A stretch of 52,322 bases of DNA, taken from NCBI RefSeq assembly GCF_002864685.1, contig NZ_NMQZ01000041.1, positions 1 through 52,322 on the forward strand, given 5' to 3'. Made by a program: the position numbers and the translations under genes. Below are positions 1 through 52,322 of this stretch, one piece after another (position 1 is the stretch's first letter; each line of letters opens with the position of its first letter). This stretch comes from Alloalcanivorax mobilis (GTDB lineage: Bacteria; Pseudomonadota; Gammaproteobacteria; Pseudomonadales; Alcanivoracaceae). The notes beneath the pieces are model-generated. The model saw nothing but the letters and a program-made list of their open reading frames with translations, ran no database searches and was not told the DNA's origin.

Positions 1-2
1 CC

Positions 3-569
3 CGCCCGGCGATGGCACCCTCGGCACCGCTGGGCGAGGCGGCCGTGCCGCTGGCCGACGGCGCCCCCACGGCGCGCCCCGGTGAACCGGAGCGGGGCCA
101 GGAAAACCGCGCCCTGCCGGCGGCTGCGCCGACGGGCGCCGGCGTCGACGAACCGGTGCACGAAACCCTGCATGGTTTGCTGCGCCATCAGTTGGAATTG
201 CTCACCACGCCGGTGCTGCGCTGGGAGGGCGATGTCTGGACCGGGCTGTTCATGGCCCTGGTGATCCAGCCGCCCGCGGCGCGCCACGGGGACGCCAGCG
301 GCAAGGGCGGCGAACGAGATGGCGAGGGCGGCGAGGATGGCGAGGCGCAGGCCTGGCAGTCCGAATTGCGTTTGCACAGCGACGACCTGGGCGAAATCCG
401 GGTGCGATTGCACTTGGCGTCGAAGCAATTGAGCCTGGTGATGAACGTGGACTCCGAGGCGGTGGCGCGGACCCTGCGCGAGGGCGGCGAGGGTTTTAGC
501 GAGCGCCTGCACGCGCTCGGGTTTGATCAGGTGCGGCTGAACGTGGAGGCCCCCGGCGATGAGCGATAA
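3..569 (+). CDS. FliK-like flagellar hook-length control protein, C-terminal part (5' end outside window)
   Basis: The frame is open to the left edge, so the true start is probably upstream and only the last ~189 residues are visible. The N-terminal half of this stretch is Pro/Ala/Gly-rich low-complexity linker. The C-terminal ~75 residues have the pattern of the FliK C-terminal (Flg_hook) domain: an ELRLHSDDLGEIRVRLHL segment, a short strand with LSLVMNVDSEAVARTLR, then a helix and GFDQVRLNVEAP. FliK family proteins act as the molecular ruler and substrate-specificity switch of the flagellar export apparatus, contacting the cytoplasmic domain of FlhB. The next gene, overlapping by 11 bp, encodes exactly such an FlhB-like domain, which supports the assignment. 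Family match is by reading only, so a FliK-like paralogue rather than fliK itself is possible. Confidence 0.65.
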   Translation, partial: RPAMAPSAPLGEAAVPLADGAPTARPGEPERGQENRALPAAAPTGAGVDEPVHETLHGLLRHQLELLTTPVLRWEGDVWTGLFMALVIQPPAARHGDASGKGGERDGEGGEDGEAQAWQSELRLHSDDLGEIRVRLHLASKQLSLVMNVDSEAVARTLREGGEGFSERLHALGFDQVRLNVEAPGDER

Positions 570-831
570 GGAGCCGGCCGGGCGCCGCCGGGCGGTGGCG
601 ATGGCCTACGGCGAGGGCGACAACGCCCCTCGGGTGGTGGCCAAAGGCTACGGTGAACTGGCCGAGCGCATCATCGCCGAAGCCCGCCAAAAGGGCGTGT
701 ATGTCCACGATGCTCCGGAACTGGTGGCCCTGCTGATGCAACTGGACCTGGATCAGCGGATTCCGACCAGCCTGTATCAGGTGATCGCCGAATTGCTGGT
801 CTGGGTGGGGGATCTTCGCCGCGAACAATGA
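559..831 (+). CDS. Orphan FlhB C-terminal-domain protein (FlhX/FhlB-like)
   Basis: A 90-residue protein with no membrane segments that aligns with the cytoplasmic domain of FlhB after its autocleavage point. AVAMAYGEGDNAPRVVAKG here parallels YAVALQYDDSNMAAPRVVAKG in the full FlhB encoded at 14150-15307, and both end with a PxxLYxxxAExLVW pattern. The NPxH cleavage motif is absent. The natural start corresponds to a pre-cleaved fragment, with a short basic N-terminus. Such stand-alone FlhB_C proteins are known to support export-specificity switching in some bacteria. The start overlaps the FliK-like stop, so the two are translationally coupled and probably work together. Confidence 0.8.
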   Translation: MSDKEPAGRRRAVAMAYGEGDNAPRVVAKGYGELAERIIAEARQKGVYVHDAPELVALLMQLDLDQRIPTSLYQVIAELLVWVGDLRREQ

Positions 832-1122
832 CGAACAGGCTAAGTATAAATCATTAGTTTATAAAAAAAGACGGATTGGAAAGGCTTTTTGAGACCTGTA
901 TCCAAGCAATTTTTTTTACCCTCATGGGAATTCCGTTTTCCGCGCCGTTGCTTGCTGGCCGGCAGGCGTTCGATTTGCTCATTGCGGCTGCCGTTTCGTT
1001 TAGAGTTAAGTGCTAACTTGATGTTTTAAAAGGAAAAACTGGGAAATTTTCAGCTTTTCTTTCGATTCCTTCCGTACCTCCGACGCTGGCGCCGCGCCCC
1101 TTATCCTTCCGAGACTTCGTAG

Positions 1123-1138
1123 TGTGAATTAGATCACA
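1123..1138 (+). promoter_or_regulatory. CRP/Vfr-type binding site 1 (flhDC promoter)
   Basis: TGTGA-ATTAGA-TCACA is a perfect match to the CRP consensus TGTGA-N6-TCACA. Its centre (1130.5) is exactly 30 bp upstream of a second site. In enterobacteria flhDC is directly activated by CRP-cAMP, so the location fits the known logic. Confidence 0.8.
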
Positions 1139-1152
1139 TTTTGATCTGGAGA

Positions 1153-1168
1153 CGTGATCTTTGTCACA
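1153..1168 (+). promoter_or_regulatory. CRP/Vfr-type binding site 2 (flhDC promoter)
   Basis: CGTGA-TCTTTG-TCACA differs from the CRP consensus by one base. The centre is 1160.5, about 45 bp upstream of the start predicted from the extended -10 at 1191-1199. That is close to the class II activator position. The spacing to site 1 (30 bp, about three helical turns) would put both dimers on roughly the same DNA face. Confidence 0.7.
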
Positions 1169-1181
1169 CAAAAGTGTGAGG

Positions 1182-1213
1182 ATTACGTAATGGTATGATA
1201 GGTTACGACGTAA
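1182..1213 (+). promoter_or_regulatory. Extended -10 element and two TTACG inverted repeats before flhDC
   Basis: TGG-TATGAT (1191-1199) fits an extended -10 element (TGn-TATAAT-like). It lies between two short inverted repeats: ATTACGTAAT (1182-1191, perfect 10-bp palindrome) and TTACG-A-CGTAA (1203-1213). The shared half-site TTACG/CGTAA flanking the predicted start looks like an operator for a dimeric regulator. The identity of that regulator is unknown. Confidence 0.5.
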
Positions 1214-1366
1214 TCGGGGCCAGCCTAAAAGATTGCAGCATGGCCTTTTACTAAGAAAAAAGAATGAATTTGCGGCGCCTGCGCTTGCGGGCTCTTCTGG
1301 GGATGCTTTTCCGCCGTGGAAGCATGGGGAGACACCCCTCGGTAGTGGTTACCGTCGGAGATAAAC

Positions 1367-1675
1367 ATGGATGCGGACACCGTTCTAGACGAAATTCAGG
1401 ACATCAATCTCACCTATCTTCTGCTTGCCCAGCGCATGCTCAAGGAAGATTTCGCCACCGCTTTGTTCCGGCTCAAGATCGACCCGGCCATGGCGGAGGT
1501 GCTGACCTCTCTTTCGGCCCGGCAACTGGGGCAGCTCTCACGCACCAATCAGCTTCTCTTTCGCCTTTGTTTCGACAACGCCGAACAGGTGAAAAAAGTC
1601 ACTCATAACCGACGCGAGCAGGGTCTCGGGCAGACCCATGCCGCCTTGCTCATGGCGTGCGCCAATTCCGCTTAA
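1367..1675 (+). CDS. flhD: Flagellar transcriptional regulator FlhD
   Basis: A 102-residue protein recognisable as FlhD: the LDEIQDINLTYLLLAQRML N-terminus, the FRLKIDPAMAEVLTSLSARQ middle, and the helical C-terminus ending in QTHAALLMA. FlhD forms a heterohexamer with FlhC that activates class II flagellar genes with sigma-70 RNA polymerase. The ATG at 1367 follows CGGAG at good spacing. flhC starts 33 bp downstream, so they form one operon. Expression is expected to depend on cAMP through the two CRP-like sites upstream. Length is close to the family norm. Confidence 0.93.
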   Translation: MDADTVLDEIQDINLTYLLLAQRMLKEDFATALFRLKIDPAMAEVLTSLSARQLGQLSRTNQLLFRLCFDNAEQVKKVTHNRREQGLGQTHAALLMACANSA

Positions 1676-1708
1676 CGACGCACGGAAAACGTTTCTGGGG
1701 GGAAATTC

Positions 1709-2290
1709 ATGTCAGAGAAAAGTCTGGTCGATGAGATGCGCCAGGTTCAACTGGCGATTGAGCTGATTGAGCTGGGAGCACGCCTGCAGGTGCTGGAATC
1801 GGAGACCGCGCTCAGCCGTGGCCGGCTGATCCGGCTTTATAAGGAAGTGCGCGGCATGTCGCCGCCCAAGGGCATGCTGCCGTTCTCCACCGACTGGTTC
1901 ACCACCTGGCTGCCCAACATTCATTCCTCGTTGTTTTACAGCTTCTATCGCCAGCTCACCGGTGAGCAGGGCTGCGGCCGCATGGACGGCTTCGTGAAAG
2001 CCTACCGGCTGTATCTGGAACAGATGCTGCTCGATGACGCCGAGCCGGTGCTCGGGCTGACCCGGGCCTGGACCCTGGTGCGCTTCTTCGAGAGCGAGAT
2101 GTTCCAGCTTTCGCCGTGCACCCATTGCGGCGGCCGCTTCGTCGCGCACGCCCACACCCCCTGCCAGGATTTTGTCTGCGGCATCTGCCAGCCGCCCTCG
2201 CGCGCCGGCAAAACCCGTAAACGCCGCGCCGAGCTGGACGCTACCGCGCTGGCCACGCCTTTGCTGGCCGGGCATGCCTTGGGGGCTTGA
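1709..2290 (+). CDS. flhC: Flagellar transcriptional regulator FlhC
   Basis: A 193-residue FlhC. The region from about residue 30 to 110 carries the family signature ([37 protein letters not shown]). The zinc site near the C-terminus is intact: CTHCGG, then [12 protein letters not shown], giving the C-x2-C and C-x4-C-x2-C cysteines that bind zinc in the FlhD4C2 complex. It partners FlhD to activate flagellar class II operons. The stop codon is followed immediately, with no spacer, by the first GACGCCG heptamer array. Confidence 0.93.
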
Positions 2291-2474
2291 GACGCCAGAC
2301 GCCGGACGCCGGACGCCGGACGCTAGACGCCGGACGCCGGACGCCGGACGCCAAACCCGGCGCGGATAGCAATGGTGTGTTTACTGAACTGCAGGAAACA
2401 CACCATGCCTCTCAGGTTGAGGGTTTAGCGTCCGGCGTCTAGCGTCTAGCGTCTAGCGTCTAGCGTCTAGCGCC
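2291..2474. repeat. Heptamer element A1: inverted GACGCCG arrays around a conserved core
   Basis: Nine consecutive 7-bp units (GACGCC[G/A] or GACGCTA) run from 2291 to 2353. An inverted array of six TAGCGTC/CGGCGTC units plus a variant runs from 2426 to 2474. The core between them begins AACCC and ends GGGTT, and contains GGTGTGTTT...AAACACACC, a 9-bp perfect inverted repeat with a 13-nt loop. The same core and unit recur after fliA (20859-21014). The whole element can fold as one long hairpin and could end flhDC transcription. Confidence 0.9.
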
Positions 2475-2497
2475 CAGCTTTTTTCCAACAATTCCCC

Positions 2498-2524
2498 TCA
2501 AGCCCCACCGCCGCCGGCCGATAC
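2498..2524 (+). promoter_or_regulatory. Sigma-28 (FliA) promoter for the motAB-cheAW operon
   Basis: TCAA, a 15-bp spacer, then GCCGATAC. This matches the FliA consensus TAAA-N15-GCCGATAA at 3/4 and 7/8 positions, with correct spacing and orientation 42 bp upstream of motA. In enterobacteria the same operon is a class III FliA target. Confidence 0.8.
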
Positions 2525-2565
2525 AGACGGTAATGCTATCCACGTTGTAGTAAAGGATACCGGTT

Positions 2566-3438
2566 GTGCTGATACCCCTTGGTTTCATTATCGTCGCGTT
2601 TTCCGTGTTCGGTGGCTTTTCGATGGCCGGCGGGCATTTGGGGCCGCTGTACCAGCCCACCGAAATTCTGATGATCTGCGGGGCGGCGGTGGGCTCGTTC
2701 ATCGCCGCCAATAACGGCAAGGCCATCAAGGCCACCTTGCGCACCGCCTCCAAGCTCAAGCGCACCAAGCGCTACGACAAAAGCATCTACATGGATCTGA
2801 TGGCGATGCAGTACAAGCTGCTCTCGAAGATGCGTCGCGAAGGGGTGCTGGGGATCGAGCGGGATATTGAAAAGCCCGACGAAAGCCCGTTGTTTTCCGA
2901 ATACCCCCGGTTGCTTCAGGACCCGATGATCATGGGATTCATCACCGATTACCTGCGCTTGATGGTGAGCGGCGGCATGGACCCGATTGAACTCGACGAG
3001 CTGATGACCCATGAGATCGAGGCCTTCGAGCATGAGGCGCACGTGCCGGTGGACGCGCTGACCAAGGTCGGCGACGCGCTGCCGGCGTTTGGCATCGTGG
3101 CGGCGGTGTTGGGCGTGGTGAAGGCGCTCAGCTCGGCGGACTCCGGGGTCGACGAGATGGGCTTTATGGTCGCGCACGCTCTGGTCGGCACCTTCGTTGG
3201 CATCCTGCTCGCCTACGGCTTCGTCAATCCGGTGGCCAGCCGCATTGACCGCCAGGTGCACGAGGCGGTGAAGATGCTGCAATGCATCCGCGTGACCCTA
3301 CTGGCGAGCCTCAACGGTTACGCGCCGCAACTGGCGGTGGAGTTTGGTCGCAAGGCGCTGCACACGGCGGAGCGGCCCTCTTTCACTGAGCTGGAAGATC
3401 ACGTGCGCGCCGCCCGGGGCGGCAACGGCGAGCCATGA
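2566..3438 (+). CDS. motA: Flagellar motor stator protein MotA
   Basis: A 290-residue MotA of the proton-driven enterobacterial type. It opens MLIPLGFIIVAFSVFGG and has GGHLGPLYQPTE and SFIAANNGKAIK. A cytoplasmic loop with the charged residues that contact FliG carries SEYPRLLQDP. The paired final membrane helices include VGDALPAFGIVAAVLGVV and VGTFVGILLAYGF with the conserved prolines. It ends ERPSFTELEDHVRA, as E. coli MotA does. MotA forms the stator ring around MotB in the inner membrane. The start is GTG at 2566, preceded by AAAGGA. The stop overlaps motB (ATGA), indicating coupled translation. Confidence 0.95.
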   Translation: MLIPLGFIIVAFSVFGGFSMAGGHLGPLYQPTEILMICGAAVGSFIAANNGKAIKATLRTASKLKRTKRYDKSIYMDLMAMQYKLLSKMRREGVLGIERDIEKPDESPLFSEYPRLLQDPMIMGFITDYLRLMVSGGMDPIELDELMTHEIEAFEHEAHVPVDALTKVGDALPAFGIVAAVLGVVKALSSADSGVDEMGFMVAHALVGTFVGILLAYGFVNPVASRIDRQVHEAVKMLQCIRVTLLASLNGYAPQLAVEFGRKALHTAERPSFTELEDHVRAARGGNGEP

Positions 3439-4340
3439 AACAGGGTGAACGGGCGATCATTATCCGCCGCCGGCGACCGGCGGCGGCGGGGCACCATGGT
3501 GGTGCCTGGAAGATCGCGCTGGCGGATTTCATGACCGCGCTGATGGCGCTGTTTCTGGTGCTGTGGATTATTTCCACGGCGACGCCCCAGGAGCTCAAAG
3601 GGCTGGCGGAATATTTCCGCACGCCGTTGTCGGTGGCGCTGGCCGGTGGGGATCGCAGTGCCTCGGATTCCAGCGCGATTCCCGGTGGCGGCGCCGATCC
3701 GGCGCACGCCGAAGGGGAGAGGATGCGCGTGGACCTGCGCCAGCAAAGCCGGCCCAGCGACACCCGCAACCTGTTCCGGCATTTGCGCCAGCGCATTGAA
3801 GCGGCGATTGCCGCCGACCCGGCGTTGCGCGATCTGCATGAACAGATGCGCTTCGACATGACCCAGGAAGGGCTGCGCATTCAGTTGGTGGATACCGAGC
3901 GGCGCCCGATGTTCCGGCTGGGCCGCGATCAGGTGGCGCCTTATATGCGCGATCTGCTGCGCACCCTGGCGCCGTTGCTCAATGAGTTGCCCAACCAGAT
4001 CAGTATCAGCGGGCACACCGACAGCCTGCGTTATCAGCGCGGCGATCAGGGTTACAGCAACTGGGAGTTGTCCGCGGACCGCGCCAACGCCTCCCGGCGC
4101 GAGCTGGTGGCGGGCGGGCTGGACGGCGAAAAACTGCTGCGGGTGGCGGGCATGGGCGACCGGGTGCCGATGCAGGACGCCAACCCCGGCGACCCGGTGA
4201 ACCGGCGCATCAGCCTGGTGGTGCTGACCGCCGAGGCGGCGGCGCGGATTCTGGCGCAAAGCCAGGGGCGGGCCTACACGCCGGCGGCGGCACAGCCACA
4301 GGCAGCAGTACAGGCGCAGGCGAAGGCGAAGGCGGAGTGA
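3435..4340 (+). CDS. motB: Flagellar motor stator protein MotB
   Basis: A 301-residue MotB. A short basic N-terminus leads to one membrane helix, KIALADFMTALMALFLVLW, containing the proton-carrying aspartate (Asp31). The plug region EYFRTPL follows. The C-terminal OmpA-like peptidoglycan-binding domain (about residues 170-280) has ISGHTDSLRY, NWELSADRANASRREL and DPVNRRISLVV. The Ala/Gln/Lys tail after residue 280 is low complexity. Start ATG overlaps the motA stop by 4 bp. cheA begins 3 bp after the motB stop, so stator and chemosensory genes share a transcript. Confidence 0.95.
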   Translation: MKQGERAIIIRRRRPAAAGHHGGAWKIALADFMTALMALFLVLWIISTATPQELKGLAEYFRTPLSVALAGGDRSASDSSAIPGGGADPAHAEGERMRVDLRQQSRPSDTRNLFRHLRQRIEAAIAADPALRDLHEQMRFDMTQEGLRIQLVDTERRPMFRLGRDQVAPYMRDLLRTLAPLLNELPNQISISGHTDSLRYQRGDQGYSNWELSADRANASRRELVAGGLDGEKLLRVAGMGDRVPMQDANPGDPVNRRISLVVLTAEAAARILAQSQGRAYTPAAAQPQAAVQAQAKAKAE

Positions 4341-4343
4341 AGC

Positions 4344-6422
4344 ATGGACATCAGTGAATTTTACGACACCTTTTTCGAAGAGGCCGAGGAGTTGCTCGGC
4401 GACATGGAGGCGCACCTTCTGGATCTGAACGTGGACGATCCAGACGTGGAGCAACTCAACGCCATCTTCCGGGCGGCGCACTCGATCAAGGGGGGCGCCG
4501 GCACCTTCGGTTTCGAAGCGTTGCTGCGCACCACCCACTTGCTCGAAAACCTGCTCGATCACGCGCGGCGGGGCCGCATCGCACTGCGCCGCGACATCGT
4601 GGATACCTTTCTGGAAGCCAAAGATATGCTTAACGACCAATTGGACGCCTATCGCCAGGGCACCGAGCCGGACCCGGAAGCACTGGAACGGATCTGCGAG
4701 ACCCTGCGCAAGATGGCGCTTGAAGAGCTTGGCGAGGAGACCGGTGACGACGCCCCGGTGACGGCCGTCCCGGTGGCCACCGCCGAGCCCGAGCCCCCGG
4801 CTCTGCCCGGCGGCGGCGTGAGGGTGGCGCTGTTGGGCGTCGATGAAAAAGACCGCCAGTTGTTGATCGAGGAGCTGGGGCAACTGGGCGAGATCGTTTT
4901 CCAAAGCGGTGACGCCGACCGCTTCGAGGTGACGCTGAACACCTCGGTCAGTGCCACCGACATCGAAGCGGTGATGTGCTTTATCGCCGAGCCGGAGCAA
5001 CTCGATATTCAGGCGGTCGCCGCCAGCGAGCCGGCGGCGGCACCGACCGAGCCGGTGGTGCCCGCGCCGGCGGCGCCCGACGCAGCGCCTGAAAAAGCCG
5101 CGCCGGCGGCCAAACCGAAGGCGGCGGCCAGCGGCGAGTCGTCGTCGATCCGCGTGCCGGTGACCAAGGTGGACCAGATCATCAACCTGGTCGGCGAGCT
5201 GATCATCACCCAGTCGATGCTCAATCAGGTCGCCGAAGGTGGCCAAGGCAAGCACTCAACGGACAGCAGTGGCCAGGACAACGGCAGCGCCGCCCTGGTG
5301 ACCGGGCTCAACCTGCTGCAGCGCAACGCCCGCGATTTGCAGGAAGCGGTGATGTCGATCCGCATGGTGCCGATGGACTATGTGTTCAGCCGTTTCCCGA
5401 GGCTGGTGCGCGATCTTGCCGCCAAACTCGGCAAAGAAGTGGAACTGGTCACCGAGGGCAAATCCACCGAACTGGACAAGAGCCTCACCGAACGGATCAT
5501 CGATCCACTCACCCACCTGGTGCGCAACAGCCTGGATCACGGCATCGAGACGCCGGCGATTCGCCAGGCCGCCGGCAAGAGCGGCACCGGCACCTTGACG
5601 CTGTCCGCCCAGCACCAGGGCGGCAATATTCTGATCGAGGTCAGCGACGACGGCGCTGGCCTGGATCGCGCCAAAATTCTCGCCAAGGCACGCGCCAACG
5701 GGCTGAGCGTGTCCGATTCGATGAGCGACGACGACGTTTGGCAACTGGTGTTCGCGCCGGGTTTTTCCACCGCCGAGCAGGTCAGTGACGTGTCCGGTCG
5801 GGGCGTGGGCATGGACGTGGTGAAACGCAACATCCAGACCATGGGCGGCCATGTGGAAATTCTCTCGCGGCCGGGCGAGGGCACGGTCACCCGCATCGTG
5901 CTGCCGCTGACCCTGGCGATTCTGGACGGCATGTCGATCAAGGTGGGCGCCGAGGTGTTTATCGTGCCGGTGAGCGCGGTGATCGAATCGCTGCAGCCGC
6001 GCCGCGAGGATCTCTATCCCATGGCCGGCGGCGATGTGCTGTTGAAAGTGCGCGAGGACTATTTGCCAGTGGTGGCGGTACACCACGCCCTGGACGTGGA
6101 CGACGCGGTCACCGAGCCGCCCCGCTGCATCGCGGTGATCGTGCAGGGAGAAGGCCGCCGCTACGCCCTGATGGTCGATGAGCTGGTCGGCCAGCAGCAG
6201 GTGGTGGTGAAAAATCTTGAAACCAACTATCGCAAGGTGCCGGGCATTTCCGCGGCCACCATTCTCGGTGACGGCAGCGTCGCACTGATTCTGGACATCG
6301 TCGACATGCACCGGCTCAGCCAGAGCAAAAAAGAGCGCCAGCGTGAGCAACACAACGTGGCAACGCGCCGCCGGCCCGAGGCCCTGATTCCCCCGGCCTT
6401 AATCAAGGAGGTAGAACACTGA
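4344..6422 (+). CDS. cheA: Chemotaxis histidine kinase CheA
   Basis: A 692-residue CheA with the enterobacterial N-terminus [18 protein letters not shown]. The P1 phosphotransfer domain holds the phospho-accepting His46 in [16 protein letters not shown] CheY/CheB-binding P2-like region is followed by an Ala/Pro-rich linker (about 215-265). Then come the P3 dimerisation domain, the P4 ATPase (N-box [31 protein letters not shown]) and the P5 CheW-like receptor-coupling domain. It autophosphorylates in receptor arrays and passes phosphate to CheY and CheB. It is slightly longer than the E. coli protein, mainly through the linker. The stop overlaps cheW (TGATG). Confidence 0.96.
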
Positions 6423-6916
6423 TGAATACGCTCAATGCCGTCAAACACGCCGCCGTGGACGCCGACCGCCAGGAGTTTCTGGTGTTCTCGCTGGGGCAGG
6501 AAGAGTACGCCATCGACATCCTCAAAGTGCAGGAGATTCGTGGCTACGAAAACGTCACCCGCATCGCCAACGCGCCGGACTTCATCAAGGGGGTGGCCAA
6601 TCTGCGCGGGGTGATCGTGCCGATCGTCGATCTGCGCCTCAAGTTCCGTCTTGAACGTGCCGACTACGATGGCCAGACCGTGGTGATCGTGGTCAACATC
6701 GCCGAGCGGGTGGTGGGCATCGTGGTGGACCAGGTCTCCGATGTGATGACGCTGACCGCCGAGGAGATCAAGCCGGCGCCGGAATTCGGTGTCAGCCTGC
6801 CGCTGGATTACATCCACGGCCTGGGCAACCTGGAAGACCGCATGCTGGTGCTGGTGGACATCGAAAAATTGCTGACCAGCGAAGAAATGGCCTTGGTGGA
6901 GGAGGTCGGCGAGTAA
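6422..6916 (+). CDS. cheW: Chemotaxis coupling protein CheW
   Basis: A 164-residue CheW. The fold signatures are [20 protein letters not shown], the [19 protein letters not shown] loop that contacts receptor and kinase, [10 protein letters not shown], and [12 protein letters not shown]. It bridges receptors to CheA in the chemosensory array. The ATG shares a base with the cheA stop, and the receptor gene follows 16 bp later, so the operon is mot-che-receptor. Confidence 0.96.
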
Positions 6917-6932
6917 TCGCCGGCGCGAATCG

Positions 6933-8615
6933 ATGCGCAACAATCAACCGGTAACGCAGCGCGAATACGTACTTGGCGACGACGACTTCCTGATCTCGCG
7001 TACTGATCTGCGCGGTAAGATTACTTACGCCAACCCGGCCTTCATTACCGTTAGCGGCTTCAGCCGCGACGAGCTGATGGGCGCACCGCACAATATGGTG
7101 CGCCACCCGGACATGCCGGTGGAGGCGTTCGCCAACTTCTGGGCAACGATCAAAAGCCGTGGCACCTGGATGGGGCTGATCAAGAACCGGCGCAAAAACG
7201 GTGACCATTACTGGGTGCGTGCCCACGTGACTCCGGTGATCGAAGGCGGAGAGATCAGCGGTTTCGTGTCGGTGCGTCTGAAGGCGGACAAGGCCTCCAT
7301 CGCCCAGGCGGAGAGCCAGTACACGGCGATTCGCGAAGGGCGCGGCAAACATCTGAAGCTGCACCGGGGCGCGGTGCGCCGGCGCGGCCTGGTGCCGGCG
7401 CTGCGCCGCTGGAATCCGGGCTCGGTGGTCAGCCGGCTGGCGACTCTGTGCGCGGTGGCCTGCGCGCTGCTGGTGTTGAGCGCCGGGCTGGGCGGGTATG
7501 GCTTGAGTCAGGCGGACGCCGACAACGGCGCGCTGATAACGGCGCTGGTTATTCTCGCCGCACTCGGCTGCGTGGTGCTGGCGGCGTTGGCCTGGACCAC
7601 CAAGCGGGCCTTTGTGGTGCCGCTCAAGCAGGCCGCCATATTCACCCTGCAAATCGCCGCCGGCAACCTGGCGGCGCAGCCGCCGCGCCGGGTCGGTGGC
7701 GAAATCGGCGAGGTGGTGATGGGGCTGAAGCTGATGCGCCGCAGCCTGGGCAGCATTGTCGGCCACGTGAACGGTGGCATCGCGGTGGTGGCGCCGGCCG
7801 CTCGGGATATTTCCGAGGGCAACGAGGATCTCGCCACCCGCTCGGAACAGCAGGCGGCGTCGCTGCAACAAACCGCCTCCAGCATGGAGCAGATCACCGT
7901 GACCGTGAAACAGAACGCGGACAACGCTCGCCAGGCCAGCGGGTTGGCGTCGGACGCCGCGCGCGCGGTGGGCGAAAGCGGCGAGGTGATGGGCCAGGTG
8001 GTGGACACCATGGGGCGCATCACCGCCAGCTCCGAGCAGATGGCGAAGATCATCGATGCGATTGATTCGATTGCCTTCCAAACCAATATTCTCGCTCTCA
8101 ACGCCTCGGTGGAGGCGGCGCGAGCCGGCGAACAGGGCCGTGGCTTCGCGGTGGTCGCCAGTGAGGTGCGTAACCTGGCCGGTCGCTCCGCCGACGCCGC
8201 CAAGGACATTCGCAACCTGATCGCCAGCTCCACCAAGGAAATCGACGGCGGCGCGCGTCTGGTGCGCCGCGCCGAGCAAACCATTGAATCGGTGGTCGCC
8301 TCGGTGACCCGGGTCAACGACATCATGGGCGAAATCTCCGCCGCCTCCGAAGAGCAGAGCACCGGCATCGACCAGGTCAATCACGCGGTGGCGCAGATGG
8401 ATGAGGTCACCCGGCAGAACGCATCGCTGGTGCAAGCCTCGGCCACCGCCGCCGCCGAACTGCGCTCACGCATTGATCTGCTCGGCCACGCGATTCAGGT
8501 GTTCCGCCTTGGCGCCGAACGCACGCCGACACCGGCGCCAGCGTTACGGGCGCTGGCCGGGCGCGCGGATGACGCCGCCACCGGGGCGCCCGCTCCGGTG
8601 AGACGGGCGGGGTAG
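6933..8615 (+). CDS. aer: Aer-like PAS-domain energy/redox taxis receptor
   Basis: A 560-residue methyl-accepting-type receptor without a periplasmic domain. The N-terminal PAS (about residues 10-125) is very close in pattern to E. coli Aer: [18 protein letters not shown] and [14 protein letters not shown]. It therefore probably binds FAD and senses redox state or oxygen. Two adjacent hydrophobic stretches (about 170-220) form a membrane hairpin, followed by a HAMP-like region and the cytoplasmic signalling domain with its hairpin tip [20 protein letters not shown]. There is no C-terminal xWxxF tether, so it should rely on other receptors for efficient methylation. It occupies the operon position where E. 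coli carries tar. Confidence 0.88.
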
Positions 8616-8620
8616 AGCCG

Positions 8621-9496
8621 TTGAGCCTGCGACCGTCAGCCACCGCCACCTCGCAGGACGATGTCCTGCCAGGTGGCTTCGCGGATCGTGACCTGCAGTT
8701 TACGCAGAGCGACTTCGCCCGCATTTGCGTGCTGATTTATCAGCGCGCCGGCATCGTGCTCGCCGAGCACAAGAAAGAGATGGTCTATGGCCGCCTGGGC
8801 CGCCGGGTCCGGCACCACGGTTTGACGCGCTTCGCCGACTATCTGGCGCGCCTGGAAAGCAACCCGGCGAACCCGGAATGGCAAGCGTTCACCAACGCGC
8901 TGACCACCAATCTGACCTCGTTTTTCCGCGAGGCGCACCATTTTCCGCTGCTCGCCAGCCACGTGGCCGGGCGCCGTGGCCCGCTGCGGGTGTGGAGCGC
9001 GGCCGCCTCCACCGGCGAGGAGCCGTACTCGATCGCCATGACGTTGATGGAGCAGCTCGGCGCGCACGCCGACATCACCGTGGTCGCCACCGACATCGAC
9101 ACCGATGCCCTGGCCCGCGCCCGTGACGGCATCTATCCGCTGGAACAGGTGGCGCGCCTGGACCCGACCCGCCGCAAACGTTTCTTCCAGCGCGGCAGCG
9201 GCCGCCGCGCCGGCTACGCCCGTATCCGCCCGGAGGTGGCCGCGCGGGTGCGGTTCGCGCCGCTCAATCTGATCGAAAGCCGCTGGACACTGGACGGCCC
9301 GCCGTTCGACGCGATCTTCTGCCGCAACGTGATGATCTATTTCGATAAGGACACCCAGGCGCGCATCCTGGCGCGCTTCGCGCCGTTGCTGAAACCCGAT
9401 GGCCTGTTGTTCGCCGGTCACTCGGAAAGCTTTTCCTACACCAGTGACCGCTTCGCCCTGCGCGGCCAGACCGTGTACACCTTGGCCAAGCGCTGA
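8621..9496 (+). CDS. cheR: Chemotaxis protein methyltransferase CheR
   Basis: A 291-residue CheR. An N-terminal helical domain (FARICVLIYQRAGIVLAEHK, YGRLGRRVR) precedes the SAM-dependent methyltransferase domain, with VWSAAASTGEEPYSIAMTL at the SAM site, ATDIDTDAL, and IFCRNVMIYFDKDTQ. It methylates receptor glutamates for adaptation. No in-frame ATG or GTG precedes the conserved domain. The TTG at 8621, 5 bp after the receptor gene, is the likely start and keeps the operon coupled. A receptor with a CheR-docking tail is encoded at 11016-12773. Confidence 0.93.
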   Translation: MSLRPSATATSQDDVLPGGFADRDLQFTQSDFARICVLIYQRAGIVLAEHKKEMVYGRLGRRVRHHGLTRFADYLARLESNPANPEWQAFTNALTTNLTSFFREAHHFPLLASHVAGRRGPLRVWSAAASTGEEPYSIAMTLMEQLGAHADITVVATDIDTDALARARDGIYPLEQVARLDPTRRKRFFQRGSGRRAGYARIRPEVAARVRFAPLNLIESRWTLDGPPFDAIFCRNVMIYFDKDTQARILARFAPLLKPDGLLFAGHSESFSYTSDRFALRGQTVYTLAKR

Positions 9497-9517
9497 ACGT
9501 CGGCCCGGCCGAAAAAC

Positions 9518-9560
9518 GTCGCTGGCTGGGCGGAACGCCGCCCGGCCTCTCCTACGGCGG
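9518..9560. repeat. REP-like palindrome, family G (copy 1)
   Basis: GTCGCTGGCTGGGCGG...CCGCCCGGCCTCTCCTAC is a short imperfect palindrome immediately after cheR. The same sequence recurs as an inverted pair at 49258-49363. It is a REP-like extragenic palindrome with a GGCTGGGCGG/CCGCCCGGCC stem. Confidence 0.75.
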
Positions 9561-9573
9561 CGTCCGGTTCCAG

Positions 9574-9652
9574 GCTTCAAGCTGCAAGCCTCAAGCTAAG
9601 AAGCGGCTCCGTATCAGGCGTTTCTTGCAGCATGCAGCATGCAGCTTGAAGC
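9574..9652. repeat. Heptamer element B1: inverted GCTTCAA-type arrays
   Basis: The units GCTTCAA, GCTGCAA, GCCTCAA (9574-9594) are followed by a core containing GAAGCGGCTCCGTATCAGG. Inverted units TTGCAGC, ATGCAGC, ATGCAGC, TTGAAGC run from 9625 to 9652. The core recurs in B3 (same strand) and B4 (opposite strand). Sequence outside the right arm, to about 9715, is also related to the flanks of the other copies. Confidence 0.85.
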
Positions 9653-9738
9653 CGTTCTCAACGAAGCCCGGCGCCGCCGCCGGCACGATCTCCCCCTGTT
9701 CCCCGTTGCCGCGCTGTCTTCCCGGCGACATTTTTTCC

Positions 9739-9765
9739 TAAAGCCGGCGCTGCGCTGGCCGATAT
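9739..9765 (+). promoter_or_regulatory. Sigma-28 (FliA) promoter for cheB
   Basis: TAAA, exactly 15 bp, then GCCGATAT. This matches the FliA consensus at 4/4 and 7/8, 51 bp before the cheB start. It splits the chemotaxis block into two transcription units (motA-cheR and cheB onward). The split coincides with repeat elements B1 and G1, which separate cheR from cheB. Confidence 0.85.
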
Positions 9766-9815
9766 CAGAAATGAAATGACCGCGCCCGGGCATAGGGACA
9801 ACAGGGGAGGCCGCT

Positions 9816-10877
9816 TTGGCTGGCGACAAAATCAGGGTGTTGTGCGTCGACGATTCGGCGCTGATTCGCGATCTGATGAGCGAAATCATCAACAGCCACG
9901 AAGATATGGAAGTGGTGGCGGTGGCCCCGGACCCGCTGGTGGCGCGCGATCTGGTCAAGCAACACAACCCGGATGTGCTGACCCTGGATGTGGAAATGCC
10001 GCGCATGGACGGCCTCGATTTCCTGGAGCGGCTGATGCGGTTACGGCCGATGCCGGTGCTGATGGTGTCGTCGCTGACCCAGGCCGGTTCCGAGGTGACG
10101 CTGCGCGCGCTGGAGCTGGGGGCGGTGGATTTTATCGAGAAGCCGGCGCTGGGCATCCGCAGCGGCATGCTGGAGTACAGCGCGCTGATCGCCGAGAAAG
10201 TACGCGCCGCCGCGCGTTCGCGGCCACGGCGGGCGCGGCGCGCTGATCAGCCGGCGCCGGTGGCGTTGAAGGCGCCGTTGGTGTCCAGCGAGAAGCTGGT
10301 GATTATCGGTGCTTCCACCGGTGGCACCGAGGCGATTCGCGAGGTGCTGGAGCCAATGCCGGCCAACTGTCCGGCGATTCTGATCGCTCAGCATATGCCC
10401 GGTGGTTTCACGCGCTCGTTCGCTCAGCGGTTGAACCGGCTGTGCCGGATCGGCGTGAAAGAAGCGGAAGACGGTGAGCGCATTCTGCCCGGTTACGCCT
10501 ACATCGCGCCGGGCGAGGCGCATCTGAAACTGGATCGCAGCGGCGCCAACTACGTGGCGCGGCTGGACCATGGTCCGCCGGTGAACCGCCATCGGCCCTC
10601 GGTGGACGTGTTGTTTGAGTCCGCCGCGCGCCAGGCCGGGCGCAACGCCATCGGCGTGCTGCTCACCGGCATGGGCAAGGACGGCGCGCGTGGCTTGCTG
10701 AGCATGCGCGAGGCCGGCGCCCAGACCCTGGCCCAGGATCAGGAAACCTCACTGGTGTTTGGCATGCCCCGTGAGGCGATTGCCCTGGGCGCCGCCAGCG
10801 AAGTGGTGGCGCTGGATCAGGTGGCGGCCAGGTTGATGGCGCTGGCCGCCGCTTCCGGCCGGGCCCAGCGGGTGTGA
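9816..10877 (+). CDS. cheB: Chemotaxis response regulator / protein-glutamate methylesterase CheB
   Basis: A 353-residue CheB. The receiver domain (1-120) has acidic residues VDDS (Asp12, Asp13) and phospho-acceptor Asp58 in [12 protein letters not shown] basic linker leads to the C-terminal methylesterase (about 160-345). Ser167 in GASTGGTEA, the histidine in [16 protein letters not shown] and the aspartate in [12 protein letters not shown] form the catalytic triad. It removes methyl groups, or deamidates receptor glutamines, when phosphorylated by CheA. The start is TTG at 9816 behind a strong AGGGGAGG ribosome-binding site. Confidence 0.95.
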
Positions 10878-11015
10878 CCGATGGTGGATTGAAAGGGGGA
10901 AACCCGAATGGCATTTGAGCTGGCCACTGTCTTCGGCGGCCCCAAAAGCCATTTGGATTGAGATGGCAGAAACGCGAAGAACGATAACGACACTCTCGAA
11001 TAAAGGAACGCCGGC

Positions 11016-12773
11016 ATGATGAAAATAATGCGTAACCTGAATATAAGAACCGCGATGGCGGGAGTTCTGGTCTGCTGCGCGGTGCTGATCGGCTCGCTGG
11101 CGGCCATCCGGATGATCACCAATCAGACGGTGGAAGAGACCATGAGTGTGATCACCACGGTTAACGTGGATCAGCTCAACGAGATCAATCGTGCCGGCAC
11201 GCTGCTCAATCGCGCACGCCTGGATCTCGAACTGACCGCCTACTATTACGGCCAGAGCATGCGTCTGGTGGGCCGCAGTCAGCTCAAAGGCGTGGGCATG
11301 CTGCTTAACCGTGCCCAGGAACGGCTCGACAAGTTCGCCGCCGTGCCGAAGACCGAAGAGGGCCGGGCGCTGGCCAGCGAGCTCGAGGAGCGTTTCGCCA
11401 AGGTGATGACCCTGGTGCGTTCACAGTACGACGCCTTGGGCGATGAAGATCTGGAGCAGTTCAACTCGATTCGCGGCAGCCTGATGACGCCCACCCAGAA
11501 GCTGGATGAGACCCTCACCGCGTTCGTCAGCTACGCCGGCGACCGGGGCGACAAGCAACTGGCGGCATACCACGAAAAGATGCAGTTGTTTGGTTACATC
11601 GGCCTGGGGGTGCTGGCGCTCACCGCGATCATTCTGGTGTTGATCTACTTTGGCTTGCGCGCCGTGGTGATCCGCCCGTTGTACGACGCGGTGCAGAATC
11701 TGCAACGCATTTCCGACGCCGATCTGTCGCACAAGATCGAGATACCCGGCAACAACGAGATCGGCAAACTGTTCCGCACCATGCGCGATATGCAACACAG
11801 CTTGCGCAAGATCGTTGGCGACGTGCGAGACAGCAGTAACTCGATCTTTATCGGCTCCTCGGAAATCGCCCGGGGCAACACCGATTTGTCTTCGCGCACC
11901 GAGCAGCAGGCCGCCTCGCTGGAAGAGACCGCCACCAGCATGGAGCAGCTCACCGCCACCGTGAAGCAGAACGCGGACAACGCCCGCCAGGCCAGCGGTC
12001 TGGCCAACGACGCCTCCGGCACCGCCAGCCGGGGTGGCGAAGTGATGGAGAAGGTCACGGTGACCATGAACGGCATCTCCACCAGTTCCCGCAAGGTCGC
12101 CGACATCATCAGCATGATCGATTCGATCGCCTTCCAGACCAACATCCTGGCGTTGAACGCCTCGGTGGAAGCCGCCCGCGCCGGCGAACAGGGCCGGGGT
12201 TTCGCGGTGGTCGCCGGGGAAGTGCGCAATCTGGCCGGCAGCTCGGCGGACGCCGCGCGCGAGATCAAGCAACTGATCGCCAACTCGATGACGCAGGTGG
12301 ACGAAGGCTCGGCGCTGGTGGAACAAGCCGGTGAAACCATGAAGGAAGTGGTCGCCGCGGTGAAGCGCGTGACCGACATCATGGACGAGATCTCCGCTGC
12401 CTCCCAGGAGCAAAGCGGCGGCATCGAGCAGGTCAGCCAGGCGGTCAGTCAGATGGACGAAGTCACCCAGCAGAACGCCGCGCTGGTGCAGGAAGCGACC
12501 TCCGCGGCCGCGTCCCTGGAAGATCAGGCCAAGCGGCTGGAACAGTCGGTGGCGGTGTTTCGCCTGCCCCGCGAAGACCGCGCCTCGCTGGACAGCTACC
12601 TGGGCGACGCGGTGCTTTCGGCGCAACCGCCGACTCTGGAAATGGACCAAGAGCCCGACAGCGCGCCTTTGCCACGCCGTGAACCGCGTGGCAAAAGCGC
12701 CGAGGCACGGCCGCAGCAGGCTTCCGAGCGCCGTGAACTGGTCGCCGCCGACGACGACTGGGAAGAATTTTAA
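11016..12773 (+). CDS. Transmembrane methyl-accepting chemotaxis protein with CheR/CheB tether
   Basis: A 585-residue Tsr/Tar-type receptor. Membrane helix 1 is at about residues 10-32. A periplasmic four-helix-type ligand domain of ~150 residues follows, then helix 2 at about 192-214 ([19 protein letters not shown]), a HAMP domain and the signalling hairpin with tip [20 protein letters not shown]. The Pro/Arg-rich C-terminal tail ends in DWEEF, matching the xWxxF pentapeptide that docks CheR and CheB in high-abundance receptors. The ligand cannot be inferred. ATAAAGGA precedes the ATG. The 138-bp gap after cheB shows no good sigma-28 site, so it is probably read from the cheB promoter. Confidence 0.92.
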
Positions 12774-12820
12774 CCGGGCGGCGCACTTCGGGCCGCCGCA
12801 CCCTGTAACGAGAGGATCCA

Positions 12821-13210
12821 ATGGTCGACAAGAACATGAGCATTCTGGTGGTGGACGACTTTCCTACCATGAGACGGATCGTGCGCAGCCTGCTCAAGGA
12901 GCTGGGCTTTACCAACGTGGACGAGGCCGAGGACGGCCAGGAAGCGCTGGCGAAACTGAGAGGCGGCAACATCGAGTTCGTGGTCTCGGACTGGAACATG
13001 CCGAACCTGGACGGCCTGGAGATGCTCAAGCAAATACGCGCCGACGAGGCGATGAAGAGCCTGCCGGTATTGATGGTGACCGCCGAAGCCAAGAAGGACA
13101 ACATCATCGCCGCCGCCCAGGCCGGCGCCAACGGTTACATCGTCAAGCCGTTCACCGCCGCCACGCTGGAAGAAAAGCTGGACAAAATTTTCCAGAAGCT
13201 CGGCAAATGA
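12821..13210 (+). CDS. cheY: Chemotaxis response regulator CheY
   Basis: A 129-residue single-domain receiver of the E. coli CheY size. Acidic pair Asp12/Asp13, phosphorylated Asp57 ([10 protein letters not shown]), Thr87 (MVTAEAKK) and Lys109 (YIVKPF) are all at standard positions. Phospho-CheY binds FliM to switch motor rotation. It starts 48 bp after the receptor gene behind AGAGGA and is followed closely by its phosphatase gene cheZ, so signal generation and removal are co-transcribed. Confidence 0.97.
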
Positions 13211-13266
13211 CCGGCTCCTGACATGGCATGCGAGAGAGGCTCAGGCCGATGAGTGGAGAAGCGATT

Positions 13267-13953
13267 ATGAATGGTGAGGCCGGGCGCGTACCCGAGCACG
13301 AAGGCAGCGACGACCTGGTTCAACGCATCGGCCAGTTGACCCGCATGCTGCGCGACAGCATGCGTGAGCTGGGCCTAGACAAAGAGGTGGAAAAGGCCGC
13401 GGCGGCGATTCCCGACGCGCGCGCGCGCCTTAATTACGTGGCCTCGATGACCGAGCAGGCCGCCGAGCGGTCCCTGAACGCCATCGACCGTGCCCAGCCG
13501 CTGCAAAACGAAATGGAGAGCCGCGCCGCCGCTCTGGATCAGCGCTGGGGCGAATGGTTCCAGGACCCCATCGAGATGGACCAGGCCCGCGAGCTGGTCA
13601 AGGAAACCCGTGGCTTTCTCGGCGCGGTGCCGACGATGACCAAGGAGACCAACAAAGAGCTGCTGGAAATCATGATGGCCCAGGATTTTCAGGATCTCAC
13701 CGGCCAGGTGATCAAGAAAATGATGGAGGTGATCCAGGGCGTCGAGCACCAGTTGCTGCAGGTGCTGCTGGACAGCGTCCCGGAAGGCGCCGAGCGCGAA
13801 CAGATGCGCCAGCGCCTGGACGACCGCTGGGCCGCCGACTCCGCCCGCCGCGACGCGCCCCTGGTCAACGGCCCACAAATCAAACCCGACGGCGACGACG
13901 TGGTCAGCAGCCAGGACCAGGTTGACGACTTGTTGGATGAGTTGGGGTTTTGA
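13267..13953 (+). CDS. cheZ: CheY-P phosphatase CheZ
   Basis: About 228 residues from this ATG. Upstream in-frame ATGs at 13228 and 13249 are possible; the one at 13267 has GGAGA at good spacing and gives the family-like N-terminus. Long helical hairpin with the catalytic segment [18 protein letters not shown] (the Asp and Gln that activate water for CheY-P hydrolysis). The C-terminal CheY-binding peptide [13 protein letters not shown] is attached by a polar linker. Its presence, like the FlhDC hierarchy, is typical of gamma- and beta-proteobacterial chemotaxis. Confidence 0.93.
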
Positions 13954-13959
13954 AGGGCA

Positions 13960-14040
13960 GCTGCAAGCCGCAAGCCGCAAGCTACAAGCTACAAGCAGCT
14001 ACGTAGCCGCCCTTGAAGCTTGTAGCTTGCGGCTTGCCGC
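13960..14040. repeat. Heptamer element B2: compact inverted GCYRCAA arrays
   Basis: GCTGCAA, GCCGCAA, GCCGCAA, GCTACAA, GCTACAA (13960-13994) are followed by a short core. Inverted units TTGAAGC, TTGTAGC, TTGCGGC, TTGCCGC run from 14013 to 14040. The arms can pair into a long hairpin that begins 6 bp after the cheZ stop and could act as a terminator or mRNA 3'-end protector before flhB. Confidence 0.88.
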
Positions 14041-14149
14041 TGGTCCTTCCCATGAATAACCGCCCCTAATCTTCCCTTATCGTTGGATCGGGGCGGGTCG
14101 GGATTGCGGACAATGGCGCATTCCATGCAGTTTCCCGATGCCGAGCGCC

Positions 14150-15307
14150 ATGGCCGACGATACCGACGATCAGGAAAAGACCGAAGCGGCCACGCCGCGA
14201 CGGCTTGAGAAAGCCCGTGAGGAGGGGCAGGTGGCCCGTTCCCGGGAGCTGGCTACCTTTACGTTGCTGTTGGGCGGCGTGGTGGGGCTGTGGTCGATGG
14301 GTTCGGTGCTCTACGACCATCTCGGCATGGTGATGGAGCAGTCGTTCCTGTTCGAGCGCCGCCAGGCGTTCGAGAGCGCGGTGATGTTGCGCCACGCCGG
14401 CGAGCTGGGCGAGCGCATGCTGTATGCCTTGCTGCCCCTGTTCATTCTTCTGGTGGTGATCGCGCTGACCTCGCCGATGCTGTTGGGCGGCTGGTTGATC
14501 TCGGCCAAGTCCTTGCAGCCGCAACTGAGCAAGCTCAATCCTGTAAAGGGTCTCAAGCGCCTGTTTTCCAGCCAGGCCATCGCCGAGCTGGTCAAGGCCA
14601 TCGCCAAGGCGGTGCTGGTGGGTGGCGTGGCGGTATTGTTTCTGCTCGATAAACGTGGCGAGTTTATTTCGCTGATGGATCAGCCGCCGGCGATCGCGCT
14701 GGCCGACGCCATGCGGCTGGCCGCCCAGGCCTGCGGGCTGATGGTGCTGTCGTTGATCGTGGTGGTGATGATCGACGTGCCTTACCAGCTTTGGAGCCAC
14801 GCCAAGAAGCTGCGCATGAGCCGCGAGGAGATCAAGCGCGAGCACAAGGAAACCGAAGGTGACCCGCAGTTAAAGGCCCGCATTCGCGCCCAGCAGCAGA
14901 CCATGGCGCGCAGCCGCATGATGAGCAAGGTGGCCGGCGCTGACGTGATTGTCACCAACCCGAGCCACTACGCGGTGGCGCTGCAATACGATGACAGCAA
15001 CATGGCCGCGCCCCGCGTGGTCGCCAAGGGCGTGGACGCGGTGGCCCGGCGCATCCGCGAACTGGGCGAAGAAAACCATGTGCCGCAATTGCAGGCGCCG
15101 CCGCTGGCGCGGGCGCTGTATCGCCATGTGGATCTGGACCGGGAAATCCCCGGGCCTTTGTACACCGCCGTGGCGGAGGTGTTGGTGTGGGCGATGCGCC
15201 TGAAGCGCGCCCGCGACCACGGTGAAGTGACGCCGACTCCGCCCGGTGAATTGGTGATTCCCGAGGAGCTGGCGGTGCCGGCCGGCGAGCAAGGAGGCGA
15301 GCCATGA
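14150..15307 (+). CDS. flhB: Flagellar type III export switch protein FlhB
   Basis: About 385 residues from the ATG at 14150, which gives the typical DDQEKTEAATPRRLEKAREE N-terminus (an ATG at 14138 is also in frame). Four membrane segments lie between about residues 30 and 210. The linker SREEIKREHKETEGDP precedes the autocleaving cytoplasmic domain. The cleavage motif, normally NPTH, is NPSH here (Asn270-His273), with the reactive Asn-Pro and the His kept. FlhB switches export from rod/hook to filament substrates together with FliK. The stop overlaps flhA (ATGA). Confidence 0.95.
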   Translation: MADDTDDQEKTEAATPRRLEKAREEGQVARSRELATFTLLLGGVVGLWSMGSVLYDHLGMVMEQSFLFERRQAFESAVMLRHAGELGERMLYALLPLFILLVVIALTSPMLLGGWLISAKSLQPQLSKLNPVKGLKRLFSSQAIAELVKAIAKAVLVGGVAVLFLLDKRGEFISLMDQPPAIALADAMRLAAQACGLMVLSLIVVVMIDVPYQLWSHAKKLRMSREEIKREHKETEGDPQLKARIRAQQQTMARSRMMSKVAGADVIVTNPSHYAVALQYDDSNMAAPRVVAKGVDAVARRIRELGEENHVPQLQAPPLARALYRHVDLDREIPGPLYTAVAEVLVWAMRLKRARDHGEVTPTPPGELVIPEELAVPAGEQGGEP

Positions 15308-17382
15308 AAGCGACCAGCCGCCTCGCCGGCTTCGGCGGTCTTGCCGAAGCGCGCATGAAACTGATGACCGGGCCAATCCTGATCATCCTGATCATGGCGA
15401 TGCTGATTCTGCCGTTGCCGCCGTTCGCCCTGGACTTCTTTTTCACCTTCAACATCGCCCTGGCGGTGATGGTGCTGTTGGTCAGCATGTTCACCCTGAG
15501 CGCGCTGGACTTCGCCGCCTTCCCGGCGGTGCTGTTGTTCACCACCCTGTTGCGCTTGTCGCTCAATGTGGCTTCCACCCGGGTGGTGCTGATGGAGGGC
15601 CACCACGGCGGCGCCGCCGCCGGCAAGGTGATCGAAGCCTTCGGCCAGTTCCTGGTGGGCGGTAACTTCGCCGTGGGTCTGGCGGTGTTTCTGATTCTGG
15701 TGGTGATCAACTTCATGGTTATCACCAAGGGCGCCGGGCGCATCGCCGAGGTGGGCGCGCGCTTCACCCTGGACGCCATGCCCGGCAAACAGATGGCCAT
15801 CGACGCCGACCTCAACGCCGGCCTGATCGGCGAAGACGAAGCCCGCCAACGCCGCTCCGACGTGTCCCGCGAGGCGGATTTCTACGGCTCCATGGACGGC
15901 GCCAGCAAGTTCGTGCGTGGCGACGCAGTGGCCGGCTTGGTGATCATGGCGGTGAACATCATTGGCGGGCTGATCATCGGCATGTTGCAGCACGACATGT
16001 CGTTCGCCGACGCCGGCCGCACCTATACGTTGCTGACCATTGGCGATGGCCTGGTGGCGCAGATCCCGGCGCTGGTGATTTCCACCGCCGCCGGCGTCAC
16101 CGTGTCGCGGGTCAGCTCGGACCAGGACATCGGCCAGCAGGTGATCGACCAGTTGCTGGTCAACCCGCGCGTGCTGGCGTTGTCCGCCGGGGTAATGGGC
16201 CTGCTCGGCCTGGTGCCGGGCATGCCCAATCTGGTGTTCTTGTTGTTCACCGTGGTGCTGGGTGGCTTCGCCTGGCTGCTGTTCCGGCGCGAAAACGAAC
16301 GGCTGGTGGAAAAGCAGATAGAGCAGGCGCCCGCCAGCGCCGTACAGGAAGCCCCGGAAGCAAGCTGGGACGACGTTCAGTTGATCGACACCCTGGGGCT
16401 GGAAGTGGGGCACCGGCTGATCCCGCTGGTGGACTATCGTCAGCAGGGCGAATTGCTGGGCCGGATCAAAAGCGTGCGCAAGAAATTCGCTCAGGAGGTG
16501 GGTTTCCTGCCGCCGGTGGTGCACATCCGCGACAATCTTGAGCTGGGCTCGAACAGTTACGTGGTCAGCCTCAAGGGCGCGGAAGTCGGGCGTGGCGAAT
16601 CGTTCCCCGGCAAATGGCTGGCGATTGATCCGGGCCAGGTCAGCGGCACGCTGCAAGGCACGCCCACCGAGGACCCGGCGTTCGGATTGCCGGCGGTGTG
16701 GATCGACGCCGGCCAGCGCGAGCAGGCGCAGGTGTATGGCTACACCGTGGTCGACGCCGGCACCGTGGTGGCCACCCACCTGAACCATCTGTTGCACCAG
16801 CACGCCGGCGAGATGCTCGGCCGCCAGGAAGTGCAGCAACTGCTCGACAAACTTGGCGAAGCCAACAAGTCGCTGGTCGAGGACGTGGTGCCCAAGGCGG
16901 TGTCGTTGACCACCTTGCAGCGGTTGCTGCAGAACCTGCTTGAAGAGGACGTGTCGATCCGCGACATGGGCACCATTCTGGACACCCTGGCCGAGCACGC
17001 CGACGCCCACGCCGACGTGGACACCCTCACCGGGCAGGTGCGCGCCGCCCTGGGCCGGGCGATCACCCACCAGTGGTTCCCGGCCGGCGGCGAGCTTCAT
17101 GTGATTGGCCTGGACAGCAATCTCGAACAGGTGCTGATTCAGGCGATGAACGGCAGCGGCGCCCTGGAACCGGGGCTGGCCGACACCCTGATGCAGCAGG
17201 CCGCCAACGCCCTGGAGCGCCAGGAAGCCGCCGGCGAACCGCCGGTGCTGGTGGTGCAGCACGGCCTGCGTGGCTTGCTGGCGCGCTTCCTGCGCCGCCG
17301 CCTGCACCACCTGGTGGTGATGTCCCAAGCGGAAATTCCCGACGACCGCCACCTGCGCGTCACCAGCCTGGTCGGCGGCTGA
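15304..17382 (+). CDS. flhA: Flagellar type III export gate protein FlhA
   Basis: A 692-residue FlhA. About eight membrane helices occupy residues 20-330. The conserved FHIPEP region is visible as LLRLSLNVASTRVVL, FVVGGNFAVGLAVF-like and ITKGAGRIAEVGARFTLDAM. A cytoplasmic domain of ~340 residues binds chaperone-substrate complexes (PPVVHIRDNLEL, VDAGTVVATHLNHLL, LQRLLQNLLEEDVSIRD). It forms the nonameric export ring. It overlaps flhB by 4 bp and is followed after 53 bp by flhF. Confidence 0.97.
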   Translation: MKATSRLAGFGGLAEARMKLMTGPILIILIMAMLILPLPPFALDFFFTFNIALAVMVLLVSMFTLSALDFAAFPAVLLFTTLLRLSLNVASTRVVLMEGHHGGAAAGKVIEAFGQFLVGGNFAVGLAVFLILVVINFMVITKGAGRIAEVGARFTLDAMPGKQMAIDADLNAGLIGEDEARQRRSDVSREADFYGSMDGASKFVRGDAVAGLVIMAVNIIGGLIIGMLQHDMSFADAGRTYTLLTIGDGLVAQIPALVISTAAGVTVSRVSSDQDIGQQVIDQLLVNPRVLALSAGVMGLLGLVPGMPNLVFLLFTVVLGGFAWLLFRRENERLVEKQIEQAPASAVQEAPEASWDDVQLIDTLGLEVGHRLIPLVDYRQQGELLGRIKSVRKKFAQEVGFLPPVVHIRDNLELGSNSYVVSLKGAEVGRGESFPGKWLAIDPGQVSGTLQGTPTEDPAFGLPAVWIDAGQREQAQVYGYTVVDAGTVVATHLNHLLHQHAGEMLGRQEVQQLLDKLGEANKSLVEDVVPKAVSLTTLQRLLQNLLEEDVSIRDMGTILDTLAEHADAHADVDTLTGQVRAALGRAITHQWFPAGGELHVIGLDSNLEQVLIQAMNGSGALEPGLADTLMQQAANALERQEAAGEPPVLVVQHGLRGLLARFLRRRLHHLVVMSQAEIPDDRHLRVTSLVGG

Positions 17383-17435
17383 TTGGCGTCGCCGGGGCTG
17401 ATCAACTCCACCGATATTGATCCCAGGAGAATCCC

Positions 17436-19466
17436 ATGAGCGTAAGACGGTTCCTCGGTGCCAACAGCCGTGAAGCGATGGGCCGTTTGCGCGCGGTGCT
17501 GGGCGACGACGCCCTGATTCTCGCCAATCGTCGCACCGCCCAGGGCGTGGAGATCCTGGCCCTGGCCGAAGGCGAGGCCGGCGACATGGCGCGCTCCGCG
17601 GCGACCGCCGAGCCGGCCCCGGCGGCGGCCGGCGACGAGGCGGCATGGTCGCAGCGGCTGCTGCGGGAAGTGCAGGGGGTGCGCGCTTTGATCGGTGATC
17701 GCGGCGAGGCCGGCGCCGCGCGGCGGCGATTGGCCGCGCGCCTGCGGCACGCCGGCTTCAGCGACGGTTTCGCCGCCGCCTTGCTGGACACCCTGCCGGC
17801 GGAGTGCCGGAATACGGCGGACACCGACGCTTGGCTAAGCCGACAACTGACCGCGCGGCTGGCGGTGGGCAGCGACCCGGAAGCGACGCTACTGGAGCGC
17901 GGCGTGGTCGCCCTGGTTGGCGCCCCCGGCGCCGGCAAACGCCGTGTGGCGTTGGCCCTGGCGGCGCGCCACGCGCAGCGCTGGGGCCAGCGCTCGGTGG
18001 CGATCGTCAGCCAGGACGCGGCGCCGCTGGCGGAGGCGGCGGCCACGCTCGGCGTGGCGCTGTACCCGGCGCAACCGGACCAGCCACTGGACACCTTGAC
18101 CAAGCAGTTGGGCGGGCACGCCCTGGTGCTGATCGACGCGCCGGAACACGACGCCGGCGATCCGCGCCTGGCGACGTTGATGGCCTGGCTGCGCGGCGCC
18201 GGCCCGCGTTTGCGGCCGGTGCTGGTGCTCGACGCCGGCGCCCAGGGCGTGAGCCTGGAGGATCTGATTGAACGTTACCGCCACGCCGCCCGCGACGCCG
18301 GGTTGGCGCTGGACGATGCCATCGCCGGCCGGCGCGATGCGGCGGCGCGGCTGGCGCCGCTGTTGGAAAGCCTGAACCGCGCCGGATTGTGGCTGCACTT
18401 CGCCGCCGCCAGCGTGGAGCAGGGTGGTGGCCTGGATGAGGCCGACGCCGACGCGCTGATCAACACCATCGTGGCGCAGGCGTCGGCCGCGCCGGGGGTG
18501 GGGCTGGATGCCAGCCCACCGGCCGCGCCACCGTTGCTTGCCCAGGGGCGCACGCTGGCGTTGGCGCTGGCCGGGCTGCGCCGCCATGGGCACGGGTTCG
18601 GCGACCTGGAGAGAGCCTGGGGCGACCCCGACGCGGTGACCGCCGATCCGCCGCCGCCGGCCATGCTGGCGTGGCGCGATGTCAGCACGCCGCCGCTGAC
18701 CGGCCTCGACCGGCAAGGCCTGCCGGTGGCGGCCCTAGGGCCGGCTCTGATCGACGGCGTGCGGGCCGGCGGCTGGCCGGGCGCCGCTCATTTATTGCCG
18801 GCGCCGCCGGACGCCGGTTGCTGGCGGGCGTTGCACGAAACCGGCAGCGACTGGCTGGCGACGGCGCGCCCGCAAAGCCAGGTCTGGTATCGCGGTGAAC
18901 GCCATCGTCTGCTGGACCTGGCGGCGTGGGGCGAACCGACCGCGCCGCTGGCGGTGCGGTACCGGGGGCGCGCGGCGCAGTTGCGGCTGTCCATGTTGCC
19001 GGTGGCCGGCGAGCTGCGCGGCGCCGGCCGCACGCCGCTGTGCGGATTGTTCAACGCCTGGTTCGGCGAGCTGCGCGACGCCGACCGGGGGGCGCTGTTG
19101 GGGCGGCGCTACTGGCTGCGCCCCCGCCCCGGCGTTGACCATGGCGGCGATCCCGGGCAGGGCGGCGACGAGAGCGCGGTGTTGGCGCTGCTGAGCGCGC
19201 AGTTGGGCGCCGAAGGGCTGGCGGCGCTGCAACAGCGCGCCGCTCAGCGTCTGGCGGGCGGCCCCCGGGCCTCCCTGGCGCCGGCGCTGGCGCGCCTGGC
19301 CACTCGCCTGGACAGCGAAGACGCCCCCTGGGCGGTGGATCTGCGCGGGCAGCTTCTCGGCCTCGCCGGCGGCCGCCGGCGTTCCGCCACCGGCTTGCTT
19401 GAGGCGTTGTTCACCCTGTTTGAATTCCGCGACGCCCTGGCGGTGCTGCAATGGCCGGCGCCCTGA
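17436..19466 (+). CDS. flhF: FlhF-derived protein with degenerate GTPase motifs and long C-terminal extension
   Basis: A 676-residue protein in the flhF position. Residues 1-50 are clearly FlhF-like (VRRFLGANSREAMGRLRAVL, DDALILANRRTAQGVEIL). The SRP-type GTPase region follows the FlhF layout, but its motifs are broken. The P-loop reads GAPGAGKR (Gly162-Arg169) instead of GxxGxGK[S/T]T, the DTAG motif is LIDAPEHD, and the TKxD segment reads ALDD. Residues from about 345 to 676 form an extension I do not recognise, rich in Ala/Gly/Leu/Arg. FlhF normally sets polar flagellar placement with FlhG; no flhG is present here. GTP-binding function is therefore doubtful. Its context suggests it is still part of the export operon. 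Confidence 0.75.
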   Translation: MSVRRFLGANSREAMGRLRAVLGDDALILANRRTAQGVEILALAEGEAGDMARSAATAEPAPAAAGDEAAWSQRLLREVQGVRALIGDRGEAGAARRRLAARLRHAGFSDGFAAALLDTLPAECRNTADTDAWLSRQLTARLAVGSDPEATLLERGVVALVGAPGAGKRRVALALAARHAQRWGQRSVAIVSQDAAPLAEAAATLGVALYPAQPDQPLDTLTKQLGGHALVLIDAPEHDAGDPRLATLMAWLRGAGPRLRPVLVLDAGAQGVSLEDLIERYRHAARDAGLALDDAIAGRRDAAARLAPLLESLNRAGLWLHFAAASVEQGGGLDEADADALINTIVAQASAAPGVGLDASPPAAPPLLAQGRTLALALAGLRRHGHGFGDLERAWGDPDAVTADPPPPAMLAWRDVSTPPLTGLDRQGLPVAALGPALIDGVRAGGWPGAAHLLPAPPDAGCWRALHETGSDWLATARPQSQVWYRGERHRLLDLAAWGEPTAPLAVRYRGRAAQLRLSMLPVAGELRGAGRTPLCGLFNAWFGELRDADRGALLGRRYWLRPRPGVDHGGDPGQGGDESAVLALLSAQLGAEGLAALQQRAAQRLAGGPRASLAPALARLATRLDSEDAPWAVDLRGQLLGLAGGRRRSATGLLEALFTLFEFRDALAVLQWPAP

Positions 19467-19843
19467 CCCGCTGGGGCATCGCCGCGCTCGGGCTGATGCC
19501 AGTGCTGGCGACGGCGGCGCCGGGCAGTTGGGTCGCCGAGGTGCCGGCGTTGCGCGTGGCGGTGGTCGGCCGGGCGGTGTACAGCGAGGCGGTCACACCG
19601 CCCCCCGGCGCCGGGGTTCCGCACCGCGTCGGTTGGCGATACACCAGCGCCGGCCATCGCCGCCTGGACGCCTGGCTCTGCCAGCGTCAGCACTGTGTGC
19701 CTCTGCAAGGCGAACGCGGCCGGCTTGCCGCCCCGCACGGCTGGCGGGCCGACACGCCACTGCGCTTCCGCTTCCGCCTGCCCCCCGGTGAAACCCGCGC
19801 GGTTCAGGTGAACGGCCTGCGCATCAATTTGGAGTGGCGGTGA
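19451..19843 (+). CDS. flhE: Flagellar protein FlhE
   Basis: A 130-residue exported protein. It has a signal peptide of about 22 residues ending ATAA, then WRYTSAGHRRLDAWLCQRQ with HCVPLQGERG, which parallels E. coli FlhE in the WRY, LC and HCVxLxG positions and in the C-terminal PLRF...V. FlhE is periplasmic and limits proton leakage through the flagellar export channel in Salmonella. The two cysteines could form a disulfide. The gene starts inside the end of flhF (16-bp overlap), matching the enterobacterial flhBAE order with flhF inserted. Confidence 0.8.
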   Translation: MAGALTRWGIAALGLMPVLATAAPGSWVAEVPALRVAVVGRAVYSEAVTPPPGAGVPHRVGWRYTSAGHRRLDAWLCQRQHCVPLQGERGRLAAPHGWRADTPLRFRFRLPPGETRAVQVNGLRINLEWR

Positions 19844-19879
19844 CGGGGAACCGGGAACAGTTCAGGTTCGTGGAGAGCG

Positions 19880-19965
19880 GCTTCAAGCCGCAAGCGACAA
19901 GCCCCAAGCTAAAGAAGCGGCTCTGTATCAGGGCTCCTTGTAGCTTGAAGCTTGTGGCTTGAAGC
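19880..19965. repeat. Heptamer element B3: inverted GCTTCAA-type arrays
   Basis: GCTTCAA, GCCGCAA, GCGACAA, GCCCCAA (19880-19907) are followed by a core with AAGCGGCTCTGTATCAGGG. Inverted units TTGTAGC, TTGAAGC, TTGTGGC, TTGAAGC run from 19938 to 19965. The flank to about 20015 (reverse complement beginning GGAACAAGGAG and ending at the array) is closely similar to the left flank of B4, so the repeated unit is larger than the arrays. This fills most of the flhE-fliA spacer. Confidence 0.87.
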
Positions 19966-20145
19966 CGCTCTCCAGGCAGCACGGCGTCGCCAATGGCATG
20001 GCCTCTCCTTGTTCCGGCCGTTCCGCCTATCCGCCAAAAAGCCGACAACATTGCTCGCTATTCGCGGCTTCCGTTTGCCGGCGGGATTGAATAATGGAGG
20101 GTGTCGCATCTTGATCGTCCGTTGGGGCGCTATCGGGGAACGGGG

Positions 20146-20853
20146 ATGTATACGGCTCAGGGTAAAATCGATCACACCATGCTGCTGGAGCAGCACCTGC
20201 CGGCGGTGCGCCGGCAGGCCCTGGCGTTGCAGGTCAAGCTGCCGGCGGGCATCGATCTGGACGATCTGATCCAGGCCGGCATGGTGGGCCTGCTGGATGC
20301 CCTGAAACGCTTTGATCCCCAGGCCGGCGCCAGCTTTTCCACCTTCGCCAGCCAGCGTATCCGCGGCGCCATGATCGATGAGCTGCGCACCCGCGACTGG
20401 CTGCCGCGCAGTGTGCGCCGCAACGCGCGGGCGCTGGATCAATGCGTGCACCGGCTCGAACAGCGCCACGGCCGGCCGGCCGAAGAACGGGAAATCGCCG
20501 CCGAGATGGGCATGTCGATGCAGGAGTACCATCAGCTTCTGAACGACACCAACAACGGCCACCTGCTGCCCTTCGAGGAAATGGTCGCCGAACGGGGCGA
20601 GCCGGAAGCCTCGGAACAGGGCGCGCCACTCTCCCCTTTCGCGGCCCTGGTCAGCGGCCAGCAACGCGAGCGGCTGATGGACGCCATCGAAGCGCTGCCG
20701 GAACGGGAAAAGCTGCTGGTGGCGCTGTATTACCAGGAGGAACTCAACCTCAAGGAGATCGGCGCGGTGCTCGGTGTCACCGAGTCGCGGGTGTGTCAGT
20801 TGCACAGCCAGGCGGTGGCGCGGCTGCGGGCGAGGTTGGCGGGGGACGTCTGA
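20146..20853 (+). CDS. fliA: Flagellar sigma factor FliA (sigma-28)
   Basis: A 235-residue sigma-28 from the ATG at 20146; a GTG at 20101 is in frame but adds an atypical N-terminus. Region 2 is IDLDDLIQAGMVGLLDALKR with RIRGAMIDELRTRDWLPRS. Region 3 is REIAAEMGMSMQEY. Region 4 is YYQEELNLKEIGAVLGVTES with RVCQLHSQA. It directs class III flagellar promoters, and matches to its consensus are present before motA, cheB and the GGDEF-EAL gene in this window. Activity is normally held by FlgM, which is not encoded here. Only a weak sigma-28-like site lies upstream. Confidence 0.96.
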   Translation: MYTAQGKIDHTMLLEQHLPAVRRQALALQVKLPAGIDLDDLIQAGMVGLLDALKRFDPQAGASFSTFASQRIRGAMIDELRTRDWLPRSVRRNARALDQCVHRLEQRHGRPAEEREIAAEMGMSMQEYHQLLNDTNNGHLLPFEEMVAERGEPEASEQGAPLSPFAALVSGQQRERLMDAIEALPEREKLLVALYYQEELNLKEIGAVLGVTESRVCQLHSQAVARLRARLAGDV

Positions 20854-20858
20854 GGTCG

Positions 20859-21014
20859 GACGCCAGACGCCAGACGCCGGACGCCGGACGCCGGACGCTA
20901 AACCCGGTGCTGGCAGCAATGGCGTGTTTACTGAACGGCAGGAAACACACCGTCACTTTCCGATTACGGGTTTAGCGTCCGGCGTCCGGCGTCCGGCGTC
21001 CAGCGTCCAGCGCC
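20859..21014. repeat. Heptamer element A2: inverted GACGCCG arrays around the A core
   Basis: Six GACGCC[A/G]/GACGCTA units (20859-20900) lead to AACCCGG and a core with GGCGTGTTT...AAACACACC. Then come GGGTT and inverted units TAGCGTC, CGGCGTC (x3), CAGCGTC, CAGCGCC (20973-21014). The core matches A1 (2291-2474) in the same orientation. The array begins 5 bp after the fliA stop, so the two A elements bracket the block from motA to fliA. Confidence 0.9.
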
Positions 21015-21075
21015 CCCCGCTTGCCGCCCGGCGCTGGCGGCGCCACAATGCCCGCCGAATTCCAGCGAGAGCCCT

Positions 21076-22656
21076 ATGAACGCCATCGACGAGATCCGCA
21101 AGCGGCGTACCTTCGCCATTATCTCCCACCCGGACGCCGGTAAGACCACGATTACCGAGAAGTTGCTGTTGTACGGCAATCAGATCCGTATGGCGGGCAC
21201 GGTGAAGGGCAAGAAGTCCGGGCTGCACGCCACCTCCGACTGGATGGAAATGGAGAAAGAGCGGGGTATTTCGGTGACCACCTCGGTGATGCAGTTTCCG
21301 TATCACGGGGCGATGGTCAATCTGCTTGATACCCCCGGCCACGCCGACTTCTCCGAGGACACCTACCGCACGCTGACGGCGGTGGATTCGGCGCTGATGG
21401 TGATCGATGCCGCCAAGGGCGTGGAGGAGCGCACCGTCAAGCTGATGGAGGTGTGCCGGCTGCGCGACACGCCGATCCTGACCTTTATCAATAAGCTGGA
21501 CCGCGACGTGCGCGACCCCATCGAGGTGCTCGATGAGATCGAGGACGTGCTCAAGATCGAGTGCGCGCCGGTGACCTGGCCGATTGGCATGGGCAAGAGT
21601 TTCAAGGGCGTTTACAACCTGCTGCGCGACACCACGGTGCTGTACAAGACCGGCCAGGGTCACGCCATCCAGGAAGTGCGCGAGATCAAAGGGCTGAATA
21701 ATCCCGAGCTGGACGACGCGGTGGGCGCCGATTACGCCCAGGAGCTGCGCGACATGCTGGAGCTGGTGCAGGGCGCCAGCCACGAATTCAACCTGGAACG
21801 GTTTCTGGCCGGCAAGCTGACCCCAGTGTTCTTCGGCACCGCCCTGGGCAACTTCGGCGTCGATCACATGCTCGATGGCCTGGTGGAATGGGCGCCGCCC
21901 CCGCAACCCCGCGACGGCGGCGAGCGCAGCGTCGAGGCCACCGAAGAGAAAATGACCGGGTTCGTGTTCAAGATCCAGGCCAACATGGACCCGCGCCACC
22001 GCGACCGCATCGCCTTTATGCGCATCTGTTCCGGTAAATACCAGAAGGGCATCAAGCTCAAGCAGTGCCGCACCGGCAAGGACCTGCGGCTGGCCGATGC
22101 GCTGACGTTTCTGGCCGGCGAGCGTGACAACGTGGAAGAGGCGTTCGCCGGCGACATCATCGGCCTGCACAACCACGGCACCATTCAAATCGGCGATACC
22201 TTCACCGAAGGCGAAATGCTGCAGTTCACCGGCATTCCCCACTTCGCCCCGGAATTGTTCCAACGGGTGGTGCTCAATGACCCGTTGAAGAGCAAGCAGC
22301 TCCACAAAGGCCTCAAACAACTGGCCGAGGAGGGCGCCACCCAGGTGTTTTTCCCACTGCGCAATAACGACGTGATTCTGGGCGCCGTGGGGACCTTGCA
22401 GTTCGACGTGGTGGCGGCGCGGTTGAAGGGCGAATACGGCGTGGAATGCCGTTACGAAATGGTCAGCGTCAGCACCGCGCGCTGGGTGGAGGCCGCCACC
22501 GAACGCGAGCTGGTGGCGTTCGAACGCAAAGCCTACGACAACCTGGCCCGCGACGGCGCCGGCCACCTCACCTATCTGGCGCCGACCCGCGTCAACCTGC
22601 AGCTGGCCCAGGAGCGCTCGCCGGAGATTCTGTTCCGCGAGACGCGGGAGATTTGA
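21076..22656 (+). CDS. prfC: Peptide chain release factor 3
   Basis: A 526-residue class II release factor, the typical length. GTPase motifs are [15 protein letters not shown] (G1), ISVTTSVM (G2), [16 protein letters not shown] (G3) and NKLDRD (G4). Domains II and III follow, with [20 protein letters not shown] and [22 protein letters not shown]3 removes RF1/RF2 from the ribosome after peptide release, using GTP. It stands alone between the A2 element and a repeat-rich spacer, with no operon partner. Confidence 0.97.
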
Positions 22657-22810
22657 GGGGGGAACCGGTAGTAAGGGGCAGAGGTCGTGCCGTGGTCGAG
22701 GCCGTGCTCCGTGGAGAACGGCTACAAGCTACAAAGGGCGCCAGATACAGCGCGGCCTAGGCGGGGCGCAAAATAGGTTTGCGAATCCGCAGGCGTGCCG
22801 ACAACGCCGC

Positions 22811-22895
22811 GTGGGAGCGGTCCTTGACCGCGAATGAGCGTTGCCAGGCAGTTCTGGCCTTCGGGCTCGGTTCGCGGTCGGGGACCGCTCCCACA
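22811..22895. repeat. REP-like inverted pair, family F (copy 1)
   Basis: GTGGGAGCGGTCCTTGACCG begins at 22811 and its inverted partner CGGTCGGGGACCGCTCCCAC ends near 22894. The pair is separated by ~36 bp. The unit strongly resembles the REP sequences of Pseudomonas (GTGGGAGCGG...CGCGAA). Copies occur at 41386-41471, 41546-41570 and 52291-52315. Confidence 0.85.
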
Positions 22896-22964
22896 GCGGC
22901 GCTGTAGCGGGTTCGGAACAAGGAGCGACCGTGCCATCGGCGAGGCCGTGCTCCGTGGAGAACG

Positions 22965-23043
22965 GCTTCAAGCTGCAAGCTGCAAGGGGCCGCTGATACA
23001 GAGCGGCTTCTTTGCCTGAGGCTTGTGGCTTGCAGCTTGAAGC
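22965..23043. repeat. Heptamer element B4
   Basis: GCTTCAA, GCTGCAA, GCTGCAA (22965-22985) are followed by a core in the opposite orientation to B1 and B3 (CTGATACAGAGCGGCTTC). Inverted units CTGAGGC, TTGTGGC, TTGCAGC, TTGAAGC run from 23016 to 23043. A partial copy with two GCTACAA units and GATACAGCGCGGCC lies at 22721-22755. Both have the same outer flank ending GTGGAGAACGGCT. Confidence 0.85.
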
Positions 23044-23337
23044 CCGTCCCCGCAACCGGTCCGCATCGCCGACGGTGCCGGGCCTGTGTTAGACTTCCGC
23101 GCCTTTCCCGTTCCGATGGAATCGATCCTCATGCATCTGGCGTTCAGTCCGCCCTAGTCAACCTTCCTTATAGCGCCACGCTGTGCGTGCCTGGCTGTGT
23201 GCCCGGGCGCGGAGCAGGGGCGTGTCGTTTTGTGGCCGTCACGGCTACCTCCCTTTAAATATTCGTGTGTTGTCCTGCTGGCCTGGCGGCGTGGTCGCTG
23301 GCGGTGGGTGTGTCGTTGTTGAAACAAGGATTCGATC

Positions 23338-24813
23338 TTGCTCAGTCTCAAACAGACCTGGTTTTCCAATGTGCGTGGCGATGTGCTGGCCGGTATCGTG
23401 GTGGCGCTGGCGCTGATTCCGGAAGCCATCGCCTTTTCCATCATTGCCGGCGTGGACCCGAAAGTCGGGTTGTACGCCTCATTCTGTATCGCCGTGGTCA
23501 GCGCCTTCGCCGGTGGCCGGCCGGGGATGATTTCCGCCGCCACCGGCGCCATGGCGCTGTTGATGGTGACGCTGGTGAAGGAACACGGCCTGCAGTATCT
23601 GATGGCGGCCACCATCCTGACCGGCGCGATTCAGATCGTGTTCGGTATTTTTAAACTCGGCGGGCTGATGCGCTTTGTGTCGCGTTCGGTGGTCACCGGC
23701 TTCGTCAATGCCCTGGCGATTCTGATTTTCATGGCGCAGTTGCCGGAACTGATTGGCGTCACCTGGCACGTTTACGCGATGACCGCCGCCGGCCTGGGGA
23801 TTATCTATCTGTTCCCGCTGCTGACCCGGGCGGTGCCGTCGCCGTTGGTGTGCATCGTGGTGCTGACCGGCGTGGCCATGTATCTGGGGTTGGATATCCG
23901 CACCGTGGGCGACATGGGCGAGCTGCCGGACAGCCTGCCGGTGTTCCTGTTTCCCGATGTGCCGTGGTCCCTGGAGACGCTGGCGATCATCTTCCCGATC
24001 TCTCTGACCATGGCGGTGGTGGGGCTGCTGGAGTCGATGATGACCGCCACCATCGTCGATGACATCACCGACACCGACAGCAATAAGAACCGCGAATGCC
24101 GGGGCCAGGGCATGGCCAATATCGCTTCCGGGTTTCTGGGCGGCATGGCCGGTTGCGCGATGATCGGGCAGTCGGTGATCAATATGAAGTCTGGTGGTCG
24201 CACGCGGCTGTCCACCCTGATCGCCGGCGTGGTGTTGCTGATTCTGGTGGTGTTCCTGGACCAGTGGGTGTCGAGGATTCCGATGGCGGCACTGGTGGCG
24301 GTGATGATCATGGTGTCCATCGGTACGTTCAGTTGGGAGTCGATCATTAATCTGCGTGCCCACCCGGCCAGCAGCAGCGTGGTGATGGTGGTGACGGTGC
24401 TGGTCACCGTGTTCACCCACAATCTGGCCATGGGCGTGGGCATTGGCGTGCTGCTGAGCACGCTGTTCTATGCCAATAAGGTGGGCCGCATGTTTTATGT
24501 GGCCAGCGAAGAGGGCGACCGCGGCCAGCGGGTGTATAAGGTAGTGGGGCAGGTGTTCTTTACCTCCGCGGACCGGTTCGTGGCGTCGTTCGATTTCAAG
24601 GAGGCCGCGCCCCGCATCACCATTGATCTGCACCGCGCCCACTTCTGGGACATCACCGCGATTGGCGCGCTGGACAAGGTGATCATCAAATTCCGCCGTG
24701 AAGGTACCGAGGTCGAGGTGGTCGGCCTGAACGAAGCGAGCGCCACCCTGGTGGACAAGTACGCCGTGCACGACAAGCCCGAAGCGGTGGAAAAACTGAT
24801 GGGCGGCCACTGA
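23338..24813 (+). CDS. SulP-family anion transporter with STAS domain
   Basis: A 491-residue SulP permease. About 11-14 membrane segments lie between residues 13 and 380, with [20 protein letters not shown] at the N-terminus and the [20 protein letters not shown] helix pattern seen in bicarbonate/sulfate-type members. The C-terminal STAS domain (about 400-490) has [19 protein letters not shown]. Members carry sulfate, bicarbonate or dicarboxylates with sodium or protons; the substrate cannot be fixed from sequence. The start is TTG at 23338 after AAGGA. A universal stress protein gene follows after 14 bp, so the two are co-transcribed. Confidence 0.9.
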
Positions 24814-24827
24814 TAAGGAGAACAACC

Positions 24828-25670
24828 ATGAGTCAGGTGATTGCCTGCATCGACGGCTCCGCCGCCGCGGATTCTGTCTGCGAGTACGCGGCCTGGGCGG
24901 CCTCCGCGCTGAAGGCGCCGCTGATGCTGTTGCACGTGCTCGATGACGACCTGTACCCGACCACGCCGAACCTGGTCGGCAATCTGGGGCTGGGCAGCCG
25001 CGAGCATCTGCTCAGCGAGTTGGCCGAACTGGATGCGCGCCGCAACCGCCTGGCCCTGGAGCAGGGGCAGGCGACTCTGGAGGCGGCGCGCGCTCGCCTG
25101 AGTGCCGCCGGCACGCCGCCGCCACGGCTGCGCCAGCGCCACGGCAACCTGCTTGAGGCGGTTAAGGAACTGGAACAGGACACCCGCCTGCTGGTGATTG
25201 GCAAGCAGGGTGCAAGCCATCCGGGCCCGCAGCGGATTGGCGATAACGTGGAGCGGGTGATCCGCGCCGCTGCCTGCCCGGTACTGGTGGGGATGGGTGA
25301 ATTCCGGGCGCCGGCCAGCGTGATGGTGGCGTTCGACAACGCTCCGACGACCCGCAAAGGGCTTGGCATGATTGCCGAAAGCCCGTTGTTCCGGGGCGTG
25401 CCTTGTCATCTGGTGACGGTCAATGGCGCCGCCGGGGAGGCGGATCTGGCCTCGGCGGTGGCGTTTCTCGAAGCCGGCGGTCATCAGGTTACCGCCGCCT
25501 CCCTAGAGGGCGACGTGGAAGCGGCGCTGCACCGGTATCAGCAAGATCACGCCATCGACATGATGGTGATGGGCGCCTATGGCCACTCGCGGCTGCGCGA
25601 GTTTTTGATCGGCAGCACCACGGAACGCATGCTGCGCCACGCCCGGGTGGCCCATCTGGTGCTGCGTTAA
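24828..25670 (+). CDS. Tandem-domain universal stress protein
   Basis: A 280-residue protein with two UspA domains. The first (about 1-150) has a partial nucleotide loop (GKQGASHPGPQRIGDNVERV). The second (about 155-280) has the full ATP-binding pattern GAYGHSRLREFLIGSTTERM, fitting G-x2-G-x9-G-S/T. Usp proteins bind ATP and modulate stress survival. Placed 14 bp after the SulP gene behind AAGGAG, it may regulate the transporter, a pairing that recurs in proteobacteria. Confidence 0.9.
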   Translation: MSQVIACIDGSAAADSVCEYAAWAASALKAPLMLLHVLDDDLYPTTPNLVGNLGLGSREHLLSELAELDARRNRLALEQGQATLEAARARLSAAGTPPPRLRQRHGNLLEAVKELEQDTRLLVIGKQGASHPGPQRIGDNVERVIRAAACPVLVGMGEFRAPASVMVAFDNAPTTRKGLGMIAESPLFRGVPCHLVTVNGAAGEADLASAVAFLEAGGHQVTAASLEGDVEAALHRYQQDHAIDMMVMGAYGHSRLREFLIGSTTERMLRHARVAHLVLR

Positions 25671-25877
25671 GGCCTGTCCGGGGGCGCGAACTGTGCGGGC
25701 TAAGGCGCGAAATCCAGGGTATATTCATGTGCTGAATACCGGTTATCACCCATATTGATTGTTTTTATGAAATGGCCGCACCTAGAATGCGCGCCATCGG
25801 TAGTTGGATGCGGGCCGGGCCGGATGTCCGGGTTCGCAGACAGCTTCGGTGTCCAATTCATACCGAAAGGAATGACC

Positions 25878-27473
25878 ATGTCACAGTTCTCTAAAGACGT
25901 TGAAGCCGTTAAGGCTCTCCGCCAGGCACAGGGCGGCAAGTGGGACAGCATCACCCCCGAGCACGCGGCCCGCATGCGCGCCCAGAACCGTTTCCACACC
26001 GGTCTGGATATCGCCAAGTACACCGCCAAGATCATGCGTCAGGACATGGCCGAGTACGACGCCGATTCGTCCAAGTACACCCAGTCCCTGGGCTGCTGGC
26101 ACGGCTTTATCGGCCAGCAGAAAATGATCTCCGTCAAGAAGCACTTCGGCACCACCAAGAAGAGCTACCTGTACCTGTCCGGCTGGATGGTTGCCGCTCT
26201 GCGCTCGGAGTTCGGCCCGCTGCCCGATCAGTCCATGCACGAGAAAACCTCGGTGCCGGCACTGATCGAAGAGCTGTACACCTTCCTCAAGCAAGCCGAT
26301 GCCTGGGAACTGAACCACCTGTTCCGTGACCTGGAAGAAGCCAACGCCAAGGGCGACAGCGCCAAGGCGAAAGAGCTGCTCGACAAAATCGAGAACCACG
26401 AAACCCACATCGTGCCGATCATCGCGGACATCGATGCCGGTTTCGGTAACGAAGAAGCCACCTACCTGCTGGCCAAGAAAATGATCCTGGCCGGTGCCTG
26501 CTGCATCCAGATCGAGAACCAGGTGTCCGACGAGAAGCAGTGTGGCCACCAGGACGGTAAAGTGACCGTTCCCCACGCCGACTTCCTGGCCAAGATCAAC
26601 GCGGTTCGCTACGCGTTCCTGGAGCTGGGCGTTGACGATGGCGTGATCGTTGCCCGTACCGACTCCCTGGGCGCCGGCCTGACCCAGAAGATTGCCGTGA
26701 CCAATGAGCCGGGCGACCTGGGCGACCAGTACAACAGCTTCCTCGACGGCGACGTGATCGCTAACGCCGAAGACATCAACAACGGCGACGTTGTCATCAA
26801 GCAGAACGGCAAGCTGCTCAAGCCCAAGCGTCTCGCTTCCGGCCTGTTCGAGTTCAAGAAAGGCTCCGGCATCGACCGCGTGGTTCTGGACTGCATCACC
26901 AGCCTGCAAAACGGCGCCGACCTGCTGTGGATCGAAACCGAGAAGCCCCACGTTGGCCAGATCGCGGAAATGGTTAACCGCATCCGCGAAACGGTGCCGG
27001 ACGCCAAGCTGGTTTACAACAACAGCCCGTCCTTCAACTGGACCCTGAACTTCCGTCAGCAGGTGTTCGACGCCTGGGAGAAGGAAGGCAAGGACGTGTC
27101 CGCCTACGACCGCGCCGGCCTGATGGACGCCAAGTACGACGACACCGAGCTGGGCCAGCTGGCCGATCAGTGGACCCAGAACTTCCAGGCCGACGCGGCT
27201 CGCGAAGCGGGTATCTTCCACCACCTGATCACCCTGCCGACCTACCACACCGCGGCCCTGTCCACCGACAGCCTGGCCAAGGGTTACTTCGGTGACGAAG
27301 GCATGCTGGCTTACGTCGCGGGCGTTCAGCGCAAGGAGATCCGTCAAGGGATCGCCACCGTGAAGCACCAGGACATGGCCGGTTCCAACATCGGTGATGA
27401 CCACAAAGAGTTCTTCGCCGGTGACGCCGCCCTGAAAGCCGGTGGCGGCGACAACACCATGAACCAGTTCTAA
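25878..27473 (+). CDS. aceA: Isocitrate lyase
   Basis: A 531-residue isocitrate lyase of the longer type found in Pseudomonas and relatives. The active-site loop reads SDEKQCGHQDGK (catalytic Cys in the xKxCGH motif). Metal-binding and substrate residues are in IADIDAGFGNEEATY and VIVARTDSLGA; YNNSPSFNWT is near the C-terminal third. It cleaves isocitrate to glyoxylate and succinate, enabling growth on acetate, fatty acids or alkanes. The ATG at 25878 follows GAAAGGAA. The codon use is visibly more uniform (C-ending) than its neighbours, consistent with high expression. A strong terminator follows. Confidence 0.96.
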   Translation: MSQFSKDVEAVKALRQAQGGKWDSITPEHAARMRAQNRFHTGLDIAKYTAKIMRQDMAEYDADSSKYTQSLGCWHGFIGQQKMISVKKHFGTTKKSYLYLSGWMVAALRSEFGPLPDQSMHEKTSVPALIEELYTFLKQADAWELNHLFRDLEEANAKGDSAKAKELLDKIENHETHIVPIIADIDAGFGNEEATYLLAKKMILAGACCIQIENQVSDEKQCGHQDGKVTVPHADFLAKINAVRYAFLELGVDDGVIVARTDSLGAGLTQKIAVTNEPGDLGDQYNSFLDGDVIANAEDINNGDVVIKQNGKLLKPKRLASGLFEFKKGSGIDRVVLDCITSLQNGADLLWIETEKPHVGQIAEMVNRIRETVPDAKLVYNNSPSFNWTLNFRQQVFDAWEKEGKDVSAYDRAGLMDAKYDDTELGQLADQWTQNFQADAAREAGIFHHLITLPTYHTAALSTDSLAKGYFGDEGMLAYVAGVQRKEIRQGIATVKHQDMAGSNIGDDHKEFFAGDAALKAGGGDNTMNQF

Positions 27474-27520
27474 TACGGTTCCAGTGTTGCCACGGCGGCT
27501 ACGGTCGCCGTACAGAAAAG

Positions 27521-27548
27521 GCGGGCCCCTCGGGGCCCGCTTTTTTTT
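27521..27548 (+). terminator. Rho-independent terminator of aceA
   Basis: GCGGGCCCC (27521-27529) pairs with GGGGCCCGC (27532-27540) and is followed at once by eight T residues (27541-27548). Textbook intrinsic terminator, 48 bp after the aceA stop. Confidence 0.95.
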
Positions 27549-27756
27549 GGTTCATCGCGGTTTGGCGGGAAACCGGCTTGCAGGGGCGTCGCCGCCAACG
27601 CGGGTCGCCGTGGGCGAGTCACGGCCGCCGTTACGTTGTGTGGCCGTCGGATCAGACGGTGCGCTTATACGCTCTTTTACATCGCCATTGGTTGTTTTGC
27701 CGGCCGGGGAGGGCTATCCCTGTTGCACGGCCCTGCGATAACCACGGAGGTGGTTG

Positions 27757-30306
27757 ATGGACAACCTGAAGTCCTATCGTGATAAACGGAATTTCGAGCG
27801 CACGCCTGAGCCTGCCGGTGAAGAGACGGGCTCCGCCGGTGGCCATCGCTATGTGATGCACAAACACGCCGCCAGCCACGATCACTTTGATTTGCGTTTG
27901 GAACTGGATGGCGCTTTGCGCAGTTGGGCTTTGCCTAAAGGCGCCAGCCTGAAGACGGGAGAGAAGCATCTTGCCGTGCAGGTTGAGGATCACCCTCTGG
28001 AGTACGGCGATTTCGAAGGCATTATTCCCCGCGAGGAGTACGGCGGCGGTACCGTGATGCTCTGGGATCGCGGCCAATGGCACCGCACCGATAAAGGCGG
28101 CGGCAAAAACGACCAGGATCGCATAGACCTCTGGCTGGACGGCGAGAAGCTGCGCGGTGCCTGGACACTGACCCGCATGAAAGGGCGCGCCGGCGGCAAG
28201 GACGGCCGAAACTGGCTGTTGATCAAACGGGACGATGACCAGCCCGAGCCACGCCCGCACGATCGCAGCGTGCTCAGCGGCAGAACCATGAAGCAGATTG
28301 GCGCCGACCCGGATCGTGTCTGGCAAGGCCGCGACCATCGCCAGCCGGACGCTGATTTAAAAGGCGCCCGTCGCTTTCGAGGGAAAACATTGAGCCCGCA
28401 ATTGGCGACGTTGTCCGATACGCTGCCGGAAGGCGACTGGTTCTATGAGATCAAGTTTGACGGCTATCGCCTGCTGGCTCACCTGGATCAAGGCCAGGTA
28501 CGTTTGATTACCCGCAACGGCAAAGACTGGAGTGATCGCTTTCCCGAGTTAAGCAAAGCCCTGGCGGCGCTGCCCATCGATCAGGCGGTGCTGGATGGCG
28601 AAGTAGTGGCGCTGCTGCCGGACGGCATCAGCAGCTTTCGGCACCTGCAGGAAGCACTCAGCCGTGGCGACACCGATGCGTTGATCTACCAGGTGTTTGA
28701 TTTGCCGGTGCTGGGTGGGCAGGACCTGTGCGCGGTGCCCAACATTGAGCGCAAACGGGCGCTCGAGCAGCTTCTCGACGGAGCCGGTGTGACCGAGCAT
28801 GGCCGGGTGCGCTACACCGACCATCTCAGCGATCAGGGCCCGGCGCTGATGAAGCGAATTTGTGAAATGGGCCTGGAAGGGCTGATCGCCAAACACGCTC
28901 GCGGCGATTACCAGCAGCGACGCAGCAAGCAATGGCTGAAAGTGAAGTGCGTTCAATATGAAGAGTTCGTGGTGGGCGGCTTTACCGACCCGGGCGGCAG
29001 CCGCGAGGGATTCGGCTCATTGCTGCTGGGTGCCTACGACAAGCATGGGCATTTCGGTTACGCGGGCCGGGTCGGTACCGGTTTCAATCGCCGCCAATTG
29101 AAAGACATCCACAAACGATTAGGCGCCACCGAAGTCGAACAGTGCCCGTTCGACAAACGGCCACCGGACAGCAAAGGCGCGCACTGGGTGACCCCGCAAC
29201 TGGTGGTCGAAGTCGAGTACACCGAACGCACCCGCGACGGCGTGCTGCGCCACCCGGCGTTTCGGGGGCTGCGTGAGGACCGGGATGCCCGGGGCATTGT
29301 TTGGGACAACCCCGAGCGCGGCGGCCCGCCGCATCAGGGGCCGGCGCGCCAGGGTAAGAAACGCCGCCAGGGCGTCGAAGCGCTCGCCGGCGCGGCAGCG
29401 CCACGGCGGCATGAGGCGCTGGTGGCCGGCGTGCGCATTACTCATCCGGATCGGGTGCTGTACCCACGGCAGGGACTCACCAAGATTGAGCTGGCCCGCT
29501 TCTACGAGAGCATCGCGTCGTGGGTGCTGCCGGGCCTGGTAAACCGGCCGCTTTCGTTATTGCGTTGCCCGGAAGGCCTGGCCAGCGAATGTTTTTTCCA
29601 AAAGCACCCGAGCCGGCCGTTGCCAGACCGGCTGCCCCGTGTGGAGATCGAGGAGAGCGGCGGCCCCGCCGAGTATGTGTACGTTAAGGAGCTGGCGGAT
29701 CTGGTGGCGCTGGTCCAGGCCGGCGTTATGGAACTGCACCCTTGGGGTTGCCGTGTGGATCGGGTGGAGCAGCCCGACCTTATGGTGTTCGATCTGGACC
29801 CCGCCGAAGACGTACCCTGGCATGCCACCGTGGAGCAGGCGCATGCGTTGGGACGGCGCCTGGAAGACCTCGGTTTGGTGAGTTTCGTTCGCACCACGGG
29901 CGGCAAGGGCGTGCATTTGGTGGTGCCCTTGCGTCGCCATGCTGATTGGGAAGAGGTAAAAGCCTTCGCGCGAGCGGTGTGTGAGCAACACGCGCGCAGC
30001 GCGCCGGCATTATTGACCACCAACATGTCGAAAGCCCGACGCCGTGGAAAGATCTTTCTCGATTACCTGCGTAACAGCCGTGGCGCCACGGCGATTGCCT
30101 CTTACTCGGTGCGCGCCCGTCCGGGCGCGCCGGTGGCGGTGCCGTTGCGCTGGGATGAGCTGAGCGAAGCGATGGCGCCGGATCGCTACTCGGTGGACAA
30201 CCTGAGCCGTCGTCTGGCGGCGTTAAGGCGTGATCCCTGGGCGGAGCTGGAGCGAACGCACCAGCGTCTGACGGTGGCGATGAAGCGCCAGCTATCAGGC
30301 CGCTGA
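27757..30306 (+). CDS. ligD: NHEJ DNA ligase D (phosphoesterase-ligase-polymerase)
   Basis: An 849-residue LigD with the Pseudomonas domain order. The N-terminal 3'-phosphoesterase (about 20-170) has SHDHFDLRLELDG. The central ATP-dependent ligase (about 215-520) carries the adenylated Lys233 in EIKFDGYRLLA, plus EGLIAKHARGDY and KQWLKVKC. The C-terminal primase-type polymerase (about 560-845) has HPDRVLYP, the metal-binding MVFDLDPAED and FVRTTGGKGVHLVVPL. It repairs double-strand breaks with Ku. The ATG at 27757 follows GGAGG. It heads an operon with a small CxxC protein and two ku genes. Confidence 0.95.
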   Translation: MDNLKSYRDKRNFERTPEPAGEETGSAGGHRYVMHKHAASHDHFDLRLELDGALRSWALPKGASLKTGEKHLAVQVEDHPLEYGDFEGIIPREEYGGGTVMLWDRGQWHRTDKGGGKNDQDRIDLWLDGEKLRGAWTLTRMKGRAGGKDGRNWLLIKRDDDQPEPRPHDRSVLSGRTMKQIGADPDRVWQGRDHRQPDADLKGARRFRGKTLSPQLATLSDTLPEGDWFYEIKFDGYRLLAHLDQGQVRLITRNGKDWSDRFPELSKALAALPIDQAVLDGEVVALLPDGISSFRHLQEALSRGDTDALIYQVFDLPVLGGQDLCAVPNIERKRALEQLLDGAGVTEHGRVRYTDHLSDQGPALMKRICEMGLEGLIAKHARGDYQQRRSKQWLKVKCVQYEEFVVGGFTDPGGSREGFGSLLLGAYDKHGHFGYAGRVGTGFNRRQLKDIHKRLGATEVEQCPFDKRPPDSKGAHWVTPQLVVEVEYTERTRDGVLRHPAFRGLREDRDARGIVWDNPERGGPPHQGPARQGKKRRQGVEALAGAAAPRRHEALVAGVRITHPDRVLYPRQGLTKIELARFYESIASWVLPGLVNRPLSLLRCPEGLASECFFQKHPSRPLPDRLPRVEIEESGGPAEYVYVKELADLVALVQAGVMELHPWGCRVDRVEQPDLMVFDLDPAEDVPWHATVEQAHALGRRLEDLGLVSFVRTTGGKGVHLVVPLRRHADWEEVKAFARAVCEQHARSAPALLTTNMSKARRRGKIFLDYLRNSRGATAIASYSVRARPGAPVAVPLRWDELSEAMAPDRYSVDNLSRRLAALRRDPWAELERTHQRLTVAMKRQLSGR

Positions 30307-30344
30307 ATGTGAGGGCGCGGCATGGCGTGACCCGCGGAGGAGTA

Positions 30345-30548
30345 ATGAACGAACACCAACACGAAGCCCCCTGGTGGCTGGAGCCCGGCAGCGAGCAGTG
30401 CCCCTCTTGCGAAGGTCATTACCGCTATGAGGCCGGCTATTTTTGCCTGCGATGCGATGCACCGGTTTGTCCGGTGTGCGTGCGTTACCTGCGCGTTTCC
30501 GGTGACGTGATTTGCCCGCGATGCGATGACGCAGTGGAGCGCGGCTGA
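30345..30548 (+). CDS. Small four-CxxC zinc-ribbon-like protein in the NHEJ operon
   Basis: A 67-residue acidic protein (MNEHQHEAPWWLEPGSEQC at the start) with four CxxC pairs: CPSC, CLRC, CPVC, CPRC. This is enough for two four-cysteine zinc sites, as in tandem zinc ribbons or a RING/B-box-like fold. I do not recognise a named family. GGAGG precedes the ATG at 30345 and the stop overlaps the next ku gene (TGATG), so translation is coupled. Its place between ligD and ku suggests a role in end joining, for example DNA-end or protein binding, but this is inference from position only. Confidence 0.8.
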   Translation: MNEHQHEAPWWLEPGSEQCPSCEGHYRYEAGYFCLRCDAPVCPVCVRYLRVSGDVICPRCDDAVERG

Positions 30549-31324
30549 TGGCGGCGCGGGCGATCTGGAAAGGGGTGCTGATCATTGGTAAGCAGACGGT
30601 GCCGGTCAAACTTTACTCGGCGGTCAGCGACCGGTCGGTGCATTTCCGCCTGTTGCACCGCAAGGATAAAGCGCCGGTGCGCCAGCGTTTGGTCAACGCC
30701 GAGACCGGCGGCACGGTGCCCCGGGAGCAGGTTTTGAGCGCCTATCCATTCGAGGATGGCAGCCTGGTGATGTTTGATAACGAAGAGCTGGAGGCGCTGC
30801 AACCCAAGGACGGCCGTGATGTCGACCTGCTCGCTTTTTTGCCGTTGGGCGCCATCGACCACCGCTGGTATGACCGCCCCTATTATCTCGGCCCCGACGG
30901 TGATGAAGAAGCGCTTAACGCGTTGACCGCCGCTCTTGATCAGGACCATCGGGAAGGGCTGGCGAGTTGGGTGATGCGCGGCAAGGCGTATTTGGGTGCG
31001 CTGCGCCTTCATCAGGGACAGCCGCTTCTGATGACGTTGCGCGCCAGGGAAGAGGTAATACCGATCGATGAACTCAGTGCCCCCCAGGGCAGCCAGCTGG
31101 ACAACAAAGAGCTGGATATGGCCTGCCGGCTTATCGAGATGATGGAAGGCGACTTCCAGCCTGACCAGTATCACGATGAATATCGCCAGAGGGTGTTGGA
31201 TCTGGTCGCCACCAAGCAGCGTGGCGGGCGCGTGAAAAAAACCCGGGCGCGGCGTCGCAGGGGCTCCTCTGATTTGTCCAAGGCGCTGCAAGCAAGCCTG
31301 GCGCGGGAGAGCAAAAATGGCTGA
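30548..31324 (+). CDS. ku: Ku-family DNA end-binding protein, paralogue 1
   Basis: A 258-residue bacterial Ku. The Ku core (about 1-210) opens ARAIWKGVLIIGKQTVPVKL and includes SVHFRLLHRKDK, EDGSLVMFDNEELEAL and LASWVMRGKAYLGALR. A short basic C-terminal tail (RGGRVKKTRARRRR) follows. Bacterial Ku usually forms a homodimer ring that holds broken ends and recruits LigD. It overlaps the CxxC gene at its start and the second ku gene by 8 bp at its end, so all are translationally coupled. Confidence 0.92.
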   Translation: MAARAIWKGVLIIGKQTVPVKLYSAVSDRSVHFRLLHRKDKAPVRQRLVNAETGGTVPREQVLSAYPFEDGSLVMFDNEELEALQPKDGRDVDLLAFLPLGAIDHRWYDRPYYLGPDGDEEALNALTAALDQDHREGLASWVMRGKAYLGALRLHQGQPLLMTLRAREEVIPIDELSAPQGSQLDNKELDMACRLIEMMEGDFQPDQYHDEYRQRVLDLVATKQRGGRVKKTRARRRRGSSDLSKALQASLARESKNG

Positions 31325-32384
31325 TGCAGGTACCGCGCGCCGGCCCGCCAAGGCAAAAGCCAGGGCCGGGAAGAAACACCCGCGCCGCTCAAAAAAAACG
31401 GCCGACACGCACCATCAACACGGGCAAGCAAGGCCGTTCTGGTCCGGCACCTTGAGTTTTGCTCTGGTCAGCGTACCGGTGGGATTGTTTCCGGCCAATC
31501 GGGGCAAAGCGCTGTCACTGCGCTGGGTGGATCGTGACGGGGCGCGGCTGGCGCGGCGCTATTACTGCTCCAAGGAAGACATCGAATTGGGCAGCGACGA
31601 TCTGGTAAGAGGTTATCCGGTGGGTGACGACCGTTATGTGGTGATCACGGATCGCGAGCTGGAGCAATTGGCGCCGGACAAATCCCAGGAAATCAGTTTG
31701 CAGCGGTTCGTCCCGTTGGAGCAAGTCGACCCCATGCGATTCGAACGCGCCTATTTTTTGACGCCGGAAAAAGGCGGTATCAAAGCCTACCGCATGCTGG
31801 CTCGCGCCATGCAGGACAGTGCCCGTGCCGGGATCGCGACCTTTGTCCTGCGCGGCAAGGAGCACCTGGTGGCGATTCTCAGCCACAATGGCATTTTGCG
31901 CGTGGAAACGCTGAGATTCGATGAGGAGCTGCGCAGCCCCGGGGATGTGGGTCTGGCGGCGCCAAGCGCGCCGGCGTCGCCGGTGGTGAAGCGCTTCTTG
32001 AGCGCCATGAAGCCGTTGCGCAAAGCGAAGCTCGATGCGCGGCAATTAAGTGATCGTCATGCCCGGCGCGTGCTCGAGCAGGCACGGAAAAAGCGCAAGG
32101 CCGGCCGTGATCTGATCGCCGTCGCCGCGAGCGAAAAGTCACGGACCGCGGCGCCGACCCAGGAGCCGGTGGATCTGATGGCGGTATTGAAGCGCGGTCT
32201 CAAGGAAGGCTTGCCGGCGTCCTCGGCCTCCGGACGCGGCAAAAAAAGATCCGACTCGGACGGTGACTTAGGGGCGCTGTCCAAAAACGAGCTCTATCAA
32301 CGGGCCAAGCGGCAACACATCGAAGGGCGTAGCCGAATGACGAAAGCCCAGTTGATCAGCGCCCTCGAAGCCGCCGCTGCCTGA
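31317..32384 (+). CDS. Ku-family DNA end-binding protein, paralogue 2, with basic extensions and SAP-like tail
   Basis: A 355-residue Ku. The N-terminus (1-40) is very basic (ARRPAKAKARAGKKHPRRSK). The Ku core (about 42-270) has RPFWSGTLSFALVSVPVGLF, YVVITDRELEQLAPD and ATFVLRGKEHLVAI. The C-terminal ~85 residues are Lys/Arg-rich and end with LSKNELYQRAKRQHIEGRSR and MTKAQLISALE, a helix-turn-helix pattern like SAP/Rho-N domains that bind DNA. Sequence differs strongly from paralogue 1, so the two could form a heterodimer or have split roles. No terminator is visible after it. Confidence 0.9.
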   Translation: MADAGTARRPAKAKARAGKKHPRRSKKTADTHHQHGQARPFWSGTLSFALVSVPVGLFPANRGKALSLRWVDRDGARLARRYYCSKEDIELGSDDLVRGYPVGDDRYVVITDRELEQLAPDKSQEISLQRFVPLEQVDPMRFERAYFLTPEKGGIKAYRMLARAMQDSARAGIATFVLRGKEHLVAILSHNGILRVETLRFDEELRSPGDVGLAAPSAPASPVVKRFLSAMKPLRKAKLDARQLSDRHARRVLEQARKKRKAGRDLIAVAASEKSRTAAPTQEPVDLMAVLKRGLKEGLPASSASGRGKKRSDSDGDLGALSKNELYQRAKRQHIEGRSRMTKAQLISALEAAAA

Positions 32385-32731
32385 GATTGCCTTCTTCACC
32401 CGCATGCCCTCAATCAAGACCTCTTTAAAGTGCGTCCTCGGCTGGCCGATAAGACCTTATGCGTGGGTGAGAACAAGGCGCGCCAGCGCCATTGTTGGCC
32501 CCGTTTTTGCCAGTAGGTTGTTAATGGTTTGTGAGTCGTTGCCAGGAATTCGCCAGTGGTCAGCGAAGGGTTGTTAGCGCCTGAGCGACGCCATGGTGAT
32601 TGCCCGGGTGCCCGGTCGCGGGTCAATAGTGTATAAAAGCCGGTGCCAGGGAAAAGCACGCCAGAAGGCATGGACAGCACCGGGAACAGGTGTATTTACA
32701 CCATGAAGTCTTATAACGAAGCTGCCTTGGG
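32385..32731 (+). other. 347-bp leader region of the GGDEF-EAL gene
   Basis: Contains the perfect sigma-28 promoter at 32426-32452, followed by ~270 nt of transcribed leader with no coding sequence that I can support. A TATAAA at 32632-32637 might be a second, weaker sigma-70 -10, but no -35 at good spacing is seen. I looked for a c-di-GMP (GEMM) riboswitch pattern and did not find one. Confidence 0.6.
32426..32452 (+). promoter_or_regulatory. Perfect sigma-28 (FliA) promoter upstream of the GGDEF-EAL gene
   Basis: TAAA (32426-32429), 15-bp spacer, GCCGATAA (32445-32452): an exact match to the FliA consensus on the + strand. The next + strand gene is the c-di-GMP enzyme at 32732, so that gene should be a class III flagellar gene although it lies outside the flagellar cluster. 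Confidence 0.88.
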
Positions 32732-34825
32732 ATGGATATGACGGACACACCCCGCACAACGGGGGTCGAGGAGTCGCTGGCCGAGGAGCGCTTCCGCGCC
32801 ATCGCGGAAATCAATTCGCTGATGGTCTGGCGGGCCGCCCCCAATGGGCGGCCGTTGGGGGATTGTGAGTGGCAGCGCTTTCTGGGTGACGAGAGCGACC
32901 CCGACGACGGAGAACGCTGGATTCGCTGTTTGCATCCGGACGATCAAGCACCGGTGCGCTCGCAATGGCGTCAGGCGTTTCGCCGTGGCACGCCCTTTGA
33001 AGCCTTTTACCGGGTTCGCCAGCCGCAGGGGGATTACCGCTGGTGCCAGGGGCGCGGCACGCCCCTGACCGACACGCGTGGCGTGATCCGCGAGTGGATC
33101 GGCACGGTCGCCGATGTGCATGACAAATTCCAGGCGGTGAACGCCTCGGTGGTCAATGAGGAGCGCCTCAAGGTGGCGCTGGACGTCAACGACCTGGGCA
33201 TCTGGGACCACGATCTGGAGAGCGACACCTTCTGGGCTTCCGAGGTGATCGCCCGCATGACCGGCCTGTATCCGAGCCGGGAAGCGAACCCCCGGCAGTT
33301 CTGGCATTTCGTTCACCCGGAGGATCGCTACGGGGTGCGCCAGGTGCTGCGCGCGGCGCTGGCGGGGGCGGTGACCGGTCACTTCGAGCTGCAGTTTCGC
33401 GCGCACCGTCATGACCAGGAGCGGCTCGCCCTGATCGGCTGTTCGGCGCGTCTGATCTTTAATGACCAGGGGCGGCCGGTGCGCGTCGTTGGTGTGTTCC
33501 GGGACATCAGCGAAGAGCAGGAAGAGCAGGTTCAGCTTTACTACGAAGCCCATTACGACTCACTGACTGGCCTGCGCAACCGCAAACTGTTCACCGAGCA
33601 GGCTCAGGCTCTGTTTGATCAGGGCGGTGGCGGCGCTTGCCTGCTGCTGGAGCTGGATGGCTTTCAGGAAGCGCGCAACACCCTGGGGCAGGAGGCCAGC
33701 AACCGGTTACTGCAACTGACCGCCCACCGGCTTTCCCAGGCGCTGCCGGACGCCACCCTGCTGGCCCGCCTTACCGGCGAAGAATTCATCGCCCTGGTGC
33801 CCGGCCAGCATTCCCGTGGCGCGGTGCTGACCCTGGCGGAGAGCATCCACGCGGCATTGCTGGAGACCTTTATGGTGTCCGATCGGCCGGTGGCACTGAG
33901 CGGCCATGTGGGCGCGGCGGTGGCACCCGGCCCGGGCGCCGACGCGCGGGCTCTGATCGACGACGCTCACCTCGCCCTGGCGGACGCCAAAGCGACCGGC
34001 TACAGCGCCAGCCGCATCTACCGACCGGCCCTGCGCGAAGCGTTGCGGCTGCGCCAGGACATGAGCGCGGAGTTGCGCCGCGCCGCCCTGGGTGAAGAAT
34101 TCGAGCTTTATTATCAGCCCCAGGTCAGCCTGGATAGCGGCCGCATCGTCGGCGCCGAGGCGCTGCTGCGCTGGAATCATCCCGAGCGGGGCCTGCTGAC
34201 GCCGAACCTGTTCCTGCCATTGCTGAAACGCAGCCCGATGGCGCGCATCGTCGGTGACTGGGTGGTGGCGCAAGCCTGTGAGGCGGGCGCCCGGTTGCAT
34301 GCGCAGGGGCGCCCGCTACGGTTGGCGGTGAATCTGTTTTCCGCCCAGTTCAAGGCCGGCGGCGTGGAAAAAACCGTGGCGCGGGAGCTGGAGCGTCACG
34401 CCCTGCCGGCGCGTTGGCTGGAGATCGAGATCACCGAACGGGTGATCATCAACAACGACCACAGCCTGCGAGCTTCGTTGCAGGCGTTGCGTGAACAGGG
34501 CTGTGAACTGGCCTTCGACGACTTCGGCACCGGCTACGCCTCGCTGAGCATGCTCAAGGATTTCCCGCTGACCCGGCTTAAAGTGGACAAAAGCTTCATC
34601 GACGGCATCCCCGGCTCCACCCAGGACAACGCCGTGGTGAGCGCCATGGTACAACTGGCCGCCACCTTCGGCTTTCAGCTCACCGCCGAAGGCATTGAGC
34701 ACCCCAGCCAGGCGAGCACGCTCAAGCAATGGGGCTGCCAGGAAGGGCAGGGCTACCTGTTCGGCAAACCGATGCCCTGGGCGGAGCTGGTCAAAGCGCT
34801 GGATGGGCAGGGGAGGCGGGGATAG
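32732..34825 (+). CDS. PAS-PAS-GGDEF-EAL c-di-GMP phosphodiesterase candidate
   Basis: A 697-residue soluble protein. Two PAS domains (about 15-130 and 145-270; the second reads GLYPSREANPRQFWHFVHPE) precede a GGDEF domain (about 275-430) whose active-site motif is TGEEF rather than GG[D/E]EF. It is probably not a working cyclase and may be a GTP sensor. The EAL domain (about 440-690) keeps the catalytic motifs GAEALLRW, EITE, AFDDFGTGYASL, KVDKSFI and AEGIE, so phosphodiesterase activity is likely. Lowering c-di-GMP favours swimming, which fits the FliA promoter at 32426. The start could be ATG 32732 or 32738. The PAS ligands are unknown. Confidence 0.9.
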   Translation: MDMTDTPRTTGVEESLAEERFRAIAEINSLMVWRAAPNGRPLGDCEWQRFLGDESDPDDGERWIRCLHPDDQAPVRSQWRQAFRRGTPFEAFYRVRQPQGDYRWCQGRGTPLTDTRGVIREWIGTVADVHDKFQAVNASVVNEERLKVALDVNDLGIWDHDLESDTFWASEVIARMTGLYPSREANPRQFWHFVHPEDRYGVRQVLRAALAGAVTGHFELQFRAHRHDQERLALIGCSARLIFNDQGRPVRVVGVFRDISEEQEEQVQLYYEAHYDSLTGLRNRKLFTEQAQALFDQGGGGACLLLELDGFQEARNTLGQEASNRLLQLTAHRLSQALPDATLLARLTGEEFIALVPGQHSRGAVLTLAESIHAALLETFMVSDRPVALSGHVGAAVAPGPGADARALIDDAHLALADAKATGYSASRIYRPALREALRLRQDMSAELRRAALGEEFELYYQPQVSLDSGRIVGAEALLRWNHPERGLLTPNLFLPLLKRSPMARIVGDWVVAQACEAGARLHAQGRPLRLAVNLFSAQFKAGGVEKTVARELERHALPARWLEIEITERVIINNDHSLRASLQALREQGCELAFDDFGTGYASLSMLKDFPLTRLKVDKSFIDGIPGSTQDNAVVSAMVQLAATFGFQLTAEGIEHPSQASTLKQWGCQEGQGYLFGKPMPWAELVKALDGQGRRG

Positions 34826-34875
34826 AACAATGAAGGTGGGCCGTGCCGGGTTGGGCGTGGTGCTCGTTAATAGGA

Positions 34876-34941
34876 GCTGCAAGCTTCAAGCCGCAAGCCA
34901 CAAAAAGCGAAAGTTGTAGCCTGCGGCTTGAAGCTTGCAGT
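34876..34941. repeat. Heptamer element B5
   Basis: GCTGCAA, GCTTCAA, GCCGCAA, GCCACAA (34876-34903) are followed by a ten-base loop. Inverted TTGTAGC, CTGCGGC, TTGAAGC, TTGCAGT run from 34914 to 34941. The left flank (34828-34875) has GAACAATGAAGG and GGGCCGTGCCGGG, related to the flanks of B3 and B4. It lies between convergent genes (GGDEF-EAL and csbD). Confidence 0.85.
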
Positions 34942-34965
34942 CATAGCCGCTGAAAGCGGCTACGA
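34941..34965. terminator. GC-rich hairpin between convergent genes
   Basis: GTC-A-TAGCCGC-TGAAA-GCGGCTA-C-GAC is a strong stem-loop located between the GGDEF-EAL stop and the csbD stop. No T-run follows on either strand, so it may be an mRNA 3'-end structure rather than a true intrinsic terminator. Confidence 0.4.
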
Positions 34966-34977
34966 CTGTTGCCTTGA

Positions 34978-35175
34978 TTATTTATCCTTGAACATCTCAT
35001 CGACTTCTTTTTCAGCCTGTTCCTTGGCGATGCCATGGCGTTCCTGGATTTTACCCACCAGCTTGTCTTTGTGGCCGCCAATTTGTTCGACATCGTCATC
35101 GGTGAGCTTGCCCCATTTCTTGCGGATCTCGCCCTTGAACTGCTTCCAATTGCCTTTCAACTGATCAGTGTTCAT
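34978..35175 (-). CDS. CsbD-family stress protein
   Basis: A 65-residue hydrophilic protein: MNTDQLKGNWKQFKGEIRKK, then WGKLTDDDVEQIGG and KLVGKIQERHGI, the CsbD pattern. Family members are abundant in stress or stationary phase; their biochemical role is not known. The start at 35175 follows GGAGG on the minus strand; an ATG at 35187 is in frame but lies upstream of this ribosome-binding site. Monocistronic and convergent with the GGDEF-EAL gene. Confidence 0.9.
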   Translation of the reverse strand: MNTDQLKGNWKQFKGEIRKKWGKLTDDDVEQIGGHKDKLVGKIQERHGIAKEQAEKEVDEMFKDK

Positions 35176-35326
35176 TGGAACCTCCATGTGAAATAAGGCG
35201 ATAGGTTAAAACCGTATCGAAACGAACTCGGCGAGCTCGTGAACCCAATACTAGACCTTTAAATGCGGGTGTGGGTGAAGGCGAAGCAAGATTTAGCAGA
35301 TTTAATCAAGTTTACAAAAAAGAGAC

Positions 35327-35389
35327 CGTTTTCTGTTTTCAATGTTCGGTAACTGAAAACTGAAAACTGAAAACTGAAAACTGAAAACT
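35327..35389. repeat. Heptamer element D: GAAAACT array with short inverted partner
   Basis: Two units CGTTTTC, TGTTTTC (35327-35340) are followed by a short loop. Five perfect GAAAACT units (35355-35389) follow in the inverted sense. It lies ~60 bp upstream of the lipoprotein start, in an AT-rich spacer (35176-35451) that must also hold the promoters of csbD and the lipoprotein gene. Confidence 0.85.
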
Positions 35390-35451
35390 GTTCTGATAAC
35401 CTTGGTTAAAATCGCTCTCGCCGTTCAATCAATGCATTAAAGGACAAAAAA

Positions 35452-35880
35452 ATGACAGGGAACCGTGCCATTACTTATAGCCTGTTCGCCGTTATCGCTC
35501 TTGGCCTGACGGCGTGCTCGTCGGCGCCGGATAAACCCGCGCGCGGCGCGGTCCACACAGCGGCGCCCGACTCGCCCAGCCATCGGTTGGAGGCGCTGAT
35601 CAACCGGGTGTGGACGGTGCGCGCCTCCAACGCGGTCACCACCGGCACGCTCTATGTCTTCCTCGAGGATGGCACCCTGGTGATCACCTCCAGTTACAGC
35701 GAGCCGGCGCTGGGCCAATGGCAACTGCAGGACGGCCAGCTGATTCTGGTGGAGCAGGGCATCCGTTACCAAGCCGATGTGCTGGCGGTGGACCGCAACG
35801 AGCTGCGACTGGTGGTGCACAGCCCGGGAGAGCCAGTACGGATGACACTGACCGCCGCCGGCGAGACCCGCGTGCATTAA
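35452..35880 (+). CDS. Small lipoprotein of unknown function
   Basis: A 142-residue protein with a lipoprotein signal peptide: hydrophobic residues 7-20 and lipobox LTAC, so acylation is predicted at Cys22. The mature part has a disordered ~25-residue linker, then a compact mostly-beta domain of ~90 residues (RVWTVRASNAVTTGTLYVFL, GTLVITSSYSEPALGQWQLQ) resembling small META/HslJ-like or lipocalin-like barrels. I cannot name the family. AAAGGA precedes the ATG. Probably outer- or inner-membrane anchored, facing the periplasm. Confidence 0.8.
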   Translation: MTGNRAITYSLFAVIALGLTACSSAPDKPARGAVHTAAPDSPSHRLEALINRVWTVRASNAVTTGTLYVFLEDGTLVITSSYSEPALGQWQLQDGQLILVEQGIRYQADVLAVDRNELRLVVHSPGEPVRMTLTAAGETRVH

Positions 35881-35915
35881 GCCGCTTGTGGCTGGCCTGA
35901 CCGGCGCGGACTTTC

Positions 35916-35948
35916 TATCATGGCGCTATCATGGCGCTAGCATGGCGG
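35916..35948 (+). repeat. Three tandem 11-bp units
   Basis: TATCATGGCGC, TATCATGGCGC, TAGCATGGCGG: three consecutive near-identical 11-mers in the short spacer after the lipoprotein gene. The unit length differs from the heptamer arrays elsewhere. Confidence 0.8.
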
Positions 35949-36020
35949 GTGCGTGGCTTGGTGGCGCTGCCTGGGTGGTTCCGAACCGACACTATTGCGA
36001 ACAGAAATGAGGGTAGGGGT

Positions 36021-36320
36021 ATGGCGGCGGTGATCGTGGGCGGTGTGATCGTGATCTGGCTGGGGCTGTCCGCCGGGTGCGCCTTGTTGCTGTGGGTTGG
36101 CGTGCGCCTGCATTGGCCGGCGACCCTGGCCGCCCCGTTGTTGTTGGCGCTGATCGAAACGCTGCTGTTCCTGGCCGCCGTACCGAAGGGCGATCTGCTC
36201 CCCGAGCCCCAACGCACCCCCGCATTGCTGACCTTGATCGCCCTGGCCTGGGTCATCAACGGCGCCGTCGCCGCCACCCTCGCCGCCCGCCACCATCGAA
36301 CACTGAACACTGAACACTGA
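36021..36320 (+). CDS. Small integral membrane protein
   Basis: About 99 residues from the ATG at 36021, which has a GGGTAGGGG purine-rich stretch upstream. The frame is open further upstream, but that sequence includes the 11-bp repeats and looks non-coding. Three hydrophobic helices: about residues 3-27, 33-53 and 67-90. No family recognised. The last residues (RTLNTEH, then stop) are encoded by the GAACACT heptamer array, so the original C-terminus may have been altered by the repeat. Confidence 0.6.
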   Translation: MAAVIVGGVIVIWLGLSAGCALLLWVGVRLHWPATLAAPLLLALIETLLFLAAVPKGDLLPEPQRTPALLTLIALAWVINGAVAATLAARHHRTLNTEH

Positions 36321-36332
36321 ACACTGAACACT
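36298..36332 (+). repeat. Heptamer array E: five GAACACT units
   Basis: Five perfect tandem GAACACT units (36298-36332). The array overlaps the 3' end of the small membrane protein gene and supplies its TGA stop (36318-36320). No inverted partner is seen downstream. Confidence 0.9.
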
Positions 36333-36414
36333 CTCTTCCCGCCCCTTTCTGGTGCAGCCCCTCCATTCTGGTGCGCGCCCGTCCTCCGAATGCGCCGTCT
36401 TTTCGCCTTATATG

Positions 36415-36428
36415 ATGCAAATTTGCAT
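36415..36428. promoter_or_regulatory. 14-bp perfect palindrome upstream of the sigma-54 promoter
   Basis: ATGCAAATTTGCAT is a perfect 14-bp palindrome, followed by a partial repeat ATGCATTTG. It ends 20 bp upstream of the -24 region (36449). That is closer than usual for an enhancer-binding-protein site, so it may be a repressor or DNA-bending site. The regulator is unknown. Confidence 0.55.
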
Positions 36429-36448
36429 GCATTTGTGACTATTTAAGG

Positions 36449-36465
36449 TTGGCACGCTGGTTGCT
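36449..36465 (+). promoter_or_regulatory. Sigma-54 promoter of the isomerase-desaturase-ABC operon
   Basis: TTGGCACGCTGGTTGCT matches the sigma-54 consensus (YTGGCACG-N4-TTGCW) in full, with the invariant GG (36451-36452) and GC (36463-36464) separated by 10 bp. It lies 38 bp upstream of the first gene of the operon. Transcription should need RpoN and an enhancer-binding protein such as NtrC. Confidence 0.9.
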
Positions 36466-36503
36466 CTCTTATCAGGAACCTGTTTCGGCGAGAGGGCATA
36501 ACC

Positions 36504-37370
36504 ATGCTGTTAGAGCGTTTTAAAACCCTGTGGGGGCATACCGGCAGCGCCGATGAGGCGGCGGCCTTGGCGCGCCAGGCCGGTTTTGATGGCCTGGAAG
36601 CGCCGCTGCCCACGCAGCCGGCGCTTCGCGAGGCGTTGGAAAAAGCGCTGGATCAGCATCACTTGCAGTGGATTCAAGAAATCTGCACGGCGGGCAGTTA
36701 CGTGCCCCGCCGCGACGCCAGCGTGCAGGAGCACCTGGCGGATTTCCGTGCCCAGTTGGAAGCCGGCCGTGCCGTGGGCGCGCGCTTCGCCAACGTGATG
36801 GGCGGCTGCGATGCCTGGCCCCTGGAACAGAGCGTGCGCTTTTTCACGGAAGCGCAGGACATCGCCCTGAGCGTGGGCGTCACCGCCAGTTTTGAAACCC
36901 ACCGAGGGCGCAGCTTCTTTACTCCCTGGAACACGGCGGCGGTGCTTGAGCGCATCCCGGAATTGCCGGTGACCTGCGATTTCAGCCACTGGGCGGTGGT
37001 CTGCGAGCGGCTGCCCGACAGCGAGTGGGATTGCGTGGAGCGGGTCGCCGAGCAGGCGCTGCACGTGCATGGCCGGGTCGGCTACGACCAGGGGCCGCAG
37101 GTGCCCCACCCGGGCGCCCCGGAATACGCCGCCGCCCTGGCCAGCCATCAGCGCTGCTGGGAGGCGGTGTGGGCGTCGCAGCGGCGCCGCGGCCTGACCG
37201 GCACCACCCTGACTCCGGAGTTTGGTCCGGATGGCTACCTGCATACGCTGCCTTTCACCAACGCGCCGGTGGCCGATCTGTGGGCTCTGAACCGCTGGAT
37301 CGGCGACCACGAATACGATCATTTCCAGCACTGGCAGGCGGCCCAAAAGGCCGCCGGTCAGGTTGCCTGA
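36504..37370 (+). CDS. TIM-barrel sugar-phosphate isomerase/epimerase-like protein
   Basis: A 288-residue xylose-isomerase-like TIM barrel (AP_endonuc_2 fold). EAAALARQAGFDGLEAP, the putative metal ligands in WIQEICTAGSY and ASFETHRGRSFF, and VTCDFSHWAVVCERL show the strand-end acidic and His residues usual in this superfamily (Glu, Asp, His and a late Glu in TLTPEFGPDGY). The reaction cannot be named. It is the first gene after the sigma-54 promoter and starts the five-gene operon. The desaturase gene follows after 15 bp. Confidence 0.8.
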   Translation: MLLERFKTLWGHTGSADEAAALARQAGFDGLEAPLPTQPALREALEKALDQHHLQWIQEICTAGSYVPRRDASVQEHLADFRAQLEAGRAVGARFANVMGGCDAWPLEQSVRFFTEAQDIALSVGVTASFETHRGRSFFTPWNTAAVLERIPELPVTCDFSHWAVVCERLPDSEWDCVERVAEQALHVHGRVGYDQGPQVPHPGAPEYAAALASHQRCWEAVWASQRRRGLTGTTLTPEFGPDGYLHTLPFTNAPVADLWALNRWIGDHEYDHFQHWQAAQKAAGQVA

Positions 37371-37385
37371 AGCAAGGAGTCGTCA

Positions 37386-38402
37386 ATGCAACGCTCGCGC
37401 AACACTCTGCGACACGCCGATGGTCTGTGGCCGAACCTGGCGGTGCTGGCCTACATTCTGGTCACCTATGTGGGCGGCTGGCTGCTGATGGCCCAGCCAG
37501 GCTGGGCGCTGCCGGCGCTGGGCGTGCTGGCCTGTGGCCATGGCATGGTGATCGCCGCTTATCTGATTCATGACTGCGCGCATAACGCGCTGTTCAAGAA
37601 GGCGTCCGACAACGCCCGCCTGGGAGCGGCACTGAACTGGGTCGCTGGCGGTTGTTATGGCACCTATGAAGACCTGCGTTACAAGCACATGCGCCACCAC
37701 GTGGACAACGCCGACACCATCGCCTTCGATTATCGCGCCTGGCTGAAGGCCCATCCGCGCACCGAAAAGCTGGTGTTCACCCTGGAGTGGGCCTATGTGC
37801 CGGCGGTGGACTACATGATGCACGGCGTGCTGATGGTGGCCCCGTTCATTGGCTACGCCGATAAAGCCCAGCGCCGCCGCGGTGCCTGGGTGTTGATCAC
37901 GCGCTTCGCGGTGCTGGCCGCGCTGGCGTTGTGGAGCCTCAAGGCGGTGCTGCTGTACTGGCTGGCCTACGCCTTGATGCTCACCGTGCTGCGCTTTTTT
38001 GATGCCTTTCAGCACAACTACGACATCATCGCCATTCTCAATGACAGCGACGCGGGTCTGCCCCATAAGGGCGACCGCGAGTACGAAGAGAACAACACCT
38101 ACACCAATCCGGTGTCCCGGCGCTGGCCGGTGTTCAACCTGTTGATTCTGAATTTCTGCTACCACAACGCCCATCACACCCGGCCCACCACGCCCTGGTA
38201 CAAGCTGCCGGCGCTGCACCGTGAGCTGTATGGCGACCACTTCGAACGTGCTTTGCCTTTGCACCAGCAACTGCGCAGCTATCACCGTCACCGTCTCGCC
38301 GGCATTCACGCCGAGACCTACGGCCAGGTGCCGGCGCCGCAGGCGATGCGCGAAGGCAGCGCGGTGCCGGTGTATGGCTTGAGTTTTCTGACCGCCTTCT
38401 GA
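37386..38402 (+). CDS. Membrane fatty-acid-desaturase-family oxygenase
   Basis: A 338-residue membrane protein with the three histidine boxes of the desaturase/hydroxylase superfamily: HDCAHN (about 63), HMRHH (about 104) and HNAHH in the last third. These form a di-iron site at the cytoplasmic face. Four to six hydrophobic helices (VLAYILVTYVGGWLLM, LGVLACGHGMVIAAYLI, ALALWSLKAVLLYWLAYALM). Members desaturate or hydroxylate acyl chains or related lipids and amines. Placement with an ABC importer and an isomerase-like barrel suggests a catabolic or modifying step on an imported or envelope compound. The substrate is unknown. Confidence 0.85.
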   Translation: MQRSRNTLRHADGLWPNLAVLAYILVTYVGGWLLMAQPGWALPALGVLACGHGMVIAAYLIHDCAHNALFKKASDNARLGAALNWVAGGCYGTYEDLRYKHMRHHVDNADTIAFDYRAWLKAHPRTEKLVFTLEWAYVPAVDYMMHGVLMVAPFIGYADKAQRRRGAWVLITRFAVLAALALWSLKAVLLYWLAYALMLTVLRFFDAFQHNYDIIAILNDSDAGLPHKGDREYEENNTYTNPVSRRWPVFNLLILNFCYHNAHHTRPTTPWYKLPALHRELYGDHFERALPLHQQLRSYHRHRLAGIHAETYGQVPAPQAMREGSAVPVYGLSFLTAF

Positions 38403-38490
38403 GCCGCCGGCGCTGTTGGCCGGAAGATTGGCCAGAGAGTTGCAATGGCAAAAGGAAGCAGGGGTAAACCGCGTGAGTAAGGAGTCCGCT

Positions 38491-39375
38491 ATGACCGTCT
38501 CACTGCAAGATCGCTTGACCCACAGCGCCCGGGGCGCCCAGGTCGGCGTGGGCGAAGCGCCGGTGGCCGTGTCACTGCGCCGCCGCTGGCTGGATTTCGG
38601 ACAAAGCCTGGATTGGCGCCGCCGGCTGTGGCTGGGGGCGTGCGGGTGGCTGTTGTTCCTGGCCGGCTGGTATCTGGCCGCCCAGGCGGGCCTGGCGCCG
38701 GCGCGGCTGTTCCCCGGCCCCGGGCAGGTGCTGACCGCGCTGCACACTCTGTTCGCCGAACAGCAGTTTCTCGGCGATGTGCTCGCCAGCGTGCGGCGCA
38801 TCGCCGTGAGTTTTGGGCTGGCGGTGGCGTTGGCGCTTCCGTTGGGGTTGCTGATGGGCGCCTTCGCGCGCATCGACGCCCTGCTCAATCCGCTGCTGGG
38901 TGCGTTCCGCTACCTGCCGGCGCCGGCGTTCATTCCACTGCTGTTGATGTGGCTGGGCACCGGCGACAGCCACAAGATCGCGCTGTTGCTGATCGGCGTG
39001 GTGTTTTTTCTGGCGATCATGCTTGCCGATGACACCCGGCAGGTGCCGGCGTCGTTCATTGAAACCGCCAAAACCCTGGGCGGCGGACGCCGTTCGGTGC
39101 TCTGGACGGTGGTGTTTCGCCATTCACTGCCCGGCTATCTGGACACCTGCCGGCAGATGCTGGCGGTGAGCTGGACCTACCTGGTGATCGCCGAGATCGT
39201 CGCCGCCACCGACGGCATCGGCGCCATGATGATGCGCGCCAAGCGCTTCGTGCACGTGGACGACATCATGGCCGGCATCGTCACCATTGGTTTGTTGGGG
39301 CTCGCTTTCGATGCCCTGTTCCGGTTGCTGTACCGCTGGTGGTTTCCCTATCTGCGGCCCGAGAACCATCGCTGA
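38491..39375 (+). CDS. ABC transporter permease (SsuC/TauC/NrtB type)
   Basis: About 294 residues from the ATG at 38491 (AAGGAG seven bases upstream). Six predicted membrane helices; the BPD-type permease signature is around SFIETAKTLGGGRRSVLWTV (EAA-like loop), with FRYLPAPAFIPLLLMWLGTG and VIAEIVAATDGIGAMMMRA. Family members import sulfonates, nitrate, taurine, thiamine precursors and similar small anions or amines. The gene lies in the middle of the sigma-54 operon and precedes its binding protein. Confidence 0.9.
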   Translation: MTVSLQDRLTHSARGAQVGVGEAPVAVSLRRRWLDFGQSLDWRRRLWLGACGWLLFLAGWYLAAQAGLAPARLFPGPGQVLTALHTLFAEQQFLGDVLASVRRIAVSFGLAVALALPLGLLMGAFARIDALLNPLLGAFRYLPAPAFIPLLLMWLGTGDSHKIALLLIGVVFFLAIMLADDTRQVPASFIETAKTLGGGRRSVLWTVVFRHSLPGYLDTCRQMLAVSWTYLVIAEIVAATDGIGAMMMRAKRFVHVDDIMAGIVTIGLLGLAFDALFRLLYRWWFPYLRPENHR

Positions 39376-39400
39376 TTTTTTCCATAACGGAGTGTTCGTC

Positions 39401-40429
39401 ATGCGCCTGATCACCACCTTGTTACTCAGTGCCGGGCTGTGCCTGGCCACCTTGAGTGCCCACGCCGCCGACACCGCCCGGGTGTCGCTGTTCTCCTGGC
39501 CGGGTTACGGCTTCTGGTTTATCGCCAAAGAGAAAAACCTGGTGCCGGATCTCGATCTGGAAATCAGCGTGATCGAGGACCCTTACGAAAGCTTTTCCCT
39601 GATGACCTCCGGCGGGCTGGACGTGACATCCAGCACCGCCGAATACGGCCCGATCGCCGCCGACAAGAACGTGCCGGTGAAACTGGTCACCTACACCAAC
39701 CCCTCCTACGGCACCGATAAAATCATCCTGGCGCCGGGGGTGAAAGGCGCCCAGGACCTGAAAGGCAAATCCGTGGCGGTGCTCGAAGGCGGCCTGACGC
39801 AGATCTTCATGGGCATCTGGCTGGAGCAGAACGGCGTCAGCATCAAGGACGTGAAGTTCACCAACCTGATCATGGACGACGCGGTCGGCGCGCTGGTCGG
39901 CGGTGATGTGCAAGCCGCCGAATTCTGGGAACCGTTTGGCTCGCACGCGCTGGAAGCGCTGCCCGGCGCCACCGTGGCCGCCACCTCCGCGCAAGGGGAC
40001 TGGATCGAAACCGCGCTGCTGGGCGATGGCATGTACATGAGCGACGCCTTCCTGAATGACCAGCCGGCGCTTGCCGAGAAAACCATGCAGGCCTATTTCA
40101 AAGCCGTGGATTACTGGAAAGCGCACCCCGCCGAAGGCAACCAGATCATCGCCAAGGCGCTGGGCTTCCCCTTGGCCGATGTGGAAAAAGTGCTCGGCAA
40201 GGACGGCAAGATTTACAAAGGTGGCATCTGGGTGTTCGACGCCCAGCAGGCGGGCCGCTTCATGGGCGTGGTGCCCGGCGAACTGCCATTGGGCCAAAGC
40301 AACGGTCAGATGGCGAAGCACTGGCAAACCACCACCGACTGGTGGCTCAAGTTTGGCCTGATCGAGCAGCGTCACCCGATCGAAGACGGCGTTAACCTGG
40401 CGCCCTTGAAAGCGGTGCTGGCGCAATAA
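39401..40429 (+). CDS. ABC transporter substrate-binding protein (NMT1/TauA-like)
   Basis: A 342-residue periplasmic protein: signal peptide of 23 residues ending SAHA-AD. The mature NMT1/SsuA/NrtA-type fold has FSWPGYGFWFIAKEKNLVPD, LMTSGGLDVTSSTAEYGP, DKIILAPGVKGAQDLKGKSV and LVGGDVQAAEFWEPFG. The ligand pocket is aromatic-rich (Trp, Tyr, Phe near the N-terminus), suggesting a small hydrophobic or cationic ligand rather than a plain oxyanion; that is inference. It follows the permease by 25 bp and lies before the ATPase gene. Confidence 0.9.
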   Translation: MRLITTLLLSAGLCLATLSAHAADTARVSLFSWPGYGFWFIAKEKNLVPDLDLEISVIEDPYESFSLMTSGGLDVTSSTAEYGPIAADKNVPVKLVTYTNPSYGTDKIILAPGVKGAQDLKGKSVAVLEGGLTQIFMGIWLEQNGVSIKDVKFTNLIMDDAVGALVGGDVQAAEFWEPFGSHALEALPGATVAATSAQGDWIETALLGDGMYMSDAFLNDQPALAEKTMQAYFKAVDYWKAHPAEGNQIIAKALGFPLADVEKVLGKDGKIYKGGIWVFDAQQAGRFMGVVPGELPLGQSNGQMAKHWQTTTDWWLKFGLIEQRHPIEDGVNLAPLKAVLAQ

Positions 40430-40487
40430 ACGGCGCCGGCCATGGCGGTGTGCGCCGTGCTGGCCGGCCGGATTCGAGGAGACGGCG

Positions 40488-41282
40488 ATGAAAACCAACA
40501 GCGGACTGAACGTGCACAAGGCGGGCAAGATTTTCCGCGCCGGCAGCCGCCAGCCACGGGTGGCCCTGGAGGGCGTGTCGCTGCACTTGCCGCCGGGCCA
40601 GGTGGGCGTGCTGCTGGGCCCTTCCGGCTGTGGCAAATCCACCCTGCTGCGCATGGTCGCCGGGCTGGAGGCGCCCACCAGCGGCGCCCTGTCGCTCAAC
40701 GGTCGCGCCATTACCGGCCCCGGCCGGGACCGGGGCATGGTGTTCCAAAGCTACACCTCGTTCCCGTGGCTGACGGTGCGCCAGAACGTGGCCTACGGGC
40801 TCACCATCAACGGTGACGCCAGCAGCCTGAAAGAGGGCGTGGTGGACCACTTTATCCGCGCCGTGCGTCTGCAAGACGTGGCCAACGCCTACCCCCACGA
40901 GCTCTCCGGCGGCATGCGCCAGCGGGTGGCGATCGCGCGCACCCTGGCCAACCACCCTGAGTTGTTGCTGATGGACGAGCCGTTCGGCGCGCTCGACCCG
41001 GAAACCCGCTGGCAAATGCAGGAACTGCTGCTGGGTATCGTGCGCAAGGAGCACACCACCGTGTTGCTGGTTTCCCACGACATCGAGGAAGCCCTTTATC
41101 TGGGCGACGTGGTGTTTTTTCTGTCCAGCCACCCGGGCCGTCTGCGCGAGGTGATCCGCCCGGGTTTCAAGCACGAGGTGCCCGCCGGCGACCGCGAAGC
41201 GCTGCTCGATCACCCCGAGTACCGGCGCCTGGATCTGCACATCCGGCGCTTGATGAGCGAAGAGGGGCGGCGCGCGGCTTAG
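40488..41282 (+). CDS. ABC transporter ATP-binding protein (SsuB/TauB type)
   Basis: A 264-residue ATPase. Walker A GPSGCGKST, Q-loop VFQSYTSFPWLTV, signature LSGGMRQRVAIART, Walker B LLLMDEPFGALD and switch His in LLVSHDIEEALYLGD are all intact. It energises import with the permease and binding protein just upstream. The substitution SYTSFPW in the Q-loop region is typical of the nitrate/taurine/sulfonate group. This gene ends the operon; REP elements follow. Confidence 0.93.
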   Translation: MKTNSGLNVHKAGKIFRAGSRQPRVALEGVSLHLPPGQVGVLLGPSGCGKSTLLRMVAGLEAPTSGALSLNGRAITGPGRDRGMVFQSYTSFPWLTVRQNVAYGLTINGDASSLKEGVVDHFIRAVRLQDVANAYPHELSGGMRQRVAIARTLANHPELLLMDEPFGALDPETRWQMQELLLGIVRKEHTTVLLVSHDIEEALYLGDVVFFLSSHPGRLREVIRPGFKHEVPAGDREALLDHPEYRRLDLHIRRLMSEEGRRAA

Positions 41283-41385
41283 GGCTTAGGGCGCGCTTGC
41301 ATGCGGCACGCAACACGCCGCCCCACCCCAGAATTCAACCCGCGCGGGCCTGTTGTTCCCTGTTGTGGCCGCGCTACAGAGCCGC

Positions 41386-41471
41386 TGTGGGAGCGGTCCC
41401 CGACCGCGAACCGAGCCGAAGGCGAGGATGGGCCTGGCAAAGCCGATTCGCGGTCGAGGACCGCTCCCACA
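41386..41471. repeat. REP-like inverted pair, family F (copy 2)
   Basis: TGTGGGAGCGGTCCCCGACC (from 41386) and the inverted CGGTCGAGGACCGCTCCCAC (ending about 41470), separated by ~35 bp. Same arrangement as copy 1 at 22811-22895. Confidence 0.87.
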
Positions 41472-41545
41472 TCAGAAGCGAACCCCGGTGCCAGCCCGGC
41501 TGTTCCCTTCAACCTGCTCCTTGTTTCGGCCCGCTACGGAGCCGC

Positions 41546-41570
41546 TGTGGGAGCGGTCCCCGACCGCGAA
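41546..41570. repeat. REP-like sequence, family F (copy 3, single)
   Basis: TGTGGGAGCGGTCCCCGACC followed by GCGAA. A single unit without its inverted partner, ending 25 bp before the stop of the minus-strand gene. Confidence 0.85.
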
Positions 41571-41595
41571 CCGAGCCGAAGGCGAGGATGGGCCG

Positions 41596-43059
41596 CTAAA
41601 ACGTGGACCAGCCGGTGAATTCCATCAGCCGGTAGAGCCCGTAGCGCAGGGTGGAGTCGTCGGCGTAGGCGGTGTAGGCGAGGCTGAACTGTTTGCCGTC
41701 CGGGTTGCTCCAGCGCTGTTCGAAGGTCTCGCGGGCGGCGCGCAGGGCGGGCAGATCGGGGCGGCCGGTGAGGGCCACGCTGGTCTCCAGATTGAGGTTG
41801 TCCAGGTTGCGGCGGGTGTAGTTGGCGGAGCCGAGAATCAGCGTCGCCGGGCGTGCCCGGTCGCCGGGGGCTGGCAAGCGCAGCAACATCTTAGTGTGGC
41901 ACTGTTCGCCGTGGGTGGCGCACCAGCGCACCGGCACGCCGGCGTCGTGCAACTCCAGCGCCGCCTGGCGATTGGGGATGCCGTTCTTCTCGCGGCCGAA
42001 GGCGTCCTTGTTGGGGTCGAGCAGCACGCGCAGGGCGACGCCGCGCCGCTGCGCCTTGACCAATGCTTTGATCAAGGGCCGGTGGGAAAGATAAAACACG
42101 CTCACCTGAAGGGTTTCCCCGGCGCGGGCTTCGCGCACCGTGCGCAGTAGAGCGTCGCGGATGGCGCCTTCGGTGAGCACCTGCAGGGTCGGCCCGACGG
42201 TCGGCGCGGCCGCTGTGGTCAAGGCCGGCGCGGGCACCGGATCGGCGCCGGAAAAGCGCGCCACCGACAGCTCCGAGCGCAGCACGTCCAGCGCCGCCGC
42301 GCCACTGAAGCGCAGCGCCACATTGCCGTGGGCGCTGCTGGCGTCGTGGGCATTGGCGGAGGTGACCAGGGCGGTCCAGTGGTCGCCCTCGTCCACTACC
42401 AGGGTTTTGCGGTGATTGGCCTTGAAGTTGATCAGCGCCAGATAACTGCGCAGGGTCACCTTGCCGGGGCCGGTGGCGTTGGGCAGCCAGCCGCCCTCGG
42501 TGCTGTTGCCCAGCCACTGGCAGCACAGCCGCCACAGGCCCGACCAGCCCGGGTTGGAATCGCGCAGGCGGGGCAGGTCGGTGAACACCACCTGCACGCC
42601 GGCCTCGCGCAGGCGCTGCAGGTGGGGCGCCTCAAGGCCGCCGTAAAAGGTGTTGAACGAATCGGTGATCAGCGTCACCGGCATTGCCGGATGGGCGCGT
42701 TTGGCATGGATCAGCGCCTCGGTGAGTTGCGCGCTGAGCGGCCGGTGCACGCGGGTGCTGGCGCCGGCCATGTCGTTGAACAGGAACATGTCCACCAGCA
42801 CCCGCTGGCGGGCCTGGCCGATCAGACGGAAGAATTCATCGAAGATGCCCTGCTGGAAATGCCGCTCGGGTGTTGCCTGGGTGGCGTCGGCCTGGTTCAC
42901 CCAGGTGTCGTCCACCAGCAGCGCGACACGCTCCGCGGCGCGCACTGGCCAGGCCCGGCCGACGTCGTCGGGCAGCGGCTTATAGCGGTGGTACAGCGCG
43001 GTCAGCGCCCAGGCGCACAACAGCAGCAGGATCAGAAGGCGAACAGGATGGCGGTTCAT
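41596..43059 (-). CDS. Phospholipase D / cardiolipin synthase-like membrane-anchored protein
   Basis: About 487 residues from the ATG at 43059 (a GTG at 43086 is in frame but has no ribosome-binding site). An N-terminal membrane anchor or uncleaved signal (VRLLILLLLCAWALTALY) precedes two PLD half-domains. The first HKD motif is NHRKTLVVDEGDHW, with SANAHDAS downstream. The second is CHTKMLLRL with LILGSANYTRRNLDNLN. The HxKxxxxD residues of the first are complete; the second keeps H-x-K. Likely acts on phospholipids at the periplasmic face, either as a hydrolase or a transphosphatidylase. Monocistronic and convergent with the ABC operon. Confidence 0.85.
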   Translation of the reverse strand: MNRHPVRLLILLLLCAWALTALYHRYKPLPDDVGRAWPVRAAERVALLVDDTWVNQADATQATPERHFQQGIFDEFFRLIGQARQRVLVDMFLFNDMAGASTRVHRPLSAQLTEALIHAKRAHPAMPVTLITDSFNTFYGGLEAPHLQRLREAGVQVVFTDLPRLRDSNPGWSGLWRLCCQWLGNSTEGGWLPNATGPGKVTLRSYLALINFKANHRKTLVVDEGDHWTALVTSANAHDASSAHGNVALRFSGAAALDVLRSELSVARFSGADPVPAPALTTAAAPTVGPTLQVLTEGAIRDALLRTVREARAGETLQVSVFYLSHRPLIKALVKAQRRGVALRVLLDPNKDAFGREKNGIPNRQAALELHDAGVPVRWCATHGEQCHTKMLLRLPAPGDRARPATLILGSANYTRRNLDNLNLETSVALTGRPDLPALRAARETFEQRWSNPDGKQFSLAYTAYADDSTLRYGLYRLMEFTGWSTF

Positions 43060-43138
43060 GGCATCACGGTGTCGGGAAAACGTCACTCTAGCATTTCCCA
43101 GCGCGCCGTGGAGACCAGGAAAAAACAGCAGGGCGGCG

Positions 43139-43331
43139 GTTGAAAGTGAAAAGTTAAAAGTTAAAAGTTAAAAGTTAAAAGTTAAAAGGTCGTAGCCGAA
43201 ACGCCTTCCCACGGCCTACGGCCGTTGAAGATCAACGTGGGTTTGAACTCCCTGAAGCGCGGGCACGGCCTTGCCGCCTGGTGGACCCCGCCCGCGTTTC
43301 AACTTTTAACTTTTAACTTTCAACTTTTAAC
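43139..43331. repeat. Heptamer element C1: inverted GTTAAAA arrays
   Basis: Seven units (GTTGAAA, GTGAAAA, five GTTAAAA; 43139-43187) and five inverted units (TTTCAAC/TTTTAAC; 43297-43331) flank a ~109-bp core. The core starts GGTCGTAGCC, contains CGGCCTACGGCCGTTGAAGA and ends ACCCCGCCCGC. The core recurs at about 90% identity in C2. It fills the spacer between the PLD-like gene start and the ketoacyl synthase stop. Confidence 0.9.
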
Positions 43332-43353
43332 CGCCATCCCCCCGCTTCTTTCC

Positions 43354-45159
43354 CTACCCCCGATAATCATCAAACCCTGGATCATCCCGAAACACCAACG
43401 GCTGGTCCCAGCCAGGCAGGCGGATGTCGCGGTCGGTGAGGGCCACGTCTTCGCCGTCGATCACGCCTTCGTTGAAGTGGTATTCCGGGCGGGTTTCGCC
43501 GCGCAGGGCGCGCTGGTCGTAATCGCGGGCGGCCTCGCGGGTGCTTTCCACGGCGTGCTGCCAGCGGGTCAGAGTGGCGTCGCCGTGGCGGCGGCGCAGC
43601 AGCTCCAGGGTGGACTCCGGCGACAGCGTCACGGCGGTGGCGTTGTTGCCGCCAAAGCCCTTGGAGTTGAGCAGGCCGGCGGCGGGGCGCAATTCGCGGT
43701 GGTGTTGCGACAGCGATAAATGGCTGGCGTGCAGATCGTCGGCGAAGGCGTCGACGGTGGCGATGCCGGGCAGCAGGCCCTCGGCGAAGGTGCCCAGGGT
43801 GGCGGCGAGCTGGTCGCCGCCGGCGGAGCCCAGCGAATGGCCGACAAACGCCTTGATCGCCGCCACCGGCCACTGCTCAATGGCGAACGCTTTGGCGACC
43901 TGATTGAGCACGTGGGATTCGGTGACCCGGTTCTGCGGCGTGCCGGTGCCGTGGGCGTGCACGAAGCTGCGCTGACGCAGGGCGTCTTCGCCGAGCAGTT
44001 GGCGAACCAGATTGGCGCCGCGTCCGAGGGTCAGGTAATTGCCAATGCCTGGCGAGGAAATCGATTTCTTGGCGCCGTCGGCGTGCACGAAGACGTCCGG
44101 CACCGCGCCGAGGATGTCCGCGCCCAGCTCCAGGGCCAGGGCGTCGTCCATCAGCACGCAGAACTGGGCGGATTCGGCCATGGTGAAGCCGCAGTTCTCG
44201 CCAAACGGCCGGCAGGCGCGGCGCAGATCCGGTTGGCTGACGCCGTCCAGCGCCGCCAATGCTTCGTCTTCGGCGAGCGCGCCCATGGCGCGATAGCCTT
44301 CCAGCACCTCGGCCACCAGCGGTGCTTCGCTGGTGCCGACCACCACCAGCCGGGCACGCCCGGCGCGGATCGCGTGCACCGCGCGTTCCAGGTTATACAG
44401 GAACGTCGCGCAGGCGCCGAGCATGCCGCCGGTGCCGCCGGGGCTGCGCAGCACATAGGCGTTGATGAAATCGGCGGTCATCTCGCCAAGCCCCAAGGGG
44501 CACTGTTTGGAGGTGGTGCGCGCGCCCAGGGCCGGCGCGCGCATCATGCCGCCCAGGCCGTTGTCGTCCAGTTGCGCCATGGCGTTGGAGGCGAACACCG
44601 CCACCTGGTCCGGCGCCAGCCGGCCGCGCAGGCTGTCCCAGGGAATACCAAGCATGCCGAACGCATCGCTGACGCCGTAGATCGCCATTTGCAGCGCGCG
44701 CGGGTGGTTGCGGGACGGATACAGGGCGGCCGGGTCGAAGCCGTCGGGAAGCTGGCCGGCGGCGCTGACGCGCCGCTCAATGGCGCTCGGCGCGCGCAGA
44801 TCGGCGCCGGCGGGCAAGGTCACGCGGCTGCGCTGGCGGCTGATCGGCTCCACCCGCCAACCGGCGGGCAGCGGCTCGGGCAGGTCCATGTTGCGCATTT
44901 CCACCGTCACCGGCGCGTCGCTGTGGCCATTCACCGCCATGGTCAGCCGCACCGATTCGGGCAGCGCGCGGATCAAGGTGCCATCCAGCAGGCGCTGCTC
45001 GTCGCCATGACCACTCAACGCGCCCAGGGCATCAAGCGTGCTGCGCCGCCGGCCCTGATCGAGCGCGTCGAACACCAGGCGATGGAACCCGTGATGCATG
45101 GAAGAGCGGCCGGCGGCGTTGATGCCGCCCATGGCGGTAATGACGGGCAGGGCGGACAT
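43354..45159 (-). CDS. fabY: FabY-type beta-ketoacyl-ACP synthase
   Basis: A 601-residue thiolase-fold condensing enzyme, about 180 residues longer than FabB/FabF. The N-terminus LPVITAMGGINAAGRSSMHH resembles the long KAS group that includes Pseudomonas aeruginosa FabY, which starts fatty acid synthesis by condensing acetyl-CoA with malonyl-ACP. Catalytic Cys lies in MLGACATFLYNLERAVHAIR, the first His in HAHGTGTPQNRVTE, the second in GHSLGSAGG; NSKGFGGNNATAV is the C-terminal glycine loop. GGGGAG precedes the ATG. The acetoacetyl-type thiolase gene lies upstream on the same strand, separated by repeats B6 and C2. Confidence 0.75.
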   Translation of the reverse strand: MSALPVITAMGGINAAGRSSMHHGFHRLVFDALDQGRRRSTLDALGALSGHGDEQRLLDGTLIRALPESVRLTMAVNGHSDAPVTVEMRNMDLPEPLPAGWRVEPISRQRSRVTLPAGADLRAPSAIERRVSAAGQLPDGFDPAALYPSRNHPRALQMAIYGVSDAFGMLGIPWDSLRGRLAPDQVAVFASNAMAQLDDNGLGGMMRAPALGARTTSKQCPLGLGEMTADFINAYVLRSPGGTGGMLGACATFLYNLERAVHAIRAGRARLVVVGTSEAPLVAEVLEGYRAMGALAEDEALAALDGVSQPDLRRACRPFGENCGFTMAESAQFCVLMDDALALELGADILGAVPDVFVHADGAKKSISSPGIGNYLTLGRGANLVRQLLGEDALRQRSFVHAHGTGTPQNRVTESHVLNQVAKAFAIEQWPVAAIKAFVGHSLGSAGGDQLAATLGTFAEGLLPGIATVDAFADDLHASHLSLSQHHRELRPAAGLLNSKGFGGNNATAVTLSPESTLELLRRRHGDATLTRWQHAVESTREAARDYDQRALRGETRPEYHFNEGVIDGEDVALTDRDIRLPGWDQPLVFRDDPGFDDYRG

Positions 45160-45271
45160 AAAACTCCCCAGAGGATGACTGAACGGTCAATTCTAGGCCC
45201 GCGACGCCGCTTTGCGTATCGGTCAGCGAGGTTGATGTGCAACGGGATATTACGGCCGGTGGGGCCGGTCG

Positions 45272-45569
45272 GTTTCAAGCTACAGGCTTCAAGCTTTAAG
45301 CTACAGGCAGGCCGTGCTGGCGGAAAGGCCGTGCTGGTCGATGGCCCGTTGAAAGTTAAAGGTTAAAAGTTAAAAGGTCGTCGCCGACGGGCTTTCCCGC
45401 GGCCTACGGCCGTTGAAGATCAACGCGGGTTTGAACTCCCTGAAGCGCGGGCACGGCCTTACCGCCTGGTGGACCCCGCCCGCGTTTTAACTTTTAACCT
45501 TTAACTTTCAACGGGCGTCCTGCCCCCCCAGCACGGCCTGCCTGTAGCTTGCCGCTTGCCGCTTGCCGC
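45272..45569. repeat. Heptamer element B6, split by element C2
   Basis: Left array GTTTCAA, GCTACAG, GCTTCAA, GCTTTAA, GCTACAG (45272-45306); right array CTGTAGC then three TTGCCGC (45542-45569). A 21-bp perfect inverted repeat, 45300-45320 against 45528-45548, links the inner ends of the two arms. The region between carries a complete C2 element. Confidence 0.85.
45344..45516. repeat. Heptamer element C2 with perfect mirrored arms
   Basis: Four units GTTGAAA, GTTAAAG, GTTAAAA, GTTAAAA (45348-45375) and four inverted units (45485-45512) are exact mirror images unit for unit. With GCCC/GGGC outside they form a 32-bp perfect terminal inverted repeat (45344-45375 and 45485-45516). The core matches C1. 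Confidence 0.92.
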
Positions 45570-45571
45570 TA

Positions 45572-46753
45572 CTAAACCAACTCCACCGCCACCGCCGTGG
45601 CTTCGCCGCCGCCGATGCACAGGCTGGCGACGCCGCGTTGGCCGCCGGTGCGTTTGAGGGCGTGGATCAGGGTGAGGATGATGCGCGAGCCGGTGGAGCC
45701 GATCGGGTGGCCGAGGGCGCAGGCGCCGCCGTGGATGTTGAGTTTCTCATGGGGAATGCCGAGATCGATCATCGGCATCATTGCCACCATGGCGAATGCT
45801 TCGTTGATCTCGAACAGGTCCACGTCGTCGACGCTCCAGCCCACTTTCTTCAGTAGCTTCTCGGTGGCGCCGATCGGGGCCACGGTGAATTCGCTGGGGT
45901 GGCGGCTGTTGGTGGCGTGGCCAAGAATGCGCGCCAGTGGTTGCAGGCCGCGCTGTTCGGCCACCGATTCGCGGGCCAGCACCAGCGCCGAGGCGCCATC
46001 GGAAATCGAACTGGCGTTGGCGGCGGTGACGGTGCCGTCTTTCTTGAACGCCGGTTTGAGATTGGGAATCTTATCGATGTTGGCGTTGCCGGGCTGCTCG
46101 TCGGTGTCGACCACGGTTTCGCCTTTGCGGGTCTGCACCGTCACCGGCACGATCTCATCGGCGAACCAGCCATTGCCGATGGCTGCGTGGGCGCGCTTCA
46201 GGGATTCGATGGCGAAATCGTCCATCTGCTCGCGGGTGATGCCGCGCTGGTCGGCCACGTCCTGGGCGAACGAGCCCATCAGGCGACCGGTTTCGGCGTC
46301 TTCCAGGCCGTCCAGGAACATGTGATCCAGCACTTTGCCGTGGCCCATGCGATAGCCGGCGCGGGCCTTTTCCAGCACGTAGGGCGCGTTGCTCATCGAT
46401 TCCATGCCGCCGCTGACCACGATGTCGTGGCTGCCGGCTTTGATCATGTCGTGGCCAAACATGGTGGCGCGCATGCCCGAGCCGCACAGTTTGTTGATGG
46501 TGGTGGCGCCGGTGCCGTCGGGCAGGCCGGCCAGACGCATGGCCTGGCGGGCCGGGCCCTGGCCGAGCCCGGCGGGCAGTACGCAGCCCATGATCACGTC
46601 TTCGATGTCGGCGGCGTTGAGGCCGGCGCGGGCGACCGCTTCGCGGATGCTGGCGGCACCCAGCCTGGGCGCGCTCAGCGCCGCCAGGGAACCTTGAAAG
46701 CCGCCCATGGCGGTGCGGGCACCATTCACGATGACAACGTTGTCCTGGGCCAT
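45572..46753 (-). CDS. Acetyl-CoA C-acyltransferase (thiolase)
   Basis: A 393-residue thiolase of the acetoacetyl-CoA (AtoB/PhaA) size. The acylated Cys is in NKLCGSGMRATM, the base His in CALGHPIGSTGSR and the second Cys in SLCIGGGEATA; VSGGMESMSNAPYVL is the family signature. It condenses two acetyl-CoA or cleaves acetoacetyl-CoA, serving beta-oxidation or polyhydroxyalkanoate/ketone metabolism. AGGAG precedes the ATG. It stands alone on the minus strand, divergent from sodB. Confidence 0.93.
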   Translation of the reverse strand: MAQDNVVIVNGARTAMGGFQGSLAALSAPRLGAASIREAVARAGLNAADIEDVIMGCVLPAGLGQGPARQAMRLAGLPDGTGATTINKLCGSGMRATMFGHDMIKAGSHDIVVSGGMESMSNAPYVLEKARAGYRMGHGKVLDHMFLDGLEDAETGRLMGSFAQDVADQRGITREQMDDFAIESLKRAHAAIGNGWFADEIVPVTVQTRKGETVVDTDEQPGNANIDKIPNLKPAFKKDGTVTAANASSISDGASALVLARESVAEQRGLQPLARILGHATNSRHPSEFTVAPIGATEKLLKKVGWSVDDVDLFEINEAFAMVAMMPMIDLGIPHEKLNIHGGACALGHPIGSTGSRIILTLIHALKRTGGQRGVASLCIGGGEATAVAVELV

Positions 46754-47121
46754 GATGAACTCCTGAAAATCGATTCTTTATGCGCCTCCCACTCTGGGCG
46801 ACACACGGCGCCGAAGCCGCTTTAACGGCCGACGCGGCGATGTAAAAACGCGGTAATTGTACTTGAGTTGGCGGCGAGCGTCCCCAAATGCAACTGTGCA
46901 GATCAATGGATGATCCGGTGAAAGGCAATCATTCTCATAGCGCCACTCTATGTGGTTCGCCCCGGAGTCGCTTGCTATGATGCCTCCGGGCCACGGTAAC
47001 GTAACCGAGCTGCGCGAGCAGAGGTGTCGAGCGCGCACCGCGTCGACCACCGGTTATGAGCCCGCTGGCAACAGATCCGGGTTATCCGAACAGCACTTCA
47101 CAACCGTCAGGGGAATTGACT
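46754..47121. other. Divergent promoter region between the thiolase gene and sodB
   Basis: 368 bp with no credible gene. It contains a Fur-box-like sequence (46924-46940) and an unstructured ~180 bp before sodB. The upstream in-frame ATG at 47056 would extend SodB by 22 residues that do not belong to the family, so I treat that stretch as leader. Confidence 0.6.
46924..46940 (-). promoter_or_regulatory. Possible Fur box
   Basis: Read on the minus strand, CTATGAGAATGATTGCC contains ATGAGAATGATT, one good half and centre of the gammaproteobacterial Fur consensus (ATGAGAATGATTCTCAT-like); the other half is degenerate. It lies ~180 bp before sodB and ~170 bp before the thiolase start. Confidence 0.35.
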
Positions 47122-47709
47122 ATGGCTTTCGAACTTCCGCCACTTCCGTTCGAGAAAGACGCACTGGAACCGCACATTTCCAAGGAAACCCTCGAATACC
47201 ACCACGGCAAACACCACAACGCCTACGTCACCAAGCTCAATGACATGATCAAGGGCACCGACGACGAAAACCGCTCTCTGGAAGAGATCATCCAGAAAGC
47301 CAAAGGTGGCTTGTTCAATCAGGCGGCCCAGGTCTGGAACCACACCTTTTACTGGAACAGCCTGAGCCCCAACGGCGGCGGTGAGCCGTCCGGCGAGCTG
47401 GGCGAAGCGATCACCAAAACCTTTGGCTCCTTCGACAAGTTCAAGGAAGAATTCAACGCCAAAGGCGCCGGCAATTTCGGTTCCGGCTGGACCTGGCTGG
47501 TGAAAAACTCCGACGGCAGCCTGGAAATCGTCAACACCGACGACGCCGACACCCCGATTGCCCACGGCAAGGGCCAGGTGCCGCTGTTCACCGTGGACGT
47601 TTGGGAACACGCCTATTACATCGACTACCGCAACGCCCGTCCCAAGTATCTGGATTCCGTCTGGAACCTGATCAACTGGGAATTCGCCGCGAAGAACTTC
47701 GCCGGCTGA
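47122..47709 (+). CDS. sodB: Iron superoxide dismutase
   Basis: A 195-residue Fe-SOD. Metal ligands are His27 (YHHGKHHNAYV), the His in QVWNHTFYWNS, and the Asp and His in VDVWEHAYYIDY. The Gln in FNQAAQVWNHTFYW marks the iron type. It converts superoxide to oxygen and hydrogen peroxide in the cytoplasm. The ATG at 47122 gives the typical MAFELPPLPF start. An intrinsic terminator follows 20 bp after the stop. Confidence 0.97.
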   Translation: MAFELPPLPFEKDALEPHISKETLEYHHGKHHNAYVTKLNDMIKGTDDENRSLEEIIQKAKGGLFNQAAQVWNHTFYWNSLSPNGGGEPSGELGEAITKTFGSFDKFKEEFNAKGAGNFGSGWTWLVKNSDGSLEIVNTDDADTPIAHGKGQVPLFTVDVWEHAYYIDYRNARPKYLDSVWNLINWEFAAKNFAG

Positions 47710-47729
47710 GCGGAATACTCCGCTATCCG

Positions 47730-47756
47730 CCGGGGCCGCGCCAGCGGCCCCGGTTT
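47730..47756 (+). terminator. Intrinsic terminator of sodB
   Basis: CCGGGGCCGC (47730-47739), loop GCCA, GCGGCCCCGG (47744-47753), then TTTCATT. A ten-base-pair GC stem with a short T-rich tail. Confidence 0.8.
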
Positions 47757-47899
47757 CATTACCGCCCACCGCCGTTCCCCGGGAACTTAAACCGCGAAAG
47801 CCCCCACCAAGCCCGCACAGTGACACCCGACCGGGCAAACCGGTGCGACTATGGGTAAGATCACTGTTTTACACCCTTCGAACCGCACAGGATTCCGCC

Positions 47900-48790
47900 A
47901 TGACCCGCGAGAAAGACGTCAAACTTGGTGACATTGACGACCTGAACGTGGACGAACCCGCCCGTCCCCGCGCTTCCCGCCCGACCCCGCCGCCGGCAGG
48001 CCGTGCTGGCAATGGCGCCGGCGCGGGAGGGGGTGGAGGCCGTCGCCCGCCGCCCCAGCCGGCACCGAAAAGCGGCGGCAGCGGCGGCTGGGTGTTCGCC
48101 ACCCTGGTGCTGGCGGTGCTGCTGGCCGGCGCCTGCCTGTATTTCTATTCGCAGATCACCGACCTGCAAGCGCAGATGGAGACCCGCATCAGCGCCTCTT
48201 CCGAGCAGCTCGGCAACCTGCAATCGCGGCTCTCGGAAACCGGCGAATCCTTCAACCAATCCTCCGGCCAGCTTAAAAACACCCTGGCCAGCCAGAGCAA
48301 AGCCCTGGACGAACACGGCAAGGAAATCCGCAAACTCTGGGACGTGAGCAACAAGCGCAACAAAGACTGGATCGAGGAAAACCAGAAGGCGCTCAAGGCC
48401 CAGCAACAAGCCGCCAGCGATAATCAGGCCGCCCTCGCCAGCCTGAAGAAAAGCGTGGCTGGCTACGACAGCGCCATCAGCAACAGCAACGCGCGGATCG
48501 CCGACTTGAAAAAACAAGTCGACAGCGCCGTCAAAGCCGTCAACGACAGCGGCAGCCAAACCCGCACCCAGCTCAACCAGCTGCAAACCCAGGTCGACGT
48601 GCTGGTCGACTCGCTCAAGCAGCTCGAACAGCAAAACCAGAGCCAGAAAGCCGCCCTCGGCAAACTGCAAAGCGGCCAGAACAGCAGCGCCAACCTGGAC
48701 CAGCGCCTGAGCAACATCGAAGACTCGATCAAAGCCTTCGACCAGTACCGTTTGCAGGTCAACAACCGCCTCGACCAGCTGCAGCGCTGA
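47900..48790 (+). CDS. Single-pass membrane coiled-coil protein
   Basis: A 296-residue protein from the ATG at 47900 (AGGA upstream). The cytoplasmic N-terminus (1-60) is Pro/Gly-rich and disordered. One membrane helix follows at about residues 64-82 (WVFATLVLAVLLAGACLYF). A ~210-residue periplasmic coiled coil then continues to the end, rich in Gln, Ser and Lys with heptad leucines (LKNTLASQSKALDEHGKEIR, LKQLEQQNQSQKAALGKLQS). No enzyme domain. It could be a structural, envelope-spanning or division-related protein; the function is unknown. Followed by tRNA-Leu. Confidence 0.8.
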   Translation: MTREKDVKLGDIDDLNVDEPARPRASRPTPPPAGRAGNGAGAGGGGGRRPPPQPAPKSGGSGGWVFATLVLAVLLAGACLYFYSQITDLQAQMETRISASSEQLGNLQSRLSETGESFNQSSGQLKNTLASQSKALDEHGKEIRKLWDVSNKRNKDWIEENQKALKAQQQAASDNQAALASLKKSVAGYDSAISNSNARIADLKKQVDSAVKAVNDSGSQTRTQLNQLQTQVDVLVDSLKQLEQQNQSQKAALGKLQSGQNSSANLDQRLSNIEDSIKAFDQYRLQVNNRLDQLQR

Positions 48791-48804
48791 GCGCGCCGGG
48801 GCAT

Positions 48805-48833
48805 CTGGCATTTGCGCGGCCGGCTGCTACAAT
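48805..48833 (+). promoter_or_regulatory. Promoter of tRNA-Leu
   Basis: CTGGCA (48805-48810), 17-bp spacer, TACAAT (48828-48833) with TGC directly before it, making an extended -10. Transcription would start about 3-4 bp before the mature tRNA. Confidence 0.5.
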
Positions 48834-48842
48834 AGCCGCCGC

Positions 48843-48927
<85 letters not shown>

Positions 48928-48951
48928 CATTGAAGTGCTGATGTTTCCAGA

Positions 48952-48995
48952 AAAGGCCGGATTGCCCGATAACAGGGGCATCCGGCCTTTTTTTT
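48952..48995 (+). terminator. Intrinsic terminator of tRNA-Leu
   Basis: AAAGGCCGGA (48952-48961) pairs with TCCGGCCTTT (48981-48990); the loop contains TGCCC/GGGGCA that can extend the stem. It is followed by five more T residues. Confidence 0.93.
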
Positions 48996-49107
48996 GTTGC
49001 CATGGATCTTGCCAACCCGAGCCCGGCCGGGCTTGCCTTGCCACCAGGATTGCGGAACCATCCGGACGTTATTCGGCCCCCTCCTCGTCTGAGAAAAGGT
49101 TACCCCC

Positions 49108-49197
49108 ATGACTGCCGAGCAAGCCAAACAACGTTCGCGAGTGCCCACCCAACGTGTCGATTTCGGCCGACCCGACGCGGCGGTCTACGTGCACTAA
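49108..49197 (+). CDS. Possible 29-residue small protein
   Basis: ATG at 49108 with GAAAAGG upstream; reads MTAEQAKQRSRVPTQRVDFG and nine more residues to a TAA. Basic first half, no membrane segment. It could be a real small protein, a leader peptide or the decayed start of a lost gene. It lies ~110 bp after the tRNA terminator and needs its own promoter, which I cannot see. Confidence 0.25.
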   Translation: MTAEQAKQRSRVPTQRVDFGRPDAAVYVH

Positions 49198-49257
49198 GCC
49201 GATTTGCCGGCGGCGCGAAGCTGGGAGGGCATGGTGGCCGCCTTCGGCATCAAGATC

Positions 49258-49363
49258 GTCGCTGGCACGGCGGGGTGCCGCCCAGCCTCTCCTACAAAAA
49301 ACACGCCTCCCTCTACAGGGCCGCCGTAGGAGAGGCCGGGCGGCGTTCCGCCCAGCCAGCGAC
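49258..49363. repeat. REP-like inverted pair, family G (copy 2)
   Basis: GTCGCTGGC (49258) to CTCTCCTAC, a 30-bp spacer, then GTAGGAGAGGCCGGGCGG to GCCAGCGAC (49363). Each half is itself a hairpin and the halves mirror each other. A single copy of the same unit follows cheR (9518-9560). Confidence 0.88.
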
Positions 49364-49408
49364 TGGTTTGATTTCTTGTGTCTGATGCCACTTCAACGGC
49401 ACGTTTCT

Positions 49409-50215
49409 TCATTTCCCCTTCGACAGCTTATCTCTCAGTTTCTTATCCATGCGCCGGAAGATCGGTTGGCTGTACTTCACCGCGGGGCCGGGGACGGCGG
49501 CCATCAGCAGGCTGCCGAAGGTGCCCAGCGGGCTGCCGACGCGGGCGGGGCGGTCGCGCAGGGCTTTGACGATCCAGCCGGCGGCGGCGTCGACGTCCAT
49601 CATTTTCATGTGCCGGTAGAGGCGGGTGCGGTTGGACATGGGCGTGCGCACCATGGGGAAGTAGACCACGCTGGCGGTGATGCCGCGGTGGCCGAGTTCG
49701 GCGTTGAGTGAGCGGGAGTAGGAGTCCAGTGCCGCTTTGCTGGCCAGGTAGGCGGAGAACAGGGGAATCGGCACTTGCGCGGAGAGGGTGGAGACGTTAA
49801 CCACGTGGCCGTTGCCTTGTTCGAGAAAGCGCGGGATCAGGCCCATGGTCAGACGCAGGGCGCCGAAGTAGTTGAGGCGCATGGTGCGTTCGTAGTCGTG
49901 GGGCCGGTCCAGGGTGTCGAGGATGGAACGGCGGATGGAGTGGGCGGCGTTGTTGACCAGGGCGTCGAGGCGGCCGTGCTCTTTGAGCAGGCGGGCCAGG
50001 GTGGCGTCGATGCTGGTGTCGTCGGTGAGGTCGGTGGGGTAGATCCAGGCCTGGCCGCCGTTGGCTTTGATGTCCCGGCGCACGCGGGCCAGTTCGGTTT
50101 CGCGGCGGGCGATCAGGCACAGGCGGGCGCCACGGGCGGCGAGTTGTTTGGCGGCCTGCTCACCGATGCCGCTGGAGGCGCCGGTGAGCACGATGGTGGT
50201 TCCCTTGAAACGCAT
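49409..50215 (-). CDS. Short-chain dehydrogenase/reductase
   Basis: A 268-residue classical SDR from the ATG at 50215 (GGAG upstream). Nucleotide-binding loop TGASSGIGEQAAKQL, NNAA structural motif (DALVNNAAHSIRR), catalytic Ser in VNVSTLSAQV and the YxxxK pair in FSAYLASKAALDSYSRS. The Arg in ARRETEL after strand 2 suggests NADP(H). The C-terminal ~50 residues (AVPGPAVKYSQPIFRRMDKK) form a basic amphipathic tail, as in membrane-associated lipid-metabolising SDRs. Substrate unknown. Divergent from the zinc GTPase gene; the Zur-like palindrome lies between them. Confidence 0.88.
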   Translation of the reverse strand: MRFKGTTIVLTGASSGIGEQAAKQLAARGARLCLIARRETELARVRRDIKANGGQAWIYPTDLTDDTSIDATLARLLKEHGRLDALVNNAAHSIRRSILDTLDRPHDYERTMRLNYFGALRLTMGLIPRFLEQGNGHVVNVSTLSAQVPIPLFSAYLASKAALDSYSRSLNAELGHRGITASVVYFPMVRTPMSNRTRLYRHMKMMDVDAAAGWIVKALRDRPARVGSPLGTFGSLLMAAVPGPAVKYSQPIFRRMDKKLRDKLSKGK

Positions 50216-50301
50216 GGATGGGCTCTCCTGCCGGGGGACGAAAAGCAATGGTGCCGTCCCGCGCAAAAAAACGCATCAACGGAATCGTTTGATTTGTATT
50301 T

Positions 50302-50314
50302 GTTATAGTATAAC
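50302..50314. promoter_or_regulatory. Zur box in the SDR-COG0523 divergent region
   Basis: GTTATAGTATAAC, a 13-bp palindrome fitting the core of the gammaproteobacterial Zur consensus (GTTATANTATAAC). It lies 128 bp upstream of the zinc-type GTPase and 87 bp upstream of the SDR start, and a Zur-like gene is 1.5 kb away. Confidence 0.82.
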
Positions 50315-50442
50315 GTATCATTCAAAGAGCTCACCGAGTACGCGGTGGAGGTGAAGAGACAGCGGGAAAGCCGCGAGCGGCATTTCCATAAACCCGGACA
50401 GTTCTGGTTTTCTCTATGTTCAGTTTTTCTCGGAGTTCAGTC

Positions 50443-51642
50443 ATGGGCGATACACGATTACCGGTCACGGTGCTTTCGGGTTTTCTTGGCGCCGGCAAGA
50501 CCACGGTGCTCAACCATATTCTCAACAACCGCGAGAACCGCCGGGTGGCGGTGATCGTGAACGACATGAGCGAGATCAACATCGACGCCGCCGTGGTGAA
50601 CCAGCAGGTGAGCCTCAACCGCGCCGAGGAAAAGCTGGTGGAGATGAGCAACGGCTGCATCTGCTGCACGCTGCGTGAAGATCTGCTCGAAGAGGTGCGG
50701 CGCCTGGCCGGGGAGGGGCGTTTCGACTATCTGGTGATCGAATCCACCGGAATTTCGGAACCCTTGCCAGTGGCAGAGACGTTCACCTTCGAGGATGAGG
50801 ACGGCCAGAGCCTGTCATCGGTGGCGCGCTTGGATACTCTGGTGACGGTGGTCGACGGCGCCAATTTCATGGACGACTACCGCGAGGCGCGCAGTCTCGC
50901 CGAAGCCGGCGAGAGCCTGGGGGAAGAGGATCAGCGCAACGTCGCCGATTTGCTGGTGGATCAGGTGGAATTCTGCGATGTGCTGCTGGTCAGCAAAACC
51001 GATCTGATCGACCAGGGGCAGCGGCTGGAATTGATGGCGGCGTTGCGGGCGCTCAACCCGCGGGCGGAGATCGTGCCGATCGCCCATGGCCAGGTGCCGC
51101 TGGAGCGGGTATTGAACACCGGCCGATTTGATTTCGAACGTGCCAGCGAGGCGCCGGGCTGGTTGCAGGAGATGCGCGGCGAGCACACGCCGGAAACGGA
51201 AGAGTATGGCATCTCCAGTTTTACCTTCACGGCGCGCCGGCCGTTTCATCCGAAAAAGTTCTTCGATTTTCTGAACACACCGTGGCAACACGGCAAACTG
51301 CTGCGCTCCAAGGGCTACTTCTGGCTCGCCAGCCGGCCCCATTTCGCGGGCAGTTGGAGCCAGGCGGGCGGCATTGCCCACCATGGGCTGGCCGGCATGT
51401 TCTGGAAATCGGTGCCGGAGTCGCAATGGCCGGACGACGAAGAGACCCGCGCGCTGATCAAGGAGAAATGGCAGGAACCGTTTGGCGATATGCGCCAGGA
51501 GCTGGTGTTTATTGGCCAGGGGCTGGACCCGGAGCACGCGCGCGCGGCGTTGCGGGCCTGCCTGCTTGACGAGCAGGAGTTGGTGGCCGGCGCGGAGTAT
51601 TGGCAAACCCTGGAAGACCCGTTCCCGGCCTGGCAGGCCTGA
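50443..51642 (+). CDS. COG0523 (CobW/ZigA-type) zinc metallochaperone GTPase
   Basis: A 399-residue G3E GTPase. P-loop [16 protein letters not shown], the metal-binding CxCC motif [17 protein letters not shown], Walker B-like [15 protein letters not shown], and base-recognition SKTDL in place of NKxD. The C-terminal CobW_C domain starts near [15 protein letters not shown]. Family members under Zur control (ZigA, ZagA, YciC) deliver zinc during starvation. The Zur-box palindrome upstream and the zur-like gene 168 bp downstream support that subgroup. The start is ATG 50443; an ATG at 50416 is in frame. Confidence 0.9.
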
Positions 51643-51740
51643 GCGCGGGCGCTCTGTACCGGCCGCGCCCTATCACTGCTCCCTCTTCGCCGCTCTACAC
51701 AAACCACGGCAGGCAACGGATAATGGCTTTGAGAGTCGGG

Positions 51741-51755
51741 CGTTACGCTGTAACG
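51741..51755. promoter_or_regulatory. Candidate Zur-type operator before zur
   Basis: CGTTAC-GCT-GTAACG, an inverted repeat of 6 bp with a 3-bp centre, sharing the GTTA...TAAC frame with the box at 50302. It lies 55 bp before the Zur-like gene, in a position for autoregulation. Confidence 0.6.
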
Positions 51756-51810
51756 TACGCTTTTATTGCCTGTAACCCGCCGGTGTGCCGGTGTCTGACT
51801 GGAGCCGTGG

Positions 51811-52263
51811 ATGGCGAAGGACCTGGAAAAAAGCCTGAAGATCGCGGACCAGCGCTGCATCGAACAGGGCCTGAGGCTGACGCCCCAGCGGCGCCAGGTG
51901 ATGGGCCTGCTGTTGGAGCAGGAAGGGCCGCGCAGTGCCTATGACCTGCTCGACGAACTGCAGAGCCGGCACCAGCCCGGCGCCAAGCCGCCGACCATTT
52001 ATCGGGCGCTGGATTTTCTGGTTTCGGCGGGGCTTGCGCATCGGCTCGCTTCCACCAACCGATATCTGGCGTGCGGCCATCTGGCCTGCGACCACGGCCA
52101 TGAGCGCACCCTGTTTCTGGTCTGCGATCAGTGCGGCGCGGTGCGTGAAGCGACCATGGACACACCGCTCAAACAGGCACTGAACCGCAGCCTCAGCCAG
52201 GAAGGCTTCACCGCCGGCACCCAGCCGATGGAAATGCACGGGCGCTGTCGTGCCTGTCGGTAA
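51811..52263 (+). CDS. zur: Fur-family zinc uptake regulator Zur
   Basis: A 150-residue Fur-family repressor. N-terminal winged helix (LRLTPQRRQVMGLLLEQEGP, KPPTIYRALDFLVSAGLAHR) and a C-terminal dimerisation and metal domain with HxxCDHGHERTL-like ligands. Structural zinc cysteines are CDQC and CRAC at the extreme C-terminus. The GHLACDHGHE stretch and the MEMHGRCRACR end resemble Zur rather than Fur. Two palindromes matching the Zur box flank its neighbour gene and its own promoter. It represses zinc-uptake genes when zinc is bound. Confidence 0.87.
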   Translation: MAKDLEKSLKIADQRCIEQGLRLTPQRRQVMGLLLEQEGPRSAYDLLDELQSRHQPGAKPPTIYRALDFLVSAGLAHRLASTNRYLACGHLACDHGHERTLFLVCDQCGAVREATMDTPLKQALNRSLSQEGFTAGTQPMEMHGRCRACR

Positions 52264-52290
52264 CGCGCCATAACCGGAGTTGGATTCTGG

Positions 52291-52315
52291 TGTGGGAGCG
52301 GTCCTTGACCGCGAA
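52291..52315. repeat. REP-like sequence, family F (copy 4)
   Basis: TGTGGGAGCGGTCCTTGACC followed by GCGAA, at the window edge; an inverted partner, if present, would be outside the window. Confidence 0.85.
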
Positions 52316-52322
52316 GGGGCTT

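Follow-up and report, generated by a model that had tools for sequence, protein, structure and literature searches.

The window, by which we mean the whole stretch of 52,322 nucleotides of the Alloalcanivorax mobilis contig NZ_NMQZ01000041.1 that was analysed, carries tandem arrays of 7-bp units, most of which lie between protein genes and are arranged as inverted arms on either side of a core. The families are named by their units: A is GACGC+NN, B is CAAGC+NN, C is AAGTT+NA, and D is CTGAA+NN, which takes in both GAAAACT and GAACACT; the GAACACT array at 36298 is labelled E in the list that follows, where the basis of each feature stands in brackets.

2291..2352, forward strand: left arm of A element 1, GACGC+NN, about nine units (TRF, sequence, ORF list)
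2353..2425, no strand assigned: core of A element 1 (sequence against copies in the same genome)
2426..2478, reverse strand: right arm of A element 1, inverse array, about seven units (TRF)
9574..9653, no strand assigned: B hairpin 1, CAAGC+NN at 9574-9598 and its inverse at about 9624-9653 (sequence, TRF 9626-9645)
13959..14041, no strand assigned: B hairpin 2, arms 13959-13996 and about 14012-14041 (TRF, sequence)
19884..19965, no strand assigned: B hairpin 3, arms 19884-19909 and 19937-19965 (TRF, sequence)
20857..20898, forward strand: left arm of A element 2 (TRF)
20975..21012, reverse strand: right arm of A element 2 (TRF)
22965..23044, no strand assigned: B hairpin 4, arms 22965-22986 and about 23020-23044 (TRF, sequence)
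34875..34940, no strand assigned: B hairpin 5, arms 34875-34903 and about 34914-34940 (TRF, sequence)
35351..35390, forward strand: D array, GAAAACT x5.7, outside the element class (TRF, sequence)
36298..36332, forward strand: E array, GAACACT x5, unpaired, outside the element class (TRF, ORF list, sequence)
43139..43188, forward strand: left arm of C element 1, GTTAAAA/GTTGAAA = AAGTT+NA (TRF, sequence)
43297..43331, reverse strand: right arm of C element 1 (TRF)
45274..45570, no strand assigned: composite, a C pair of arms (45348-45376, 45485-45512) enclosed by a B pair (45274-45302, 45547-45570) (TRF, sequence)

The arrays that an earlier note had listed from this DNA are real. TRF reports period 7 at or near 2291, 13959, 19884, 20857, 22965, 34875, 36298, 43139, 45274 and 45348; of the array listed at 9574 it catches the right arm (9626), the left arm at 9574 being found by reading the sequence, and the array listed at 35327 it places at 35351. 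Inverse partners absent from that list were newly detected by TRF at 2426, 19937, 20975, 43297, 45485 and 45547, and by direct reading at about 14012, 23020 and 34914. The over-representation of period 7 that the note had suspected was also found. In a sample of 452,322 bases from the same genome (the window and 20 stretches of 20 kb, chosen regardless of repeats), uninterrupted runs of 18 or more matches at lag p, with p from 4 to 15, numbered 32 at lag 7, nine at lag 14, one at lag 9 and none at the nine remaining lags; Markov-resampled sequence gave no such run at any lag from 4 to 15. TRF arrays scoring at least 50 in this genome had period 7 in 30 cases, period 14 in 13 and period 21 in 10. 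Counting the named families and their near variants, 73 of 86 arrays lie outside genes under a heuristic gene call that leaves 19% of the sequence non-coding, so that the arrays are largely intergenic 7-bp tandem repeats, as heptameric SSRs are; the claim of an intergenic position gives way at 36298, where the array overlaps the 3′ end of ORF 35931-36320.

The elements of families A, B and C are mostly intergenic and often lie within 9 bp of a stop codon; A element 1 begins directly after the stop codon of ORF 1709-2290, and its core holds an inner hairpin, GGTGTGTTT...AAACACACC, edged by AAACCC and GGGTTTA motifs. The composite at 45274-45570 is a B frame with a C element nested at its centre. 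Folding gave z -14.7 against shuffles for the entire A element 2 and z -9.9 for the composite. In the same sample of the genome, an inverse array stands within 300 bp to the right of the forward array in 14/14 cases for A, 5/8 for B and 12/12 for C, and to the left in 0/34, so the layout of all three is array, core, inverse array, with the arms facing inward. D arrays in that sample show the opposite polarity (right-hand inverse partner 0/6, left-hand 1/6), and the D array at 35351..35390 is essentially unpaired, with no more than two opposite units near 35331-35343. The inverted pairing described earlier thus belongs to A, B and C, and the GAAAACT and GAACACT arrays neither share the design nor fit the paired-element explanation given below. 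Moreover, what had been counted as five unrelated units is fewer, since GAAAACT and GAACACT form one family (CTGAA+NN); the letters do otherwise differ between A, B and C.

Within the units, variation in this genome shows a strong tendency to sit in two adjacent positions of seven (78.5/122, p 1e-12), the other five being 97.3-99.5% fixed in A and B, and the outer unit of the arms is defined. Neighbouring units share variants above expectation (0.59 vs 0.30 in A, 0.72 vs 0.37 in B, 0.69 vs 0.60 in C). Base-pairing between the arms was rejected as a constraint in A and C, where mirrored variable bases match no better than shuffled partners; B differs, its mirrored variable bases exceeding shuffled partners.

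Both families A and C are abundant in the genome: BLAST gave at least 91 matches to A and at least 117 to C, on both strands and including partial pieces, with the best 40 of 156 and of 140 candidates scored, and the loci compared comprise 38 distinct A and 25 distinct C elements. Copies at distant sites have common cores, with up to 94% identity. Direct repeats in the flanks are no longer than with shuffled partners (38 A, 12 B and 25 C elements), so no target-site duplication, a mark of MITEs of DDE transposons, was found for any of the three families. Rfam at its gathering threshold matched a single tRNA in the window. Among plasmid records, one carries a short partial match to A and none matched C.

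Within the genus, elements are present in some species and absent from others at orthologous spacers. The spacer orthologous to the composite is short in three sister species and holds another filling elsewhere, and different families can occupy one orthologous spacer in different species. Among the C arrays listed in two sister genomes, 30/40 and 11/20 forward arrays are paired on the right and 0/60 in reverse; across the named genomes the AAGTT pattern is mostly unpaired, with an inverse partner within 400 bp in 11 of 124 array rows listed. In seven of eight cases an array of a relative falls in one of the ten spacers occupied here (p = 1.6e-4 if 34 spacers are taken, 1.3e-3 if 26), or in 5 of 6 when non-homologous fillings alone are counted (p 0.005 to 0.02). 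These were counted by eye with coding-looking rows left out, and because the number of spacers comes from the heuristic gene call, this recurrence in the same spacers is suggestive. Carriage on viral contigs was rejected as evidence for the same system: A occurs in 46 stretches and B in at least 120, against 99 and 44 for two control patterns. Heptamer arrays of arbitrary letters are evidently common and can thus arise without a system of the kind considered here.

A sister species supplies the link to a protein. In G003, one C-type copy (C15) has AAGTT+NN arms around a single ORF of 114 aa, which matches the 23S-rRNA-intervening-sequence protein, or IVP, a four-helix bundle (PF05635, E 5.8e-32; TIGR02436, E 2.3e-31). 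It is the one IVP-cored copy found with a heptad of this genus, none being of A or B type; the cores of the window elements hold no IVP ORF, and tblastn found no IVP gene in the window or in the sampled ninth, approximately, of this genome. IVP loci elsewhere were gathered by protein similarity alone, 16 from plasmids and 33 from viral contigs, and a flank was passed at 19 or more of 24 lag matches. Lag 7 was the best lag in 29/32 plasmid flanks, and both flanks passed at 11/16 plasmid loci against 3/136 control genes (Fisher p 8e-11); on viral contigs lag 7 was best in 55/66 flanks, and 31/66 passed against 4/119 control windows. The flanking arrays are mostly inverted and their heptads differ between loci. 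L672 is not inverted, and of the 11 loci on viral contigs where both arms are present, L708 and L723 are not inverted either; two loci (L677, L709) have period 8 rather than 7, and arrays are absent from the four IVP relatives at the greatest distance (L724-L727). IVP pairs more than 70% identical share 5.76 of 7 heptad letters, against 3.3-3.75 for other pairs and 3.34 at random (Mantel 0/5000), which is what joint transfer of arms and gene would produce. The IVP genes with inverted period-7 arms come from three named phyla and from metagenomic contigs, and an Azospirillum IVP inside an apparent 23S rRNA has arms scoring 18/24 on both sides, just below the 19/24 threshold. On cyanobacterial plasmids, 22/136 control genes have a period-7 array on either flank, and control flanks passed 25 times at lag 7 and 5 times at lag 8. 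The pattern of two adjacent free positions is weak beside viral-contig IVPs (18.5/37, p 0.04) and absent at plasmid IVP flanks (3.7/19), so a universal 5+2 rule was rejected.

Intervening sequences (IVS) of 23S rRNA have their sites in helix 25 or 45 and are excised from the RNA by RNase III. As described in PMC4990558, they are stem-loops with inverted terminal repeats and an optional single IVP ORF in the loop, a build that the Azospirillum copy also shows, and heptameric repeats adjoin the ORF, there the S23 gene, in strain-variable number (GACAGAT, two or three by strain). Two window elements, A element 2 and the composite, likewise have inverted terminal repeats forming a long stem by the fold scores given above, and inverted period-7 arms, which we propose as a further mark of the class, are found both in the window and at the IVP loci. 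Unlike IVS, the window elements lie between protein ORFs rather than in 23S rRNA, lack an ORF, and are related to dozens of others in the genome.

The earlier note knew of no described system with a paired design; one is in fact on record, since the "class 3 global regulator sites" (MTYCTGA) of Geobacter metallireducens are tandem heptanucleotides that are mostly paired, one pair lying between proB and proA, where a relative has another repeat (PMC2700814). Unlike the window elements, the Geobacter arrays are presented as regulator sites, with neither a core gene nor mobility proposed in the passage that describes them. Heptameric SSRs, such as TAACTGA in Beggiatoaceae, GGGAATC in Xanthomonas and the heptanucleotides of Calothrix, share the period, a largely intergenic position and species-specific letters (PMC4679880, PMC4692102), but are described in those accounts as direct arrays and not as inverted pairs around a core. 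REPINs resemble the window elements in being short, palindromic, intergenic and of high copy number, with no target duplication seen here. Ribbon-helix-helix proteins of the omega type bind heptad operators, and a literature search for such operators found nothing.

We think it probable that the paired A, B and C arrays are the arms of short mobile stem-loop elements that lack a gene and belong in one class with the IVS/IVP elements of 23S rRNA. As proposed, such an element consists of inverted arrays of 7-bp units flanking a core. Coding copies would have a single IVP gene (PF05635, TIGR02436) as this core, and those of the window have a small hairpin or a further element there. An oligomeric protein, either IVP or a complex that contains it, would have to engage evenly spaced sites along each arm as a prerequisite for copying or movement, which is the simplest reason for a constant 7-bp step with drifting letters; IVP may bind and read the arms, and would act in trans on gene-less copies. 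Slippage would alter the number of units, and copies would settle in spacers, often a few bases from a stop codon, or in the middle of other palindromes, the latter giving nested structures of B around C. Movement would presumably follow a route that leaves no target duplication. The earlier view that a common cause, rather than one inherited repeat, lies behind the shared period is borne out by the enrichment of period 7, the fixed inward polarity of the paired families, and the IVP-flank heptads that vary at a constant lag of 7. Between the two causes then offered, a protein reading the spacing fits better than slippage alone because variation lies in two adjacent positions of seven, while slippage is still needed for unit number because neighbouring units share variants above expectation.

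IVP genes might instead be passengers that insert in the centres of heptad palindromes moved by other machinery. Nesting does occur, with C in a B frame here and an ATCC/GGAT-type element inside a B frame in G010; the tracking of heptad letters with IVP relatedness above 70% identity speaks against passengers, and we regard this reading as unlikely. Non-mobile binding sites with 7-bp repeats for a host regulator or chromosome-structuring protein are proposed in print for the Geobacter class-3 sites (PMC2700814), and Streptomyces SARP regulators are described as binding heptameric direct repeats (PMC5930380). Five fixed unit positions of seven would suit such sites; the patchy spread (the B pattern is found in 11/398 Pseudomonadota genomes, with about 100 matches or more in three), the insertion polymorphism and the different families at one spacer do not, and decay in an old A element shared between species extends to the fixed bases, against a host function there. 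We find this Geobacter-type reading quite improbable. No more probable, and already weakened, is the reading as REPIN/BIME-like elements mobilised by a REP-associated Y1 (RAYT) transposase, with heptads as an unusual form of REP. Y1 transposases leave no target duplication, as was found for A, B and C, hairpins such as GTAGGAGCGGCTTTAGCCGCGAT...ATCGCGGCTAAAGCCGCTCCTAC replace the heptad elements at the same orthologous spacers in some species, and Y1_Tnp genes are present in 13/13 genomes of the genus. Yet a period-7 run, a GAACACT array without a partner, lies close to just one of the 21 Y1_Tnp loci examined, out of 48 matches in the genus; the Y1_Tnp at L082 is flanked by GTGGGAGCGG REPs and not by heptads; and the 2-5 genes per genome do not rise and fall with the arrays (there are 2 in G003, where B has 101 matches, and 5 in G002, where B has none). 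Pure mutation, by which slippage builds 7-bp repeats in palindromes and spacers with no dedicated protein, draws on the shared variants of adjacent units, the over-representation of heptameric repeats in many bacteria (PMC4692102) and their frequency in the control spacers of cyanobacterial plasmids, and is very improbable in that it fails on inward polarity, the defined outer unit, the cores shared at distant sites and the association with IVP.

The over-representation of heptamers in bacteria is on record without explanation in PMC4692102, and according to PMC4990558 it is unclear what 23S rRNA intervening sequences do and where they come from. Our data link the two, and both become testable: the IVP family gains a candidate substrate, and the scattered heptamer repeats gain a candidate agent. 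The seven-base-step arms beside IVP genes in other bacteria are most likely of the same kind as the arms in the window. If true, this is mobility in which period and polarity define the partner site and the letters are free to drift. Tentatively, and at rather less than even chances, we extend this to a widespread kind of transposase-less stem-loop element with IVP as its sole gene and a 7-bp step without fixed sequence, in which IVP oligomers would read spacing and hairpin form and gene-less copies would be moved in trans, many unexplained heptameric repeats of bacteria, perhaps the classical cyanobacterial ones among them, being arms or remains of such elements. An IVP search of a phage collection gave no match at E 1e-3; a second IVP query against plasmids listed 41 records.

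The period-7 arrays that the earlier note had picked out are borne out within the window, and its expectation that a step of 7 is over-represented holds in a 452-kb sample composed of the window and 20 stretches of its 4.10 Mb genome, each 20 kb long. This sample has 32 runs of 18 or more consecutive matches at lag 7, 9 at lag 14 (twice 7), 1 at lag 9 and 0 at each of the nine remaining lags in the range 4-15, and Markov-resampled sequence yields 0. The intergenic siting proposed for the arrays is likewise seen in 73/86 of them, with gene boundaries taken from a heuristic gene call that leaves 19% of the sequence non-coding. Of these 73 arrays, 53 have a stop codon as their closest gene boundary, and 36 of the 53 are separated from it by no more than 9 bp.

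Read genome-wide, the copies fall into family A (GACGC+NN), B (CAAGC+NN), C (AAGTT+NA) and D/E (CTGAA+NN), together with minor families of CACGC+NN and of a GGAT/ATCC type. We assembled 249 distinct arrays, many of which had been retrieved for their resemblance to A, B or C, and in 200 the unit consensus is one of six five-base motifs; arrays with another consensus, such as the GACGT and AAGTG variants, were left out of the following constancy figures. Positions 1-5 are constant at 97.8-99.4% in A (360 units) and at 97.3-99.5% in B (220 units), with positions 6-7 at 67/63% and 81/67%, respectively, and the chief variation in C (207 units) lies at position 6 (70.5%), with less at position 2 (87%). 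By a register-free test applied to the 122 usable arrays, the two most variable columns are neighbours in 78.5, where one third is expected.

The layout of A, B and C is an array, a core and then an inverse array. The idea that most arrays occur as inverted pairs stood for these families: in stretches picked regardless of repeats, an inverse array lies no farther than 300 bp to the right of 14/14 forward arrays of A, 5/8 of B and 12/12 of C. It failed for D (0/6 rightward, 1/6 leftward). No forward A, B or C array in these stretches has its inverse partner to the left (0/34). Among the C arrays listed when two sister genomes were searched by pattern, 30/40 and 11/20 are paired and 0/60 have reversed polarity. 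The outermost unit departs from the others in a set fashion, often GGCGC in A and GTTGA in C, which suggests that the elements have ends. Unit number is hardly tied between the two arms (correlation 0.12 in A, 0.14 in C), and adjacent units tend toward identity, which is a mark of slippage or unequal exchange.

An A-like array passes straight into a CTGAAAA array at L075:15022-15106, in the manner of two fused heptad families, and at L078:10481-10584 ACTGAAC units come after a GTTTTCA array and make with it a D/E pair of polarity opposite to that of A, B and C. Two places in a third locus (L065:9600-9800 and L065:1300-1430) have the near-identical left flank CCGTGCC...AAAAAAGAAAGAA...GCCGTTGCGCTC but differ in the heptad found at the same position, AATCCTG in one and AAGCTTG in the other.

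Orthologous spacers were fetched from 12 relatives in the genus (G001-G012). The spacer matching the composite at 45274-45570, for which G007 lay outside the coverage, is short in G004, G005 and G008, holds variously built B/C composites in G003, G006, G009 and G010 and other hairpins in G001, G002 and G012, and has neither in G011. Another, near 3200 of locus L067 between two co-directional genes, has a hairpin of type B here and in G003, of type CACGC+NN in G005 and G009, and of type GACGC+NN in G012; G004 and G006 have a different palindrome there, and G007, G008, G010, G001, G002 and G011 have little. A further spacer has C here and in G009, the ATCCTGT type in G004 and CACGC+NN in G012. 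Suggestively, the relatives' arrays mostly land in spacers that are occupied in this genome. One A element is common to this genome (G000), G001, G002, G005, G011 and G012, and there the five fixed bases have decayed too. The elements also nest: at 45274-45570 a C lies at the centre of a B frame, the same frame holds another C in G006 and an ATCC/GGAT-type element in G010, and in G003 it is C cores that contain B arrays. Among 398 Pseudomonadota genomes, 11 have four-unit B patterns, and in three of these the number reaches about 100 or more (160 in G000, 101 in G003, 99 in G202); one of the three genomes belongs to another family.

Eight places were fetched from among those listed in G003 and G004 where forward and inverse C arrays are widely spaced. 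At C15 of G003, the C arms surround a single 114-codon ORF and little besides, and its product is a 23S rRNA intervening-sequence protein (IVP; PF05635, E 5.8e-32) that also matches TIGR02436, four helix bundle protein, and has a solved relative, 2gsc, of five chains. Two further widely spaced C pairs (L661, L662) proved to be separate ordinary elements. A tblastn search of 5.46 Mb of collected sequence added one IVP gene, with GTATT+NN units on one flank and AATAC+NN units on the other, at a locus fetched earlier on account of an AAGTT array that lies some 1 kb from the gene.

IVP genes were then collected through the protein sequence only. A tblastn search of plasmids gave 21 records, of which 16 were used and five, likely repeats of the same strains or species, were left out. 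The sites of the IVP genes include:

between cas6 and cas4
between cas10 and cmr3
between two ribonucleotide reductase genes
between an iron-sulfur assembly gene and sufB
within an apparent 23S rRNA on an Azospirillum plasmid (by eye; the record is unannotated there)

When lags 4-12 are compared over about 200 bp on each side of the gene, 7 comes out best in 29/32 flanks; both flanks reach at least 19/24 matches in 11/16 loci, and the inverted match of the arms beats the direct one in 14/16, the exceptions being L672 and L677. With two array-found loci added, these figures become 33/36, 13/18 and 16/18. Among control genes on four of the plasmids, both flanks pass in 3/136, two being IVP-gene neighbours (Fisher p 8e-11), and either flank in 22/136, so lag-7 arrays are common on these plasmids at a distance from IVP genes as well. 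Two IVP genes (L677, L709) have period 8, not 7, on both flanks.

Viral contigs supplied 39 IVP loci, of which 33 were analysed after six near-duplicates were removed, with L697 and L706 still resembling repeats of L696. The best lag is 7 in 55/66 flanks, and 19/24 is reached at lag 7 in 31/66, at lag 8 in two and at other lags in none, against 4/119 control windows at lag 7 and 1 at lag 8 (Fisher p 8e-13). Both flanks pass in 11/33 loci (9 inverted) and either flank in 20/33; the four weakest IVP relatives in this set have no arrays in their flanks.

We compared heptads across 39 IVP loci (14 plasmid, 25 viral-contig), 35 of which have an array of at least 18/24. At best rotation, the 21 pairs above 70% protein identity, drawn from few clusters, have 5.76 of 7 letters in common, and pairs below 70% have 3.3 to 3.75, with random heptads at 3.34 (Mantel r 0.31, 0/5000 permutations). 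Since close pairs have like heptads, gene and heptad behave as one unit over short time scales, and since distant pairs have unlike heptads and keep lag 7, the letters change and the step stays over long ones.

The simplest account of these sequence patterns would be a single class of mobile stem-loop elements with arms that have to preserve a 7-bp step, a class known so far, to our knowledge, mainly as the 23S rRNA intervening sequence (IVS). A, B and C in the window have arms, polarity and niche in common with the IVS/IVP class and lack the gene, and would then be gene-less members. The tie of C is direct, through the same heptad, the same genus and an IVP core, and A and B are tied by architecture only; the D/E arrays are left out of the proposed class.

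For IVS, published work describes GACAGAT heptameric repeats adjoining the S23 gene, their number being two or three depending on the strain, and inverted repeats at the ends, with an unclear origin and mobility suggested earlier (PMC4990558). Five tandem heptanucleotide repeats are reported in 15 of 16 sites of Geobacter metallireducens, mostly paired and interpreted as regulator sites, one pair lying between proB and proA, where a relative has a different repeat (PMC2700814). Over-represented heptameric repeats in bacteria are noted without explanation (PMC4692102), and TAACTGA arrays are described (PMC4679880). In titles and abstract openings, from a literature with few subscription journals, we found no statement that inverted heptamer arrays generally flank IVP genes on both sides.

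Several other repeats were observed. The IMG/VR loci L400-L479 are mostly low-GC viral contigs (mean GC 0.38) bearing CAAGC+NN arrays, with all 16 dinucleotides found at NN; of 249 arrays (both strands counted), 1 is forward and has an inverse partner, and an ORF in L400 and L401 is presumably GP88-like. An unrelated 70-kb IMG/VR contig (L372, L380, L387) has four pairs of GACGCCA arrays around short hairpins. In the window, 41354-41593 belongs to a separate family of about 240 bp with many copies in the genome, some of which form short tandem rows on contigs C70, C76, C44 and C27. REP-like GTGGGAGCGGTCC...GGACCGCTCCCAC hairpins occur at 22811-22894 of the window and in L082, and also surround one of the three Y1_Tnp genes; a three-unit GAACACT array (L083:1295-1317) precedes a Y1_Tnp gene by about 120 bp. 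An 11-bp tandem array of three copies, CTATCATGGCG, lies at 35915-35947 of the window, across the listed start of the ORF 35931-36320.
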